Positions 1-64,000 of a stretch of 64,000 nt of DNA are shown in pieces; the stretch's first letter is position 1; each line of letters starts with the position of its first letter. The notes under the pieces were generated by a model. It saw only the letters and a program-made list of their open reading frames with translations. It was not told the DNA's origin and ran no database searches. Origin of the DNA: Ureibacillus acetophenoni (GTDB lineage Bacteria > Bacillota > Bacilli > Bacillales_A > Planococcaceae); assembly GCF_900220965.1 (NCBI RefSeq), contig NZ_OBQC01000001.1:310001-374000 (forward strand). Reading direction: 5' to 3'. The position numbers and the translations under genes were made by a program.

Positions 1-1
1 T

Positions 2-1207
2 TATCATTTTTTGTCTCCTCAAGAGATGGCCTTAATCTTTGAAGCACTTGAAATCGAAGATGATGAATATGAAGCTTATTTAAATGAAATGGAAACGTCC
101 TATGCGGCAGATATGCTTTCATTTATGAACACGGATGACGCTGTTGACGTTTTAAATGAACTAGACGAAGACCAACGTGATAGCTTTTTAGAAATGATGG
201 ATAGTGAAACCGTTGAAGAATTTAATGAGCTTTTAGCTTATGAAGAATATACTGCAGGGTCAATCATGACCACTGAGTATGTTTCTATTTTAGAAAATTC
301 AACGGTTCGTTCAGCGATGGCCGTTTTACGTAAAGAAGCGCCAAATGCAGAAACGATTTATTATGTGTTTGTTGTAGATGACGAACACCGGCTCACAGGT
401 GTACTTTCACTAAGAGATTTAATTGTTTCAAATGAAGATACAATTATTAAAGATATTATGAAAGAACGTGTCGTTTGTGCAAAAGTAACAGACGATCAGG
501 AAGACGTTGCACAGCTCATTAAAGACTATAACTTTTTAGCATTACCTGTTGTTAGTGAAAATAATGAGTTAGTCGGTATTATCACGGTTGATGATATTAT
601 TGACGTCATCGATGAAGAAGCAACAGATGACTATTCTAAATTAGCCGGTATTTCTGACGTAGATGATACAGATGTAAATCCATTTAAGGCAGCAAAGAAT
701 AGGTTGCCATGGTTAATTATGTTATTATTTTTAGGAACTTTGACAGCAACTTTAATGTCGCGGTTTGAAGCGACGTTGGACCAAGTAGCCCTCCTAGCTC
801 TTTTCATTCCATTAATTTCAGGGACTTCTGGTAATAGTGGAACACAAGCGTTAGCGGTTGCCGTGCGTGGGATTGCTACAGGGGAAGTTGATGGAAAAAA
901 TAAATTAAAATTGTTGATTCGTGAAATTTGTACTGGATTGATAACTGGGATAGTTTGTGGAATTGTTGTCGTTGCGATTATTTATTTTTGGCAGCACTCA
1001 TTAATTATTGGATTACTCGTTGGTGCAGCAATTTGTTGTTCCATTGTAGTAGCAACGATTGCAGGCTCATTTATTCCGCTACTAATTCACAAATTGGGGG
1101 TAGACCCTGCTGTTGCTTCTGGTCCGTTTATTACAACATTAAATGACATCACAAGTATATTAATCTATCTGGGGCTTGCGACAAATTTCATTTCTCAGAT
1201 TAGATAG
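2..1207 (+). CDS. mgtE: Magnesium transporter MgtE (5' end cut by window edge)
   Basis: MgtE-type Mg2+ channel of the cytoplasmic membrane. The frame is open to the first base, so the true start lies upstream; about 400 residues are visible against roughly 450 usual, so only part of the N domain is lost. Visible in order: the end of the acidic MgtE N domain, two CBS domains (about residues 90-210 of the visible part) that sense cytosolic Mg2+, then a five-helix pore domain. The pore carries the family signature SGNSGTQALAVAVRG and, near the end, TTLND, whose Asp corresponds to the pore Mg2+ site of the family. No terminator is obvious between it and the next gene. Identification is firm; whether it is regulated by an upstream Mg2+ riboswitch cannot be seen here. 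Confidence 0.95.
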   Translation, partial: YHFLSPQEMALIFEALEIEDDEYEAYLNEMETSYAADMLSFMNTDDAVDVLNELDEDQRDSFLEMMDSETVEEFNELLAYEEYTAGSIMTTEYVSILENSTVRSAMAVLRKEAPNAETIYYVFVVDDEHRLTGVLSLRDLIVSNEDTIIKDIMKERVVCAKVTDDQEDVAQLIKDYNFLALPVVSENNELVGIITVDDIIDVIDEEATDDYSKLAGISDVDDTDVNPFKAAKNRLPWLIMLLFLGTLTATLMSRFEATLDQVALLALFIPLISGTSGNSGTQALAVAVRGIATGEVDGKNKLKLLIREICTGLITGIVCGIVVVAIIYFWQHSLIIGLLVGAAICCSIVVATIAGSFIPLLIHKLGVDPAVASGPFITTLNDITSILIYLGLATNFISQIR

Positions 1208-1300
1208 GCTTGCGTATGGGTTAAAATCGTATTTTCACATAGGTTTATGTCACGAAAAATTTCATCTTGCATATTTATAGGAAAAAAAGGATGTGCAAAA

Positions 1301-1657
1301 TTGGAACTTCGCGAACCGAAACTTTTTATTCAAAGTCCACCTTTCTATTATGTGGATGTGAAAGAATCTCCAGTTCAAGAACAAACTTTTTATGATGAAA
1401 GTACGTCAGTATATGAAATCGCGCGATCAGACAAAAATGAAAAAATTCAAAATGACGTTATTTTAAGACAACTGAATTATTTTTCTCTACCTTTAAATCG
1501 CAACAGAAATTATGTGTTCCATCTTGAAGACGGTGAGAGAGTGATTGGTAAAATTGACGAAATTGATGGGATTAATGTGAAAGTTAAAACATTAACAGAT
1601 TTAGTTTCAATTAACGGAAATGAAATAAAAGCAATTACAGTTTCGAATCGAATGTAA
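1301..1657 (+). CDS. CotO-like spore coat protein
   Basis: A 118-residue protein if translation starts at TTG 1301, which has AAAGGATG just upstream; an in-frame ATG at 1247 would add 18 residues but has no clear ribosome site. The N-terminal part is poorly conserved and Pro/Tyr-rich. The C-terminal half (FSLPLNRNRNYVFHLEDGE... GKIDEIDG...) matches my memory of the C-terminal module of CotO-family coat morphogenetic proteins. In Bacillus, cotO lies next to cotZ/cotY or exsY, and here a cotY/cotZ gene lies downstream in opposite orientation, which supports the call. The family assignment is from recalled similarity and context, so moderate confidence. Confidence 0.55.
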   Translation: MELREPKLFIQSPPFYYVDVKESPVQEQTFYDESTSVYEIARSDKNEKIQNDVILRQLNYFSLPLNRNRNYVFHLEDGERVIGKIDEIDGINVKVKTLTDLVSINGNEIKAITVSNRM

Positions 1658-1670
1658 TAATTATTGGGAA

Positions 1671-1706
1671 ACGGCAAATTCTATGATGGAATTTGTCGTT
1701 TTTTTT
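1671..1706 (+). terminator. Rho-independent terminator after the CotO-like gene
   Basis: Stem ACGGCAAATT / AATTTGTCGT followed by a run of T residues. It closes the coat gene and forms the left border of repeat array 1. Confidence 0.75.
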
Positions 1707-1733
1707 GTTTGTTAGAAAGATCCGTGTTCATAT

Positions 1734-2042
1734 CGCAAATAAATGGATGTAATTCGCAAATGGTTACCGTAATTTCGCAAGTATTCAATGCGATATCGCA
1801 AATAAAACCATGGAAATCGCAAGTAAATATTAATTTGCAAATAGGCACTTGAAAATTGCAAATAACCAGTGAGAATTCGCAAATAAAATGCGGATATTCG
1901 CAAGTAAATGTGAGTAATACGCAAATTAACATTAATTCGCAAATAGCACCCGGAGTATCGCAAGTAACCAGCGAAAAATCGCAAATAAATCACCAAAAAT
2001 CGCAAATATCCCCGGTAAATTCACAATCAGCTAAAAAAACCG
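1734..2042. repeat. Repeat array 1: 21-bp CGCAA monomers in 102-bp superunits
   Basis: Fifteen monomers begin with CGCAA, or once-changed TGCAA/CACAA, at 1734, 1755, 1776, 1797, 1818, 1836, 1857, 1878, 1899, 1920, 1938, 1959, 1980, 2001 and 2022. Every step is 21 bp except two 18-bp steps (1818-1836 and 1920-1938), giving exactly three five-monomer superunits of 102 bp. The first half of each monomer is conserved (CGCAARTAAA) and the second half is diverged. The array fills the gap between the terminators of two convergent genes. Apparent open frames across it on both strands come from the period being a multiple of three and have no ribosome sites. Confidence 0.92.
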
Positions 2043-2052
2043 CCTAAATTTA

Positions 2053-2087
2053 ACAAAAAAACGGCCGACTCAATTAAGAGTCAGCCA
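2053..2087 (-). terminator. Terminator of the CotY/CotZ gene
   Basis: On the minus strand GGCTGACTC / GAGTCGGCC with a six-base loop, followed by G and seven T. It forms the right border of repeat array 1. Confidence 0.8.
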
Positions 2088-2104
2088 TTAACTTTCTACA
2101 TACA

Positions 2105-2668
2105 CTAGTTACAAATGTTTAAGTCACAATCTGCAACACATTGAATCGCTGTGAAGTCATTTAAATCCACTGTGCAACAAGTATCAGTTTTCTTGAATTT
2201 TCTAATTTCAGAGAATGCTACTGGATTAATATTATCATTATCTAGGAACACTACACCGTCTTCTGCTGCATCAGCTGGATCTATTGGTGACATTTCTTCA
2301 TCAAGTTCATCACCAAGTGGAACTCTAATTGGATCTAGAGCGCGTAATGTAGCACAGCAATCACCAAATACATCTTCAACACGGAAGAAGCAAGTATGGA
2401 AGAAGCTTTGACCTCTTCTAGCCATTACTTTAAACGGTTTTCCTAATTCATCCAATAACATGAAAACTCGTGTATCGGCATTTCTTGAACGATGTGAAAG
2501 TCCTCCAAGTGGTTCAAGGTAACAACTTGTTCCACAAGTATCACAATCATGACGAACTGCCGCATTTTGAATTTTTAAGATGGATTTCACAACTTCACAA
2601 ATACACCCACGGTCATCATGTTTATCACCGTGAAAAGAACTACTATCATGGTTTCTACCACAACCCAT
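2105..2668 (-). CDS. Cysteine-rich spore coat protein, CotY/CotZ (ExsY) family
   Basis: A 187-residue protein of the spore outer coat/crust or exosporium basal layer. Family features: the N-terminal MGCG start, a CICEVVKSILKIQNA-like helix, the CDTCGTSCYLEPLGG cysteine cluster, a FHTCFFRVEDVFGDCCATLRAL core, and C-terminal CC/C pairs. These proteins self-assemble into disulfide-linked sheets. An acidic insert (about residues 125-150) precedes the last cysteine cluster. The ATG has a strong GGGGTGA site upstream. It converges with the CotO-like gene across array 1. Whether it is the CotY, CotZ or ExsY orthologue cannot be settled from the sequence alone. Confidence 0.92.
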   Translation of the reverse strand: MGCGRNHDSSSFHGDKHDDRGCICEVVKSILKIQNAAVRHDCDTCGTSCYLEPLGGLSHRSRNADTRVFMLLDELGKPFKVMARRGQSFFHTCFFRVEDVFGDCCATLRALDPIRVPLGDELDEEMSPIDPADAAEDGVVFLDNDNINPVAFSEIRKFKKTDTCCTVDLNDFTAIQCVADCDLNICN

Positions 2669-2796
2669 TTTAAATTCACCCCTTATTATTTAACTTCAAT
2701 CTACAATATGTCGAAACGAGTTATATAACCGGGCGTTTAACCATAGGCGCTAAATTTTGGCCTAAATTTTTCATTAAACACACAAAAATCTAATCA

Positions 2797-2825
2797 GAAT
2801 AGATTCACTGAAAAAGTAAATAATA
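2797..2825 (+). promoter_or_regulatory. Candidate sigma-G promoter of the spoVA operon
   Basis: GAATA at 2797-2801, a 17-bp spacer, then AATAATA at 2819-2825. This resembles the forespore sigma-G pattern (GNATR, about 17-18 bp, CATNNTA) with one mismatch in the -10. Its place before a spoVA operon fits, since spoVA operons are sigma-G dependent in B. subtilis. Confidence 0.45.
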
Positions 2826-2846
2826 AATAAAAAAGGGGGTTGAATT

Positions 2847-3251
2847 TTGAAGAAAATAGTATTTTTCTTTTTCGTCCCTTTATTACTAGCAGGCTGTTCA
2901 GGCAACGATAAAACGATTGAGGTGTATGACGTTTTAGATGATGCTGAAAAAAGAGTAGAGGTACGTGAAATTCTTGATAGTAATGAGGATATTTATAGTG
3001 GTACAGCCATATTTGTGAATAATGATTTGCTTGTAGCCGTTCAAGCAAAACCGTGGCTTGACTATAAAAAAGGGAAAATTGAGAAAGAGTTAACAAATCA
3101 GTTTGAAGAACAATTTTCACAATTTGATGTGTTAGTATCGGCAGATTATAAGCTTTATTGGGAAGCAAATAAGCTTTTAAATGAAGAAGATTCAAAAAAA
3201 GTGGAAGATCAGGTAAAGAAATTGAAAGAATTAGAAAAGGAGGAAACGTAA
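2847..3251 (+). CDS. Spore lipoprotein, YhcN/YlaJ-like
   Basis: A 134-residue lipoprotein starting at TTG 2847, with AAGGGGG seven bases upstream. A short hydrophobic signal peptide ends in the lipobox LAGC, so the mature protein is probably lipid-anchored at a membrane. The body has the small alpha/beta pattern of sporulation YhcN/YlaJ lipoproteins (a strand segment GTAIFVNNDLLVAVQ, then a charged C-terminal helix). The TAA overlaps the ATG of spoVAC, so the two are translationally coupled. YhcN-like lipoproteins accompany spoVA genes in other Bacillales and are linked to the inner spore membrane and germination. Lipoprotein nature is clear; the family name is moderately certain. Confidence 0.75.
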   Translation: MKKIVFFFFVPLLLAGCSGNDKTIEVYDVLDDAEKRVEVREILDSNEDIYSGTAIFVNNDLLVAVQAKPWLDYKKGKIEKELTNQFEEQFSQFDVLVSADYKLYWEANKLLNEEDSKKVEDQVKKLKELEKEET

Positions 3252-3706
3252 TGCAACAAGAACAATATAAAAATCTTGAACAACAAGTTACTCCTCCTAC
3301 ACCTTATTTGAAAAATGCTCTAAAAGCGTTTTTTGTAGGCGGCATTATTTGCACAATTGGACATGCCATCACATACTTCTATATAATCTTTTTTGATTTT
3401 ACGGAAAATACGGTTGGTAATCCTACTGTGTCAACAATGATATTTTTATCAATGCTTCTAACGGGTTTTGGCTTATATACAAAATTAGGACAGTTTGCAG
3501 GTGCAGGAAGTGCAGTTCCTGTTACAGGGTTTGGTAATGCGGTCATATCAGCGGCTATTGAACATCGTACAGAGGGTATTGTTTTAGGGGTTGGAGGAAA
3601 CATCTTTAAATTAGCAGGTTCTGTTATTTTATTTGGTGTAGCTTCTGCATTCTTTATTTCATTGATTAAATTAATTCTCGTAACAATAGGTGTTGTTCAA
3701 TGGTAA
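3251..3706 (+). CDS. spoVAC: Stage V sporulation protein AC
   Basis: A 151-residue membrane protein with about four hydrophobic segments. It contains the SpoVAC/AE signature region GGIICTIGHAIT near the start and AGAGSAVPVTGFGNA in the middle. In B. subtilis SpoVAC is part of the inner-membrane channel that moves Ca-dipicolinate in sporulation and out at germination, and behaves as a mechanosensitive component. The start has GGAGG before it and overlaps the lipoprotein stop by one base; its stop overlaps the spoVAD start, so the four genes form a tight operon. Confidence 0.95.
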   Translation: MQQEQYKNLEQQVTPPTPYLKNALKAFFVGGIICTIGHAITYFYIIFFDFTENTVGNPTVSTMIFLSMLLTGFGLYTKLGQFAGAGSAVPVTGFGNAVISAAIEHRTEGIVLGVGGNIFKLAGSVILFGVASAFFISLIKLILVTIGVVQW

Positions 3707-4695
3707 TCGTATTTCAATCAAAACCTTCTATTTTAGCTAACGCCGTTGTAGCCGGACCTTTAGAAAAGAAAAGTGTCTTTTACTCCTATTTTGACTCAGT
3801 TGTTGAGGATGAAAGATGGAATCAAAAGACAAATGAACAAGGTCATTCAAAAATGATCATAGAAGCATGTGAAATCATTACGAAAAAAGCAAATATTAAT
3901 AACTTAGATGTGGATTACTTTTTAAGTGGAGATTTAGTCAATCAAATGACACCGTCTAATTTTGCAGCTAGAGAATTAGCCATTTCTTTTATTGGATTAT
4001 TTTCTGCATGTGCAACATCGGTGTCTTCTGTCATCATTTCAAGTTTACTCACTGAATTGGGAGCATCCCAATATGCGATTGCTGGAGCTGCAAGTCAACA
4101 TAATGCTATTGAAAGACAATTCCGCTATCCGATTGAATATGGTGGAAAAAAACCAGCAACTGCACAATGGACAGCAACAGCAGCTGGATATGTATTAGTA
4201 GGAAAGCATAATCCAGAATACCCTTCTGTTGTAGCTGCAACTGTAGGAAAAGTTGTTGATTATGGAGATACGAATCCTTTCCATATGGGTGGTGCGATGG
4301 CTCCAGCAGCCTTTGATACGATTAAGGCCCATTTGAAAAAACGAAATCAAAAATTCCAAGACTACGATTTAATAATGACAGGAGATTTAGGGAAAGTAGG
4401 ATTAAAAATACTGCAAACGATGTTTGCCCAGTCAGGTATTAAACCAGAAGAGTTACAATTACTAAGAGATGCCGGAGCGGAGTTTTATGGTGAAGATGAA
4501 GCCTTTTTAGCTGGTGCTAGCGGCGCAGGTTGTTCTGCAGCTGTATATTTTAGCTACATTATACAACAATTAAAAACTGGACGGTTTAAGCGTGTTTTAT
4601 TATGTGCGACTGGTGCGCTACTTTCACCACTTTCTTTTCAACAGGGTGAATCAATTCCATGTACAGCACATGCAATTGAACTAACGATGGAGTGA
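3700..4695 (+). CDS. spoVAD: Stage V sporulation protein AD
   Basis: A 331-residue protein of the SpoVAD family, which has a thiolase-like fold and binds dipicolinic acid at the inner spore membrane. Family segments include an early [20 protein letters not shown] region, [14 protein letters not shown] FSACATS, the [11 protein letters not shown] stretch, and C-terminal GAGCSAAV. Length is close to the B. subtilis protein (338). The ATG lies inside the end of spoVAC (7-bp overlap) and the TGA overlaps the spoVAEb start. Together with dapH/dapL downstream in the window, it fits DAP/dipicolinate production and storage in spores. Confidence 0.96.
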
Positions 4696-5072
4696 TGCAA
4701 AACATGATATTCATTGATTTTCTATTAGCGTTTGTTATTGGTGGAATCATTTGTTTAATCGGTCAATTAATTATGGATTATGGAAAATTGACACCCGGGC
4801 ATACTCTATCGATTTTAGTTGTAGCAGGTGCGGTTCTTTCAGGTCTTGGTTTGTATCAACCACTGATCGATTTAGCAGGTGGTGGGGCGACAATTCCAAT
4901 TACATCATTTGGACATTCTCTAACTCAAGGGGCATTTGCGGAGGCAGAAAAGCATGGTTGGGTTGGTGTTTTAACAGGAATGTTTGAAGTGACAAGTTCT
5001 GGAATTAGCGCAGCAATTGTATTTGGCTTTATAGCGGCATTTATTTTTAAACCAAAAGGTAAACCAAACTAG
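4695..5072 (+). CDS. spoVAE: Stage V sporulation protein AE (SpoVAEb type)
   Basis: A 125-residue membrane protein homologous to SpoVAC over [11 protein letters not shown] and the [19 protein letters not shown] motif. It is the last member of the compact spoVA operon. Three starts are possible in frame (GTG 4692, ATG 4695, ATG 4704); ATG 4695 overlaps the spoVAD stop as TGATG and is used here. The operon lacks spoVAA, spoVAB, a separate spoVAEa and spoVAF in this window, which is the reduced AC-AD-AEb arrangement seen in several Bacillales and Clostridia. Confidence 0.93.
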
Positions 5073-5136
5073 ACGAATACCCCAACTTTTACTTTTACCC
5101 TTGCATAGGATACAAAGTGAAAGGAGGGGATTTTTT

Positions 5137-5295
5137 ATGTGGAATAATAATTTTTGTGGTTGCAATCAAGTAAGCCCTGCATATGATATGGGAAATGACT
5201 ACTGTGATCATGGCAGCAATAACAACTCAATGTTTGTATTAATCGTAGTATTATTCATTTTATTAATCATTGTTGGTGCTGTTGTTTGCTGGTAG
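5137..5295 (+). CDS. YjcZ-family small sporulation membrane protein
   Basis: A 52-residue protein. The ATG at 5137 follows AAAGGAGGGG at a good distance; the longer frame from 5101 has no ribosome site. The C-terminal FVLIVVLFILLIIVGA helix is the diagnostic YjcZ/YczN-type segment, preceded by a Cys/Asn-rich head (NNNFCGCNQ, DYCDHGSNN). Such mini-proteins are made in the late sporangium; their role is unknown. It sits between spoVAE and spoVIF. Confidence 0.88.
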   Translation: MWNNNFCGCNQVSPAYDMGNDYCDHGSNNNSMFVLIVVLFILLIIVGAVVCW

Positions 5296-5317
5296 GTTGT
5301 AGGTAAGGAGGGAGAAC

Positions 5318-5566
5318 ATGCAAAACCCTTTTTTTAAACAAATTGAAAACAAAACAGGCGTAGGTATGGAAGATATTTTCGAACTAGCTAATGCAATTCA
5401 ACATGCAGATTTTAAAAACGAAAAACAAGTTCGAAAGATTGTACAACGCGTAAGTAAATTAGCTAAAAAACCTATTACGAGAGATTTGGAAGATAAAATT
5501 GTTCAATCAATCGTAAAAGATGGTAACTCGTTAGATTTTAGCAAAATTGAAAAGATGATGAGGTAG
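5318..5566 (+). CDS. spoVIF: Stage VI sporulation protein F
   Basis: An 82-residue protein matching SpoVIF (YjcC): N-terminal NPFFKQIENKTGV, DIFELANAIQHADFKNE and QVRKIVQRVSKLAKKPI. In B. subtilis SpoVIF is a late mother-cell factor that works with GerE to activate coat genes. GGAGGGAG lies before the ATG. A strong terminator follows at 5573. The coat, spoVA, yjcZ and spoVIF genes form a late-sporulation island. Confidence 0.93.
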   Translation: MQNPFFKQIENKTGVGMEDIFELANAIQHADFKNEKQVRKIVQRVSKLAKKPITRDLEDKIVQSIVKDGNSLDFSKIEKMMR

Positions 5567-5572
5567 TAGGTA

Positions 5573-5598
5573 GGGTGCGTCTTGTTTGAGACGCACCC
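5573..5598 (+). terminator. Hairpin after spoVIF
   Basis: Ten-bp perfect stem GGGTGCGTCT / AGACGCACCC with a six-base loop. No T-run follows; instead TTGCGCC follows, as it does after a hairpin at 53820. Confidence 0.6.
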
Positions 5599-5666
5599 GT
5601 TGCGCCATAGTTGATGGCATCGTGATGTGGCGACTTCATACAAAAGCATTGACTATGTAAAAAGGA

Positions 5667-5703
5667 GGGGGTGTTTTGAAAGTTTAACTTTCAACACATC
5701 CCC
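5667..5703 (-). terminator. Terminator of the YjcF-like gene
   Basis: Interrupted stem GGGG..TGTT..GAAAGT / ACTTTC..CACA..CCCC. It lies directly downstream of the minus-strand gene. Confidence 0.6.
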
Positions 5704-5706
5704 TTT

Positions 5707-6135
5707 TTAAATCGCTTTTTCCATGGATCGATGAGGGATACCCGCATCTAAAAATTCAGGTGAAGAAACGATATAATTTAACTTTTCATAAAAAGGTACA
5801 GCATAAGATTGGGCATTTAACTTTAATTTCGAATACCCTTGTTCAATTGCAAATTTTTCAATTGCCTGCATTATAAGTATTCCAATTCTTTTTCCACGAT
5901 ACTCCGGCAATACACATACTCTTTCGACTTTACCTACTTTTGGCTCGTACTCTCTAATACGTGCAGCTGCGATTACTTTATCGCTATCCAAAACAATAAA
6001 ATGATTTGCTGATTTGTCATGTTCATCTAATTCTAAATGCTCTGGAACACCTTGTTCCTCTACGAAAACCTTTTTTCTAATTTGAAAAGCAAGTTCTAAT
6101 TGCTCTTCAGTTTTTACATTTTTCACTATAAACAC
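5707..6135 (-). CDS. yjcF: GNAT-family N-acetyltransferase, YjcF-like
   Basis: A 142-residue single-domain acetyltransferase of the ElaA/YjcF type. Visible: N-terminal FQIRKKVFVEEQGVPEHLELDEHD, a strand VIAAARIR, and the acetyl-CoA loop VLPEYRGKRIGILIMQAIEKFA (R/Q-x-x-G-x-G/A pattern, with a GKRIG variant). The C-terminal PFYEKLNYI segment is typical. The substrate is unknown. It ends the yjcH-yjcG-yjcF cluster on the minus strand, the same order as in B. subtilis, with only five bases between it and yjcG. Confidence 0.9.
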   Translation of the reverse strand: MFIVKNVKTEEQLELAFQIRKKVFVEEQGVPEHLELDEHDKSANHFIVLDSDKVIAAARIREYEPKVGKVERVCVLPEYRGKRIGILIMQAIEKFAIEQGYSKLKLNAQSYAVPFYEKLNYIVSSPEFLDAGIPHRSMEKAI

Positions 6136-6140
6136 TATGC

Positions 6141-6656
6141 TTATTCATCTCCAGTTAACTTATATGTTTCATAAGTTGTCCATGAACCATCCTCTAGTTG
6201 ATAGAGTAGATGGATTCGATCGATTGTATCTTTCTCATTCACGCCAACCATTCGTAATTGTCCGAAAATATCATCATGTTCTGCTGCACTAATATCTTGA
6301 GCAATGGTGATGTGAGGAACAAAGACATGTCTAGGTTTACCGATATTTATTTCAGCGTGTAATTCATTGTGTAGGTTTGATAATTGTTCAGTAGGTTCAA
6401 TTTTGAAATAAATAACATTCGTGTTTGGAAAGAACGAGCTGACGCGAGAGGCATGAATATTTAACGGTGCGTGCTTTTTAGCTATAGTCGCTAACTTTTC
6501 AGTAATGACCTTAATATCTGCTTCATTGACCTCAAACCCTTCTTTTAAAGTAATATGAGGTGTTACTTTTGAGTAGTGTGAGTCATATCGTTTACGATAC
6601 GTATTTGCAAGATCTTGTAATTTTTTTGAAGGAAAAGCGACAATCCCAAATTTCAT
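6141..6656 (-). CDS. yjcG: 2'-5' RNA ligase/2H phosphoesterase family protein YjcG
   Basis: A 171-residue protein with two H-x-T/S motifs of the 2H phosphoesterase superfamily: HITLKEGF near residue 34 and HITIAQD near residue 115. Length and order agree with B. subtilis YjcG. The biochemical substrate is not established; family members act on 2',3'-cyclic or 2'-5' phosphodiester bonds. An AGGAGG site lies upstream of the start (read as CCTCCT on the plus strand). Confidence 0.93.
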   Translation of the reverse strand: MKFGIVAFPSKKLQDLANTYRKRYDSHYSKVTPHITLKEGFEVNEADIKVITEKLATIAKKHAPLNIHASRVSSFFPNTNVIYFKIEPTEQLSNLHNELHAEINIGKPRHVFVPHITIAQDISAAEHDDIFGQLRMVGVNEKDTIDRIHLLYQLEDGSWTTYETYKLTGDE

Positions 6657-6734
6657 ACATAATACCTCCTTATTTTAATATTCTTAACTTTTTAAGTATA
6701 ACAAAATTCAGACAAGTTAAGAAACTCATAACCC

Positions 6735-7457
6735 CTAGTATGGAAAATTTTTAATCAAAGCTCTTCTTAAGTCTGGTTTCCAATATTTCCAAGTATGATT
6801 ACCATCAAATTCTTCATAAAATGTGTTATAGCCTTTTTCTTTTAATAGCTGATGTAATTGTCTGTTAGGTGTTAAAAAATCTTTTATAGTTTTATCCATC
6901 GTAAGTACTTTATTCTCTTCTTTACCAATGATGTGATAAATTGAAATGTGTCCATTATTTTGTGTATTCTGAACAATATCTAATACATGTTCATCGACAT
7001 ATGGGGATTGCAAAATGGCCTTACTAAAAATATTTGGATATTTCAATGCTGCTAGTAACGAGACAGTTGCTGCCATAGAATCTCCAATAAGTCCGCGTGT
7101 TGACCCCATTTGTAAAGTCGAATATTCTCTGTCTAAATATGGAACTAGTTCATGAGCTAAGAAATGTAAATAGGCTTCATGCTTATTGCCTGTAGGAATG
7201 TATTTCTCTTTTCGGTCATGTATATTTTTATATGGTATTCCTACGATAATTATGTTTTCAATTTCATATTCTTCAATTAATTCATCGGCTAATTTTGTTA
7301 TCCCACCTAGTTGAAAGTAATCTTTTCCATCAGATGCAAGTAAAATGTTATATTTATTTAAAGGAGTATAATTTGCTGGAACATAAACTAATAAATCGAT
7401 TTCTTCTTCTAAAGATTGGCTAAAAAATGCTACGTCTTGAATCGTGCCCTTTTCCAC
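6735..7457 (-). CDS. yjcH: Alpha/beta hydrolase, esterase D-like YjcH
   Basis: A 240-residue putative esterase. Visible: strand YNILLASDGKDYF, nucleophile region TRGLIGDSMAATVSLLAALKYP (G-x-S-x-A/G elbow at GDSMA), and a C-terminal FDGNHTWKYW carrying the likely catalytic His. The family is esterase_D-like (Fes/enterobactin-esterase fold). First gene of the yjcHGF group, with AGGAGG upstream. Substrate unknown. Confidence 0.9.
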   Translation of the reverse strand: MEKGTIQDVAFFSQSLEEEIDLLVYVPANYTPLNKYNILLASDGKDYFQLGGITKLADELIEEYEIENIIIVGIPYKNIHDRKEKYIPTGNKHEAYLHFLAHELVPYLDREYSTLQMGSTRGLIGDSMAATVSLLAALKYPNIFSKAILQSPYVDEHVLDIVQNTQNNGHISIYHIIGKEENKVLTMDKTIKDFLTPNRQLHQLLKEKGYNTFYEEFDGNHTWKYWKPDLRRALIKNFPY

Positions 7458-7578
7458 AATTAAGACCTCCTAACATATGTAATATTTTTGATTGTATCAT
7501 AATGAATTGTACCCGTGTACTTTAAGCTTAAACAATTAATTCGGTAATAAAAATAAAGACATAGAGAGGGTTTTTTGT

Positions 7579-8148
7579 ATGAATGGTAAAAATGGACGTG
7601 TCCACTCAAATGATGTTACAAAAGCAGCAAAAGAAGCGTTAGAACGTCGTGGTGTAAAAATAGAAGATATCGCGGAAATTGTTTATCTAATGCAAAAACA
7701 ATATAATGATGGACTTCAAATGGAGCATTGTATTAACTCTGTAACACGTGTTTTAAGAAAACGTGAAGTTCAACATGCCGTTTTAGTAGGGGTAGAGCTT
7801 GATGAATTGGCAGAAAAGAAAATGCTATCACAACCACTGCAACAAATTGTCGAAACAGACGAAGGATTATTTGGGGTTGATGAAACACTTGCTTTAGGAT
7901 CTGTTCTTACCTATGGAAGTATTGCACTAACAACTTATGGTCACTTAGACAAAGAGAAAATTGGAATAATAAAAAAATTAGATACAAAAGTCGGGGAATC
8001 TGTTCATACCTTTTTAGATGACCTTGTGGCAAGTATAGCAGCAAGTGCAGCTTCTAGAATCGCACATAACATGCGTGATTTAGAAGAAGAAGGCGAAACA
8101 TTTGCGGACATTCCGCCAGAGGTTCTTGATTCAGACGATGAAATTTAA
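7579..8148 (+). CDS. pgpA: Phosphatidylglycerophosphatase A-like protein (YutG family)
   Basis: A 189-residue protein with the PgpA/YutG domain: RRGVKIEDIAEIVYLMQKQY, then DEGLFGVDETLALGSVLTYGSIALTTYGHLDKEK. The family removes the phosphate from phosphatidylglycerophosphate in Gram-negatives; in Bacillales YutG-type proteins lack the membrane helices of E. coli PgpA, so its activity is inferred. The C-terminal tail is strongly acidic. AGAGAGG lies before the ATG. Confidence 0.88.
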   Translation: MNGKNGRVHSNDVTKAAKEALERRGVKIEDIAEIVYLMQKQYNDGLQMEHCINSVTRVLRKREVQHAVLVGVELDELAEKKMLSQPLQQIVETDEGLFGVDETLALGSVLTYGSIALTTYGHLDKEKIGIIKKLDTKVGESVHTFLDDLVASIAASAASRIAHNMRDLEEEGETFADIPPEVLDSDDEI

Positions 8149-8182
8149 TTTTTGAAATTGAAAGTAATGGGGATCTACCTTT

Positions 8183-8794
8183 ATGAATTTAAGTGATATT
8201 AGAATTGTAATAACAATAATTATATTAGCGTTCTTATTGTTTTATTTATATAACAATTTATTGAAAAAAGAAGAACCTGCAACGAATACAGATGGGTTTC
8301 TAATTTCACCTACCTATGCAGAAAATGTAACAGGCAATAAACTTATTAATGCTAGATATGTTTTAACGAATGATGGTGATACTTTTAGACTTACTATTAA
8401 TGGTAAAGAAGAGAGAGTTCGATTATTAATGGTCGACACACCTGAGATGAATTATGAAGACAATGACCCAATGCCTTATGCTCCAGAGGCAAAGGAATTT
8501 ACAATGGGGCTACTCGAAAATGCAAAAAAAATTGAAGTATTATATGATAATGGTCCAAAAACAGATAATTACGGCAGGTTGTTAGCTTACGTATTCGTAG
8601 ATGATGTATTACTACAAGAACGATTATTACAAGAAGGATTTGCTGCCGTAAGATTTATTCATGAACCGAATAATACTTTAGAAGAGGACTTTAAGAAAAT
8701 AGAAGATCAAGCGAAATTAAAACAAATTAATATTTGGAGTCATGCTAATTATTTACAAAATGATGGCTTTCATCCAGACGTAGTAGCAGAATAA
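8183..8794 (+). CDS. Membrane-anchored thermonuclease (SNase-like)
   Basis: A 203-residue protein. An N-terminal hydrophobic helix (about residues 6-25) is a signal anchor or signal peptide. From about residue 55 a staphylococcal-nuclease-like OB fold is seen: DGDTFRLTINGKEERVRLLMVDTPEMN (the catalytic Arg and Asp pattern), DNGPKTDNYGRLLAYVFVDD, LLQEGFAAV. Enzymes of this family hydrolyse DNA and RNA with Ca2+. It is probably secreted or surface-held and may help nucleotide scavenging. Confidence 0.9.
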   Translation: MNLSDIRIVITIIILAFLLFYLYNNLLKKEEPATNTDGFLISPTYAENVTGNKLINARYVLTNDGDTFRLTINGKEERVRLLMVDTPEMNYEDNDPMPYAPEAKEFTMGLLENAKKIEVLYDNGPKTDNYGRLLAYVFVDDVLLQERLLQEGFAAVRFIHEPNNTLEEDFKKIEDQAKLKQINIWSHANYLQNDGFHPDVVAE

Positions 8795-8800
8795 TAAACA

Positions 8801-8840
8801 AAAACAAGGTATCCCAGATTTGATAGGGAACCTTGTTTTT
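8801..8840. terminator. Bidirectional terminator
   Basis: Stem AACAAGGTATCCC / GGGAACCTTGTT with one mismatch, A-run on the left and T-run on the right. It serves the nuclease gene and the convergent hypothetical gene. Confidence 0.8.
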
Positions 8841-9331
8841 TAGTTCATTGATTCATGTTTATAATAATCTTCTGCTATGGAAGGAATTGTTGCGTAGTTT
8901 TCCAACATCATATTCGACAAATCAGCTTTATCTAATGTGAAGGACATTACTGTGAGGTCATTTTCTAAATGCCATGAAATAGAAAAAGAAGATAAATTCT
9001 CAATTTCAGATGATTGTAATAGTATTGGGTAACTTGATTTCAATAAGTTTTCTTCCGTTAAAATTTCGTCGCTCAAAAGCTTTAATGATACATGTTCTTC
9101 ACCATCTTCCGGTGACACTTGTAAATCAAGGATTACTTCTTCAGAAATTTCATCTTCAACAATAGAAGCAACCGTCATCATTGTTGAATAACCGGGTGTT
9201 CTACTCATCGATTCCATTTCGGGTACTGGAGTATTTTTAAACGGGTCCGTATCACTAATAAAGAAAACGGTTAACCCAAATACGATAAAGATTGTTAAAA
9301 GTAATAAAAAGATTGTATTAAACTTTCTCAT
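8840..9331 (-). CDS. Hypothetical membrane-anchored protein
   Basis: A 163-residue protein of no family I recognise. It has a basic start, one N-terminal hydrophobic helix (about residues 6-27) and a 135-residue acidic extracytoplasmic part with predicted strands (EEVILDLQVS, TVMSFTLDKADL). No cysteine, so no lipobox. GAGGAGGGAG lies upstream of the ATG, so it is probably expressed. No operon partner on the same strand. Confidence 0.7.
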   Translation of the reverse strand: MRKFNTIFLLLLTIFIVFGLTVFFISDTDPFKNTPVPEMESMSRTPGYSTMMTVASIVEDEISEEVILDLQVSPEDGEEHVSLKLLSDEILTEENLLKSSYPILLQSSEIENLSSFSISWHLENDLTVMSFTLDKADLSNMMLENYATIPSIAEDYYKHESMN

Positions 9332-9440
9332 AGTATTACTCCCTCCTCATATTAAATTATATTAATAATGAGGAGGAAATAATAGCAAATTCATATTAAA
9401 TTTTCAAAATCTACTTTCCTCAAAAACAGTTACTCAAGTT

Positions 9441-9590
9441 CTATTCAGTTTGTGTGTCTTCTTGTGGCAATTGTTCTTCATTTAAGAATAAAAACGTTTC
9501 GTCTTCTAATAGATGCACTTTATCCTCATTGAGACCTATGGATAAAGGTCCAGAAAATATTTGCTCCCACCAATTATCAGTCGAAATCAT
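9441..9590 (-). CDS. Small acidic protein of 49 residues, hypothetical
   Basis: A short frame starting MISTDNWWEQ and ending EDTQTE, preceded by AAAAAGGGGG at a good distance from the ATG. The product is acidic, with a Trp pair near the start and a hydrophobic middle (HLLEDETFLFL). I do not recognise it. The ribosome site and clean start/stop favour a real gene. The plus-strand frame overlapping it (9454-9699) has no ribosome site and is its shadow. Confidence 0.6.
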   Translation of the reverse strand: MISTDNWWEQIFSGPLSIGLNEDKVHLLEDETFLFLNEEQLPQEDTQTE

Positions 9591-9774
9591 AAAAATTGCC
9601 CCCTTTTTTAAATGTATCCCTTTCTTTCATAGCATTTCTCTCGCTTGGAAAAAGCGAATTGAGTTATGCTATAAGAAGGAAATTCACTACACGAAGTAGT
9701 AAATGTACATTGTTATTATGAACAACTAGATTTAAATTTATGTAATAAAATTTAAAAAGAGAGAGGATGATATT

Positions 9775-11163
9775 ATGAGCCTTACTCCACATGATGTTGA
9801 AAAAATAATTTCAAATCAAAGAGCGTATTACTATGATGGTGAACCTAGATCGTTGGAATTTCGAAAAGAACAACTTCAAAAATTAGCAAAGTCCATAAAA
9901 AAATATGAGCAAGAAATTTTAAAAGCTTTAAATTTAGATTTAGGCAAAAGTGAGTTTGAAGGGTATACAAATGAAGTAGGTATTGTGTTAAGTAGTATTC
10001 GTTACATGTTAAAAAATATTGATGAATGGGTTAAACATACAGAAGTAAAAACACCATTATCTTTACAACCAGCTAAAAGTTTTATCATTAGAGAACCATA
10101 TGGAGTAACATTAATTATTGCTCCATTTAATTATCCATTCCAACTAGTAATGGAGCCATTAATTGGTGCGATTGCTGGAGGAAATACGGCGGTAGTAAAA
10201 CCTTCTGAATCGGCGGTTCATACTTGTGAAATTGTGAAAAAAATTATTGAAGAAACTTTTGAACCTAACTATGTAGCGGTTGTTGAAGGTGAAAAAGAAG
10301 AGGTAACAGCGCTCATCCATGCATCCTTTGATTATATATTTTTTACTGGCAGTGTCGCTGTTGGGAAAGTGGTTATGCGTGCGGCAGCAGAAAGACTTAC
10401 ACCAATTACATTAGAGTTAGGTGGAAAAAGCCCGACAATTGTAGACCATACTGCGAATTTAGAATTAGCGGCGAAACGAATTGTGTGGGGCAAATTTAAT
10501 AATAATGGACAAACATGTGTTGCACCAGACTATGTGCTCGTTCAACAAACAGTGTATAACGAATTTATTGAACTATTAAAGAAAACAATCAAACAGTTCT
10601 TTGGTGAGGATCCACAGCAAAGTAAAGATTATGGAAGAATTATTAATCATAAACAATTGGAGCGTCTTGTTCAGTTGTTGGAACAAGAAAATGAACAAAT
10701 TTCGTATGGTGGATACTATGATTTAGAAGACCGGTATATTGAGCCGACACTTTTAGAAAACATAACTTGGACAAGTCCGATTATGGAAGACGAAATATTT
10801 GGCCCAATACTTCCAATAATGCCTTATGACCAACTACACGTTGCAATTGATGAAGTTAGGAAGCTTCCTAAACCACTTGCAGCTTATTTCTTCTCCGAGC
10901 ATGAAAAAGCAGTAGAATATTTCCTTGAACAATTACCATTTGGTGGTGGTTGTATTAACGATACAATTACTCATGTTGGAAATATCTATCTACCATTTGG
11001 GGGAGTCGGGCCATCAGGGGTGAATGCTTATCACGGAAAAGCTAGCTTTGAAAATTTCACCCATCCTAAATCGATTATGCAACGTTCTACTAAGGTAACG
11101 AATGATTTGTTATATCCACCTTATAAAAAGAAAGTAAATCTTGTGAGAATGGTATTAAAATAA
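9775..11163 (+). CDS. Aldehyde dehydrogenase, YwdH-like
   Basis: A 462-residue NAD(P)-dependent aldehyde dehydrogenase of the class-3/fatty-aldehyde type. Visible: APFNYPFQLVMEPLIGAIAGGN (cofactor and channel), FTGSVAVGK (Rossmann loop), LELGGKSP with the general-base Glu (about residue 212), NNGQTCVAPDY with the catalytic Cys (about residue 246), and EIFGPILPI. No membrane tail is evident, though the C-terminus is basic. AGAGAGG precedes the ATG. Closest known relative by recollection is B. subtilis YwdH (AldH). It probably oxidises medium/long-chain aldehydes; substrate not shown. Confidence 0.9.
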   Translation: MSLTPHDVEKIISNQRAYYYDGEPRSLEFRKEQLQKLAKSIKKYEQEILKALNLDLGKSEFEGYTNEVGIVLSSIRYMLKNIDEWVKHTEVKTPLSLQPAKSFIIREPYGVTLIIAPFNYPFQLVMEPLIGAIAGGNTAVVKPSESAVHTCEIVKKIIEETFEPNYVAVVEGEKEEVTALIHASFDYIFFTGSVAVGKVVMRAAAERLTPITLELGGKSPTIVDHTANLELAAKRIVWGKFNNNGQTCVAPDYVLVQQTVYNEFIELLKKTIKQFFGEDPQQSKDYGRIINHKQLERLVQLLEQENEQISYGGYYDLEDRYIEPTLLENITWTSPIMEDEIFGPILPIMPYDQLHVAIDEVRKLPKPLAAYFFSEHEKAVEYFLEQLPFGGGCINDTITHVGNIYLPFGGVGPSGVNAYHGKASFENFTHPKSIMQRSTKVTNDLLYPPYKKKVNLVRMVLK

Positions 11164-11166
11164 AAA

Positions 11167-11303
11167 AATCGAGGCTGTCTATAGGCTTTTAGGTAAAGAA
11201 ATTTATTTGATGGCAATAATTTAATAAAATATGTTAAGAAATGGTTCAAAAAAGTTTAATTTGGACCCTCTTTCGTGAGAAAATTACATGGACAGCCTCG
11301 ATT
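11167..11303. mobile_element. MITE-like or terminator-like element with 13-bp inverted ends
   Basis: A 137-bp segment bounded by a perfect 13-bp inverted repeat (AATCGAGGCTGTC at 11167-11179 and its complement at 11291-11303). The interior is AT-rich and non-coding. It directly follows the aldehyde dehydrogenase stop. GGCTGTC-type ends are familiar from some IS families, so a miniature or decayed transposable element is possible. No clear target-site duplication is seen, and a long-loop terminator is the alternative. Confidence 0.4.
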
Positions 11304-11485
11304 GTTAATATAAAAATAATTAAAAAGTAATATCGAAGTAACCATATTTTTGATATGATTAATTTCATTCAGTACTATTTTTTCACTTTTAAAAAATCAA
11401 AAAATGTAGATTAGCGTTAAAAGATTTGAATACATAATTTGAATGGTGAATGTAACTAACCAATGATTGAATGGAGGATTTTAGG

Positions 11486-12958
11486 ATGTATACAGAGGAA
11501 TTGTTAAGTGTAATCCCTTTAAAAAAGGTTATTGGGCAGTTACCTAGTAATGTTAAAGATATTTCAATCGATTCTAGAAGTGTGCAACCAAAAAGTATTT
11601 TTATATGTATAAAAGGCTATACAGTTGACGGACATGATTACGCACAAAAGGCTGTAGATTCAGGGGCTATTGTTATTGTAACAGAAAGGGAACTTGAGTT
11701 AGAAGGTCAAGTTGCCCAAGTGATTGTCGCAGATACGAATCGTGCGCTAGGATTATTAGCTGCGAAATTTTTTGACAACCCGTCAAAAGATTTAACGTTA
11801 ATTGGTGTAACGGGTACGAATGGTAAAACAAGTGTCTCAGGTATCATCCATCATATGTTGTTAGGTATGGGTGAAAAATCTGCACTAACTGGTACAATTG
11901 GTTTTAATTTAAATGGTGTTTTATATGAATCGGCAAATACAACTAGCGATGCATTAAGTACTCAACAAATGATCTTCCGTGCAAAGATGGAAGGGTGCAG
12001 AGCTATGGTGATGGAAGTATCTTCTCACGGGTTAGCGTTAGGTCGATTAGCTGGTGTAGATTATGATATTGCTGTATTTACAAATTTAACGCATGACCAT
12101 TTAGATTTTCATGGAACGATGGAAGAGTACGGAAATGCAAAAGGATTGCTCTTCTCACAAATGGGTCAAGACTTAACGAAGAATAAATATGTTGTCCTAA
12201 ATGCGGATGATCCATGGTCAGAAAAATATGCAAAACTAACTCCTTATCCAGTTTGGACTTACGGGCTTAAAAATTCAGCGGACTTTACAGCTGAAAATTG
12301 CAACTACGATGATGGTTTAACAACTTTTGATATGATTACGCCGGAAGGGAAATTTCCTGTTACCATGAAACTTTTAGGTGAGTTTAATGTATACAATATA
12401 TTAGCAGCAACTGCCGTGTTTTATGGTCGAGGATTCCCACTTGAAGCCATTTTAGAACAAATTGAAGATCTAAATCCAATTAGAGGTAGAATGGAACTAG
12501 TAAAAACAGATTTACCGATTCAACTGTTTATAGACTATGCACATACTCCGGATGCAATTGAAAAAGCAATCAATGCAGCGCTACCATATAAAAAGCCTGA
12601 AAATAAATTAATTTTCTTAATTGGAACAGGTGGAAATCGAGATAAGTCGAAACGACCGACAATGGCAGAGAAGGCCTCACGCGCGGATTACGTTATTTTG
12701 ACAACAGATGATCCTCGTTATGAAGACTACGATAGTATTACAGGCGATTTGGCAAAAGGAATGCTACATGAAAACTATGCATGTATCGGCGACCGAGCAG
12801 AAGCTGTTCGCCACGCAGTTTCGGTAGCAGAACCAGGAGATATTATTATCTTTGCAGGAAAAGGACATGAAGATTATCAAATTATAGGTAATACCAAATA
12901 TCCACATAGTGACGCACAAATTGCGATTGAAGTAGGACAATTGAAATTTGTAAAATAA
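11486..12958 (+). CDS. murE: UDP-MurNAc-tripeptide synthetase MurE (third-residue ligase)
   Basis: Adds the third amino acid (meso-DAP or L-Lys) to UDP-MurNAc-L-Ala-D-Glu in the cytoplasm. ATG 11486 has GGAGG eight bases upstream; a longer frame starts at 11471 but would overlap that site. Product about 490 residues. Visible: DSRSVQP substrate loop, ATP loop GVTGTNGKTS, HDHLDFHGTMEEY, DYAHTPDAIE, and the specificity motif DDPR (residues 408-411) in place of the DNPR of DAP-adding enzymes. HGTMEEYGNAKGLLFSQMGQDL resembles the Lys-adding staphylococcal enzyme. The gene stands alone, away from any dcw cluster. Enzyme class is firm; the amino acid added is open. Confidence 0.92.
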   Translation: MYTEELLSVIPLKKVIGQLPSNVKDISIDSRSVQPKSIFICIKGYTVDGHDYAQKAVDSGAIVIVTERELELEGQVAQVIVADTNRALGLLAAKFFDNPSKDLTLIGVTGTNGKTSVSGIIHHMLLGMGEKSALTGTIGFNLNGVLYESANTTSDALSTQQMIFRAKMEGCRAMVMEVSSHGLALGRLAGVDYDIAVFTNLTHDHLDFHGTMEEYGNAKGLLFSQMGQDLTKNKYVVLNADDPWSEKYAKLTPYPVWTYGLKNSADFTAENCNYDDGLTTFDMITPEGKFPVTMKLLGEFNVYNILAATAVFYGRGFPLEAILEQIEDLNPIRGRMELVKTDLPIQLFIDYAHTPDAIEKAINAALPYKKPENKLIFLIGTGGNRDKSKRPTMAEKASRADYVILTTDDPRYEDYDSITGDLAKGMLHENYACIGDRAEAVRHAVSVAEPGDIIIFAGKGHEDYQIIGNTKYPHSDAQIAIEVGQLKFVK

Positions 12959-12972
12959 TAATGCTAATGCAC

Positions 12973-12999
12973 GCCCTCTCTAAGTTTGAGAGGGTTTTT
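12973..12999 (+). terminator. murE terminator
   Basis: CCCTCTC / GAGAGGG with a seven-base loop, then TTTTTG. It forms the left border of repeat array 2. Confidence 0.85.
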
Positions 13000-13037
13000 G
13001 TATTGTTTCTAGAATAAAAGTGGCAACTGTTTACTTG

Positions 13038-13710
13038 AGGTACATTTTTGGGGATTTACGAGCGACTTCGGCTGAGTTATGAGCAAGTTTCTCTAGTTTA
13101 AGAGCAACTTTTTGGTACTTATGATCAACTTCGTTCTCGATCTATTTTAATGAGCAACTTTAGCATGTTTACGAGCAACTTCGGTTGATTTATGAGCAAG
13201 TTTTCTCGGTTTACGAGCAACTTTTTGGGACTTATGATCAACTTCGATCTCGAGCTATTTTAATGAGCAACTTTAGCATGTTTACGAGCGACTTCGGCTG
13301 AGTTTTGAGCAAGTTTCTCTGGTTTACGAGCAACTTTTTTGGACTTATGAGCAACTCAGATCTCGATCTATTTTAATGAGCAACTTTAACATGTTTACGA
13401 GCCACTTCGGTTGATTTATGAGCAAGTTTTCTCGGTTTACGAGCAACTTTTTGGGACTTATGATCAACTCCGGCCCCAATCTTGTTTAATGAGCAACTTT
13501 AGCATGTTTATGAGCAACTTCAGTTGATTTATGAGCAAGTTTTCTCGGTTTACGAGCAACTTTTTGGGACTTATGATCAACTCCGGCCCCAATCTTGTTT
13601 AATGAGCAACTTTAGCATGTTTATGAGCAACTTCAACAGGTCTATGAGCAAGTTTCTCCCAATTACGAGCAACACTTTGGTGCTTACGATCAACTCCAGA
13701 CCAGATTAAA
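13038..13710. repeat. Repeat array 2: 21-bp GAGCAACTT monomers in 113-bp superunits
   Basis: Monomers starting GAGC (or GATC in one position) lie at 13060, 13081, 13102, 13123, then 13152, 13173, 13194, 13215, 13236, and so on to 13688. Steps are 21 bp four times, then 29 bp, repeating exactly: superunit starts at 13152, 13265, 13378, 13491 and 13604, 113 bp apart. The monomer consensus is GAGCAACTT plus a variable part ending TTTAY; the fourth step holds a conserved GATCAACT variant. A first superunit (from about 13038) is decayed. The 113-bp period is not a multiple of three, which argues against coding. It lies between the facing terminators of murE and the NERD gene. Confidence 0.93.
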
Positions 13711-13727
13711 AAGCAGTCCTCAAAAAA

Positions 13728-13755
13728 ACCACCTTTTGAAAATTCAAAAGGTGGT
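13728..13755 (-). terminator. Terminator of the NERD-domain gene
   Basis: Fourteen-bp near-perfect palindrome AACCACCTTTTGAA / TTCAAAAGGTGGTT with a T-run on the minus strand. It forms the right border of array 2. Confidence 0.85.
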
Positions 13756-13760
13756 TCATC

Positions 13761-14639
13761 TTACCATTTCCACTTATAGTAAGTGCTCTTATAACTAAAA
13801 AATTCTAAAAGATTCTCATGTTTTAATAATCGTTTAGCTAAATGCCGATCAGTAATCATTAAATAGTCTCGGCATTCTGCATTTGTTATTTGGTCTTTGT
13901 TGAAAATAAACCATTCTTGAAGTGTAGGTATGTGAGAATCTTTGTCACTATGGTTACAAGCAGGACATTGCCATTTACCATAAAGTCTAGCCATGCCTAT
14001 CCTGCTACATTTCAGACAACGGACCCCATTTACAATTTGTACTGTATCGAGATTCCAACTTTTCCTTAAAGGGTATTGCTCAAAACGATTTTTCTTACAC
14101 TCAATTTGAATTATTTTGCTTAATTTATCTATGTCACCTTTCGATAAGCATTGTTCTCTATCGTTATATTCATTCCATTTTTGATGAAGATAATAAAATA
14201 TGGATTTAGGAAAAAGGGAAGTGACTCTCTCAGGGCCTTTTAATATTAACGGGGGAGTTGAACTTGTAAATACAAAAGCACCTACAACAGGAATTTTTAA
14301 CCCTTGCTGTTCCAGCCACCAATTAAATAATGCTACATTTCTTTCGACTTGAATTTCAGGACTTTCTAAAACACTAGTTTCACCATTTTCTTTTACACGG
14401 ACAAGTCTTTCAGGATTTTTCTCAAAGTATAGTTTTCCACCAATATTTTTACTCTCAAGAATAAAAATAAGTTTAGGGGTTAAAATCATACAATCGATTT
14501 GAAACTTACCTCCCGCATCTAGGGAAACATCCTTAACTACTTTGTAAGGAAAATGATTACGGTAGCTTTCTAACATTCTAAATAAGCGTTGCTCACCAAT
14601 TATCCCGGATTTTAACTTAGAAAGGTTTGCTTCAATCAA
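13761..14639 (-). CDS. NERD nuclease-related domain protein with C-terminal zinc ribbon
   Basis: A 292-residue cytoplasmic protein. The N-terminal NERD domain (about residues 10-125) shows the PD-(D/E)xK-like pattern GEQRLFRMLES, QIDCMILTPKLIFILESKN, with the D...E-x-K residues kept. A middle helical region follows, then a zinc-binding pair CLKC...CPAC (about residues 209-230) and a C-terminal helical tail. NERD proteins are predicted nucleases of unknown role. The start is uncertain: TTG 14639 has only a weak purine-rich stretch before it and the frame stays open upstream without an ATG. Stand-alone gene. Confidence 0.82.
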   Translation of the reverse strand: MIEANLSKLKSGIIGEQRLFRMLESYRNHFPYKVVKDVSLDAGGKFQIDCMILTPKLIFILESKNIGGKLYFEKNPERLVRVKENGETSVLESPEIQVERNVALFNWWLEQQGLKIPVVGAFVFTSSTPPLILKGPERVTSLFPKSIFYYLHQKWNEYNDREQCLSKGDIDKLSKIIQIECKKNRFEQYPLRKSWNLDTVQIVNGVRCLKCSRIGMARLYGKWQCPACNHSDKDSHIPTLQEWFIFNKDQITNAECRDYLMITDRHLAKRLLKHENLLEFFSYKSTYYKWKW

Positions 14640-14919
14640 TTGAGTTTTTTCACTATTACTAAACCTAAGTCTGTTTAAAAGTAAATCTACATTTGTATTT
14701 GTAATGATGATACTTATTTAAACTGTACTCCTTTCTAATAAATTGACCGCACATTTTAATTACTATTATAAGGGGATTAACTTAAATTGAAATACATCAT
14801 TTTCATGAACAGTTTGTAAAATTAAATATTAAATAATGTTGGACATTAGATAAAAAGGTTGTACGGAATAGTTATTTTCTTTTATTATAAGAAAGTAGAA
14901 AAAGGAGATACGAAAAAAC

Positions 14920-16497
14920 ATGACTTCAAAATTAGAGCAAGATATTTTATCACGTCGTACGTTTGCTATCATCTCCCACCCGGATGCTGGGAAAACGACG
15001 ATTACAGAAAAATTATTATTATTTGGCGGCGCGATTCGTGACGCAGGTACCGTAAAGGGGAAGAAAACAGGGAAATTTGCAACGAGTGACTGGATGGAAA
15101 TCGAAAAGCAACGTGGTATTTCTGTTACATCATCAGTTATGCAGTTCGATTATGACGGCTTCCGTGTAAATATTTTAGATACGCCAGGGCACCAAGACTT
15201 CTCAGAAGATACTTACCGTACATTAATGGCTGTTGATAGTGCGGTAATGGTAGTTGACGTTGCTAAAGGGATCGAAGCACAAACACTTAAATTATTTAAA
15301 GTTTGTCGTATGCGCGGTATACCGATCTTCACATTTATAAACAAATTAGACCGTCAAGGAAAAGAGCCCTTAGAAATTATTGAAGAGTTAGAAGAAGTTC
15401 TAGAAATCAATGCGTATCCAATGAACTGGCCAATTGGTATGGGTAAGGAATTCCTTGGTATTTATGATCGATATAACAATCGTATTGAGCAATTCCGTAC
15501 AGACGAAGACCATCGTTATTTACCTATCGATGAAAATGGTGAATTAGCTATTGACCATCCAATGAAAGAAACTTCTTATTACACTCAAGCAATGGATGAC
15601 ATCGTATTACTAAATGAGGCAGGGAATGAATTTTCTGAAGAAAAAATTCGTCGTGGGGAGTTAACGCCAGTATTCTTTGGATCTGCACTAACAAACTTCG
15701 GGGTTCAAACTTTCTTAGAAACTTACTTAAAATTTGCTCCTACACCTCAACCAAGACTTACGGAAGATGAACAATATATTGAACCAGTAGAACATGATGA
15801 TTTTTCTGGATTCATCTTTAAAATACAAGCTAACATGAACCCAGCTCACCGAGACCGTATTGCTTTTGTACGGATTGTTTCGGGTAAATTCGAGCGAGGT
15901 ATGAATATGACTTTAACCCGAACTGGAAAGTCGTTTAAAGTGACACAATCTACTCAATTTTTAGCTGATGATCGTGAAACTGTAAATGAAGCTGTAGCTG
16001 GAGATATTATTGGATTATATGATACTGGAACATATCAAATCGGTGACACAGTTGTTGGAGGTAAAAAATCTTTCCAATTTGAAAAATTACCTCAATTTAC
16101 GCCTGAACTATTTGTACGTGTTACTGCTAAAAACGTTATGAAACAAAAGCAATTCCATAAAGGGATTTTACAATTAGTTCAAGAAGGGGCAATCCAATAC
16201 TATAAAACCCTTCACACAGAAGAAGTAATTCTTGGTGCCGTTGGTCAATTACAATTTGAAGTATTCGAACATCGTATGAAAAATGAATACAATGTTGAAG
16301 TTCAAATGCAACCGATTGGTTCTAAAATTGCTCGCTGGATTGAAAACGAAGATGCTGTAAAAGAATCAATGTCTTCAAGTCGTTCGATGTTAGTGAAAGA
16401 CCGATACGATAACTTAGTATTCTTATTTGAAAATGAATTTGCAATGCGCTGGTTCTCTGAAAAAAATGAGAACATAAAATTATATAGTCTATTATAA
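14920..16497 (+). CDS. prfC: Peptide chain release factor 3
   Basis: A 525-residue translational GTPase that recycles RF1/RF2 from the ribosome after termination. G-domain motifs: SHPDAGKTT (P-loop), [14 protein letters not shown] (G3), FINKLDRQG (G4), and the [11 protein letters not shown] switch region. Domains II and III follow in the usual order. Length matches E. coli RF3 (529). AAAAGGAGA precedes the ATG. Codon use looks highly optimised. A terminator follows at 16503. Confidence 0.97.
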
Positions 16498-16502
16498 GAT
16501 TC

Positions 16503-16540
16503 AGGCTGTTCAGAACTAAATGTTATGAGCAGCCTTTATA
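16503..16540 (+). terminator. prfC terminator
   Basis: AGGCTGTTCA / TGAGCAGCCT (9 of 10 paired) with a short T-rich tail. Confidence 0.65.
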
Positions 16541-16674
16541 TTTCACTCAACTTTCTACACATACCCCAATTGAAACTTTTATCATAATTTAACGTTTAAT
16601 GAAACATAAGCTAGTTGTGAATCGTATAATCATTCAAATAAAGGTTAACGTTTATATAAAAGGTGGGGTGAGTT

Positions 16675-17763
16675 ATGGGGGTTCACTTATTTACAGGTTT
16701 TCCTGGTTTTATTTCTAGTCAATTAGTACGAGAGCTATTTAGAAAAAACTATGCTGACCATATATATACAATTGTCTTACCGACAGAAATTCAAAAAGCT
16801 CAAGATGAAAGTATGAAGATTATGGATGCATTTCCAGGGAGAAAGATTACAATTGTTGAAGGTGATATTACCTTACCCCAGCTAGGAATCGTACAAGAAT
16901 CGCTTTCGGAATTTCAGGAACAAATCGAAGTTGTTTGGCATTTAGCTGCCATCTATGATTTAGCTGTTCCTAAAGAAATCGCTTGGAAAGTCAATGTGGA
17001 TGGAACGAGAAATGTAAATGATTTTGTACAAAAATTACCGAATTTAGCTCGTTACATGTATTTTAGTACCGCATATGTTGCTGGGAAAAGGGAAGGAATC
17101 CTCTTAGAGAGTGAGCTTATTCGTCCTAAAGATGGTTTTAAAAACTATTACGAAGAAACGAAGTTTGAAGCCGAGCTTATAGTTGAAGATTTAAAAACTA
17201 AAATACCAACTACAATCATTCGACCTGGGATTGTAAGAGGAAATTCACTAACAGGAGAAACGAAAAAGTTTGACGGGCCATATTTCTTTCTAAATATGAT
17301 CGATAAAATTAAGTTTATGCCAAACATTCCTTATGTTGGGCATTCAAAGGCTTTTATTAACGTTGTACCAATTGATTATGTAATTGAGGCTAGTGCATTT
17401 TTAAGTCAAGAGCCCGAAGCTGTAGGGAAAACCCTACATCTAACAGACCCACATCCACATCCTGTTTTAGAAGTTTACCGGATGATGGTAAAACTAATGA
17501 CTAATAAGTTTCCTAAAGGGAGATTACCCCTTAGTTTAACTAGATCATGTTTACAAATTAAATACGTTCGTCAAAAGTTAGGAGTCGAAATTGAAACATT
17601 AGATTATTTAACTTGGAAAGGGCATTTTAATTGTAAAGAGGCAGAACGACTTTTAGCTAAAGGAAAAATTAAGTGTGCAGATTTCATAGAATCGATGCCG
17701 ACAATGGTGAAATATTACAATAAACATAAACATAAAAAAGAGTACCATATTGAAATCAAATGA
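16675..17763 (+). CDS. Extended SDR reductase, NAD_binding_4 type
   Basis: A 362-residue NAD(P)-dependent oxidoreductase of the extended SDR group (male-sterility/thioester-reductase-like). Visible: cofactor loop TGFPGFISS at the start, VVWHLAAIYDL, STAYVAG, and the active-site pair YYEETK (Y-x-x-x-K). Homologues reduce fatty acyl thioesters or act on isoprenoid/lipid intermediates, but the substrate here is unknown. The C-terminus is Lys/His-rich. A G-rich site AAAGGTGGGG precedes the ATG. Alone on its transcript, followed by several hairpins. Confidence 0.85.
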   Translation: MGVHLFTGFPGFISSQLVRELFRKNYADHIYTIVLPTEIQKAQDESMKIMDAFPGRKITIVEGDITLPQLGIVQESLSEFQEQIEVVWHLAAIYDLAVPKEIAWKVNVDGTRNVNDFVQKLPNLARYMYFSTAYVAGKREGILLESELIRPKDGFKNYYEETKFEAELIVEDLKTKIPTTIIRPGIVRGNSLTGETKKFDGPYFFLNMIDKIKFMPNIPYVGHSKAFINVVPIDYVIEASAFLSQEPEAVGKTLHLTDPHPHPVLEVYRMMVKLMTNKFPKGRLPLSLTRSCLQIKYVRQKLGVEIETLDYLTWKGHFNCKEAERLLAKGKIKCADFIESMPTMVKYYNKHKHKKEYHIEIK

Positions 17764-18191
17764 CTTGCAATTCGTACTGGTCACCATATGATTTTAACTG
17801 AATAACCATTGTCACTTATTTAAAAGGGGAGTAGCTATAATTATTTATAATACTTACTTCACATTCGTCATTACATGATCATTATATCATCGGGTGTGTA
17901 ACACAACCTTTTCGAAAATTAATGGTATTCGAAAAGGTGAATTTGCTTAGCAAGACCTTTCGCAATTTATAGGCAGAGGTCTTTTCTTTTGTCTATAAGT
18001 GGTATTCAACTGAAAAATTTACATATTGAAACACATGAAAATTGGGCATACAAAACCTACAGAACAAGAATTGTTAAGAACTATTTGTTAAAATAAATTG
18101 GAACAGTTTTTGTTATGCTGTTCCTTTTTTCATACTATAAATTTTGAATTTGTAATAATTACCATTATTGAATAAAAAAGAAGGCGACAAA
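17764..18191. other. Gene-free leader region with three hairpins before the Ktr channel gene
   Basis: No coding frame is supported. Three structures lie in series: an 11-bp perfect inverted repeat (ACCTTTTCGAA, 17906-17916 with 17928-17938), a terminator-like stem AAGACCT/AGGTCTT (17952-17983) with a T-rich tail, and a terminator GGAACAG/CTGTTCC plus six T (18100-18131). The last ends only about 60 bases before the channel start, so it may be an attenuator or end an unrecognised short RNA. I could not match it to the c-di-AMP (ydaO) riboswitch. Confidence 0.6.
18100..18131 (+). terminator. Terminator just upstream of the Ktr gene
   Basis: Seven-bp stem GGAACAG / CTGTTCC followed by a run of T. 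Confidence 0.75.
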
Positions 18192-19544
18192 ATGGCTCAA
18201 CCAAAAAAGAAACGGGAATACATTATTACACCCTTTCAATTAATTGTAACTTATTACTTTATAGCAATTGCTATATCTTTTTTGTTATTACGTATACCTG
18301 CAGTTTATAAAGAAGGAATAGAGGTTTCTTATATAGATACTCTCTTTACAGCCATTAGTGCTATAAGTGTTACAGGACTAAGCGTTTTTAATATTGTCGA
18401 TGTTTTTACACCATTTGGAATAATTATCTTTCTTTTTATTATTCAAATTGGTGCTATTGGAATAATGTCCATTGGTACTTTTATTTGGATATTGTTCGGT
18501 AGAAAAATAGGTATGCGTGGTCGTCAATTAATCATGATTGACTATAACCAATATAATTTATCAGGTGTTGTTCATTTATTAAAAGAAATTGTTAAAATTT
18601 TATTTGTTATTGAGTTCATTGGAGCTTTGATTCTTTCTGTTCATTTTCTACGTTATTATGATAGTTTTGGAGAAGCTTTAAAACATGGAATTTTCACTTC
18701 TATTTCGGCTACTACAAATGCAGGTTTTACACTAACTAATAACAGTTTACAGCCTTTTAATGGAGATTATTTTGTGCAATTTGTGATCATGGTACTTATC
18801 GTTTTAGGTGCAATTGGTTTTCCTGTGTTAGTTGAAACAAAGAAATATTTATCTCGTAAAGATCCTACCTTCCGATTTAGCTTATTTACAAAAATTACAA
18901 CTGCGACATATGGAATTCTTTTATTTGTAGGTGCTGTAGTAATTTATCTTGTTGAATCGTTTCAATCTTTTCGGGGTATGCCTTGGCATGAAAAAATATT
19001 TACTTCCGTTTTTCATTCTATATCAGCTCGTTCTGGAGGACTAACAACACTTGACATATCGACTTTTAATGAAGCGACTGATATATTTTTAAGTTTGTTA
19101 ATGTTTATTGGGGCTTCACCTAGTTCTGTAGGTGGAGGAATAAGAACAACTACATTTGCAGTAGCTATACTTTTTTTAATTAACTTTGCGAATGGACGGC
19201 ATGAAATCCAAGTATTTGGTCGAGAAATACATTTAACAGATGTGTATCGCTCATTCGTGGTTATTATATTAGCAGCATTTATGGTCTTGTTTGCTACAAT
19301 GTTTCTTTTGATCACTGAACCGTATGCTTCGGTTAATCAAGTAATTTTCGAAATTACTTCAGCCTTTGGAACTTGTGGCTTGAGTCTAGGAATTACTGAA
19401 AATTTATCAACAGCTGGAAAAATCATTATTATGATATTAATGTTTATAGGGCGTGTAGGTCTCATATCATTTCTATACTCTTTAGGTGGTAAGGAAAATA
19501 AAGCACATTACCGTTATCCGAAGGAAAGAGTTATAATTGGATAA
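18192..19544 (+). CDS. Potassium uptake channel subunit, KtrB/KtrD (TrkH family)
   Basis: A 450-residue membrane protein that imports K+ with Na+ dependence. ATG 18192 follows AGAAGG at seven bases; an in-frame TTG at 18168 is less likely. The four-fold M1-P-M2 pattern is visible with selectivity-filter segments SVTGLS, TNAGFT, ARSGGL and GTCGLS, each with the key glycine. KtrB/KtrD partner with cytosolic RCK proteins KtrA/KtrC; a KtrC-like gene lies at 50857, so the two loci probably make one low-affinity system. A strong terminator follows at 19558. Confidence 0.92.
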   Translation: MAQPKKKREYIITPFQLIVTYYFIAIAISFLLLRIPAVYKEGIEVSYIDTLFTAISAISVTGLSVFNIVDVFTPFGIIIFLFIIQIGAIGIMSIGTFIWILFGRKIGMRGRQLIMIDYNQYNLSGVVHLLKEIVKILFVIEFIGALILSVHFLRYYDSFGEALKHGIFTSISATTNAGFTLTNNSLQPFNGDYFVQFVIMVLIVLGAIGFPVLVETKKYLSRKDPTFRFSLFTKITTATYGILLFVGAVVIYLVESFQSFRGMPWHEKIFTSVFHSISARSGGLTTLDISTFNEATDIFLSLLMFIGASPSSVGGGIRTTTFAVAILFLINFANGRHEIQVFGREIHLTDVYRSFVVIILAAFMVLFATMFLLITEPYASVNQVIFEITSAFGTCGLSLGITENLSTAGKIIIMILMFIGRVGLISFLYSLGGKENKAHYRYPKERVIIG

Positions 19545-19557
19545 AAATGTAAAGTAT

Positions 19558-19600
19558 AAGAGGTTAAATGATTTTAAACAATCATTTAACCTCTTTTTTT
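19558..19600 (+). terminator. Ktr gene terminator
   Basis: Long stem AAGAGGTTAAATGATT / AATCATTTAACCTCTT followed by TTTTTTT. Confidence 0.9.
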
Positions 19601-19731
19601 AGGTATATTATATGGAATTCATAACTTTATTTAGGTATATACTCCTTTTTCTAACTATTATTGTCTCATTTTAGGTCATATTTACTTATCTTAATAATAG
19701 AAGAACATAACATATACCAAGGGTGATATTA

Positions 19732-20496
19732 ATGATAAAAGTGGGTTATGATGCCGGACATGGTGGCTTTGGCGTAACACCAGGGAAAAGATCGCCAGAT
19801 GGAGAATATGAATGGGATTTTAACAATAAAGTTGCAAAAGCATTTGCTAAGGAATTAGCCCTTTATAAAGGAGTAACGGCTAAGCGATTCGATGATCCAT
19901 CTGGTGAACGGGATGTTCCTTTACAAGAGAGAACCGATGAAGCCAATTCTTGGGGAGCAAATTATTATATATCTTTTCACCATAATGCGAATACTTCAAG
20001 CTGGGGGACTTGGTCTGGGGTAGAGACTTACGTATATGTAGGAAACAAGTCAACTATAAGCGGGAGATTAGCGCAAGCTATACATCCTTCAGTAGTAAGA
20101 GCATACGGTTTAAGAGATAGGGGAATTAAAGAAGCTGACTTTCATATATTACGAGAAACTAACATGCCTGCCATTTTAATAGAGGGTGGCTTTATGGACT
20201 CGACGATTGATATAAAAAAACTTCGTGATGATCGTGTTTTAGAAAATGCGGGAAAAATAATAGCACAAAGTTTTGCAAATTTTGTAGGTTTGAAAAGAAT
20301 TACATTTGGGAATAAGGAGGAAGAAGAAATGGCCCAATTTTTAAATAAAACTGGACGTGCTGAGGCGAAGGAAATGATACAGCGTGGAGTTGAAGAAAAG
20401 TTGTTTCACGACAAACACGAAAATGTCGACGAATACGACGATATTCAATTATTGAGTTTCGCTTTGGCTTATGTGAATAGGAAATTAAAAAGTTAA
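19732..20496 (+). CDS. N-acetylmuramoyl-L-alanine amidase (Amidase_3)
   Basis: A 254-residue zinc amidase that cuts the MurNAc-L-Ala bond of peptidoglycan. ATG 19732 has AAGGG upstream; a GTG at 19723 is possible. Zinc ligands and catalysis: YDAGHGG (His), EYEWDFN (Glu), SFHHNAN (His) and LIEGGFMD (catalytic Glu). A C-terminal module (about residues 195-254, AQFLNKTGRAEAKEMIQRG...) resembles that of phage endolysins and may bind the wall. There is no signal peptide, as in mother-cell lysis enzymes such as CwlC or in phage lysins; no holin or phage genes are adjacent. Either origin is possible. Confidence 0.9.
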   Translation: MIKVGYDAGHGGFGVTPGKRSPDGEYEWDFNNKVAKAFAKELALYKGVTAKRFDDPSGERDVPLQERTDEANSWGANYYISFHHNANTSSWGTWSGVETYVYVGNKSTISGRLAQAIHPSVVRAYGLRDRGIKEADFHILRETNMPAILIEGGFMDSTIDIKKLRDDRVLENAGKIIAQSFANFVGLKRITFGNKEEEEMAQFLNKTGRAEAKEMIQRGVEEKLFHDKHENVDEYDDIQLLSFALAYVNRKLKS

Positions 20497-20879
20497 GTTT
20501 TATTTATCATTAACTATACAAATTTTTCGAATGGTTGGCCTAAAATTCGCCAACCATTTATTTTCAGAATTATTAGAAAACCATCTAATTGACAATAAAT
20601 TCTTGTTTTTATAAAATTTATATGATGTTATATTAATATGTAATTCTTTTTTCTTACTAATTCGATTTTTAACTATATAGTAATTTAGTATAATCTTTGA
20701 TTTTTTTGCGAAAAAAAGTTGACTATTGGTGAAACATAAAAATAAATAGAACAGATAATCTGTAACAATTAGTTAAAAATTTACAAATTATTATTAGAAT
20801 ATGTCATATTTGTCGGAGAAGATTAATAGATTTAGAATATGTAATAAATTTCAAAGATTAGAAGTACATACGGAAGGAT
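20497..20879. other. AT-rich gap with amidase terminator and kinase promoter
   Basis: The amidase terminator ATGGTTGGC / GCCAACCAT lies at 20531-20557. The rest is AT-rich with no supported gene; a candidate sigma-H promoter for the kinase lies at its right end. Confidence 0.6.
20814..20838 (+). promoter_or_regulatory. Candidate sigma-H promoter of the orphan kinase
   Basis: CGGAGAA at 20814-20820, 14 bp, then GAAT at 20835-20838. This resembles the sigma-H pattern (AGGAWWT, 12-14 bp, GAAT). Sigma-H control would fit a sporulation kinase. One mismatch in the -35 core makes this tentative. Confidence 0.3.
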
Positions 20880-21617
20880 GTGTTTCAAAAAATGGTGAAA
20901 CTACAAGAAAAAACAGATCATCAAAATAATCTTCAGTTGATCGGTCAAATGGCAGCAACGATTGCTCACGAAATCCGGAATCCAATGACTTCAATTAATG
21001 GCTTTATTGAACTACTTAAAATGAATTCTACAGAAGAAAATAAGAAATATTTAAGTATTATGAAATCTGAATTAGATAGAATGGAGCAAATCCTCTCCGA
21101 AATTTTACACTTATCAAAACCAGTTGAAAGAAAATACGAACTAATATCTGTAGCTAATATAGCAAATGAAATAAAAGAAATTATGACACCACTTGCTGAT
21201 TTCCATAAAATAAAAATAGTATTAAATATAAAAAATCATTCACATTCAAATATATTAGGAAATTCAACTCGCATAAAACAAATGCTCATGAATCTTGTGA
21301 AAAATGCAATAGAAGAAATGGACATGGGTGGTACTATTACAATCACATTAAAAAATGTGAAAAATAAAGTCCAAATTACTATATGTGATGAGGGTAGAGG
21401 AATTGCAAAAGAGGATATTCCTAATTTGTTTCAGCCTTTTTATACGACGAAGGCTGAGGGGACAGGCCTTGGGTTACAAATAGTTAAATCAGTAGTGGAA
21501 GAACATGAAGGAAACATCTATGTGAAAAGTATTGAGAACGTTGGAACGTCCTTTGTGATCGAACTACCACTTACTAGTGAATCCTATCAGCCGTCATATA
21601 AAATATTAATTAAATAG
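20880..21617 (+). CDS. Sensor-less histidine kinase, sporulation Kin-like
   Basis: A 245-residue soluble kinase made only of a dimerisation/phosphoacceptor domain (H-box MAATIAHEIRNPMTSINGFIELL) and a HATPase domain (N-box NLVKNAIEEM, G1 DEGRGI, G2 GTGLGL). The H-box is of the KinA-KinE type that feeds the Spo0F/Spo0A phosphorelay. There is no PAS, membrane or other sensor domain and no adjacent response regulator. The start is unclear: GTG 20880 lies only two bases after GGAAGG, and ATG 20892 is further away. A Spo0E-like phosphatase lies 3 kb downstream. Role in sporulation is inferred. Confidence 0.85.
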   Translation: MFQKMVKLQEKTDHQNNLQLIGQMAATIAHEIRNPMTSINGFIELLKMNSTEENKKYLSIMKSELDRMEQILSEILHLSKPVERKYELISVANIANEIKEIMTPLADFHKIKIVLNIKNHSHSNILGNSTRIKQMLMNLVKNAIEEMDMGGTITITLKNVKNKVQITICDEGRGIAKEDIPNLFQPFYTTKAEGTGLGLQIVKSVVEEHEGNIYVKSIENVGTSFVIELPLTSESYQPSYKILIK

Positions 21618-21668
21618 ATATTTGGCAATCGTGATTGAAATATGCCCCATAAAATGGGATAGATCGTT

Positions 21669-21698
21669 TTGACAAATGTCATCATTTGCCGATATAAT
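21669..21698 (+). promoter_or_regulatory. Sigma-A promoter of the MarR gene with internal operator
   Basis: TTGACA at 21669-21674, 18-bp spacer, TATAAT at 21693-21698. The inverted repeat CAAATG-TCAT-CATTTG (21673-21688) lies within the -35/spacer, an ideal place for autorepression by the MarR protein. A related half-site ATTTGTCAT overlaps the gene start. Confidence 0.75.
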
Positions 21699-21728
21699 AT
21701 TTTTATTAGGAAAAAAGGATGATTTGTC

Positions 21729-22175
21729 ATGGCTTCAGAAGAAATTAAACAATCACTAAAACTTTATATCGTATTATCACGTGCAAATAAGGCAATTAAT
21801 GAAGTGACAAATCAATTTTTTCAACAAAATAGTTTAAATCCTACTGAATTTGCTGTGCTCGAATTGCTTTATCATAAAGGAAGACAGCCACTTCAACAAA
21901 TAGGAAATAAAATACTTCTTGCAAGTGGTTCCATTACCTATGTAATTGATAAACTTGAGAAAAGGGGCTTTTTAGCAAGAGTATCATGTCCAACAGATCG
22001 TCGTGTAACTTATGCGGACATCACTAAAGAAGGTTCTGAATTTATGGACCAACTTTTTCCTGAGCACGAACAACACTTACATGAATTGTTAAGTGCGTTG
22101 ACAGCTGAAGAAAAAGATGTGGCTATTAACTTGTTGAAAAAATTAGGTTTATCCATTAAAGACTTGTCTTATTAA
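21729..22175 (+). CDS. MarR-family transcriptional regulator, MhqR/YusO-like
   Basis: A 148-residue winged-helix regulator. Visible: dimerisation helix with SLKLYIVLSRANKAINE, LNPTEFAVLELLYHKGRQPLQQIGNKILLASGSITYVIDKLEKRGFL (DNA-recognition part), and the wing CPTDRRVTYADIT. A single Cys near the wing (SCPTDRR) is conserved in relatives that sense quinones or electrophiles. It is preceded by its own sigma-A promoter and operator and followed by a strong terminator, so monocistronic. The target genes are not in the window. Confidence 0.9.
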   Translation: MASEEIKQSLKLYIVLSRANKAINEVTNQFFQQNSLNPTEFAVLELLYHKGRQPLQQIGNKILLASGSITYVIDKLEKRGFLARVSCPTDRRVTYADITKEGSEFMDQLFPEHEQHLHELLSALTAEEKDVAINLLKKLGLSIKDLSY

Positions 22176-22262
22176 TATTTGTGGTAAACAGGAATTGATA
22201 TTTACATTAAATATCGATGTAGATTAAAATTAAAAGCTTAGGTTTATAACTTCAAATTTTTT

Positions 22263-22308
22263 TGGTCTGTCTAGAAACTTTACCTTCTAGACAGACCATT
22301 ATTTTTTT
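22263..22308 (+). terminator. MarR gene terminator
   Basis: Thirteen-bp perfect stem TGGTCTGTCTAGA / TCTAGACAGACCA, then TTATTTTTTT. Confidence 0.9.
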
Positions 22309-22317
22309 ACATAATAA

Positions 22318-22352
22318 AGTGCCTTAAATCAATATTAATGATTTAAGGCACT
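22318..22352 (-). terminator. Hairpin downstream of the lipoprotein gene
   Basis: Thirteen-bp stem AGTGCCTTAAATC / GATTTAAGGCACT with a nine-base loop. It faces the minus-strand lipoprotein gene; only a short T-rich tail follows on that strand. Confidence 0.55.
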
Positions 22353-22406
22353 AATTCGTTATTTACGTGTAGTTAACCAAGCTGTGTAATACATAAAGTT
22401 AACTAA

Positions 22407-23066
22407 TTAGCTCTTTGAAATTGTTAGACCCATTTTTATCATTGCTTCTGTTAAATCTACATTTGGATCATCAAAAATTGTTAATCGAACAAGTTGGTTC
22501 GCTTTTTCAAAAACAACTGCTGTAACAATTTCATCGACTAAATCAACTTTATATGCAGCGTAATTCGTAATATCTGAGTGATTTGCGATATAAGATTGAA
22601 TGTCAAAATTAGTTGGATGGACTGTTTCATCTACAGCGTTCATCATCTCTTCAGTATTAGCTATTAAATTTTCATATGTTTGGTCATTAACTGACATTGT
22701 TTCAATACGCATAGAAATTGAGCCGTTTTCTGTTAGATAAAGCATATCTTTTCCAGGTTCTTCAGCTGTTAAAGTGAAACTTGGTAAAATTTCAATTGAG
22801 TATTGTTGCTCATCGCTGTTTACAGCTGTAGTCTCTTCTTGTTTTTGTTCACCATTTGTTGTATATGTGATTGTTTTAGATTCTTTTTCTGTTACATCAT
22901 CTGATTCTGTAGGTTGTTCATCTTTTTCTGTGTTGTCATTACTTGCGTTATTGCCTTCTGTAGTAGAAGTCTCATCTGTTGTATCCTGATCTTTTGCAGT
23001 ATTACATCCGACTAGCATTAGTAAAGCAATACATAGTATGGCAAGAAATTTAATTTGTTTTGTCAT
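22407..23066 (-). CDS. Lipoprotein of unknown function
   Basis: A 219-residue lipoprotein. The signal peptide ends in the lipobox LVGC. A Thr/Asp/Glu/Asn-rich linker of about 50 residues follows, low in complexity, then a compact domain of about 135 residues (SIEILPSFTLTAEEPGKDMLYLTENGSISM to the end). I do not recognise the family; similar linker-plus-domain lipoproteins are common in Bacillales. GAGGAGG lies before the ATG. It may be an envelope or stress-linked surface protein, but no function can be given. Confidence 0.75.
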   Translation of the reverse strand: MTKQIKFLAILCIALLMLVGCNTAKDQDTTDETSTTEGNNASNDNTEKDEQPTESDDVTEKESKTITYTTNGEQKQEETTAVNSDEQQYSIEILPSFTLTAEEPGKDMLYLTENGSISMRIETMSVNDQTYENLIANTEEMMNAVDETVHPTNFDIQSYIANHSDITNYAAYKVDLVDEIVTAVVFEKANQLVRLTIFDDPNVDLTEAMIKMGLTISKS

Positions 23067-23193
23067 GTTGATTTCCTCCTCTTAAGAATTAAACGTTTCT
23101 ATACGATGAAAGTTTCACCGAATTAGTTAGCAGTTGGAAATATGCTTTGAATCTGTAAAAGTACCCAGGGATTCCTTTCCTATGAGATCCTTA

Positions 23194-23805
23194 TTAGATA
23201 AGAGGAATAAGTAAAAACAGAAGTAGTATATAAACTTCATGAACTACGATGTTTAATGGAATACTCTTTTTCCATTCGTAAATAGCTCCCAAACATAATC
23301 CTGAAATGAATACTAATAAACCGAATGAAAAGTATCCATTTATAAGAAAAGGACCAGCGTATAGTATACTCGAAAGTACAACAGCTATAAAAGAAGAGGT
23401 CCAATTAATGAGCGTTTGTTGAACATACCCTCTCCAAAATAGTTCTTCACCAACTACGATAATAAAAATTAATAGGACATAATGCCAAATATTACTTGGT
23501 CCAAACTCTGTAATATACTTTGATAGAGATTTTGTAAAATTATTTCCTACTAAATTAAAAATGATATATGAAAGACGTATTAATCCGTATAAAATAACTC
23601 CATATCCAATTCCGTATAATAAACATCTCCAAATTGAAAGTTCGTCCTCTTGATGAGATGTTAAAATGGAAATGGCTATCCCGATTAAAATGAGAAACGG
23701 ATATAAGTACCAAAATATATCAGATTCTTTAAACAAGTAAGAGAAAACCGCATAGAAGAAAATGAGTGAGCCTAGGAGTAAAATGATTTTCTTAGATGTT
23801 TTCAA
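23194..23805 (-). CDS. CPBP/Abi-family intramembrane protease-like protein
   Basis: A 203-residue polytopic protein with about six to seven hydrophobic helices. The CPBP motif 1 (EELFWRGYVQ, i.e. E-E-x-x-x-R) is intact at about residue 120. Motif 2, normally F-x-x-x-H, reads ILYAGPF and lacks the His; the third motif has HE (VVHEVYI). CPBP proteins are glutamic-type intramembrane proteases linked to prenylated-peptide processing, bacteriocin immunity or antisigma cleavage. The loss of the motif 2 His leaves activity uncertain. AGGAGG precedes the start. Confidence 0.82.
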   Translation of the reverse strand: MKTSKKIILLLGSLIFFYAVFSYLFKESDIFWYLYPFLILIGIAISILTSHQEDELSIWRCLLYGIGYGVILYGLIRLSYIIFNLVGNNFTKSLSKYITEFGPSNIWHYVLLIFIIVVGEELFWRGYVQQTLINWTSSFIAVVLSSILYAGPFLINGYFSFGLLVFISGLCLGAIYEWKKSIPLNIVVHEVYILLLFLLIPLI

Positions 23806-23887
23806 GCGTTATTACCTCCTCGTACTTATACTAACACAAAAAAAGACTTCCCAATCATCATTTCACGATGCAGAGGGAAATCAATTA

Positions 23888-24079
23888 TTAAAAAACATCT
23901 GAATTTAAAATTTTATATTTCTTATGATTTACTACTGTTTTTTCTTCTATTTCAAGGTCATGAAAGTTTTCCATAATCGTTAAATCTACGATAACGGAAT
24001 TTTCGTTTACTTTTTCAACAATTCCTTGTAAACGACCGTCTTTAAATTCTATAATATTTCCTACTTCAGCTATTTTCAT
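23888..24079 (-). CDS. YkvS-family (DUF2187) small protein
   Basis: A 63-residue protein beginning MKIAEVGNIIEFKDG and containing GIVEKVNENSVIVDLTIMENFHDLEIEE, the pattern of B. subtilis YkvS. It reads as a small beta-rich (KOW/SH3-like) fold. The ATG at 24079 has AAGGAG upstream, a little distant; the frame could extend to 24124, but no ribosome site precedes that start. Function unknown. Confidence 0.82.
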   Translation of the reverse strand: MKIAEVGNIIEFKDGRLQGIVEKVNENSVIVDLTIMENFHDLEIEEKTVVNHKKYKILNSDVF

Positions 24080-24206
24080 AACAGCAGCAGCTCCTTCATG
24101 GGATAATATTAAAGAATTTAGCATTAAAATTACTAAAATGTAAAGAGTTTTTTAGATAATTAAGAGATAATAACTAATTCAATTAGTGAAAGAAAGGTGT
24201 TTTTAT

Positions 24207-24395
24207 ATGGAAAAGTATAAAAATATGATTGAACAATTAAAAAAAGGGGAAATAAATAGTATAGAAGTTCCAAAGGAAGAATTTTTATATTTTAGGGAAA
24301 TCCTGGTAAAAGATGAGATGTTTAAACATTTTCAAGGTGAAGGAAAACAAGGTGGAAATGTTGTCTATACATTTTTAGAAACTCCACGAGCCTAA
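24207..24395 (+). CDS. Small conserved hypothetical protein
   Basis: A 62-residue protein (MEKYKNMIEQLKKGEI... ending LETPRA). ATG 24207 follows AAAGAAAGGTG; the longer frame from 24186 lacks a site. The sequence is a helical N-terminus, then VPKEEFLYFREILVKDE and a Gly-rich turn GEGKQGG before VVYTFLE. I do not know a functional name. It is divergent from the YkvS-like gene. Confidence 0.72.
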   Translation: MEKYKNMIEQLKKGEINSIEVPKEEFLYFREILVKDEMFKHFQGEGKQGGNVVYTFLETPRA

Positions 24396-24512
24396 TCGGC
24401 ATGAAACTTTTGATTGTGTAAAACATCTATTATTATGTATTTTGAATCCTACGAATGGTGACAATAGACATTAGACGCCATGTTTCAGGTATAATTTCAT
24501 AGGAGGGATTTT

Positions 24513-24686
24513 GTGAAAAGAGATACATTAAAAAAACTCGAAATGAAGCGAAGGTTAATGATTCAGTCAGGAATCGAGAATGGTTTACAAAATCCGAAGA
24601 CAATTCGTTTAAGTCGTGAATTAGATCGAATTATGAATGAATATGAGATTGAATTAAGCATTTTTAATAAAAGTTCAATTAGTTAA
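24513..24686 (+). CDS. Spo0E-family aspartyl-phosphate phosphatase
   Basis: A 57-residue protein starting at GTG 24513, five bases after AGGAGGG. It shows the Spo0E pattern: a first helix KKLEMKRRLMIQSG, a turn GLQNPKTIR, and a second helix with the signature S-x-x-L-D (SRELD, residues 34-38). Spo0E-type proteins dephosphorylate Spo0A~P and so delay sporulation; relatives can also act on other response regulators. TATAAT at 24490-24495 is a likely -10 with no good -35. Two terminators follow (24783 and 24843). It may counterbalance the orphan kinase at 20880. Confidence 0.85.
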   Translation: MKRDTLKKLEMKRRLMIQSGIENGLQNPKTIRLSRELDRIMNEYEIELSIFNKSSIS

Positions 24687-24782
24687 ATAAATTTAAAAAA
24701 AATTTATGAAATTTATGTTTAATAATTTTATTTTTGGCTATATTATTATTGAACACAGCAACATTCTCATTTCCCCCTTTAA

Positions 24783-24818
24783 GAGTTGAAAACATTTGGT
24801 TTTCAGCTCTCTTTTTTT
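24783..24818 (+). terminator. Terminator after the Spo0E-like gene
   Basis: Interrupted stem GAG-TGAAAAC / GTTTTCA-CTC followed by TCTTTTTTTG. Confidence 0.75.
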
Positions 24819-24842
24819 GTTTAAAATTACAAAGTTAAATTT

Positions 24843-24870
24843 AAAGGACCAACTCTTTGAGTGGTCCTTT
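24843..24870. terminator. Second hairpin upstream of ykwC
   Basis: Nine-bp stem AAAGGACCA / TGGTCCTTT with a ten-base loop and weak T tail. Confidence 0.55.
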
Positions 24871-24978
24871 GTAAATTTGTAGTAATAATTTTTTGAAAAT
24901 CATAACACCATTCCTATTATTTGTTAAAATACAAGAAAGTAATTATAATTTTTTGAATTCTATTTTGGGGTGAATCGT

Positions 24979-25851
24979 ATGTTACAAAAAGAAAAAATCG
25001 CATTTATTGGTACGGGGGTAATGGGCAAGAGCATTGTAAAACATTTACTTGCTGCAAATTACGAGGTAACCGTATATACGAGAACTAAAGAAAAAGCACA
25101 ATCATTAATTGATCAAGGAGCAAATTGGGCAGAAACACCAGCCAAAGCGTCTAAACAAAAGGACATAATTTTTACAATGGTTGGTTTTCCACAAGATGTT
25201 GAAGAAGTTTACTTTAGCGAAAATGGCATACTGGAAAGTGCAAAACAGGGAGCAATTGTCGTTGATATGACTACTTCACAACCAACATTAGCTAAGAAAG
25301 TTTACGAGCTAGCAAAGGAAAAGGGAATTTCCTCGTTAGATGCCCCTGTATCTGGAGGTGATATTGGTGCCCAGAACGGAACACTTTCAATCATGGTTGG
25401 GGGAGATCAAGAAGCTTTCGATCGATTACTTCCTGTTTTTGAAAAGTTTGGTTCGAACATAGTTTACCAAGGAGAAGCTGGTAGCGGACAACATACTAAA
25501 ATGTGTAATCAGCTATTAATCGCAACAAATATGATTGGTGTTTGTGAATCGATTGCCTATGGATTGAAAGCTGGACTTGATTTGGACAAGGTGATGCAAT
25601 CTATATCAACGGGTGCAGCAGGTTCATGGTCGTTATCTAATTTAGGACCAAAAATGCTTAATGGAAACTATAATCCTGGATTTTATATAAAGCATTTTAT
25701 AAAAGATATGAAAATAGCCATTGATGAAGCTGAGGCAATGGGTCTCGAATTACCTGGAGTAAAACTATCAAAGGAAATTTACAACACTTTGTTAGAGCGA
25801 GGGTATGGAGACAATGGGACACAAGCACTCATTAAATATTATATAGACTAA
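24979..25851 (+). CDS. ykwC: NAD(P)-dependent beta-hydroxyacid dehydrogenase YkwC
   Basis: A 290-residue oxidoreductase of the 3-hydroxyisobutyrate dehydrogenase family. ATG 24979 has TTGGGGTG upstream; GTG 24970 is an alternative. Visible: Rossmann start KIAFIGTGVMGKSIVKHL, DMTTSQP, the substrate loop LDAPVSGGDIGAQNGTLSIMVGG, catalytic-Lys region GQHTKMCNQLL, and GPKMLNGNYNPGFYIKHFIKDM. Members reduce or oxidise short beta-hydroxyacids; the exact substrate is unknown. Followed by a transporter gene. Confidence 0.92.
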   Translation: MLQKEKIAFIGTGVMGKSIVKHLLAANYEVTVYTRTKEKAQSLIDQGANWAETPAKASKQKDIIFTMVGFPQDVEEVYFSENGILESAKQGAIVVDMTTSQPTLAKKVYELAKEKGISSLDAPVSGGDIGAQNGTLSIMVGGDQEAFDRLLPVFEKFGSNIVYQGEAGSGQHTKMCNQLLIATNMIGVCESIAYGLKAGLDLDKVMQSISTGAAGSWSLSNLGPKMLNGNYNPGFYIKHFIKDMKIAIDEAEAMGLELPGVKLSKEIYNTLLERGYGDNGTQALIKYYID

Positions 25852-25922
25852 AAACATACAACTAAAATTGCATAGGATACTCATAGAATGTAAGTAAGTC
25901 AGATTTGCGAGGAGCGAATACA

Positions 25923-27245
25923 ATGGGGAAATCTTTTAACAAAGCTGTACCAGGGGAACGTAGTCAGTTAGCTTTGTACATGTCTCTACCGATATTGTCT
26001 TGGGCGTTTTATGATTTTGCAAATACTATTTTCTCGTCAAACATTACAACGGTATTTTTTCCATTTTATACAAACGAAGTGCTCGGAACAAATGAAGTGA
26101 TGCAGCAAGTGGCAAGTACTTTTATTTCGTATGCTAATGCTATAGCAAGTTTCTTTATCGTGTTATTTTCTCCCCTTTTTGGAGTTTGGATTGACCAAAC
26201 AGGTTATAAGAAAAAGTTCATTGTATGGTTTACTTCTTGTTCGATTTTCTTCACATTCTTAATGGGAATTCTAGCAGAAATCGATAATACTATTTTAGTA
26301 GGTGGCATTCCACTCGGTTTCCTACTTGTAGTAATTAGTTTTGTTATTGCAAAGTTTTTCTATAACTCGAGTTTAGTATTTTATGATTCTATGATGGGTG
26401 ATCTTGGTACTAAAAAAGAGATGCCGCTTATTTCTGGCTTTGGAGTAGCACTAGGCTATTTAGGTACAATCGTTGGGTTATTAGTTTATTTGCTTGTTTC
26501 TGATGGTGGGTACCACCGTGCATTTATTCCGACTGCAGTATTGTTTTTACTATTCTCTTTACCACTGTTTTTTGTGAATAAAGATACTCCTATTCCTAAA
26601 AATGAGAGGAAACGAATTGGATTTTTAGAAGGGTATAAAGAAATCTTCAAGACATTTAAAGAAATGAAAACATATAAGTCCATTTTCGTTTTTATGATTG
26701 CGTATTTCTTTTTAAACGACGCAATTGCGACGACTATTGCAATGATGACTGTGTATGCAACGGCAATTGTTGGTTTTACATCCGGTGAATTTATCATTTT
26801 GTATTTAGTAAGTACGGTTGCATCTATTATCGGCGCCTTTATCTTTGGACACATTGCAAAAGCAATTGGTGCTAGAAAATCAGTTTCACTAGTTGCAATA
26901 ATAATGATTATCGCCCTATTTATAGGAGTTTTTGCAAATGCTAAGTGGATGTTCTGGTTTGCTGGTAGTATGTTTGGTATCTCTTTAGGGTCTATGTGGG
27001 TAACTTCAAGAACGTTAATTGTTGAAATGACACCAGATGATAAAAGAGGGCAATTCTTTGGTTTATTTGCTTTTTCCGGTAAAGTGTCTGCTATCGTTGG
27101 ACCGGCAATTTACGGGACAATTACGCTAATGCTTGCAGAGTATGGGGCCCTTGCAAGTCGTATTGCTTTTGGTTCCTTAATAATTATGACAATTATTGGT
27201 CTAATTATTCACTTACAAGTCAAAGCAACTGAAAATAGCTTATAG
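25923..27245 (+). CDS. MFS transporter, UMF1 (Atg22-like) family
   Basis: A 440-residue membrane protein with about twelve helices. ATG 25923 has GAGGAG eight bases before it. The N-terminal WAFYDFANTIFSSNITTVFFPFY and the FSPLFGVWIDQTGYKKK loop are diagnostic of the UMF1 family related to the vacuolar exporter Atg22. The bacterial substrate is unknown; amino acid export is a suggestion from the yeast protein. It lies about 70 bp after ykwC on the same strand, so the two may share a transcript. Confidence 0.87.
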   Translation: MGKSFNKAVPGERSQLALYMSLPILSWAFYDFANTIFSSNITTVFFPFYTNEVLGTNEVMQQVASTFISYANAIASFFIVLFSPLFGVWIDQTGYKKKFIVWFTSCSIFFTFLMGILAEIDNTILVGGIPLGFLLVVISFVIAKFFYNSSLVFYDSMMGDLGTKKEMPLISGFGVALGYLGTIVGLLVYLLVSDGGYHRAFIPTAVLFLLFSLPLFFVNKDTPIPKNERKRIGFLEGYKEIFKTFKEMKTYKSIFVFMIAYFFLNDAIATTIAMMTVYATAIVGFTSGEFIILYLVSTVASIIGAFIFGHIAKAIGARKSVSLVAIIMIIALFIGVFANAKWMFWFAGSMFGISLGSMWVTSRTLIVEMTPDDKRGQFFGLFAFSGKVSAIVGPAIYGTITLMLAEYGALASRIAFGSLIIMTIIGLIIHLQVKATENSL

Positions 27246-27311
27246 GATAAAAGTCTTGGCTATGTTACAATCAGTATAAATTGTTGTGATTTGGAAAGGG
27301 GTAACACCATT

Positions 27312-28214
27312 TTGGAACCAAAAGGAATTTTACTAGAGAGCGGAACAAATGAATTAGAAATTGTTGAATTCCATGTTGCAAATAATAATTTCGGCATTAA
27401 CGTCATAAAAGTTAAAGAAATTATTCAGCCAATACCTGTTACATTTATACCCCATGCACACCCTCATGTTGAAGGTGTCATACAGCTTCGTGGAGAAGTA
27501 TTACCAGTAGTTGATATGTTGAAGGTATTAGGAATTCAAAATGCTACTTTTAGTGCTGAGCAAAAATATATTGTAGCAGAGTTTAATAAACAAAAAGTTG
27601 TCTTTCATGTAGATAATGTTACCCAAATACATCGTATTTCTTGGGAAGACATTGAAAGACCATCAGACATGTATCAAGGTGGCTCTTCCCAAGTTATTGG
27701 TGTCATTAAACAAAATGATAAAATGATATTAATGTTAGACTTTGAAAAAATTATGGTAAATATAAATCCTAATTCTGGAATTAATGTTGATTCTGTTAAA
27801 AAATTAGGTAAGCGGGAAAGATCTGAAAAACGCATTATTATTGCGGAAGATTCACCGTTATTAAGAAAATTATTAAATGATACGTTCAATGAGGCAGGCT
27901 ATTCAAATCTAGAGTTCTTCGAAAATGGTAAGGATGCTTATAATTATTTAGAGTCTATTGCACAATCAGGCACTGATGTAAGTAAGGTTGTCCAATTAGT
28001 TGTTACTGATATTGAAATGCCCCAGATGGATGGACATCACTTAACGAAGAAAATAAAATCAAATACCAACTTACAAAAACTTCCTGTAATTATTTTCTCA
28101 AGTTTAATTACAGATGACTTAAGACATAAAGGTGAAGAAGTTGGTGCTGAAGGTCAAATAAGTAAGCCTGAAATTGCAGAGCTAATTCTAAAAGTAGATG
28201 AGTTTATATTATAA
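27312..28214 (+). CDS. cheV: Chemotaxis coupling/adaptation protein CheV
   Basis: A 300-residue protein joining a CheW-like domain (about residues 15-155: FHVANNNFGINVIKVKEIIQP, HVEGVIQLRGEVLPVVDM) to a receiver domain (about 170-300: RIIIAEDSPLLRKLL, phosphoacceptor Asp in VVTDIEMPQMDG, IIFSS, and the C-terminal Lys in ISKPE). In B. subtilis CheV couples receptors to CheA and helps adaptation. TTG 27312 has GGAAAGGGG ten bases upstream; TTG 27291 overlaps that site. The cell is therefore probably motile. Confidence 0.93.
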   Translation: MEPKGILLESGTNELEIVEFHVANNNFGINVIKVKEIIQPIPVTFIPHAHPHVEGVIQLRGEVLPVVDMLKVLGIQNATFSAEQKYIVAEFNKQKVVFHVDNVTQIHRISWEDIERPSDMYQGGSSQVIGVIKQNDKMILMLDFEKIMVNINPNSGINVDSVKKLGKRERSEKRIIIAEDSPLLRKLLNDTFNEAGYSNLEFFENGKDAYNYLESIAQSGTDVSKVVQLVVTDIEMPQMDGHHLTKKIKSNTNLQKLPVIIFSSLITDDLRHKGEEVGAEGQISKPEIAELILKVDEFIL

Positions 28215-28620
28215 TTCGTAAAAACATACAATTAGGTATCCGACAAAACTTTAAGCCTTACTCTATAAATGTAGAGGTAGTAGATTTACTAAAATAGTCA
28301 AATCTTTAAATACAAACGAATCCTAAAATAGTATCTGTGCAGTCTACATTCTATGGACCTGAACTATCCATCAATGTGAATTTAAGTATCATTGAGGTAA
28401 GTTTCACTTAATATGGAAAGTTAAAGTCGGATCCCTTTTTAGGGCTTCCGACTTTTTCTTATTTACTCGTTTAAATAGGGAGGCATTGCACTATTCTATA
28501 CAGTAAAGTGTAACATCAATTGTGGTATGCGTAGAGGGAGTTTCGATGTTCAAATTATTAAAGTGCCCTTCACCCTGATTGATTTGAACTTATTCTAGTA
28601 TGAAAAGAGATGTGGAGAGT
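28215..28620. other. Gene-free gap between cheV and ppx with a distal terminator
   Basis: No supported coding frame in about 400 bp. A strong terminator AAGTCGGA-CCC / GGG-TCCGACTT with T-run sits at 28424-28460, some 210 bp after the cheV stop. It may close a long cheV 3' UTR or a short RNA starting within the gap. The last 100 bp carry the ppx leader. Confidence 0.55.
28424..28460 (+). terminator. Distal terminator in the cheV-ppx gap
   Basis: AAGTCGGATCCC / GGGCTTCCGACTT, interrupted by a one-base bulge, loop TTTTTA, T-run after. Confidence 0.8.
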
Positions 28621-30168
28621 ATGAGAAGGCTTAAAACAGCAATCATCGATATTGGTTCTAATACAATTCGACTTGTACTTTATAAATATGAAAAAAATGA
28701 AGGGCTCCGTGAATTTGGAAATATAAAAGCTGTAGCGAGATTGCGAAATTACATAGAATCGGATGGCGAAATGTCCGAAGACGGAATCCAGTTATTAGCA
28801 AATACGTTAAATTCCTTTAGGATGATTATAGAGGATTATGAAGTAACAGATATTAAGGCAGTTGCTACAGCAGCCATTCGACAAGCTAAGAACAAAAACA
28901 AAATTATTGCAAGAATGAAAAAGGAAACGGGAATAACAATCGAACTTTTAACTGAAGAGGAAGAAGCTTATTTTGGCTTTTTAGCAGTCTCCCATTCAAT
29001 GGATACACCTTCAGCAGTTACAGTTGATATCGGTGGAGGTTCAACTGAAATTACATTATTTACAGATAAGAAGCTACAAAAGTCATATAGTTTTCCATTT
29101 GGAACTGTCTCGCTAAAACAAAATTTTGTAAAAGGCGAATTATTAGATGAAACGGAAAGAAAACTACTCCGCGAGTTTATAAAAAAACAATTTCAAAGTA
29201 TACCATGGATACAAAATGTGTATTTTCCAGTGATTGCCATAGGTGGAAGTGCCAGAAATGTTGCTCAAGTTCATCAACATCGTATTGATTATCCTATATC
29301 GGGTGTACATCATTATGAAATTATTAAAGAAGATTTGGAGCATTTAAATCAATATCTAGGGAAAATGACAATTGAGCAATTAAAACAATTAGATGGCCTC
29401 TCTTCAGACCGTGCAGATATTATCGGGTTAGCAATGGACGTTTTTATTGTCCTTATGGAAGTCGTAGGGTCTAGCAAGTTCCAAATAAGTAAAAAAGGAT
29501 TACGGGAAGGTGTAATCATACATCGAGTATTGCAAGACAATCAGGATGCCTTTGATAAGTATAATGTGTTCGAGGAAAACTCAAATAAACTTGCCTTTGA
29601 GTACGGAAGAACAGAAGAAGAATCTAATACGCTACTTACATTGGCGGATCAGTTATATAATGAGGTCTGTAATTTAAACTTATTTGAATTTAATATTAAC
29701 GATTATGTGCTAATTAGAAGAGCAGCGAAACTATATTCTATTGGGGAATATATCGAGCTTGATTCTGCAAGTCAACATACATTTTATATAATTGCCAACC
29801 AATCGTTGGAAGGTATGAATCATAAAGACCGTGTAAAATTAGCTTTACTTGCTTCCTATAAAAACCGTGATTATTTTAGACGTTTTGCAACACCATTTGA
29901 CACGTGGATTTCTAAAGAAGAAATGAAAAACCTTCGGGATTTTGGTGCATTATTAAAATTTGTTTATGCTTTAAATATATCGAAAAGAAACATAGTAAAG
30001 AGGATTAAATTAGAGAAAAATGAAAACTTAATACATGCAATTATTACTACGAAGAAAAATGCAATTGCTGAAAAATATCAAGCTGAAAGGCAAAAAAAAC
30101 ATTTAGAACGACTTTTTAAAGTACCCGTAACGATTCACTTTACATTGGAAGGGATGGCTGACGAGTGA
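28621..30168 (+). CDS. ppx: Exopolyphosphatase, Ppx/GppA family
   Basis: A 515-residue enzyme that removes phosphate from polyphosphate ends. The ASKHA fold is seen in AIIDIGSNTIRLVLY (phosphate-1 loop), ELLTEEEEAYFGFLAV, VDIGGGSTEITLF (phosphate-2 loop), FPFGTVSLKQNF and IAIGGSARNVA; the C-terminal half is an HD-like helical domain. ATG 28621 (close to GGAG) is chosen; ATG 28600 in frame has no ribosome site. The stop overlaps the ppk start by four bases, so breakdown and synthesis enzymes of polyphosphate are translationally coupled. Confidence 0.93.
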   Translation: MRRLKTAIIDIGSNTIRLVLYKYEKNEGLREFGNIKAVARLRNYIESDGEMSEDGIQLLANTLNSFRMIIEDYEVTDIKAVATAAIRQAKNKNKIIARMKKETGITIELLTEEEEAYFGFLAVSHSMDTPSAVTVDIGGGSTEITLFTDKKLQKSYSFPFGTVSLKQNFVKGELLDETERKLLREFIKKQFQSIPWIQNVYFPVIAIGGSARNVAQVHQHRIDYPISGVHHYEIIKEDLEHLNQYLGKMTIEQLKQLDGLSSDRADIIGLAMDVFIVLMEVVGSSKFQISKKGLREGVIIHRVLQDNQDAFDKYNVFEENSNKLAFEYGRTEEESNTLLTLADQLYNEVCNLNLFEFNINDYVLIRRAAKLYSIGEYIELDSASQHTFYIIANQSLEGMNHKDRVKLALLASYKNRDYFRRFATPFDTWISKEEMKNLRDFGALLKFVYALNISKRNIVKRIKLEKNENLIHAIITTKKNAIAEKYQAERQKKHLERLFKVPVTIHFTLEGMADE

Positions 30169-32348
30169 ATACCGACCTCGAAAAAAGTTCAATTAAGAAG
30201 AATGATGACTTTCATGAAAGCGACACCGATAAAGGTGAGCAAATCTCCATAAATATGTTAGAAGAAATTGCAAAACCACAATATTACAATAATCGTGAAC
30301 TAAGTTGGTTAGCTTTTAACGAACGTGTACTAGAAGAAGCTGAAGATAAGAATAACCCTTTGTTAGAAAGATTGAAATTTATAGCGATATTTAGTTCAAA
30401 CTTAGATGAGTTTTTCATGGTACGTGTCGCAGGTTTACAGGACCAAGTTCGAGCAGACTTTCATAAACCTGAAAACAAAGCAGGTCTAACCCCTACGGAA
30501 CAACTAAAGAAAATTGCTGAACGTACACAAACACTTGTTAGAAGGCAAATGGAGGAATTTCGTCATTTAATATTTGATTTATTACCTAAAGAAAACGTCT
30601 TTTTAAAGGAAATAAAATCATTAAACGATAAACAAAAAAGTTATATTGCAGAACTTTTTGAGGAAACAATTTTTCCCGTTTTAACACCAATGGCTGTAGA
30701 TGCATACAGACCATTCCCAACATTATTAGGTAAAACGTTAAACTTACTAGTTATGCTTGAAGATAACGGGGCAAATAAGGAATTTAATGAGCGCGTTGCA
30801 ATTGTACAAGTACCTTCAGTATTAGATCGATTTATCGAAATCCCTAGTGAAAATGATGAGAAAGTTTTTGTTCTTTTAGAAGATGTTATTACTAGCCATA
30901 TCGATCAATTGTTTTATGGCTATAAAGTGAAGTCTACACAAGCTTTTCGTTTAACTAGAAATGCAGACTTAACGATCCATGAAGAAGGTGCACAAGACTT
31001 ACTAGTTGAGATTGAAAAAGAACTTAAAAAGCGTAAATGGGGCGTCGGCAGTCGATTAGAAGTTAGAGACGGGGAAATGAACGATGAGGTTCTCGAATAT
31101 TTACTAGAAGAATTTGAGATAGAAGAAACGGATGTTTATCGAATAGATGGACCTCTTGATTTAACATTTTTGTTTAGTTTCGTAAAGAAAATATCTGTAG
31201 GTCGTGAGCATTTAGTTTACGAAAGCTTTATCCCACAACATCCGAGAGATTTAGATTCTGATGAGGATATATTCGAGAAAGCATTAACGCAAGATATATT
31301 TTTCCACCATCCTTACGAATCCTTTGAACCGATAATAGATTTTGTAGCAGATGCATCGATTGATCCGAGTGTGTTAGCTATTAAGCAAACTTTATATCGG
31401 GTAAGTGGGAACTCTCCAATTATTCAAGCATTAAAGCAAGCAGCTGAAAATGGAAAACAAGTAACGGTATTAGTAGAGCTAAAGGCACGCTTTGATGAGG
31501 AAAATAACGTCCACTGGGCTAAAGAACTTGAACAAGCAGGTTGTCTTGTTATTTATGGAATGAATAATTTAAAGACACATTCAAAAATTACACTTGTAGT
31601 TCGCAGACGTCAAGGAAAAATAGAACGGTTTGTACACCTGGGAACAGGAAATTATAATGATGCTACTGCAAAAGCCTATACAGATATGGGGATAATTACA
31701 TCTGATAAGGAATTTGGTATTGATGCAACAAACTTCTTTAATTATTTAAGTGGATATACAGAAAAGCCTAAATTTAACCATATTGTTGTATCGCCCTTCG
31801 ATATTCGAGATGAATTTATTCGATTAATCGATGAAGAAATTGAGTGTCATAAAAAATATAAAAATGGCTATATCCGTGCAAAAATGAATTCCTTAACCGA
31901 TAAAGATATTATAATGAAATTTTATGAGGCTTCGATTAATGGAGTGAAAATTGAATTACTAGTACGAGGTATTTGTTGTCTACGTCCTGGTATTCCAGGT
32001 ATAAGTGAAAATATAACAGTATCAAGTATAGTTGGAAGATTTTTAGAACATACGAGAGTTTACTGGTTCCATCATAATGGAGAAAATAAAGTGTATTTAT
32101 CTTCTGCTGATCTTATGACACGAAATATGGTAAAACGAGTAGAAATCTTGTTTCCTATCTATGCAAAAGAAACAAAAGAACGTGTCATGAGCATCTTACT
32201 TACTCAATTAGCTGACAATGTCAAAGCGAGAGTACAAAATCACACAGGAAAGTATCACTATAAAGATGGAAGAAATAGTGCAAATTCTATTAATAGTCAA
32301 GAGTTATTTATTGAAGAAGCAATGAGTAGAGTTATAGTCGAAGATTAA
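30165..32348 (+). CDS. ppk: Polyphosphate kinase 1
   Basis: A 727-residue enzyme that makes polyphosphate from ATP reversibly. GTG 30165 overlaps the ppx stop. Visible: N-terminal NRELSWLAFNERVLEEA, SSNLDEFFMVRVAGL, ADASIDPSVLAIKQTLYRVSGNSPI, and the catalytic His region NNLKTHSKITLVVRR (autophosphorylated His), then FVHLGTGNYNDATAKAYTDMG. An extra N-terminal stretch of about 40 acidic residues precedes the usual family start. Polyphosphate aids stress survival, motility and sporulation in Bacillales. Confidence 0.96.
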   Translation: MNTDLEKSSIKKNDDFHESDTDKGEQISINMLEEIAKPQYYNNRELSWLAFNERVLEEAEDKNNPLLERLKFIAIFSSNLDEFFMVRVAGLQDQVRADFHKPENKAGLTPTEQLKKIAERTQTLVRRQMEEFRHLIFDLLPKENVFLKEIKSLNDKQKSYIAELFEETIFPVLTPMAVDAYRPFPTLLGKTLNLLVMLEDNGANKEFNERVAIVQVPSVLDRFIEIPSENDEKVFVLLEDVITSHIDQLFYGYKVKSTQAFRLTRNADLTIHEEGAQDLLVEIEKELKKRKWGVGSRLEVRDGEMNDEVLEYLLEEFEIEETDVYRIDGPLDLTFLFSFVKKISVGREHLVYESFIPQHPRDLDSDEDIFEKALTQDIFFHHPYESFEPIIDFVADASIDPSVLAIKQTLYRVSGNSPIIQALKQAAENGKQVTVLVELKARFDEENNVHWAKELEQAGCLVIYGMNNLKTHSKITLVVRRRQGKIERFVHLGTGNYNDATAKAYTDMGIITSDKEFGIDATNFFNYLSGYTEKPKFNHIVVSPFDIRDEFIRLIDEEIECHKKYKNGYIRAKMNSLTDKDIIMKFYEASINGVKIELLVRGICCLRPGIPGISENITVSSIVGRFLEHTRVYWFHHNGENKVYLSSADLMTRNMVKRVEILFPIYAKETKERVMSILLTQLADNVKARVQNHTGKYHYKDGRNSANSINSQELFIEEAMSRVIVED

Positions 32349-32443
32349 GATTAGTGTATAATGGTTTTATAGTAATTTTTTATAAAATCTGGGACTATTA
32401 GACATACAACAGCTTGCCATTCGCCTTTACTGGAGGAAAAATT

Positions 32444-34486
32444 ATGTCACATATACAACAAGAACATGTTGAGCAAATTTTTAACCAATTCATTAATCTA
32501 AATCCATTCGATGCTATAGTCATTGTAACTGAAACGAATAATAAGCTATATGTTAAAACGACGAATGCAAAGGCTTTAACGTTGTTAGATAAGAAATCAT
32601 TTACAAAAGGAATAACTGCTAAAGATTTCTTCAATAGCACAAATTGGGGAGAAATTGAAAGGTTATTTTCCAGTTCACAAAATGAAGTAAAGTTCTTTAC
32701 CTTAACTGAAAATGCACAACTATGTGCACTTAGTGTCCAAAAGATAGAAATGGGTGAAGAACTTTACTATTCAATTATTATTAGACAGGTAAATGAATAC
32801 AACAACGTAGAGTATGTAACTACTGAAAATGATATTGCAAAACATTTATTATTTGTTGAAAATTATATTGACCCAATCATTTCTATAGATTTAGATGGGA
32901 ACATTTTATATACAAATAACGCTGCGTCAAAAAAACTATCATTAGAAAATTCATCACTGATCGGTACAAGTTTAGTTGATTTAATCGATGATGATTATAA
33001 AAAACAATTTAAAATCGTCTTTGACAATACATTAAAAGGTTTTCCAATGGCTATGCCTAAATTAGTTATTAATCATAGACAATTTAGCCAAGAACCATAC
33101 AATATTAAAACCTTCCCTACATACTGGAATAACGAAGTAATTGGAATCCATATCATCTTAAAAGATATAAATGATTTCTTCTTAGCTGATGGCACACCGT
33201 TCCAATTACTTAGTTATCAAGATGAGCTAACAGGTTTATTTAACCGAAAAGCTTTAAACGAACATTGGAATGAAGAAATTAGCAAATTTACAGATGGACT
33301 AAATGTTGCCCTAATCGTTGCAGATTTAGATCGCTTTAAAAAATACAATGAATCATTAGGCAAAAGTTCTGCAGATTTATTAATAAAAATGGTTAGTAAT
33401 CGATTAATGAAATTACGCAATGAGTTTTGTGAAATTTATCGATATAATGGAGACGAATTTGTTTTTATTCTCAAGTTTTTCTCAAGAGAAGAAATAGAAT
33501 TGTTTGCAAATAAAGTTTTATTATCTTTTAAAGAACCATTTATTCTAGATGAACAAGAGTATTTCATTACGACTTCGATTGGTATTTCTATCAGTACATA
33601 CGGTCATAATAATGATTTAGAAACTGTCTTACACCAAGCAGAGCAGGCTGTGTATTATGCAAAGAAAAATGGAAGGTATCATTATCGATTTTACCGAAGT
33701 GAAATGAGTCAAGCATTTCCAAATGAAGTTTTAATGGAGTCCCATTTAAAACGAGCAATTGAGTTTGATGAATTGTCGATTCATTTACAGCCACAAATCG
33801 ATTTACGTACGAAGGAAATTGATAGTTTTGAAGCACTTATTCGTTGGAACAACCGTAAATTCGGTTATGTTCCGCCTTCGCAATTTATTCCACTTGCTGA
33901 AAGTTCAGGGCTAATTATTCAAATTGGTGACTGGGTATTAGAGCAAGTGTGTAAAAATCTACAGGAGTGGAATTCAAAAGGATATCGACCTGTAAGAATC
34001 GCAGTGAATATTTCACCTAAGCAGTTTAAAGAGGAAAAATTCGCTTTAAAGATTGAACAATTATTATCTAAATATGATATTGAACCGAGATATTTAGAGT
34101 TAGAAATAACTGAAAGCTCTATGGTCAATGTAAATGAAACCCATTCGATTTTAACTAAGTTAAAACAATTAGGTGTATTCGTATCGGTGGATGATTTTGG
34201 TACGGGCTATTCAAGTTTAAGTTACTTAAAAAAATACCCAATTGATATAATAAAAATCGATCAGTCATTTATTAAAGATATTTCTAAAGATGAGAAAAAT
34301 GAAGCGATTATTAAAGCAATTATAACATTATCTCAAAATTTAGGGATGGATGTTGTAGCAGAAGGTGTAGAAGAAAAATTACAGGAACAATTTTTAAAAC
34401 AACATAATTGTCAAAAAGGTCAAGGCTACTTATACAATAAGCCGCTTCCAGTTGACCAAATAATACAGGAATATTTATTAAAGTAA
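32444..34486 (+). CDS. PAS-GGDEF-EAL cyclic-di-GMP protein
   Basis: A 680-residue soluble protein. ATG 32444 has GGAGGAAAAATT before it; TTG 32414 would add ten residues. Order: a PAS-like N-terminal region, a second PAS (about residues 140-250, VENYIDPIISIDLDGNILYTN), a GGDEF domain with YNGDEF (NGDEF at residues 335-339, first Gly replaced by Asn), and an EAL domain with FEALIRW (463-465), NISPKQF, ELEITESSM, DDFGTGYSSLSYL and EGVEE. The EAL residues needed for phosphodiesterase activity look complete, so net c-di-GMP breakdown is likely; the GGDEF may be regulatory. Not coupled to ppk. Confidence 0.92.
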   Translation: MSHIQQEHVEQIFNQFINLNPFDAIVIVTETNNKLYVKTTNAKALTLLDKKSFTKGITAKDFFNSTNWGEIERLFSSSQNEVKFFTLTENAQLCALSVQKIEMGEELYYSIIIRQVNEYNNVEYVTTENDIAKHLLFVENYIDPIISIDLDGNILYTNNAASKKLSLENSSLIGTSLVDLIDDDYKKQFKIVFDNTLKGFPMAMPKLVINHRQFSQEPYNIKTFPTYWNNEVIGIHIILKDINDFFLADGTPFQLLSYQDELTGLFNRKALNEHWNEEISKFTDGLNVALIVADLDRFKKYNESLGKSSADLLIKMVSNRLMKLRNEFCEIYRYNGDEFVFILKFFSREEIELFANKVLLSFKEPFILDEQEYFITTSIGISISTYGHNNDLETVLHQAEQAVYYAKKNGRYHYRFYRSEMSQAFPNEVLMESHLKRAIEFDELSIHLQPQIDLRTKEIDSFEALIRWNNRKFGYVPPSQFIPLAESSGLIIQIGDWVLEQVCKNLQEWNSKGYRPVRIAVNISPKQFKEEKFALKIEQLLSKYDIEPRYLELEITESSMVNVNETHSILTKLKQLGVFVSVDDFGTGYSSLSYLKKYPIDIIKIDQSFIKDISKDEKNEAIIKAIITLSQNLGMDVVAEGVEEKLQEQFLKQHNCQKGQGYLYNKPLPVDQIIQEYLLK

Positions 34487-34617
34487 TCCTAGTTTTATGA
34501 TGAGTTTGCAAAAATGACGATAAGAACTCCCCGTTTTCATTATACTTTGATGTAGAATAAAACTACTCCCCAGTTGAATACTAAAAGTACTTCAATGTAA
34601 AGGAGAGTGATAAAAAA

Positions 34618-34857
34618 ATGGGCGGATGGATTATCCCCTTGATTATAACCTGTGTTATAATCATTGGAGTTTCGTATTATATGACGGTAGGTGTAATGAA
34701 AAGAACTACCCAAAGAGCAACAGCCTCAGATACACCTATTGCTAAAAACGTCCGTGAAAATCCAATTATGATGAACCCAATTATCATTATGTATATTATA
34801 TTTGGACTGTTTACGGGCATTATGATTTTTTATTATTGGTCGCAGTATGGGTATTAA
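34618..34857 (+). CDS. Small membrane protein, hypothetical
   Basis: A 79-residue protein with two hydrophobic helices (about residues 4-25 and 53-72) around a polar loop (KRTTQRATASDTPIAKNVRENP). AAAGGAGAGTG precedes the ATG. I do not recognise a family. Monocistronic, closed by a terminator at 34891. Confidence 0.7.
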   Translation: MGGWIIPLIITCVIIIGVSYYMTVGVMKRTTQRATASDTPIAKNVRENPIMMNPIIIMYIIFGLFTGIMIFYYWSQYGY

Positions 34858-34890
34858 TATTATCACAATATAATAAATGTAAAACAGAAC

Positions 34891-34932
34891 AGCAATGGAA
34901 TTCGTTTTTAAATGAATTCTGTTGCTTTTTTT
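34891..34932 (+). terminator. Terminator after the small membrane protein gene
   Basis: Interrupted stem AGCAA-GAATTC / GAATTC-TTGCT with a T-run. Confidence 0.8.
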
Positions 34933-34952
34933 ATATAATTAAAGAGAAAAAA

Positions 34953-34966
34953 TGAAAACGTTTCCA
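34953..34966. promoter_or_regulatory. Candidate cre (CcpA) site before darB
   Basis: TGAAAACGTTTCCA fits the cre consensus (TGAAANCGNTTNCA) at nearly all positions. Just downstream is a 12-bp palindrome TAACCGCGGTTA (34978-34989). Both lie about 90-120 bp before darB. Confidence 0.5.
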
Positions 34967-35075
34967 ATGTATACAATTAACCGCGGTTATTGTCATGGTC
35001 ATAATTTGGTCATCTATGATATGATAATAATAGTAGTAGCTGTTCTGAAATGAACGCAAAAAGGGGTAATGGGAA

Positions 35076-35516
35076 ATGATTTCTTTAAATAGTAAAGCTT
35101 TATTAGATACACCAATTAGTGATTTTGTAATACCTGCTGAAAAGGTTGCACATGTTCAGATTGGAAATAGTGCAGAACATGCACTGCTTGTTTTAACAAA
35201 GACGGGTTATTCTTCAATTCCAGTATTAGATACCAAGTACAGATTACATGGATTACTAGGAATGAAAATGATTACTGAAGCTATTCTAGGATTAGAACGA
35301 ATAGAATACGATAAACTCCATAATATAAAAGTTGATGATGTAATGGAATCAGATATAGTTCATTTAAAAATTAATGATACTTTCCAAAGAGCATTAGATT
35401 TAGTTATTAACCATGCGTTTCTTTGTGTGGTGGATGAGGAAGGTACTTTTGCGGGTATTTTGACTAGACGTGTCATTTTAAAACAATTAAAAAAATATAT
35501 TTATCAAGTAGATTAG
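35076..35516 (+). CDS. darB: CBS-domain c-di-AMP-binding protein DarB (CbpB)
   Basis: A 146-residue protein made of two CBS domains (about 15-75 and 85-145). In B. subtilis DarB (YkuL) binds c-di-AMP; free of it, DarB stimulates the (p)ppGpp synthetase Rel and pyruvate carboxylase. Key features: ISDFVIPAEKVAHVQ, GYSSIPVLD, VMESDIVHLKINDTF, FLCVVDEEGTFAGILTRR. Upstream of ccpC, as ykuL-ccpC in B. subtilis. It links to the two Ktr genes in this window, since K+ uptake is also controlled by c-di-AMP. Confidence 0.92.
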   Translation: MISLNSKALLDTPISDFVIPAEKVAHVQIGNSAEHALLVLTKTGYSSIPVLDTKYRLHGLLGMKMITEAILGLERIEYDKLHNIKVDDVMESDIVHLKINDTFQRALDLVINHAFLCVVDEEGTFAGILTRRVILKQLKKYIYQVD

Positions 35517-35608
35517 TAGAAAGTTAGAAATAGGGGAAGTTTTTTTGCGTAAGGACAGATGACTTATTGTTACCAGTCGTAAAAAGTCTAAATAATGGCA
35601 CGTATGAA

Positions 35609-35649
35609 GGGGTGTCTTGAAGTTAATGTCTTCTAGACACCCCTTTTTT
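35609..35649 (+). terminator. darB terminator
   Basis: Nine-bp stem GGGGTGTCT / AGACACCCC followed by TTTTTT. Its arms resemble the hairpins at 5573 and 53794. Confidence 0.85.
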
Positions 35650-35739
35650 CGTTTTTTTTAGCGTATACTATAATTACAAAATCGAAAAAATCAATATGTT
35701 AAATAATGTACATAACCTTTTTATAAAGGAGGAACATAA

Positions 35740-36621
35740 GTGACAACAACTGAAGCGGAAATTATTAAAATACTTGCTGAAGAAAAAAATATGAGAAAAG
35801 CAGCAGAGCGATTGTTTTTAACACAACCAGCCCTTTCCCAACGTTTACAATCGATTGAAAAAGACTGGGGTGCTAAGCTTTTTATACGATCACAAAAAGG
35901 GTTAACTCCTACACCTGCTGGAGAACTAATTATTCAATATGCGATTGAAACGATAGCGAAAAAAGAGGAAGTATTTGAAGCAATACAAGCAATGAATTCT
36001 AAAGTGCATGGAACATTAAAAATTGCATGTGCTTCGATAGTTGGTCATAACTGGTTACCAAAAGTATTAAAGGATTTCGTGACAAAATATCCAGATGCGA
36101 AAATCTCTTTAATTACTGGTTGGAGTTCTGAAATTGTAAAAGCTCTTTACGAAGGTGAAGCACATATTGGAATTGTGCGCGGACAAGCTGAATGGAAAGG
36201 AAAAAAAATACACTTATTTCAAGATATGATGTACTTAGTTGACAAAGAAATTACGAATATCGACGAAATTTTAACGACAGATCGACCATTCATTCAATTT
36301 AAAAGTGATTCAAACTACTATCAGGAAATACAACTTTGGTGGCAACGTCATTTTTCTTCTAACCCGCGTAGACAAATTATTGTTGACCAAATTGAGACTT
36401 GTAAACAAATGGCCATGAACGGAATTGGCTATGCAATATTGCCTTCCATTACTTTAAATGGAGAAGAAAATGTAAACAAAATCCCCCTTTCAACGAGTGA
36501 AAAAGATGTAGGCTTAACTCGTGATACTTGGCTTATAGGTTATGAGTCTTCATTTGAGTTAAGACAAGTTGATGCATTTGTTGATGTAGTTAAGGATCAT
36601 GCAAGTACAATCTATAAATAA
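35740..36621 (+). CDS. ccpC: LysR-type regulator CcpC
   Basis: A 293-residue LysR-family regulator: winged HTH at the N-terminus (MRKAAERLFLTQPALSQRLQSIEKDWGAKLFIR), then a periplasmic-binding-like effector domain. Length and place (after darB, before dapH) equal those of B. subtilis CcpC (YkuM), which represses citrate synthase and aconitase genes and senses citrate. AAAGGAGG lies before the GTG start. The citrate link is notable as the window also holds PDH and a tricarboxylate uptake locus. Confidence 0.88.
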   Translation: MTTTEAEIIKILAEEKNMRKAAERLFLTQPALSQRLQSIEKDWGAKLFIRSQKGLTPTPAGELIIQYAIETIAKKEEVFEAIQAMNSKVHGTLKIACASIVGHNWLPKVLKDFVTKYPDAKISLITGWSSEIVKALYEGEAHIGIVRGQAEWKGKKIHLFQDMMYLVDKEITNIDEILTTDRPFIQFKSDSNYYQEIQLWWQRHFSSNPRRQIIVDQIETCKQMAMNGIGYAILPSITLNGEENVNKIPLSTSEKDVGLTRDTWLIGYESSFELRQVDAFVDVVKDHASTIYK

Positions 36622-36728
36622 CTACCATAAAATGAAAATAAATTGAATTTAATAGAAATTAATTCGTGCGTTTTTGGTGAAATTTTTGTACAATCGTAAC
36701 ATGTTTTATGATTGAGAGGGGAATATTA

Positions 36729-37445
36729 GTGAACCAAAAATTAAATGCACAGCAAATTATCGATTTTATTTCTAATGCAAAAAAAGTAACACCTGTAAAA
36801 GTATATGTGAAAGGTGATAAAGTAGCTGAATTATCCTATGGTGAGGATACAAAAGTTTTTGGTGAAGGTTCTCACGCAGTTGTATTTGGTGAATGGTCTA
36901 CAATTGAAACAGCTTTAAAACAAAATGAAAGTCAAATAACAGACTATGTAGTTGAAAGTGACCGTAGAAATTCCGGTGTACCTTTACTTGACTTAAAATA
37001 TCAAAATGCAAGAATTGAACCTGGTGCAATTATTCGTGACCAAGTAACGATTGGGGATCATGCAGTTATCATGATGGGTGCGATTATTAATATTGGTGCT
37101 GAAATCGGCGAAAAAACGATGATTGATATGGGCGCAGTGTTAGGTGGAAGAGCAATAGTAGGAAATAACTGTCATATCGGTGCTGGTACAGTTTTAGCTG
37201 GAGTCGTTGAACCACCTTCAGCACAACCGGTTATCATTGAAGATGATGTTGTAATTGGTGCGAATGCAGTAGTTTTAGAAGGGGTTCGCGTTGGTAAAGG
37301 CGCAGTAGTAGCTGCAGGCGCAGTTGTAATAAGTGATGTTGAGCCTTTTACAGTTGTCGGTGGTGTTCCAGCAAAAGTGATTAAGAAGATCGATGAAAAA
37401 ACAAAATCAAAAACTGAAATTATTGACGCTCTTAGAAATATTTAA
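36729..37445 (+). CDS. dapH: Tetrahydrodipicolinate N-acetyltransferase DapH
   Basis: A 238-residue left-handed beta-helix acetyltransferase in the acetyl branch of DAP/lysine synthesis: acetyl-CoA plus tetrahydrodipicolinate to N-acetyl-2-amino-6-oxopimelate. GTG 36729 has GAGAGGGG before it; ATG 36708 in frame overlaps that site. Visible: conserved N-terminal [30 protein letters not shown], then hexapeptide repeats [48 protein letters not shown]. Thirteen bases precede dapL, an operon as in B. subtilis. Confidence 0.96.
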
Positions 37446-37458
37446 GAAGGTGTAATTT

Positions 37459-38577
37459 ATGGAAACGCTCATTCAAATTCGTAGAGATCTTCATCAAATA
37501 CCTGAGATTGGGTTTCAAGAATATAAAACTCAACAATATTTATTAGAACAATTAAATCAGCTTCCTCAAGATTTTTTGACGATAACAACTTGGAAAACAG
37601 GAATAATCGTTAAAATTTCAGGTAGCGAACCATCAAAATCAATTGGATGGCGTACGGATATTGACGGACTTCCTATTGTAGAAGAAACAGGTTTGAGCTT
37701 TTCTTCAACTCATGCAGGAAGAATGCATGCATGTGGTCACGATTGTCATATGACGATTGCTTTAGCATTAGTAAAGGCTTTTGCGATAAGTCAACCTAAA
37801 CAAAACGTAATTGTCTATTTTCAACCGGCAGAAGAAGGACCTGGTGGAGCAGAACCAATGTTAAATTGGTTAAAATCTGATCGTCCTGACCTTTTACCTG
37901 ATGAAATCTATGCATTACATATTGCTCCAGAATATCCGGTAGGTACAGTGGCAACACGACCTGGGTTACTATTTGCGAATACATCGGAATTGTTTATTGA
38001 TTTAAAAGGGTTAGGTGGTCATGCTGCATATCCTCATAAAACACGAGATATGACAGTTGCTGCAGCAAATTTAATTCTTCAATTGCAAACGGTTATTAGC
38101 CGAAATGTAGATCCAATGGAAAGTGGCGTAATTACTATTGGAAAAATGTTATCTGGTACCGTACAAAATATTATTGCAGAAAATGCTAGATTAGAAGGAA
38201 CTATTCGTACGTTAAGTGCTAATGCGATGGTGGAAGTAAAACGTCGAATTGATGCTATTTGTAAAGGAATAGAAGCTTCGTTTGAATGTTCAGTTACAAT
38301 TGATTATGGTTCTATGTATTATGAAGTTAATAATAACGAAGAATGTGCGAATAAGTTATTATCTTTTGCGAAAGAAATTAAGGATTGTCAACCAGTTCTA
38401 AGTCCTGCAGCAATGACAGGGGAGGATTTTGGTTACTTTTTAAAAGAGATACCAGGTGCACTGTTCTGGGCAGGGGCAAATTGTGAGTATGGTTTGCACC
38501 ATGCAAAAATGTCTCCAGATGAAAGTCTATTAGCTTTTAATGCTAACTTTGTGGAACAGTTTATTCGATCGTTATAA
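37459..38577 (+). CDS. dapL: N-acetyldiaminopimelate deacetylase DapL
   Basis: A 372-residue M20-family metallohydrolase that removes the acetyl group from N-acetyl-LL-DAP. Metal-site motifs: [29 protein letters not shown] (general base Glu), [10 protein letters not shown], and C-terminal [19 protein letters not shown]. The dimerisation domain carries [15 protein letters not shown]. subtilis counterpart is YkuR. DAP feeds lysine, possibly peptidoglycan, and through dihydrodipicolinate the dipicolinate of spores. Terminated at 38584. Confidence 0.94.
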
Positions 38578-38583
38578 AGAAAA

Positions 38584-38616
38584 GATGAAGAAAACAATTA
38601 TAGTTTTCTTCACCTT
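38584..38616. terminator. Terminator shared by dapL and the convergent dehydrogenase gene
   Basis: GAAGAAAAC / GTTTTCTTC, then a T-run. Confidence 0.75.
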
Positions 38617-38620
38617 TTTA

Positions 38621-39388
38621 TTATTGAACGGTATAGCCTCCATCTAATACAACCGCTTGACCAGTCATTCCTTTTGCATCCTCACTAGCGATGAATAGAA
38701 CTAAATTTGAGACTTCGGATACATCAAGCAAACGTTTTTGTGGCACTAGAGGATAAATTACTTCTTCTAATACGCTCTCTAATGGCACATTCCGAGTTTT
38801 TGCTAAATCAGTTAACTGATTACGAACTAAAGGTGTATCGACGTAGCCAGGACAAATTGCATTAACTGTTATTCCGTCTGTAGCTGTTTCAAGTGCAGCT
38901 ACTTTTGTTAAACCAATAACGCCATGTTTTGCAGAGTTATAAGCAGCTTTACCAGCAAATCCTACTAAGCCATTGATGGACGCTATATTAATAATTCGTC
39001 CAAATTTTTGTTTTCTCATAATTGGCAATACATGTTTCGTAGTAACAAATGGTGCGGTTAACATGATCTTAATTAGTAATTCAAAGCGCTCTGTTGGAAA
39101 GTCTTCAATCATAGCGACATGTTGCATACCAGCGTTATTAATCAAAATATCAATTCGCCCAAAATGGTCAACTGCCTTTGTGATCGATTCGATAATTTCT
39201 TCTTCACTTGTTACATCACACGAAAGTCCAATTGCTTCCTCTCCAAATGAAGCAGCTGCTTCTTTTACCTTTTCTTCATTTTTATCTGTTAGAACAATTT
39301 TAGCACCTTTTGAATGAAAGGCCTTTGCAATTTCAAAGCCAATCCCCTGTGCAGAACCTGTAATAAATACAACTTTGTTTTCAACCAC
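38621..39388 (-). CDS. 3-hydroxybutyrate dehydrogenase
   Basis: A 255-residue classical SDR that oxidises D-3-hydroxybutyrate to acetoacetate with NAD+. Visible: TGSAQGIGFEIA cofactor loop, NNAGMQHVAMIEDFP (His of the BDH substrate pocket), INIASINGLVG (catalytic Ser), YNSAKHG (Y-x-x-x-K), and the GYVDTPLVRNQ lid. The GTG start at 39388 has AAGGGGG upstream. It lies downstream of a GntP permease on the same strand, so the two probably form an uptake-and-use pair. Confidence 0.92.
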   Translation of the reverse strand: MVENKVVFITGSAQGIGFEIAKAFHSKGAKIVLTDKNEEKVKEAAASFGEEAIGLSCDVTSEEEIIESITKAVDHFGRIDILINNAGMQHVAMIEDFPTERFELLIKIMLTAPFVTTKHVLPIMRKQKFGRIINIASINGLVGFAGKAAYNSAKHGVIGLTKVAALETATDGITVNAICPGYVDTPLVRNQLTDLAKTRNVPLESVLEEVIYPLVPQKRLLDVSEVSNLVLFIASEDAKGMTGQAVVLDGGYTVQ

Positions 39389-39439
39389 CCCGATATAACC
39401 CCCTAAGTGAAGAGTCGTTTAAGCGGCTCTTAAAATAGA

Positions 39440-40777
39440 TTATAGACCTAAACCTAATGAGAATAAGACAATTGCAATAATTACACCGATTATTGGAGTA
39501 ACAACTGTTGTTGCTGCTACAGACCAATATGCATCTTTATGTTTTTCACCACAGACTGATTGAATCGTTGTAACAACATATCCGTTATGTGGTAAGGAGT
39601 CTAAAGCACCTGAAGAAATTGCAACGACCCTGTGAAGGGCTTCTGTGTTTACCCCTGCTTCTACATATCCAGGTGCAACGAGTGGCAATGCGATTAATTG
39701 ACCTCCTGATGCGGATCCTGTCATACCTGCAATAACTGACACAGCTACAGCTGCACCAATTAAAGGTGAGCCAGGAATACTTGTCATTGCATCAACAGCA
39801 ACATTAAATGCAGGTACTGCTTTTGCAACCCCACCAAACCCAACTACAGCAGCCGTATTACCAATGGCGATAATTGCACCAATTGTCCCTTGTGATACTG
39901 CTTCCCAAGGATCTTTAAAGTATTTCCAACTAACGATGAATGTCGCAATAATACCACCTAGTAAAGCAAGAATAAGTGCTGATTGAGCTAAATCATTATG
40001 GAATATAAACGAAATAATTAATACAACAGCTAACGGAATAAATGATAGCATTGGATTCGGTAAAGTTCGTGACGAATCGAATGTTGGATCTGTTTTTCGA
40101 GCAACGAATCGCTCTCCTTTATTAACCGCTTTTTGAATTAAACGTTTTAACCACCAATAACCAAATACAGCCATAAATACGGCAACAATGATACTAACTT
40201 CCCAACCAGCATAAGGAGTTGTCCCTAAATATTCTATAGGAATCCAGTTTTGAATTTCTGGAGAACCCGCCGATGTCATCGTAAAAGTTACAGACCCTAA
40301 TGCTAATGTCGCTGGAATAAAACGACGTGGTAAATCAGCTTGTTTAAATAATGAAATTGCCATTGGATAAACCGAGAAAGCAACGACGAATAATGAAACG
40401 CCACCGTATGTTAAGACAGCACAGGCAACGACAATTGCGATAACCGCATATTTCATCCCTAATTTATCGACAATGAATTTTGCAACGGCATCAGCAGCAC
40501 CACTATCTTCCATTACTTTACCAAAAACTGCTCCAAGTAGGAACATTAAATACCAGGACATGATAAAACCTGTAAATCCGGTCATATAACTCGTTACAAA
40601 GTTCGCTGCACCTTCTTCAGCGAGTTGTGGAAATAATGGCAATCCAGATAAAATAGCTACGAATAAGGCAGAAATCGGACCAACTATAATAATATTTATC
40701 CCTTTCATAGTTAGCCAAATTAATAAGACAAGACCACCTATGAGTCCGACCATACTCAAGACAATACTAGTATCCAT
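39440..40777 (-). CDS. GntP-family permease, probably for 3-hydroxybutyrate
   Basis: A 445-residue membrane protein with about twelve helices of the GntP (gluconate:H+) superfamily. Visible: GGVSLFVVAFSVYPMA, MTGSASGGQLIALPLVAP and the C-terminal SGALDSLPHNGYVVTTIQSVC. In B. subtilis the similar YxjC sits by 3-hydroxybutyrate/ketone-body genes. The gene order permease-dehydrogenase and the sigma-54 activator upstream suggest induction by 3-hydroxybutyrate or a related acid. Substrate inferred from context. Confidence 0.88.
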   Translation of the reverse strand: MDTSIVLSMVGLIGGLVLLIWLTMKGINIIIVGPISALFVAILSGLPLFPQLAEEGAANFVTSYMTGFTGFIMSWYLMFLLGAVFGKVMEDSGAADAVAKFIVDKLGMKYAVIAIVVACAVLTYGGVSLFVVAFSVYPMAISLFKQADLPRRFIPATLALGSVTFTMTSAGSPEIQNWIPIEYLGTTPYAGWEVSIIVAVFMAVFGYWWLKRLIQKAVNKGERFVARKTDPTFDSSRTLPNPMLSFIPLAVVLIISFIFHNDLAQSALILALLGGIIATFIVSWKYFKDPWEAVSQGTIGAIIAIGNTAAVVGFGGVAKAVPAFNVAVDAMTSIPGSPLIGAAVAVSVIAGMTGSASGGQLIALPLVAPGYVEAGVNTEALHRVVAISSGALDSLPHNGYVVTTIQSVCGEKHKDAYWSVAATTVVTPIIGVIIAIVLFSLGLGL

Positions 40778-41089
40778 TAGTAAACCCCCTTTTAAATTGA
40801 TATGGTCAACCGTAAATTAATGTTCACATGTAATTTCATTAAAAACTGCTTGTCTAACTCTGCTGGTTATCAACTCCTTTAAGTACTATCGAAAAACGTT
40901 TACAAATGCCCTCAACTTCAAAGGTAATTCACTATATGCACTCATATGTTTCAAAAATGTGAACTAGGTTTTGTTAGAGAAATCCAGGAATCTGGACAAT
41001 CTATACAAAGAAAGCTGAAAACAGGCTAAAGAATAAGGAAAACAAAAATCCAACAATTCGGAATGCTGTCCGATTTGTTGGATTTTAGG
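40778..41089. other. Regulatory gap between activator and permease genes
   Basis: About 310 bp with no gene. It holds the activator terminator (41045-41086) and a possible cre site (40891-40904, GAAAAACGTTTACA, two mismatches). I searched by eye for a -24/-12 sigma-54 promoter on the minus strand and found no good GG-N10-GC match. Confidence 0.5.
41045..41086 (-). terminator. Terminator of the sigma-54 activator gene
   Basis: AAATCCAACAA-CGGA / TCCG-TTGTTGGATTT, a long interrupted stem. Confidence 0.85.
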
Positions 41090-42427
41090 TCATAAGTTGT
41101 GTTTTTTTATTTTTTCATAAAGAGTGGAACGGCTAATACCAAGCTGTTGTGCAATTTTATTTTTATCTTTTTCAACTAGTAGATATTCTTTAATCACTTG
41201 ACCTTCAACGTGATTTAATATTTCTTCCAATGTACCGTTTGAACGACTGAAATTAGAAGACTTGCGACGTAGATGAAATGGTAAGATGTCTTCTGTAATT
41301 ACATCCCCATCTGCAAGATGCACAATTGCTTCAATTATATCTTGTAGTTCACGAACATTTCCTGGCCAGTCATAGTTTTGGAGTGTCCAGTAAACTTTAC
41401 GATGAACTTTAATGTTACGTCTACCGGCTTCTACGCAAAATTTGTTAATAAATGTTTGAATAAGCTCTGGTAAATCTTCAATTCTTTCACGCAGGGGAGG
41501 AACTTGTAAAGTGATAGATTGTATTCGGTAAAACAAATCCTCCCGAAATTGCTTTGTTTTTACTAATTCTGTGAGAGGGGAATTGGAACTTACAATGACT
41601 CTTGTATTAATTGGAACTTCTTCGTCTGTTTCTACGGGTTGGATTGTCCCATCTTGTATCATTTTTAATAACTTTGCTTGGATGGTTAATGGTAGTTCGC
41701 TAATTTCTTGAATATAAATTGTCCCGCCATCGGCGAGGGAAACTCTTCCTTTTTTTAAAGTGTTTCCGTCCCACTTTCCAAACAATTCTATTTCCAATAA
41801 CTCTTTTGGAATCGATGAGCAATCAATCGTCACAAAAGGTTTTTCAAAACGATCCGATAATCGATGAATACTTCTAGCACACAATTCTTTACCAGAACCA
41901 ATTTCACCTTCGATTAATACTGGTAGCTTTGTTGGAGCAATAATGGAAATGGTTTCTTTAATTTTACGGATTGCATTAGAAGACCCAATTAAATTAGGGA
42001 AACGTTCCTGTTGATTCATAGATGTATTCATATTTCTTTCTATTTTTTCTAATGTTTTTTGTACGTGGGAATTCAATTTTTTCCAATCATTGACGTCTCT
42101 AAACATTACACTACCGAAAGCACCAACTATTTCACCATCAACATAAATAGGAATACGATTTGGTAACATATAATTACCTTTTATATAATGTGGTGCCGCA
42201 ATATGAGCAACTCCGTGTTGCATGACAAGATGCATTTCGGAATTTTCAATGACTTCAGTGACATGTTTTCCGATTACTTCTTCGCGGTTCACTTCTAGGA
42301 ATTTACAGTATTCTTCATTGATATAAATAATTTTGGCGTCTTTGTCTACCACTACAAACCATGAAAAGGCGGTTTCTAATATTTGCTCGATTACTTCCGG
42401 TGATAAGTTATTTATTAAGCTTTTCAA
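41090..42427 (-). CDS. Sigma-54-dependent transcriptional activator (PAS-AAA-Fis)
   Basis: A 445-residue enhancer-binding protein. PAS domain at about residues 10-120 (SWFVVVDKDAKIIYINEEYCKFL), AAA+ domain at about 140-370 with Walker A GEIGSGKEL (variant of GExGTGKE), Walker B/arginine region and DLFYRI; Fis-type HTH at the end (IAQQLGISRSTLYEKIKKH). The usual sigma-54 contact loop GAFTGA is replaced: the segment reads ELFGKWDGNTLKKGRVSLADGG, shortened and without GAFTGA. This questions whether it really acts on sigma-54. It lies upstream of the permease-dehydrogenase pair. Confidence 0.9.
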   Translation of the reverse strand: MKSLINNLSPEVIEQILETAFSWFVVVDKDAKIIYINEEYCKFLEVNREEVIGKHVTEVIENSEMHLVMQHGVAHIAAPHYIKGNYMLPNRIPIYVDGEIVGAFGSVMFRDVNDWKKLNSHVQKTLEKIERNMNTSMNQQERFPNLIGSSNAIRKIKETISIIAPTKLPVLIEGEIGSGKELCARSIHRLSDRFEKPFVTIDCSSIPKELLEIELFGKWDGNTLKKGRVSLADGGTIYIQEISELPLTIQAKLLKMIQDGTIQPVETDEEVPINTRVIVSSNSPLTELVKTKQFREDLFYRIQSITLQVPPLRERIEDLPELIQTFINKFCVEAGRRNIKVHRKVYWTLQNYDWPGNVRELQDIIEAIVHLADGDVITEDILPFHLRRKSSNFSRSNGTLEEILNHVEGQVIKEYLLVEKDKNKIAQQLGISRSTLYEKIKKHNL

Positions 42428-42501
42428 TATATCACCTCAAATCTAGTATTTTTATATATTTATGATGATGAAGGCGTGTTTAGTAGATTTTAAAGTATAA
42501 A

Positions 42502-42544
42502 AAAGAAGCAATCTTGAGTTTGTGTAATTCAAGATTGCTTCTTT
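42502..42544 (-). terminator. Terminator of the MFS pump gene
   Basis: AAGAAGCAATCTTGA / TCAAGATTGCTTCTT, 15-bp stem with flanking A/T runs. Confidence 0.85.
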
Positions 42545-42548
42545 ATAT

Positions 42549-43751
42549 TTATTTGACTTCTGCGTGTATAATAGTAGGGGCGTTTTTCCGATTCCATCCA
42601 TAAGCTAAAACAAAACAGCCAATTAATATAATTGCGCCGAAGATGAATGGTGATGGTAAACTCCACTCAAGAAGAACTCCAGCTAATGCAGGACCAATCA
42701 TATTCCCTAAACTCATATAAGCATTGTTCATACCAGCAGCATATCCTTGGTCCCGATCAGCCATTTTAGATATTAACGTATTAACTGCAGGACGGATAAA
42801 TATCGTTGCAATTTGGAATAGCGTCGCTACCGTTAAAATGACAAAATAACCGTTTACAAAAATCATTAAGAACATCGTAATAGCTGCGGCAATTAAATTA
42901 ATTAAAATGACCTTCATTTCTCCATATTTTTTAAATAATATATCGATAATAAACATTTGTAAGATGACACCAACAAAACCACCTACGGTAATAACGATTG
43001 CGATATCAGCTGGAGTATAGCTGAATTTAAGTTTTAAAAACATGGATAACGTAGACTGGAAATTAGCAATACCAAAACTAAACGTAAAGACGACAATTAG
43101 TAAAATAAAGTAAGGAGTTTTAACTGATTTTACGAGTTGTTGCAGTAGATTTTCTCGAGGTGGTCGATTTGCCACTGCATGTTCCTGTTGTGTTTGCACA
43201 TTTGGCAATATAATCCAGGATAGAAGGGCTGTTAACAATGCGACGACACCTGAAGCGAAGAATGGAAAGTGTAAATCGATTTCTGCTAAAAAACCACCGA
43301 TTCCAGGACCTATCATAAAACCTAATGAAATAGCAGCCCCTAATTGCCCCATACCTTTACCACGTTCCTCAGGTGTTGTAATATCGGCAACAAAGGCCAT
43401 CGTTGGAGGCATGATAAATGCAGCGCCGACACCGGTTAAGAAACGCGCGATAAATAATATCCAAACTTGATTGGCTAACCCAAAAATAATTTGTGAGATA
43501 CCGTAAATGATAAGACCAATAATGATAAATTTTTTCCTACCATACCGGTCAGAAAAGTCGCCTGCAATTGGCGAAAAAAGAAATTGGGCTAATGCAAAAC
43601 TAGCAATTAAAAACCCGAGCACCTGGCCGCCTACACCAAATATCTCGAGATACGAAGGTAATACGGGAATGATAATACCAATTCCGCCCATTGTAATGAA
43701 CATGTTAAACATTAAAATAAGTAAGGCAAGTTTTTTTGTTTTTTGAGTCAT
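42549..43751 (-). CDS. MFS multidrug efflux transporter, Bmr/NorA-like
   Basis: A 400-residue transporter with about twelve helices. Motif A GDFSDRYGRKKFI, motif C GIGGFLAE in GFMIGPGIGGFLA (drug:H+ antiporter signature GxxxGPxxGG), and a linker (NVQTQQEHAVANRPPREN) between the halves. This pattern marks DHA1-type multidrug exporters such as Bmr, Blt and NorA. Substrates unknown. No adjacent MerR regulator. Array 3 lies upstream of its start. Confidence 0.87.
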   Translation of the reverse strand: MTQKTKKLALLILMFNMFITMGGIGIIIPVLPSYLEIFGVGGQVLGFLIASFALAQFLFSPIAGDFSDRYGRKKFIIIGLIIYGISQIIFGLANQVWILFIARFLTGVGAAFIMPPTMAFVADITTPEERGKGMGQLGAAISLGFMIGPGIGGFLAEIDLHFPFFASGVVALLTALLSWIILPNVQTQQEHAVANRPPRENLLQQLVKSVKTPYFILLIVVFTFSFGIANFQSTLSMFLKLKFSYTPADIAIVITVGGFVGVILQMFIIDILFKKYGEMKVILINLIAAAITMFLMIFVNGYFVILTVATLFQIATIFIRPAVNTLISKMADRDQGYAAGMNNAYMSLGNMIGPALAGVLLEWSLPSPFIFGAIILIGCFVLAYGWNRKNAPTIIHAEVK

Positions 43752-43997
43752 ACTTTTCCACCCACCCTTTTAGGTCATCCAAATAAACGTCTATAAATGT
43801 AATACTCACTAGCTTAACATAAAATGACAGTGAGCACTACATAAATGCAATTTAATAGAAACAGATAAAAGGATTAGTAGACTGGTTGACTATGAGGTAG
43901 TTGGAAGGAGGAATAACGCTTAGGTGTGGAGGATTTAGCGGGGGAGTGTGGATTCACAAATGGCCCCTTGGAAAGCTCAAATAGGTGCATGAAAATT

Positions 43998-44816
43998 CGC
44001 AAATAAGCATGTGAACTTCGCAAGTAGATGTGTGGAAATCGCAAATAAACATCGCGAAATCGCAAGTAAACTTGTAATCGCAAATAGACCTATTAAATTC
44101 GCAAATAAACAAGTGAAATTCGCAATTAAACAAGTGAAATCCGCAAGTAAACGTGTGGAAATCGCAAATAAACATCGCGATATCGCAAGTAAACTTGTAT
44201 TCGCAAATGGATCCCTGAAACTCGCAAATAAGTCTACGAAATCCGCAAGTAAATGTGAGGAAATCGCAATTAAACATCGCGATATCGCAAGTAAACTTGG
44301 AATCGCAAAAGGACCTTCGAAACTCGCAAATAGGCTTGTGAAATCCGCAAGTAAATGTGAGGAAATCGCAAATAAACATCGCGATATCGCAAGTAAACTT
44401 GTATTCGCAAATGGACCCTTGAAACTCGCAAATAGGTTTGTGAAATCCGCAAGTAAATGTGAGGAAATCGCAAATAAACATCGCGATATCGCAAGTAAAC
44501 TTGTATTCGCAAATGGAACCTTGAAACTCGCAAATAGGTTTGTGAAATCCGCAAGTAAATGTGAGGAAATCGCAAATAAACATCGCGATATCGCAAGTAA
44601 ACTTTGAATCGCAAATGGAACCTTGAAACTCGCAAATAAGTCTACGAAATTCGCAAGTAAATCTGGTGAAATCGCAAATAAAGCTCATGATATCGCAAGT
44701 AAATTAGTAATCGCAAATAGACCCCCAGAAATCGCAAATAAACCCCCAGAAATCGCAAATAAACGCCACGATTTCGCAAATAACCCCCATAAATTCGCAA
44801 GAAAAACCTCCACCCA
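43998..44816. repeat. Repeat array 3: 40 CGCAA monomers in 102-bp superunits
   Basis: Forty monomers begin CGCAA between 43998 and 44796. All spacings are exactly 21 or 18 bp. From 44184 to 44712 every fifth step is 18, giving a 102-bp superunit; equivalent monomers at 44163, 44265, 44367, 44469, 44571 and 44673 are 102 bp apart. The 18-bp monomer is always the one following the ATCGCGATAT monomer. Inner superunits are nearly identical (recent unequal exchange), outer ones diverged. Monomer core CGCAARTAAA is the same as array 1. It lies beyond the potD terminator. Long open frames on both strands (43954-44688 minus, 44011-44607 plus) are period artefacts. Confidence 0.95.
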
Positions 44817-44820
44817 AAAT

Positions 44821-44850
44821 AAAAAAAACTACCCCGAAATTCGGGGCAGC
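44821..44850 (-). terminator. Terminator of the polyamine operon
   Basis: On the minus strand CCCCGAA / TTCGGGG followed by TAG and a T-run. Right border of array 3. Confidence 0.85.
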
Positions 44851-44877
44851 CACATTGCCATCAAACGCTATTGATCA

Positions 44878-45954
44878 CTAGCGTAACGACATCTTAAATT
44901 CTAAGAAATATTCATTATACTTACCTAGCCATTCGAGACCTAGGTTTTCGTATACTTCTAAATGTTCACGAAGCTCTTCGTCTGGATAAAAACGTTCATC
45001 CTCAATTACCTCGGGATCCATTAATTCCATCGCTGCTGCGTTTGGAGTTGAATACCCTACGTAATCGTTATTTTGTGCGGACACTTCCGCATCTAACATA
45101 AAGTTAATAAATGCATGGGCACCGTCAATATTGGCTGCTGTTTTTGGAATGACAAAGCTATCAAACCATAAATTGGAACCTTCTTCAGGAACTGCAAAAT
45201 CAAGATCCTCGTTTTCCCACATCATATCTGCTGCTTGACCAGACCAAGTAAGTGCGACAGTTGCTTCGTTGTTAATCATCAATGGAGTAATTTCGTCACC
45301 GATGATTGCTTTAATATTTGGAGATAGAGAAATTAATTTATCGGTTGCTTGACGTAGCAATTCATCATCTTTTGCATTTAATGATTCACCAAGGGAGTTT
45401 AACCCCATTCCCATTACTTCCCGGGCACCATCAACTAAAAATACCTTTCCTTTAAGTGATGGATCCCATAAATGTTCCCACGTATCAAAAGTTAGATGGT
45501 CTTCAACCATTGTTGGATTATAAACAATTCCAACTGTACCCCAGAAATAAGGTATCGTATATTCATTTCCTGGATCAAAGGCTAAGTCTAAAAAGTATGG
45601 ATCGATGTTTTTCATATTTGGGATTTTCGAATGATCTAAAGGAATAAGTAAATCTTCCTCTTTCATCATTTCCACCATATATTCAGAAGGCACAGCGATA
45701 TCATACGCTGATCCACCTTGTTGAACTTTTGTCATCATCGCTTCGTTTGAATCAAACGTTTCATAAATTACTTTAATACCTGTTTCTTCAGTAAATTGTG
45801 CAATCAAGTCTGGATCGATATATTCTCCCCAGTTGTAAACTGTAATTGTATCTTTACTACCTTGTGCGCCACCTGCTTCTAACTGATGAGCTGCAAAGAA
45901 AAGCAGGGCACAAGCAACTACAATCGCAATTGTTGCTTGAACTAATGATTTCAT
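44878..45954 (-). CDS. potD: Spermidine/putrescine ABC transporter substrate-binding protein
   Basis: A 358-residue extracytoplasmic binding protein for polyamines. N-terminal hydrophobic segment VQATIAIVVACALLFFAAH is a signal peptide or anchor; unlike the B. subtilis lipoprotein there is no good lipobox. Conserved parts: TVYNWGEYIDPDLI, YDIAVPSEYMVEMM, YFWGTVGIVYNP, LTWSGQAADM, FVIPKTA, GYSTPN. Last gene of potA-potB-potC-potD, overlapping potC by four bases. Confidence 0.94.
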   Translation of the reverse strand: MKSLVQATIAIVVACALLFFAAHQLEAGGAQGSKDTITVYNWGEYIDPDLIAQFTEETGIKVIYETFDSNEAMMTKVQQGGSAYDIAVPSEYMVEMMKEEDLLIPLDHSKIPNMKNIDPYFLDLAFDPGNEYTIPYFWGTVGIVYNPTMVEDHLTFDTWEHLWDPSLKGKVFLVDGAREVMGMGLNSLGESLNAKDDELLRQATDKLISLSPNIKAIIGDEITPLMINNEATVALTWSGQAADMMWENEDLDFAVPEEGSNLWFDSFVIPKTAANIDGAHAFINFMLDAEVSAQNNDYVGYSTPNAAAMELMDPEVIEDERFYPDEELREHLEVYENLGLEWLGKYNEYFLEFKMSLR

Positions 45955-46751
45955 TCTTGCACCCCCGTGTTGCCAACTTTCGAGCGATTCGTTACAAAGT
46001 AGTATCCAATCACTATAAGCACTGTAGCAATGAATACAATCCCTGAAATCGCATTAACAGTAAGGGTAATACCAGCACGAGCCATTGAATAAATTTCAAC
46101 AGACAATGTTGAGAAACCATTACCTGTTACAAAGAATGTAACGGCAAAATCGTCAAGAGAGTAAGTTATGGCCATGAAAAATCCTGCGAAAATGCCTGGT
46201 TTAATATATGGAAGAATTACTCTTGTTAATACGTCTCGTTTAGAGGCGCCTAAGTCTTGCGCGGCATCAATTAAATTCGTATTCATTTCAAGTAATTTTG
46301 GTAAAACCATTAATACAACAATTGGAATACTAAATGCTATATGAGAAACGAGAACAGATGTAAATCCAAGTTTCACGCCAATCATTGTAAACAAAATTAG
46401 AAAGCTTGCACCGATTACAACGTCAGGACTTACAATTAATACGTTGTTAAACGACAATAGTGTATTTCGCATTTTTTTATTTCTTATTGAAACGATACCA
46501 ATTGCACCTAATGTGCCAATAATTGTTGCGATTAGTCCAGACAGTAAAGCGATAATAACTGTATTTATTAATATTACTAGAAGTCTCGAATCTTCAAATA
46601 CTGCTTGATAATGTTCCCACGTAAAAGATTCAAAGTTATTCATCGTGCCACCACTGTTAAATGAGTAGAAAATTAGATAAAAGATCGGCGCATATAAAAT
46701 AAGAAAGACGATGGCCAAATATACTTTTGCACCTGATGTTAATTTGTTCAT
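45951..46751 (-). CDS. potC: Polyamine ABC transporter permease PotC
   Basis: A 266-residue inner-membrane permease with six helices and the EAA loop LIDAAQDLGASKRDVLTRVILPYIKPGI. It pairs with PotB to form the membrane channel. Its first base overlaps the potB stop. Confidence 0.95.
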   Translation of the reverse strand: MNKLTSGAKVYLAIVFLILYAPIFYLIFYSFNSGGTMNNFESFTWEHYQAVFEDSRLLVILINTVIIALLSGLIATIIGTLGAIGIVSIRNKKMRNTLLSFNNVLIVSPDVVIGASFLILFTMIGVKLGFTSVLVSHIAFSIPIVVLMVLPKLLEMNTNLIDAAQDLGASKRDVLTRVILPYIKPGIFAGFFMAITYSLDDFAVTFFVTGNGFSTLSVEIYSMARAGITLTVNAISGIVFIATVLIVIGYYFVTNRSKVGNTGVQE

Positions 46752-47557
46752 TATACCCGACCTCTCTTTCTTTTCTGGCCAGTAAGTAACATGATGATGA
46801 CCATAAATATAATTAAGAAGACAGCAATGGTAGATCCCATGCCCCAGTTTTGTGCGACTAAAAATTGCTGTTCAATTGCTGTACCTAACGTAATAACTTG
46901 GTTACCAGCGATTAGTCGTGTAATCATGAATAACGATAGGGCAGGTATGAATGTAACTTGTATACCTGATTTTACTCCTTCAATTGTTAGAGGGAATACG
47001 ACACGACGAAATGTTGTAAACCTTGATGCACCTAAATCTCTTGCAGCATAAACTAGTGTCGGATTTAGTTTATCTAAAGCATTAAAAATAGGAATGATCA
47101 TAAATGGTATGAAAATATATACCGCTACAAATATAAAACTAAAATCCGTAAATAAAATTTGTGTTGGTTCAATACCAAACACTTCTGCAATCGCATTGAT
47201 TGGGCCGTACAAACCAAAGATTCCAATGAAAGCATATGTTTTTAACAATAAGTTAATCCAAGATGGAATAATGATAAACATTAACCACAAATGTTTATGT
47301 TTTGTTTTCGTTAAAAAATAAGCTGTTGGGTACGCAACAATTAGAGTAAATAACGTAATTAAAAATGCGTACCAGAAACTAGTCAGTGTCATTGTTAAAT
47401 AAGCTGGTTTAAAGAAATTAACGTAGTTGGCAAGTGTAAAATTACCGTTTAAATCTAGTAGTGAAAAATAACCTACCAATAGAATCGGTGCAATTACAAA
47501 AAGGGCAATCCAGATAACATAAGGGAATAAAGAACCTTTCGATACTTTAGTTGTCAT
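46751..47557 (-). CDS. potB: Polyamine ABC transporter permease PotB
   Basis: A 268-residue permease (start ATG 47557, preceded by GGAGAAG; ATG codons at 47563 and 47572 are possible). EAA loop [28 protein letters not shown] is present. The gene overlaps the end of potA. Six helices predicted. Confidence 0.93.
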
Positions 47558-48662
47558 TGTCATCTTCTCCATAGGATTCTAATCGTTTATCAAAATCTTC
47601 TTCTGATTCGTTAAAACGCATTACATGAATTGCTTCTGGATCAAAGTCTAAGCCAATCTCTTGCCCTACATCAGCTTTTTTCAATGAGTGGACTAGCCAT
47701 TCATTACCGTCTTTATCATAAGTAGATAACTCATAATGTACACCTCGGAACAATTGAGTATCAACTTTTACAACTAGTTTTCCTTTATCAACTGAAGTAA
47801 TCTCTAAGTCTTCAGGACGAATAACAATTTCAACTTTTTCATTTGGCTTCATCCCTTGGTCGACACAATCAAATACTTTTCCATTGAACTGTACTTTAAA
47901 GTCTTCAATCATTACACCTTCAACGATATTTGATTCACCGATAAAGTCGGCTACGAAACGGTTAATAGGTTCATCATAAATATCAACAGGTGTACCAGAT
48001 TGTTGAATTTCACCTTCGTTAAGAACAAAGATTTCGTCTGACATGGCTAAAGCTTCTTCTTGATCGTGTGTTACAAAGACGAATGTTTTACCTAAACGTT
48101 GTTGTAGTTCACGAAGTTCATATTGCATTTCTGATCGTAATTTTAAATCTAGTGCAGATAATGGCTCATCTAGTAAAATAACTTCTGGATCATTCACAAT
48201 TGCACGTGCAATCGCTACACGTTGACGTTGACCACCTGACATTTCAGAAATTTCACGATTACCATAACCAGATAAGTTAACAAATTTTAAAGCTTCTTTT
48301 ACTCGCTCATTAATTTCAATTTCTTTCATTTTTTTAATGCGTAATCCAAATGCTACGTTTTCAAATACGTTTAAATGGGGGAATAGAGCGTAGTCTTGGA
48401 ATACCGTGTTAACTTGTCTTTCGTTTGCTGGAACATTGTTAATTTTTTTGTCATTAAAAAATATGTTTCCACTTGTCGGTTCTGTGAAACCTGCAATCAT
48501 ACGTAGGATTGTTGTTTTACCGCATCCCGATGGACCTAATAATGTATAGAATTTTCCTTTTTCAAGTTCAAAATTAACGTTTTTTAAAACGACTTCGTCA
48601 TCATAAGATTTTGTAACATTTTCAAAACGAATAATTGTATTACTCAAAATTTTCGCCTCCAA
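47547..48662 (-). CDS. potA: Polyamine ABC transporter ATP-binding protein PotA
   Basis: A 371-residue ATPase that drives polyamine import. Walker [10 protein letters not shown], signature [14 protein letters not shown], Walker [13 protein letters not shown] and the switch His in [10 protein letters not shown]; a C-terminal TOBE domain (about 270-360). Directly follows the regulator gene (3 bp gap) and heads potABCD. The C-terminus ends in an acidic run. Confidence 0.96.
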
Positions 48663-48665
48663 GCC

Positions 48666-49208
48666 TTATAAATAAGATTCTGTTGCTACTAAGAGCAACT
48701 CAGTTTTTCCATCATGTGCGTTAAAAATTTGGTGATTGTTTGATGCTTCGTAATAAATAGCATTTCCTTCGCTTGCAATATATTCTTCTTCACCAATGAC
48801 AACTCGTATGCGACCTTCTAATACATAAATGAAGGTCTCGGCTAATGAAGGTTCGAACAATTTAAATTCTCCGCCTTTTTCAAGCGTTAAATAAACTGGC
48901 TCCATCTCTTTTTCATTAGAAGTTGGAATTAACCATTTAATTTCGTATTTTTTTTCTTCATCGAAATATGTTGTTTGATCGTCTTCGTTATAAACGATTT
49001 TTTCTTCGGCTGTTGAATCATCGAAAAATTCTTTAGGAGTTGTACCCAAAACTTCCAATATAGTAAATAGTGTATCTATTGATGGTGAATTTAAATCTCT
49101 TTCAAGTTGAGAAATATAGCCCTTTGTTAAATCTGTTCTTTCCCCAAGTTCTTCTTGAGTAAGCCCTTTTTTAAGACGCAGTGATTTGATTTTTCTTCCA
49201 ATTTGCAT
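48666..49208 (-). CDS. XRE-cupin transcriptional regulator of the polyamine operon
   Basis: A 180-residue regulator: HTH_3 at the N-terminus (IKSLRLKKGLTQEELGERTDLTKGYISQLERDLNSPSI) and a cupin_2 domain at the end (VYLTLEKGGEFKLFEPSLAETFIYVLEGRIRVVIGEEEY). The type is that of PuuR/SutR proteins, whose cupin probably binds a small ligand. As the first gene of the pot operon it likely senses polyamine and controls it. A repeat-rich putative operator lies at 49243-49289. Confidence 0.9.
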   Translation of the reverse strand: MQIGRKIKSLRLKKGLTQEELGERTDLTKGYISQLERDLNSPSIDTLFTILEVLGTTPKEFFDDSTAEEKIVYNEDDQTTYFDEEKKYEIKWLIPTSNEKEMEPVYLTLEKGGEFKLFEPSLAETFIYVLEGRIRVVIGEEEYIASEGNAIYYEASNNHQIFNAHDGKTELLLVATESYL

Positions 49209-49242
49209 AAAGGTTTCTTGCTCCTTCGCAGTTTAGTCTTCA

Positions 49243-49289
49243 TAAACTTTTAGTTTAGGAAGTTTACAAATACAAAACCTAAAGTTTAC
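49243..49289. promoter_or_regulatory. Putative operator of the XRE-cupin regulator
   Basis: The palindrome TAAACT-TTT-AGTTTA (49243-49257) is followed by two direct AAGTTTAC copies at 49260-49267 and 49282-49289, 22 bp apart (two helical turns). They sit 35-80 bp upstream of the pot operon start, in the promoter/5' UTR zone. Confidence 0.5.
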
Positions 49290-49463
49290 AATAACGATAA
49301 CCATTATACATAAAATATGGTAATATTCAATATGTTTTCTAATTTTTTTTGTAAACTTTTCTTTGTTGTCATAATGTGATGAACCGAATGTAAAGTCATT
49401 GAATTTATTATTAGTATCCGTCTTTCTATGATTTTTACTATCCATTTAAGGAGGAACTATACA

Positions 49464-49907
49464 ATGAGATTACGCTCACCAATGCCACAGCTTGATGGAG
49501 CGACAACTTGGATCAATGGAAAAGTAAAACGAGAAGATTTAGTTGGAGAGAAACCGACATTCTTTCATTTTTGGTCAGTTAGTTGTTATCTTTGTAAGGA
49601 AGAGATGTGGGATGTAAATAACATTCTTCGTGGCTTTAAAGATGACTTAAATATCGTATCTATCCATATGCCACGTTCAAAGGAAGATAAAGATTTATCT
49701 TTAGTTAAAAAGATCGCAGCGCAGTTTAACATTCAATATCCAATTTACATCGATAATGATTTAAAACTTACCGATGCATTTGAAAATGAGTATGTTCCAG
49801 CGTATTACTTGTTTGATGAAAAGGGGTTATTACGCCACTACCAAGTTGGTGGGAGTGGAATGAGGATGCTAGAGCAGCGTATAAGAAGAATTTTAGGTAT
49901 CATTTAA
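49464..49907 (+). CDS. ykuV: Thioredoxin-like thiol-disulfide oxidoreductase YkuV
   Basis: A 147-residue cytoplasmic thioredoxin-fold protein (TlpA/ResA-like without signal peptide). ATG 49464 follows AAGGAGG; the longer frame from 49428 lacks a site. Redox pair C-Y-L-C in FWSVSCYLCKEEM (B. subtilis YkuV also has a C-x-L-C type), cis-Pro region NEYVPAYYLFDEKG, and C-terminal GGSGMRMLEQR. Closely resembles YkuV as I remember it. Confidence 0.9.
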   Translation: MRLRSPMPQLDGATTWINGKVKREDLVGEKPTFFHFWSVSCYLCKEEMWDVNNILRGFKDDLNIVSIHMPRSKEDKDLSLVKKIAAQFNIQYPIYIDNDLKLTDAFENEYVPAYYLFDEKGLLRHYQVGGSGMRMLEQRIRRILGII

Positions 49908-49931
49908 TAAAATTTAAAATACAATTTTTCC

Positions 49932-49966
49932 GGAGCAGTTTAAAACTTAAAACTGCTCCTTTTTTT
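49932..49966 (+). terminator. ykuV terminator
   Basis: GGAGCAGTTT / AAACTGCTCC followed by TTTTTTTA. Confidence 0.9.
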
Positions 49967-50076
49967 ATTTTTCATAAATTTTAAGGAATAAGTTTCAGTG
50001 TGTGTAATAGAAGGAAATAGCAATGAAGAAATAGAAAATAAAACTTAAAGAACTATAGAAGAAATGAGGAATCAGT

Positions 50077-50772
50077 ATGAGGCAAATTATCGCACTTGGC
50101 GGGGGAGGGTTTTCAATGGAGCCTGATAACCTAGTGCTAGATCAATACATATTAAAACAGTCTAATAAAGAAAATCCTAAAATTTGTTTTATTCCAACTG
50201 CAAGCGGAGATTCTGAAGGATATATTACAAGGTTCTATGAGTCGTTTAATACACTTCCATGTGAGGCGTCACATTTATCTCTTTTTAAACCTCCAACAAA
50301 AGATTTAGAGGGCTTTATATTAGAGAAAGATATTCTTTATGTTGGTGGGGGAAATACTAAAAATTTATTAGCTTTATGGAAAGAATGGGGATTAGACGAA
50401 ATTATTAAGAAAGCTTGGGAACAGGGAATTATCCTTTCAGGTTTAAGTGCAGGTTCGATTTGTTGGTACGAAGAGGGGGTTACAGATTCCTTTGGCGATG
50501 AGCTCGAGCCAATCCAAGGATTAGGATTCATAGAAGGTAGTCATTGTCCACATTATGATGGAGAAGAGGATAGAAGGCCATCGTATCAACAATTCATTGC
50601 AACGAACCAACTAAAACAAGGTATTGCAGCAGATGATGGTGTTGGTATTCACTATGTAAATGAAAAAATCGTCAAAATTATTAGTTCAAGACCAAATGCA
50701 AAAGCATATCAAGTCTCTATATCTAATGGGATCTTAGTTGAAGAGCAACTTGATACAAACTATTTAGGATGA
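50077..50772 (+). CDS. Peptidase E-like protein (S51 family), YgaJ-like
   Basis: A 231-residue cytoplasmic protein of the peptidase S51 (PepE) fold. Nucleophile elbow GLSAGSICW with catalytic Ser, GGGNTKNLLALW, and SHCPHYDGE with the His. S51 enzymes cleave N-terminal Asp dipeptides or, in cyanophycinases, Asp-Arg dipeptides; the exact substrate is unknown. Monocistronic. Confidence 0.9.
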   Translation: MRQIIALGGGGFSMEPDNLVLDQYILKQSNKENPKICFIPTASGDSEGYITRFYESFNTLPCEASHLSLFKPPTKDLEGFILEKDILYVGGGNTKNLLALWKEWGLDEIIKKAWEQGIILSGLSAGSICWYEEGVTDSFGDELEPIQGLGFIEGSHCPHYDGEEDRRPSYQQFIATNQLKQGIAADDGVGIHYVNEKIVKIISSRPNAKAYQVSISNGILVEEQLDTNYLG

Positions 50773-50856
50773 ATTGTTTAGAATACTAATTTTTACAAAA
50801 TATTCACTATAGGTTAAAATGACATCAGTATTATTTCATTCCCACGGAGGTTATGT

Positions 50857-51516
50857 ATGAAAAAGGAATTCGTAGTTATAGGTCTTGGCCGATTTGGTGG
50901 GAGTATTGTTCAAGAACTTGTTCGTCTTGGGGCAGATGTAATGGCAATTGATGCGCATTCTGAACGAGTTGATGAATATGCTAAAATTGCAACACAAGCC
51001 ATTATCGCAGATACGACAGATGAAGAAGTTATTAAGTCACTTGGTATACGTAATTTTGAACATGTGATAGTAGCAATCGGTGAAAATATTCAAGCGAGTA
51101 TACTAACAACATTAATATTAAAAGAACTTGGTGTTCCAAATGTAACAGTCAAAGCAACGAACGACTATCATGCCAAGGTGCTCAAGAAAATTGGGGCGGA
51201 CCAAATCATCCATCCAGAACGAGATATGGGAATTCGAATTGCCAATAATTTAATGTCTAGTAATGTTCTAGATTACTTAGAATTATCAGACGAGCATTCC
51301 ATTATGGAAATAAAGGCTAATGACCGAATAGCTGGCTACTCTATTAAAGATTTAGATATCCGTGCTAATTATGGCATAAACATTGTAGGTATTAAACGCG
51401 ATGAAGCAATAATTATTTCGCCAAATGCTGATGAAAAAATTCTTTTAGGGGATATATTGCTTGTGATCGGTGCAGTAGTAGATATCAATCGATTTGTGAA
51501 AAAAGCTATGGGATAA
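50857..51516 (+). CDS. ktrC: Potassium channel regulatory subunit KtrC
   Basis: A 219-residue RCK protein. TrkA-N domain at the start (VIGLGRFGGSIVQELVRLGADVMAID, nucleotide-binding) and TrkA-C domain at about residues 135-215. In B. subtilis KtrC (YkqB) forms a ring on KtrB/KtrD gated by ATP/ADP and inhibited by c-di-AMP at the RCK-C domain. The gene stands beside rnjA-rpoY as in B. subtilis. Partner channel gene at 18192. Confidence 0.93.
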   Translation: MKKEFVVIGLGRFGGSIVQELVRLGADVMAIDAHSERVDEYAKIATQAIIADTTDEEVIKSLGIRNFEHVIVAIGENIQASILTTLILKELGVPNVTVKATNDYHAKVLKKIGADQIIHPERDMGIRIANNLMSSNVLDYLELSDEHSIMEIKANDRIAGYSIKDLDIRANYGINIVGIKRDEAIIISPNADEKILLGDILLVIGAVVDINRFVKKAMG

Positions 51517-51542
51517 ATTGCTATAGAGGTATTCAAATAATA

Positions 51543-51589
51543 AAGGTGTATGTACAAAAATTAACAATCTAGTATATACGCCTTTTTAG
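51543..51589 (+). terminator. ktrC terminator
   Basis: AGGTGTAT / ATATACGCCT with a long loop, then TTTTTAG. Confidence 0.6.
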
Positions 51590-51628
51590 TAAAAAAACAC
51601 AACTCACCATTGTTTGAGTTGTGTTTTT
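51590..51628. terminator. rnjA-rpoY terminator (bidirectional)
   Basis: AAACACAACTCA / TGAGTTGTGTTT, 12-bp perfect stem with A/T runs on either side. Confidence 0.85.
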
Positions 51629-51634
51629 CACATA

Positions 51635-53302
51635 TTAAACTTCCATAATGATTGGCAAAATCATAGGTCGTCTTTTCGTTTTTTCGAATAGATAAGGACC
51701 TAACACATCATTAATTTCATTTTTCAGTTCTGTCCACTGAGTTAGTTTTTCTTGGATAGATGCGTTTAATTGGTTAGATAACATTTTTTGTGCGTCACTA
51801 ATAAGTGAACCAGACTCACGCATATAGACAAAGCCGCGGGAAATAATATCTGGACCAGCAACGATCTTTTGACGTTTCATATCCACACTTACGACAACAA
51901 TGACCAAGCCTTCCTCAGATAAAATACGACGATCTCTTAATACGATATTTCCTATATCTCCAATTCCACTTCCATCAATATAGACATCACCGGAAGGAAT
52001 TCGACCAGCAACATGAGCTTCATTTGGACTTAATGCTAACACGTCTCCATTTTCCATAACAAATGTGTTTTCAGCAGGAACATCACAGTCAACAGCTAAA
52101 TTCGTATGCATTTTTAACATGCGGTATTCACCGTGAATCGGCATGAAAAACTTCGGTTTTATCAAGCGAAGCATTAATTTTTGTTCTTCTTGTGAACCGT
52201 GACCAGAAGTATGGATATTATTTAATGATCCATGGATTACTTCCGCACCAGCTCTGAACAATAAGTTAATAATCTTGTTTACACTTGTTGTGTTACCAGG
52301 AATTGGTGAAGAAGAAAATACGACTGTATCACCTGGTTGGATTTGAATCTGTCTATGGGTACCGTTAGCAATTCGAGATAATGCAGCCATTGGTTCCCCT
52401 TGAGAGCCTGTACATAAAATAAGTACCTCATTTGCTGGTAGGCGATTAATAGCTTGTGCATCAACAAATGTTTCCTTCGGTGCAGTAATATATCCAAGTT
52501 CACGACCAATCGTAATCGCGTTATCCATGGAACGTCCAAATACAGCGATTTTACGACCATATTGTGCCGCTGCATCGGTTACTTGTTGTAAACGGTGAAT
52601 ATTTGAAGCGAATGTTGCGAAAATGATACGTCCTTCAACTTTTCTAAAAATATCGTGAATACTTTCGCCAACTTTTCTTTCAGACATTGTAAAGTTAGGA
52701 ACTTCAGCGTTTGTACTATCTGAAAGTAAACATAAAACGCCGTCACGACCAATTTCAGCCATTTTCGTTAAATTCGCTGGTTCTCCTACAGGTGTGAAGT
52801 CAAACTTAAAGTCACCAGTATGAACAATATTTCCTGGTGGAGTTTTAACTACAATTCCAAAAGCATCTGGAATACTATGAGTCGTACGGAAAAAGCTTAC
52901 AGATGTTTTTCGGAATTTAATAACATCATCTTCTTTAATTTCGATCAATTTTGTCGTACGTAATAATCCATGCTCTTCTAACTTATTACGTAATAGCCCA
53001 AGCGCTAATTTTCCACCGTAAACAGGAATATTTACCTGGCGTAATAAATAAGGAATACCACCGATATGATCTTCATGACCATGCGTAATAAATAAACCTT
53101 TAATTTTATCTGCATTACGTACTAAGTAAGTATAATCTGGAATTACGTAGTCAATTCCTAAAAGGTCGTCTTCTGGGAATTTAATTCCTGCATCGATGAC
53201 AACAATTTCATCTTGGAATTGAACTGCATATGTGTTTTTACCTATTTCGCCCAGTCCGCCGAGTGCGAAAACGGCAGCTTGATCATTTTTTACAAATTTC
53301 AT
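51635..53302 (-). CDS. rnjA: Ribonuclease J1
   Basis: A 555-residue metallo-beta-lactamase/beta-CASP ribonuclease with 5'-3' exo- and endonuclease activity, central to mRNA turnover and 16S rRNA maturation. Zinc-site motif [29 protein letters not shown], the beta-CASP region, and [13 protein letters not shown] near the end. Length equals B. subtilis RNase J1. Follows rpoY with five bases between. Confidence 0.97.
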
Positions 53303-53307
53303 GTTAT

Positions 53308-53517
53308 TTAAGCATTCTCCAATCGGAAGTCCGGGCTATTTTTTTCATATTCTAAATAATTGCCCTCTAGTAATTGAATAAATTCAATATTGTAATTACG
53401 GTCTTTTAGATATTGGCGTACTTCTCTTTCTGAAGAAGCTTCTAAGTAAAGACTTTTTGTGTTTTCGCGAACTGGTACTTCAAGTGCATTTTCTTGGTAA
53501 TAAACTTTGTAAATCAT
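53308..53517 (-). CDS. rpoY: RNA polymerase epsilon subunit RpoY
   Basis: A 69-residue protein beginning [18 protein letters not shown], matching YkzG/RpoY, a small RNA polymerase subunit of Firmicutes. ATG 53517 has AAGGAGAG upstream; the frame stays open to 53586, but that extension is not supported. Co-transcribed with rnjA as in B. subtilis. Confidence 0.93.
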
Positions 53518-53586
53518 TTTCTCTCTCCTTCGATACGAACAATTTGCATCTCTCTCAATTTTTCCACATTTTGTGAATCTATTCAA

Positions 53587-53939
53587 ACTTAAATTATAAA
53601 AACTTTATCCGGTAGCAATATACATTCACAAAATGAGTCACTTTGTTCTAGATACCATACATTTTTACTTTTTCTAAATCAGAATAACACGTACCCATTA
53701 GTATAATAAAAATGTTGGGAATTCTTCTAAACAAAGTTAAAAAATATGCATTTCTTTTATATTATCATGTGACTCGTTTAAAATAAAGAAAAGGGAGTGT
53801 CTGAAAAAAACCTTTTTTGACACCCCCTTGCGCCGTGGATGTTGACATTATAGTCATTATCCTTTGAAGCGAACACATATTAAAGTGAAATGAATTAAAA
53901 ATTAGAAAAAACTGCCCAGATATACTCTGGACAGCTAAA
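53587..53939. other. Gene-free gap with hairpin elements
   Basis: About 350 bp. AT-rich on the rpoY side (promoter region). At 53794-53830 an inverted repeat AGGGAGTGTC / GACACCCCCT is followed by TTGCGCC, echoing the structure at 5573-5605. At 53915-53935 a terminator for the short peptide gene (minus strand) is seen. No other gene is supported. Confidence 0.6.
53908..53938 (-). terminator. Terminator of the short cationic-peptide gene
   Basis: On the minus strand CTGTCCAGA / TCTGGGCAG with a five-base loop, then TTTTTTC. Confidence 0.8.
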
Positions 53940-54011
53940 CTATGCAATAGATTTTTTTCCGAGGATGCCATTTAATCGTTTCAAAATTCTCTTTTTGAGT
54001 CGCTTTAACAT
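53940..54011 (-). CDS. Cationic 23-residue peptide
   Basis: Minus-strand frame of 23 codons beginning MLKRLKKRILKRL and ending KKSIA. It is rich in Lys/Arg and amphipathic, like a membrane-active or nucleic-acid-binding peptide. Three independent signals support it: a near-perfect promoter (54033-54061), a GGGAGTG site ten bases before the ATG, and a terminator right after the stop. I do not recognise the family. It might also be a leader peptide or a small regulatory RNA with a short ORF. Confidence 0.6.
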   Translation of the reverse strand: MLKRLKKRILKRLNGILGKKSIA

Positions 54012-54032
54012 GGCACATCACTCCCTAACTTC

Positions 54033-54061
54033 ATTATATTGAAGAGTAATATATATGTAAA
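54033..54061 (-). promoter_or_regulatory. Sigma-A promoter of the cationic-peptide gene
   Basis: Minus strand TTTACA (54061-54056), 17-bp spacer, TATAAT (54038-54033). A textbook vegetative promoter, placed 22 bp before the short start codon. Confidence 0.8.
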
Positions 54062-54102
54062 GTGTTTTTCATTTACATAAAAATATACATGGAAAGGATT
54101 AG

Positions 54103-54876
54103 ATGATGACTAACATACTGTTTTTTGATATCGATGGAACGCTATATAATAGTGAGAAAAAAATTCCTAAGTCTGCAAAAGAAGCTATATTTCAAGCGAG
54201 GGCAAATGGATTTGAAATTGCGATTGCGACAGGGCGAGCACCATTTATGATGCAATCTATTATCGAAGAATTAGAAATTGATACATACGTTACATTCAAC
54301 GGTCAATATGTTGTCTATAAAAATGAAGTCATTTTTACTGACGGAATACCAACAGACCAACTTACAAAAATTATCGAATTTGGACATGAACGAAACCATC
54401 CTGTTGTTTTTATAGATGACAAAAAAATGATTGCATCTGTTGATGATGATTCAAATATTGAAAAAAGTCTTCAGACACTTAAACATCCATATCCTGTTAT
54501 AGATCCGCATTTTTATAAATCAAATAATGTGTATCAAACATTGATCTTTATGGAAGAAAAGGATGAACCAGATTATACTAAAGAGTTTCCAGATGTTAAA
54601 TTTGTAAGATGGCATCCATTTTCTTGTGATATTTTGCCAAAGGATGGTTCAAAAGCTCGAGGAATTCAAAAAGTACTTGATAAAATGAATATTCCTATAT
54701 CAAATGTAATTGCCTTTGGTGATGGTTTGAATGATATTGAAATGTTACAATCCGTTGGAACAGGTGTCGCGATGGGAAATTCACATGAGAAAACGAAAGC
54801 GGTTGCAGATGTTATAGCAGGTCACGTAGATGAAGATGGTTTAGCAAACGTGTTAAAGAGCTTAAAAATTATATGA
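54103..54876 (+). CDS. ykrA: HAD-superfamily (Cof-type) phosphatase YkrA
   Basis: A 257-residue HAD hydrolase. Motif I FFDIDGTLYNSE, motif II ATGRA, motif III Lys in KDGSKARGI, motif IV FGDGLNDIEML; a C2-type cap between about residues 80 and 185. Substrate unknown, likely a sugar- or nucleotide-phosphate. Located between rpoY-rnjA and def as in B. subtilis (ykrA). Confidence 0.93.
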   Translation: MMTNILFFDIDGTLYNSEKKIPKSAKEAIFQARANGFEIAIATGRAPFMMQSIIEELEIDTYVTFNGQYVVYKNEVIFTDGIPTDQLTKIIEFGHERNHPVVFIDDKKMIASVDDDSNIEKSLQTLKHPYPVIDPHFYKSNNVYQTLIFMEEKDEPDYTKEFPDVKFVRWHPFSCDILPKDGSKARGIQKVLDKMNIPISNVIAFGDGLNDIEMLQSVGTGVAMGNSHEKTKAVADVIAGHVDEDGLANVLKSLKII

Positions 54877-54897
54877 ATCTATACTTATTATAAGCAA

Positions 54898-54930
54898 AGA
54901 GATGCCTTTTGTTTGGGCATCTCTCTTTCA
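54898..54930. terminator. Terminator between ykrA and def
   Basis: AGAGATGCC / GGCATCTCT, nine-bp stem, shared by the convergent genes. Confidence 0.8.
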
Positions 54931-54934
54931 TTAT

Positions 54935-55492
54935 TTATTTTTCACCATAAGGAATTGCATCTGAAATTTCAGCAAATGGATTTTCTTCATTGATACGATC
55001 ATAAAACATAATTCCATTTAAATGATCTAATTCATGTTGAAAGGCAATTGCTGGTAAACCTTTTAAACGCAATTTTTGTTCTTTTCCATCAACAGTAAAA
55101 AACTTTGCTGTAATTCTAGCGTAACGGGGCACGTAACCATGTACTTGTCTATCAACTGAAAGACAACCTTCACCAGCAGTTAAATAAGTTTTTTCCACAG
55201 AGTGGCTCACAATTTTTGGATTTACTGCAACGAAACTTAATAGTTCACCGTTTTCATCTTCTAAATGTAAGGCAAACATGCGTTTTAATGAATTTACTTG
55301 GTTTGCTGCTAAACCAATGCCGGGACGTAATCCATATTTTTCAGCTGTTTCTGGGTCTTGGCTGTTCTTTAAATACTCCAACATATCAGCCGCCAATTGT
55401 TTATCTTCATCGGTTAAAGGTAATTTCACTTCTTCTGCTTTAAGTCGTAAAGTAGGATGTCCTTCACGAACTATGTCATCCATTAATATCAT
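54935..55492 (-). CDS. def: Peptide deformylase
   Basis: A 185-residue metalloenzyme that removes the N-formyl group from nascent proteins. Motif 1 GIGLAANQV, motif 2 EGCLSV (metal Cys), motif 3 QHELDHLNG (metal His pair and catalytic Glu). The insert in motif 1 region (NSQDPETAEKYGLRPG) marks the Gram-positive type II enzymes. AAAGGAAG lies before the ATG. Equivalent of B. subtilis DefB/YkrB. Confidence 0.97.
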   Translation of the reverse strand: MILMDDIVREGHPTLRLKAEEVKLPLTDEDKQLAADMLEYLKNSQDPETAEKYGLRPGIGLAANQVNSLKRMFALHLEDENGELLSFVAVNPKIVSHSVEKTYLTAGEGCLSVDRQVHGYVPRYARITAKFFTVDGKEQKLRLKGLPAIAFQHELDHLNGIMFYDRINEENPFAEISDAIPYGEK

Positions 55493-56993
<1,501 letters not shown>

Positions 56994-56996
56994 CCT

Positions 56997-57974
56997 ATGG
57001 CACAAATGACTATGATTCAAGCAATTACTGATGCTCTTCGCTGTGAACTAAAGAACGATGAAAACGTTTTAATATTTGGTGAAGACGTTGGAGTAAACGG
57101 TGGAGTATTCCGTGCTACTGAAGGACTTCAGCAAGAATTCGGTGTAGATCGTGTGTTTGATACACCACTTGCTGAATCTGGAATCGGAGGTTTGGCGATA
57201 GGTTTGGCTCTAACAGGTTATCGTCCAGTACCTGAAATTCAATTCTTTGGCTTCGTGTTTGAAGTAATGGATTCAATTAGCGGTCAATTAGCTCGTATGC
57301 GTTATCGTAGTGGTGGTGTATATAGTGCACCAGTTACAATTCGTTCTCCATTTGGAGGAGGAGTTCATACTCCAGAAATGCACTCTGATAGTTTAGAAGG
57401 CTTAATGGCTCAGTCTCCAGGGTTAAAGGTAGTTATTCCTTCAACTCCATATGATGCGAAAGGATTGTTAATTTCATCAATTCGCGATAATGATCCTGTT
57501 ATTTTCTTAGAGCATTTAAAATTATATCGTTCATTCAGAGAAGAAGTTCCTGAAGAGTCTTATACAATTCCACTTGGAAAAGCAGATGTGAAACGTGAAG
57601 GTAAGGATTTATCAATATTCGCTTACGGTTTGATGGTTCACGAAAGTTTAAAAGCAGCGGAAGAGTTAGAAAAAGAAGGGTACTCAGTAGAAGTTGTTGA
57701 CTTACGAACAGTACAACCACTTGATATTGAAACAATTATTGCGTCTGTTGAAAAGACAAATCGTGCAATCGTTGTTCAAGAAGCACAAAAGCAAGCTGGT
57801 ATTGCCGCGAATGTAGTAGCTGAAATTACGGAACGTGCAATTTTAAGTTTAGAAGCACCAGTATTGCGAGTTGCAGCGCCAGATACAGTGTACCCATTCC
57901 CACAAGCGGAAAATGTTTGGTTACCAAATTATAAAGACGTAATTGAAACTGCGAAAAAAGTATTAACATTCTAA
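56997..57974 (+). CDS. pdhB: Pyruvate dehydrogenase E1 beta subunit
   Basis: A 325-residue partner of PdhA, starting three bases after its stop, with AAGGAG in the end of pdhA. Visible: [50 protein letters not shown] and the C-terminal [12 protein letters not shown]. It forms the alpha2beta2 tetramer. Confidence 0.97.
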
Positions 57975-58053
57975 GATTCCAATTCTTTTTAATCCACTAG
58001 ATAAAAAGAAAATGGAGGAAAACTAACATTTGACCATTGAAAGGGTGAAAACT

Positions 58054-59391
58054 ATGGCGTTTGAATTCCGTATGCCTGATATCGGTGAAGGTATCCATGA
58101 AGGTGAAATCGTAAAATGGTTTGTAAAAGTTGGAGATACGATTAAAGAAGATGACGTTCTATGTGAAATACAAAATGATAAAGCAGTAGTTGAAATGCCA
58201 TCTCCAGTAGAAGGGAAAATTGAAGAAATCGTTGTTGGAGAAGGAAGCGTAGCGGTAGTAGGGGATGTATTGATCCGAATTGATGCACCTGGTTATGAAA
58301 ATTTAAAACTAAAAGGTGATGCACATCACGAAGAACGTTCTGCAAAATCGGAAGTTACACCAGAAGTACAACAAAGTCATGAACAAATTAATCTTGCACC
58401 TGAATCGACACCACAGCCAGTAGCGACAACAACAGAAGAAGTCGTTGATACAAATAAACGTATTATCGCTATGCCGTCTGTCCGTAAATTTGCAAGAGAA
58501 AAAGATGTAAATATCCAATTAGTTAATGGATCTGGGAAAAATGGCCGGATATTAAAAGAAGATATTGAAAACTTCTTACAAGGTGGTAATGTAGCACCAG
58601 CAGCTGTTGAACAGAACGTTGAAACTGAATTAGTACAGGAAGTTGAAAAAACTACTTCAGCACCAATTCCAGTTTCACTTGAAGGAGAATTCCCTGAAAC
58701 AAGAGAGAAAATGTCTGGTATTCGAAAAGCGATTGCAAAAGCAATGGTACATTCGAAACAAACGGCTCCACACGTTACTTTAATGGATGAAGTTGATGTA
58801 ACTGAATTAGTTACACACCGTAAAAAATTCAAAGAAATTGCTGCTGAAAAAGGTATTAAGTTAACTTATTTACCGTATGTAGTAAAAGCGTTAGTATCAA
58901 CGTTACGTGAGTTTCCAGAGTTCAATCGATCACTTGATGATGCGACTAGTGAAATTATTCAGAAACATTATTATAATATAGGTATAGCTGCTGATACAGA
59001 AAGAGGTTTATTAGTACCTGTTATTAAACATGCAGACCGTAAATCAGTTTTCAGTATTTCAGCTGAAATCAATGAACTTGCAACAAAAGCAAGAGAAGGA
59101 AAGCTTTCACCTAACGAGATGAAAGGAGCATCATGTTCAATTACGAACATTGGCTCTGCTGGTGGTCAGTGGTTTACTCCAGTGATCAATCATCCGGAGG
59201 TTGCTATTTTAGGAATTGGTCGTATTTCAGAAAAACCAATAATAAAAAATGGTGAAATTGTAGCTGCACCTGTGTTAGCATTATCATTGAGCTTTGATCA
59301 TCGAATGATCGACGGTGCGACTGCGCAAAACGCTTTAAATCAATTAAAACGTTTGCTAGCCGAGCCGGAACTTTTATTAATGGAGGCGTAA
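58054..59391 (+). CDS. pdhC: Dihydrolipoyllysine acetyltransferase E2 of PDH
   Basis: A 445-residue core subunit. ATG 58054 ([17 protein letters not shown]) follows GAAAGGGTG; the frame extends to 58030 without support. Order: one lipoyl domain with the modified Lys in [11 protein letters not shown] (about residue 43), an Ala/Pro/Thr-rich linker, a peripheral-subunit-binding domain ([26 protein letters not shown]), and the acyltransferase domain ending in [12 protein letters not shown] (catalytic His). Confidence 0.96.
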
Positions 59392-59395
59392 TATA

Positions 59396-60808
59396 ATGGT
59401 AGTTGGAGATTTTGCAATTGAAATTGATACACTTGTAGTAGGTTCGGGCCCTGGTGGTTACGTAGCGGCTATTCGTGCAGCACAAACAGGACAAAAAGTA
59501 ACTGTTGTAGAAAGAGCTGAGGTTGGTGGCGTTTGCTTAAACGTAGGATGTATACCTTCAAAAGCATTAATATCAGTAGGTCACCGTTTCGAACAAGCGA
59601 AACATTCAGAAGATATGGGGGTATTTGCTTCTGAAGTTAAACTTGATTTTACTAAAGTTCAAGAGTTTAAAAACGGCGTTGTTAAAAAGTTAACTGGCGG
59701 TGTTTCAGGTTTACTAAAAGGAAATAAAATTGAAACTGTAAAAGGTGAAGCATATTTCGTAGATGCTAACACTGTTCGTGTAGTAGATGGCGATTCAGCA
59801 CAAACTTACACATTCAAAAATGCTATCTTAGCAACAGGTTCTCGTCCTGTAGAAATCCCTACATTTAAATTTTCTAAACGCGTACTTAGTTCAACAGGTG
59901 CTTTAAATTTAACAGAGTTACCTGGTAAATTAGTAGTTATTGGTGGAGGTTACATCGGAACTGAGCTTGGTTCAGCATTTGCTAACTTTGGTTCAGAAGT
60001 AACAATTATCGAAGGTGGTAAAGATATTTTAGCTGGCTTCGAAAAAGCAATGACTCAAATCGTGAAAAAAGGCCTTAAGAAAAAAGGTGTAGCAATTGAA
60101 GTAAATGCTTCTGCAAAAGGTGTAGAAGAAACTGAAAATGGTGTTATCGTTACTTATGAAGTAGGTGGCGAGGAGAAAAAAGTTGAAGCAGATTACGTAT
60201 TAGTAACTGTTGGTCGCCGTCCAAATACTGATGAGCTAGGTTTAGAACAAATCGGTGTTGAATTTGGTGAACGTGGTCTTATTAACGTTGACAAACAATG
60301 CCGTACAAATATCCCTAACATCTATGCTATTGGTGATATTGTAGCGGGTCCACAACTTGCTCATAAAGCATCTTATGAAGGAAAAATTGCAGCTGAAGCA
60401 ATTGCTGGTGAAAATTCAGTTGTTGATTATTTAGCGATTCCAGCTGTATGTTTCACAGATCCTGAAATGGCAACTGTTGGTTATAGCGAAGAACAAGCTA
60501 AAGCTGAAGGTATTGAAGTAAATGTTGCAAAATTCCCATTTGCAGCAAACGGACGTGCACTTGCATTAAACCAAACTGACGGTTTTGTTAAACTTGTTGC
60601 TCGTAAAGAAGATGGTTTATTAATCGGTGGACAAATCATTGGTGCTGGTGCATCTGATATGATTTCGGAAATTTGTTTAGCAATCGAAGGCGGTATGACT
60701 GCTGAAGATGTTGCATTAACAATCCATCCTCACCCAACATTAGGTGAAATTACAATGGAAACTGCAGAAGTGTTACTTGGCAATCCAATTCACATTATTT
60801 CTAAATAA
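59396..60808 (+). CDS. pdhD: Dihydrolipoyl dehydrogenase E3
   Basis: A 470-residue FAD enzyme that reoxidises dihydrolipoamide. FAD loop [17 protein letters not shown], redox pair [16 protein letters not shown] (C-x4-C), NAD loop [19 protein letters not shown], and C-terminal HPHPTLGE (active-site His). GGAGG before the ATG; four bases after pdhC. Closes the operon, terminator at 60821. Confidence 0.97.
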
Positions 60809-60820
60809 TAAGCGTATCAA

Positions 60821-60860
60821 AAAGGTCATTCTGTTAAATAGGGCAGAATGATCTTTTTAT
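60821..60860 (+). terminator. pdhABCD terminator
   Basis: AAAGGTCATTCTG / CAGAATGATCTTT, 12 of 13 paired, then TTTTATTG. Confidence 0.88.
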
Positions 60861-61055
60861 TGTTTAGTAGTTATTCACTAAATGAATTCGGTTTAATAAT
60901 AGTCTTTGATTATCCCTTATCTATGAAAAGTATGTAAAACAACAATTAAAATCTACTACATCTTAAGTCTAAGAATTTTTAGAACTCTTTAATTCTTATA
61001 TTTATTCTATTATAATTACTTAAAGTGTCTGAAAATTAAAACTACGGGGGTATTC

Positions 61056-62663
61056 ATGAAGTTTTCTTCGATGCAGTCAAAATTTTTCTTCTATACCTTA
61101 CTGATTATATTTTCAATTACGATTGTAACGGGAATATCATTTTACTATACAATTTCGGATGCCATTAAGGAGGAAGTAGGGCTTAAAGCATTACAAATCG
61201 CAAAGACAACAGCAAATCGTCCGGATGTGATAGAGGGATTATATACTGAGAATCCTTCAGAAATACTTCAACCAATAGCTGAAGAAATTCGAATAGATAC
61301 CGAATCGGAATATGTAGTAATTGGTGATAAAAATGGAATTCGTTATGCCCACCCTGTGAAAGAAAGAATTGGAGAGGAGATGGTAGGTGGTGACAATGAT
61401 GATGCTTTAAAATATGGACTATCCTACATATCAGAAAGTACAGGAACCTTGGGGCCGGCAATTCGAGGGAAAGTTCCGATATTTGGTTATGATGGTGAAA
61501 TTATAGGAGTAGTTTCAGTAGGATATTTAAAAACAAATATTAATTCAATTTTTTTAAACTACTTAGACAATATAATTTTAATTATACTCATAGGTCTTGT
61601 TATTGGAACTTTTTGCTCATTTCTGCTATCGAAGCGAATAAAGAAAGACCTACTAAATTATGAACCTAAAGAAATTGCAGAATTATTGAAGCAACGAAAT
61701 GCATTAATCGAGTCTGTTCGTGAAGGTATAATTATGGTAAATCAAAACGGGATTATTACCGTTGCAAATTCAGCTGCCTATAAAACGTTATCCATGTGTG
61801 AAAATGATCAATTAATAGGCAAGGAAATTCGAGATGCTATTCCTAATACAAATATGTACGAAGTACTTAAAACCGGTGAAAAACAACTCGATAAACCTAT
61901 AGAAATAGGTGGAAAAAAAACAATTGTTAACCGAATTCCAATTTGGAATGAAGGTAAGGTAGTAGGAGCTGTTTCTAGTTTTAGGTTGCAATCCGAAATA
62001 GATAGTCTTGTAATGGAATTATCACAGGTGAAAAAATATACGGAAGCTTTACGAGCTCAAACCCATGAATACAATAACTTTTTATATACCATTTCAGGAT
62101 TGGTTCAACTAGAGAATTATGATGAAGCAATTAGTTTAATACATAGTGAACGGGCTGATCAAGGAAGTTTGATTCATTTTATTTCCTACCGGATAAATGA
62201 TTCCTTCATAAATGGTATATTAATAGGATTCTTTAATAGGGCAAAGGAATTGAAAGTGAAATTTATTCTAGACGAGGATAGTAAACTAGAACGACTACCG
62301 AAAAAACTGCCAAAGCATCTTTTTGTATCAATATTAGGTAATCTCGTCACAAATGCTTTCGAAGCAGTTGAACATCTAGAAGAAAAAAATCGAATCGTTC
62401 GTGTTCTTATTGTAGATCTATCTAGTGAAATTATTATTGAAGTTGAAGATAGTGGAAAAGGATTAGATGACGATTTAAAAAGTGTTCTATTTGAAAGAAG
62501 GGTATCTACAAAGGGGAAAAATAATGACCAGCACGGATTTGGTTTAATAAAAGTTAGTGAAAGTGTAAAAGAGTTGGGTGGTGAAATTTCCATAGAGAAA
62601 GGAGACCTTGGAGGGGCTTTATTTATCGTCGTGGTTCAAAAGGGGGAATATAATCATGAATGA
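61056..62663 (+). CDS. Sensor histidine kinase, CitA/DcuS family
   Basis: A 535-residue membrane kinase for C4-dicarboxylates or citrate. Two helices (about residues 12-33 and 170-190) enclose an extracytoplasmic PAS-like (sCache) domain with YVVIGDKNGIRYAHPVKERIGEEMVGGD, the ligand-binding pattern of the family. A cytoplasmic PAS (about 210-310) follows, then a short H-box LRAQTHEYNNFLYTISGLVQL and HATPase (NLVTNAFEAV, DSGKGL, HGFGLIKV). Its stop overlaps the response-regulator gene by eight bases. The tctC-type gene downstream suggests tricarboxylate sensing. Confidence 0.93.
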   Translation: MKFSSMQSKFFFYTLLIIFSITIVTGISFYYTISDAIKEEVGLKALQIAKTTANRPDVIEGLYTENPSEILQPIAEEIRIDTESEYVVIGDKNGIRYAHPVKERIGEEMVGGDNDDALKYGLSYISESTGTLGPAIRGKVPIFGYDGEIIGVVSVGYLKTNINSIFLNYLDNIILIILIGLVIGTFCSFLLSKRIKKDLLNYEPKEIAELLKQRNALIESVREGIIMVNQNGIITVANSAAYKTLSMCENDQLIGKEIRDAIPNTNMYEVLKTGEKQLDKPIEIGGKKTIVNRIPIWNEGKVVGAVSSFRLQSEIDSLVMELSQVKKYTEALRAQTHEYNNFLYTISGLVQLENYDEAISLIHSERADQGSLIHFISYRINDSFINGILIGFFNRAKELKVKFILDEDSKLERLPKKLPKHLFVSILGNLVTNAFEAVEHLEEKNRIVRVLIVDLSSEIIIEVEDSGKGLDDDLKSVLFERRVSTKGKNNDQHGFGLIKVSESVKELGGEISIEKGDLGGALFIVVVQKGEYNHE

Positions 62664-63348
62664 AGTAATTGAAGTATTAATTGTAGAAGATGATAGGAGA
62701 ATTGCTCAGATTCACCAAAAATTTATTGAAAAAATAAATGGTTTTCGAAATATTGGGATAGCTTTAACAACTGAAGAGGCAGTTGATTGGATTGATTCCT
62801 TTAAGCCACATTTAGTTTTGCTAGATGTGTTTTTTCCAGATAATCTAGGAACTGAAATTTTAGAGTATATAAAAGCTAACAGCCCAGAAACTGATGTTAT
62901 TTTCATCACTGCTGCATCGGAAACTGACATTCTAAAAAAGGCTTTTCGCGGTGGAGTGGTAGATTATTTATTGAAACCACTAACATTTGAACGCTTTAAA
63001 GAGAGTTTAGTAACTTATCGAAATAAGCGAACACTTTTCGAAAGAAATACCCACTTAGGGGAAGAGGAAATTAAGGAAATCTGGATTTCTTCAAAAGAAA
63101 AAGATGTTATGTTAGGTCAAGCTACACCAAAGGGTATTGATGCTATTACAAGGGGAAAAGTATATGATTACTTAAAGACATGTATGGAAGGGATTACCGC
63201 AGAAAAGCTAGGGATTGAACTAGGTATCAGTCGTTCCACTGCAAGGCGTTATTTGGAGTACCTTGTGTCTGAAAATATGGTGTTTACCGATTTAATATAT
63301 GGAACGGTAGGAAGACCAGAAAGACGTTATTTTATAAATAAACTTTAA
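62656..63348 (+). CDS. Response regulator, CitB/DcuR family
   Basis: A 230-residue regulator. ATG 62656 has AAGGGGG upstream. Receiver domain (EVLIVEDDRRIAQIHQKFI; phosphoacceptor Asp in LVLLDVFFPDNLG; Lys in YLLKPLTF) and a C-terminal HTH (ITAEKLGIELGISRSTARRYLEYL) of the CitT/DctR type. It should activate the uptake genes that follow. Terminator at 63349. Confidence 0.93.
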   Translation: MNEVIEVLIVEDDRRIAQIHQKFIEKINGFRNIGIALTTEEAVDWIDSFKPHLVLLDVFFPDNLGTEILEYIKANSPETDVIFITAASETDILKKAFRGGVVDYLLKPLTFERFKESLVTYRNKRTLFERNTHLGEEEIKEIWISSKEKDVMLGQATPKGIDAITRGKVYDYLKTCMEGITAEKLGIELGISRSTARRYLEYLVSENMVFTDLIYGTVGRPERRYFINKL

Positions 63349-63378
63349 AAACATCGACAATCATGTTCGATGTTTTTT
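63349..63378 (+). terminator. Terminator after the two-component genes
   Basis: AAACATCGA / TCGATGTTT, then a T-run. Confidence 0.85.
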
Positions 63379-63391
63379 TATGCGAAAATAG

Positions 63392-63421
63392 TATGAACAA
63401 AATGGGTATTATGAACAAAAT
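63392..63421 (+). promoter_or_regulatory. Direct repeats, putative response-regulator sites
   Basis: Two perfect copies of TATGAACAAAAT, at 63392-63403 and 63410-63421, 18 bp apart, in the tctC promoter region. Tandem direct sites are usual for CitB-family regulators. Confidence 0.55.
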
Positions 63422-63449
63422 ACTAATTTATTATCCTTTTATTGTAAAG

Positions 63450-63463
63450 AGAATGCGCTTTCA
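63450..63463 (+). promoter_or_regulatory. Candidate cre (CcpA) site before tctC
   Basis: AGAATGCGCTTTCA matches the cre consensus TGAAANCGCTTTCA with two mismatches. It lies about 60 bp before the tctC start, consistent with catabolite control of tricarboxylate uptake. Confidence 0.45.
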
Positions 63464-63520
63464 TTAACTTATATATATACATCCAATTAAACAAAGGTGT
63501 ATATCAAAGGGGGAAAATAA

Positions 63521-64000
63521 ATGAAGAAAAAACTATTAATGCTATTTACGATGTTGATCTTAAGCATCGGTTTAGCTGCTTGTGGCAATAATACTTCATC
63601 AAGTAATTCATCTGGCACAGATGCCTCAAGTTATCCAGAAAGAAATATTACAATTGTTGCACCATCTGGGGCTGGTGGTGGATGGGATTTAACTGCACGA
63701 TCAATTGCTAAAATCATGTCTGAGACAAAATTGGTAGAGAAAGCCATTACAGTAGAAAATAGAGCTGGTGGCGGAGGAGCTGTATTCATGGCAGAATACG
63801 CAACAAAAGAAGCTACCAATGATTATATGTTAATGACTAAATCTCCACCTATTTTAATTAATAATTTAAAAGCTGAAGGAAATAGTCCTTATGGATATAA
63901 AGATACAACACCGCTTGCTCAGTTGACGAAAGATTATGGTGCGATTGTAGTAAAATCCGATTCATCTTTTACTAGTTTAATAGAGTTGTTAGATGCGATT
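63521..64000 (+). CDS. Tripartite tricarboxylate transporter binding protein TctC (3' end cut)
   Basis: First 160 codons of a TctC/Bug-family lipoprotein. ATG 63521 with AAAGGGGG before it; signal peptide ending in the lipobox LAAC; a Ser/Asn-rich linker; then YPERNITIVAPSGAGGGWDLTAR, the TctC signature (P-x-GxGGxxDxxAR), and NRAGGGGAVFMAEYATK. The gene runs off the window; TctB and TctA should follow. Under control of the two-component system just upstream. Confidence 0.9.
   Translation, partial: MKKKLLMLFTMLILSIGLAACGNNTSSSNSSGTDASSYPERNITIVAPSGAGGGWDLTARSIAKIMSETKLVEKAITVENRAGGGGAVFMAEYATKEATNDYMLMTKSPPILINNLKAEGNSPYGYKDTTPLAQLTKDYGAIVVKSDSSFTSLIELLDAI

Follow-up and report, generated by a model that had tools for sequence, protein, structure and literature searches.

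Plasmid iterons, such as those of RK2, P1 and R6K, are direct repeats spaced about two helical turns apart, often about five in number, that are bound cooperatively by one protein and are located at the plasmid origin next to the rep gene. BIME/REP elements are intergenic and lie near gene 3' ends, with palindromic REP units; CRISPR arrays consist of repeats of ~23–47 bp separated by unique spacers of similar length; and KOPS/SRS, Chi and DNA uptake words are short, scattered single sites, some of them strand-biased relative to replication. Staphylococcus, the host of the STAR element, belongs to the same order as Ureibacillus acetophenoni, the host of the arrays described here. STAR has a 14-bp GC-rich core, T(G/A/T)TGTTG(G/T)GGCCC(C/A), in repeats of ~50 nt with spacers of at least 40 bp (PMC3532100). 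TAACTGA direct repeats are heptamers that form many intergenic sets genome-wide, with a binding protein proposed but not known; in the best-studied genome they lie mostly just before start codons and a translational role has been proposed (PMC4679880).

Architecture of the arrays

Three arrays, all intergenic and on the plus strand, lie within the 64-kb stretch of U. acetophenoni DNA that was analysed (the window). Array A1 (1734..2042) consists of 15 CGCAARTAAA cores in three blocks of five separated by 18-bp inter-block steps, giving the series 21,21,21,21 / 18 / 21,21,21,21 / 18 / 21,21,21,21. Array A2 (13060..13708) is built on GAGCAACTT cores, again grouped in fives but with an off-length step of 29 bp, so that its superunit of four 21-bp steps and one of 29 measures 113 bp; only four cores make up the first block. 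Array A3 (43955..44816) contains 42 CGCAARTAAA-like cores, decayed ones included, in 102-bp superunits of four 21-bp steps and one of 18, with one six-member block of 123 bp and ragged ends. We refer to the CGCAARTAAA family (A1 and A3) as F1 and to the GAGCAACTT family (A2) as F2. Tandem Repeats Finder reported periods of 21, 102, 113 and 123 on the arrays, with a top score of 913. These step counts agree with the first-pass annotation, which had described three intergenic arrays of 21-bp monomers in groups of five, with an 18-bp off-length member in A1 and A3 and a 29-bp one in A2; its third array is real but begins 43 bp before the start that it gave, 43998, when two decayed cores are counted.

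In both families the monomer comprises a conserved 14–15-bp box and a nearly random 6–7-bp spacer. GCAA is indeed common to the two families, as had been noted, but it is not all that they share, since this box and spacer layout is common as well. Within one locus the superunits are near-identical local duplications. The lengths of box and spacer and the repeated superunits do not fit a CRISPR array.

The arrays adjoin gene 3' ends. A1 is directly preceded by the intrinsic terminator (1666..1708, plus strand) of gene 1247–1657, and directly behind it stands that (2060..2089, minus strand) of a spore-coat CotZ-like gene, 2105–2668. The terminator hairpin of a Mur ligase gene, 11471–12958, precedes A2 (12974..12994, plus strand) and that of a NERD-domain gene, 13761–14639, lies behind it (13728..13757, minus strand), while the hairpin of a solute-binding-protein gene, 44878–45954, adjoins A3 (44832..44846, minus strand). 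Pfam assigned the flanking genes tested to spore coat, Mur ligase, NERD, MFS and solute-binding protein families; one gene had no match.

Genome-wide occurrence and conservation

The genome of U. acetophenoni carries at least 22 F1 and at least 8 F2 arrays, at least 30 loci together. The dyad CGCAARTAAA-N11-CGCAARTAAA, with up to three mismatches, has 573 genome matches versus 11 for the reversed control, and GAGCAACTT-N12-GAGCAACTT has 131 versus 8. Superunits of 102, 81 and 113 bp are also present at further loci, contrary to the annotation's refuting condition that no 102- or 113-bp period would appear elsewhere in the genome. Its claim of two sequence families with one architecture is supported. 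Across 469 F1 21-mers, seven fixed core columns are 97–100% conserved and three are purine-biased, and six spacer columns carry 0.07–0.28 bits; the pattern in F2 (79 monomers) is similar. Among 623 F1 steps, 469 are of 21 bp, 110 of 18 bp and 44 of other lengths, 12 of the latter being 39 or 42 bp, that is, two steps with one core missed; lengths of 17, 19, 20 and 22 bp also occur.

Step lengths are retained even though the spacers have diverged. When 12 loci were compared by block position, the spacers displayed no homology between loci (p 0.23), while core variants were related to a degree reached by none of 500 shuffles; these two results leave a common ancestry of superunits across loci undecided. 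The spacers are the locus-specific part of the arrays and the architecture the part common to loci. The first-pass annotation had suggested a shared mechanism, either amplification or protein binding. Amplification does operate within loci, but it cannot alone explain the conserved cores because the spacers are not shared between loci; protein binding fits best.

Outside arrays, the isolated F1 core is not enriched (2 observed versus 3.8 expected), leaving a dispersed polar word unsupported for F1. The F2 word occurs 12 times in 440 kb outside arrays, always singly, against 3.7 expected, an excess part of which may be codons. With the low-complexity filter on, A3 had no match in plasmid and phage collections and A2 none in the plasmid collection; on these searches of A2 and A3 mobile-element cargo was rejected. 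Among 2.9 million viral contigs, the exact F1 triple was present in 3 stretches and the exact F2 dyad in 9.

Recurrence in other Bacillales

Similar units are present in Planococcus, Neobacillus, Fictibacillus and further Bacillales. Five is the commonest core number among runs in other genera, with 27 of 72, and 51 of 72 have four to six; those of genome G140 have five or six in 7 of 9, and runs of about five recur in genera where few long arrays were seen. Judging by these runs, a unit of about five cores is not confined to U. acetophenoni. Autocorrelation detected an array at the murE site in 1 of 24 genomes and at the potD site in 3 of 23. At locus C25:104k, U. acetophenoni has 63 cores and its close relative G010 about four, decayed, as read by eye. 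G010 carries an array in the C25:114k gap too, on the opposite strand relative to conserved neighbours, indicating that array strand is not inherited.

Helical register

The earlier equation of 21 bp with two helical turns, placing all cores on one side of the DNA, requires modification for long arrays, where F1 steps average about 20.4 bp owing to the off-length ones, which gives a register of about 10.2 bp per turn. Across 30 F1-type arrays of 10 or more cores, the mean step is 20.435 bp (sd 0.2, range 19.89–20.86). The best-fit pitch is 10.18 bp per turn for F1 in U. acetophenoni (n=18) and for G074 (n=6), and 10.28 for F2 (n=8) and for G005 (n=5); seven of eight arrays with at least 8 cores in other genera fit 10.02–10.32, the exception being L097 at 10.62. 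In long F1 and F2 arrays, then, helical register is restored by the off-length step. Shuffling the step order in 14 arrays reduced coherence from 0.82 to 0.59, a test that is not independent, since local duplication accounts in part for the regularity of the 18-bp steps.

A universal 10.2-bp register is ruled out by two sets of sequences. Runs of fewer than 8 cores in the named genera (n=32) have mostly plain 21-bp steps and a best pitch of 10.46, so the pooled pitch of 10.28 for these genera is a mixture of short plain runs and longer arrays. G021, from the same genus as U. acetophenoni, has the core TATCCGAGCAAG with up to 16 uncorrected 21-bp steps and a pitch of 10.46.

Strand, transcription and alternative explanations

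That the arrays are coding repeats of seven residues is barely credible. Both 21 and 18 are divisible by three, and A3 is overlain by ORFs of 244 and 198 aa, but F1 steps of 17, 19, 20 and 22 bp do not suit such a reading, and the two A3 ORFs that were tested against Pfam matched no family above the cut-off. A2, with its 29-bp steps, has no ORF longer than 61 aa across the array, so coding repeats, an outcome that the annotation had named as refuting its view, are rejected there. An element acting in RNA, with the arrays as transcribed 3' regions or regulatory RNAs, is very improbable, although the arrays lie behind genes and, in other genera, run co-directionally with their neighbours in 29 of 35 cases (opposite in 6), and one superunit of A3 has a stronger fold than shuffled sequences (z −2.98 on the plus strand, −1.83 on the minus strand). 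For the A1 and A2 superunits the gain over shuffles is small (z −1.53 and −0.61), and Rfam yielded no gathering-score matches in the window. Moreover, terminators stand ahead of the array at 25 of 30 facing gene ends in U. acetophenoni, where F1 orientation departs from the neighbours in 3 of 10 co-directional cases; in other genera the proportion with a terminator ahead, 47 of 74, is only mildly above that of control genes (55 of 114).

Strand orientation brings in a replication- or segregation-linked polar element, read one way by a fork- or translocase-related protein. Of the 22 F1 arrays in U. acetophenoni, 20 have a strand in agreement with local GC skew (exceptions C25:104k and C25:108k) and 21 with the prevailing contig skew (exception C25:114k), even where both neighbours are reversed (C12:106k, C25:194k and C25:353k); seven of the eight F2 arrays, all but A2, occupy the opposite strand, and agreement with skew extends to G005 (5/5), G074 (9/10) and 8-kb loci of the named genera (59/70). 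We nevertheless regard this explanation as improbable: gene direction also shapes local skew, most arrays in the named genera follow their neighbours, and named loci with both neighbours against the array split into 3 that agree with skew and 3 that disagree. The G010 array at C11:60k runs against local skew, agreement is weak in the sparse skew samples of G140 (7/9 loci by arm) and G021 (7/10, one unscorable), and the F1 core lacks enrichment as scattered single sites. A neutral or selfish satellite, growing by slippage and unequal recombination in insertion-tolerant gaps with no protein and no function, is a doubtful alternative of appreciable weight, to which the near-identical superunits within loci, the varying presence among close relatives and the reversed G010 array all point. 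Slippage should homogenise spacers too, yet 14–15 bp are kept and 6–7 bp vary almost at random from one monomer or locus to the next; the preserved step lengths and the recurrence of runs of about five also argue against it.

A proposed binding platform

We place a slightly better than even chance on the arrays being DNA-level binding platforms for a putative cooperative protein. This sequence-specific protein would touch a single face of the DNA, at one core per about two helical turns, and the working unit would be about five contacts, covering about 100 bp or ten turns. In F1 and F2, each off-length step, whether of 18 bp or of 29 (18 plus about one turn), would re-phase the next block and so keep long arrays in register at a pitch of about 10.2 bp, a figure known for DNA that follows a curved surface such as that of the nucleosome. 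The sequences themselves show the architecture, the conserved cores with free spacers, the register of long arrays, the location beside gene ends and the recurrence in other Bacillales; binding by a protein, wrapping or bending of the DNA by it, and a structural role as a boundary or in nucleoid organisation in untranscribed gaps are what we infer. Several results weigh against the platform: the uncorrected arrays of G021, the short plain runs and L097 in the named genera, the single F2 words outside arrays, the coming and going of arrays between genomes, and the modest excess of terminators ahead of arrays in other genera.

A unit of about five sites recurs across several genera with diverged cores, and different step recipes give long arrays much the same helical register. 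If the platform reading is true, an undescribed DNA-binding protein is to be expected, with a target word that differs from lineage to lineage, and the exact DNA bait for finding it is at hand, five cores on one face in about 100 bp.

A broader version, which we consider unlikely, would make the arrays a chromatin-like positioning element found throughout the Bacillales: a word particular to each lineage, placed once per two turns or so in units of five sites and ten turns, would guide DNA round a putative protein core at a nucleosome-like pitch of ~10.2 bp, with 18- and 29-bp "leap" steps keeping long arrays in register, and would mark untranscribed gaps.

Comparison with known systems

We know of no bacterial description of satellite-like DNA with higher-order structure, and among the matches listed from the open-licence papers searched there was no description of such arrays, those listed for the motif words being unrelated by title. 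The arrays share with iterons the geometry of direct repeats at about two turns, would share binding by one protein if the platform reading holds, and differ in occupying at least 30 genome loci rather than a replicon origin beside a rep gene. They resemble BIME/REP elements in being intergenic near gene 3' ends, although their cores, by reading, are not self-complementary. The dispersed enrichment of KOPS, Chi and uptake words is absent for the F1 core; the F2 word has an excess outside arrays, in part perhaps through codons. TAACTGA repeats are likewise many intergenic direct-repeat sets per genome, but are heptamers positioned, in the best-studied genome, mostly just ahead of start codons (PMC4679880). 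The STAR consensus, with up to two mismatches, had no matches in the window. STAR resembles the arrays in several ways: it is intergenic, consists of short conserved direct repeats whose spacers are particular to each locus, varies in copy number, differs in position between species and has no known function (PMC3532100). The arrays differ from STAR in their 21-bp steps, their core, their 6–7-bp spacers and their blocks of five with phase-restoring steps (PMC3532100).

Array architecture

The first-pass annotation had described three intergenic arrays in the window, and all three, A1 (1734..2042), A2 (13060..13708) and A3 (43955..44816), are real. A1 consists of three clean five-core blocks with 18-bp steps between them; A3 follows the step pattern 21,21,21,21,18, with one six-core block and ragged ends, and A2 the pattern 21,21,21,21,29, its first block being short by one. 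A1 and A3 share the core CGCAARTAAA (family F1), and A2 has the core GAGCAACTT (family F2). The 18 F1 arrays in fetched stretches of this genome contain 623 steps (469 of 21 bp, 110 of 18 bp, 44 of other lengths), and the eight F2 arrays contain 79 steps of 21 bp, eight of 29 or 30 bp, six of 50 bp (21+29) and four others. Further F1 loci lie at C21:150k, C25:114k, C25:218k and C25:493k, giving at least 22 F1 arrays; the totals for both families are lower bounds. The commonest block is [21x4,18] in 12 of the 15 F1 arrays having a complete block and [21x3,18] in the other three (C25:85k, 97k and 290k). Some arrays on contigs C21, C26 and C35 of G000 sit at contig ends or no more than 1.5 kb away; arrays may therefore interrupt the assembly, and their number may be underestimated.

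The F1 monomer reads RAAWT-CGCAARTARR plus a nearly random 6-bp stretch (columns 11-16, 0.07-0.28 bits); within the core, seven fixed columns carry 1.78-2.00 bits and three purine columns 0.73-1.10 bits. The F2 monomer is TTAY-GAGCRACTTY with a free stretch of 7 bp. Consensus superunits from 12 loci were compared at the same and at different block positions, with shuffles. Spacer likeness was not raised at equal position (0.317 vs 0.308, p 0.23); core variants did depend on block position (0/500 shuffles), the F1 R position being A early in the block and G in the 18-bp member.

Loci from genera with known names were seeded by the exact F1 dyad (80 loci among at least 111 stretches); removal of eight non-Bacillales loci left 77 runs, 72 of them uncut by a locus end. 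Among these listed runs, 27 had five cores, 14 four and ten six, a count that is not selection-free because both seeds and scoring derive from F1. In the relative G140 (core GCAAACAAA), strict matching found five or six cores in seven of nine arrays, four in one and nine in one.

Helical register

The mean step of 30 F1-type arrays with at least ten cores, from several genera, is 20.435 bp (sd 0.2, range 19.89-20.86). Phase coherence is best at a pitch of 10.18 bp per turn for F1 (n=18) and 10.28 for F2 (n=8) in this genome, and at 10.28 (n=5) and 10.18 (n=6) in relatives G005 and G074; in each set coherence is lower at 10.5. The step recipes vary: 102 bp is ten turns of 10.20, 81 bp eight of 10.13 and 113 bp 11 of 10.27, and Metasolibacillus mixes steps of 20 and 21 bp. 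F2 is the most telling case, because its steps average 22.6 bp, not 20.4, and yet it closes on 11 turns; six of the eight individual F2 arrays fit 10.22-10.36, the other two 10.38 and 10.50. Among named genera, seven of eight arrays with at least eight cores fit 10.02-10.32 and one fits 10.62; the 32 shorter runs, mostly plain 21 with a best pitch of 10.46, are little informative on pitch. Shuffling step order lowered mean coherence from 0.82 to 0.59 (14 arrays), a regularity to which local duplication also contributes. A/T-rich dinucleotides peak at 10.20 (F1) and 10.30 (F2) within arrays, largely because of the cores themselves. A universal register rule was rejected: relative G021 retains plain 21-bp steps, up to 16 consecutive (pitch 10.46), and most G140 units are plain 21.

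Genomic position and strand

Flanking genes of 26 arrays in this genome, called with a simple ORF caller, are co-directional at 17, convergent at six and divergent at one; the other two lie at a contig end. The background, gaps longer than 100 bp, comprises 197 co-directional, 33 convergent and 63 divergent cases. Of 30 gene ends that face an array, 25 have a terminator ahead of it. In other genera, with 12 arrays near locus ends and three within ORFs set aside, a gene 3' end adjoins 56 of 59 arrays, divergent flanks occur in one of the 54 with both flanks known, and terminators number 47/74 vs 55/114 in controls.

The F1 strand matches local GC skew in 20 of 22 arrays of this genome: 19 agree with the skew of their fetched stretch, and of three in a stretch of near-zero skew (L037) one agrees and two disagree when skew is taken by halves. 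Against the prevailing contig skew, the sole disagreeing array is C25:114k. Agreement elsewhere is 5/5 in G005, 9/10 in G074 and 59/70 in named loci, but 3/6 for those named loci where both neighbours oppose the array. F2 takes the opposite strand in seven of eight arrays, and G021 and G140 show weak polarity.

Distribution and turnover

A pattern of five GCAA words spaced 21 bp apart is present in 108 of the family's 261 genomes, some of the matches resembling unrelated or coding repeats. Several genomes of genus g3 are hit strongly by the reversed control (AACG at 21 bp), which suggests that more core types, or coding repeats, share this period. The F1 dyad with at most one mismatch is found in 11 of 61 genomes, this one included. 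Judging by identical array strings, G004 would be Ureibacillus aquaedulcis and G014 U. chungkukjangi, which makes Ureibacillus the probable genus of the window. An array string of G141, a genus-mate of G140, is likewise identical to one in Planococcus halocryophilus (L071), so that G140 probably belongs to Planococcus. The G021 loci L296-L305 hold long 21-bp arrays with core TATCCGAGCAAG and an LSEQ-like reading in long open frames, often on both strands; because these frames remain open, the arrays may be coding.

By autocorrelation, the murE site has an array in this genome only among 24, and the potD site in three of 23. By reading, six of eight inspected relatives have no array at potD; G010 has a short, decayed F1 array there, and the congener G006 a 21-bp array with a different core (TTTTGGCGGA), one array covered by both L259 and L313:10745-10889. 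C25:104k has 63 cores here and, by eye, about four decayed F1 cores in G010, which shows none at the positions matching C25:108k and C25:194k. In the C25:114k gap both genomes have arrays (F1 at L315:8344-8514 in G010), on opposite strands relative to conserved neighbours. As judged from few sites, the long arrays may be of recent origin and the short units older.

Interpretation

These features point to cooperative binding of a putative protein to array DNA, since a conserved box is joined to a free spacer at strict step length, long arrays keep register through differing recipes, most arrays of this genome lie outside transcripts and single F1 cores are lacking. Single F2 words do not fit as neatly: GAGCAACTT occurs outside arrays 12 times (once in the window, at 50743, and 11 times in stretches L054-L069) vs 3.7 expected under a first-order Markov model. 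That the DNA wraps around the putative protein is an idea drawn solely from the pitch.

Other array classes

One more core (TTTTTCTAATAAC) occurs in this genome in a short, apparently intergenic 21-bp array at L064:2930-3060. A third class has 51- or 52-bp units with paired TGTC/GACA words as inverted repeats and locus-specific interiors; within 380 kb of stretches of this genome not picked for arrays, 13 segments, some overlapping, were found (in L055, L059, L060, L061, L063, L064, L065 and L069), and none within the window. Its 51 bp is half of 102, or five turns of 10.2, and its unit length is similar to that of STAR.
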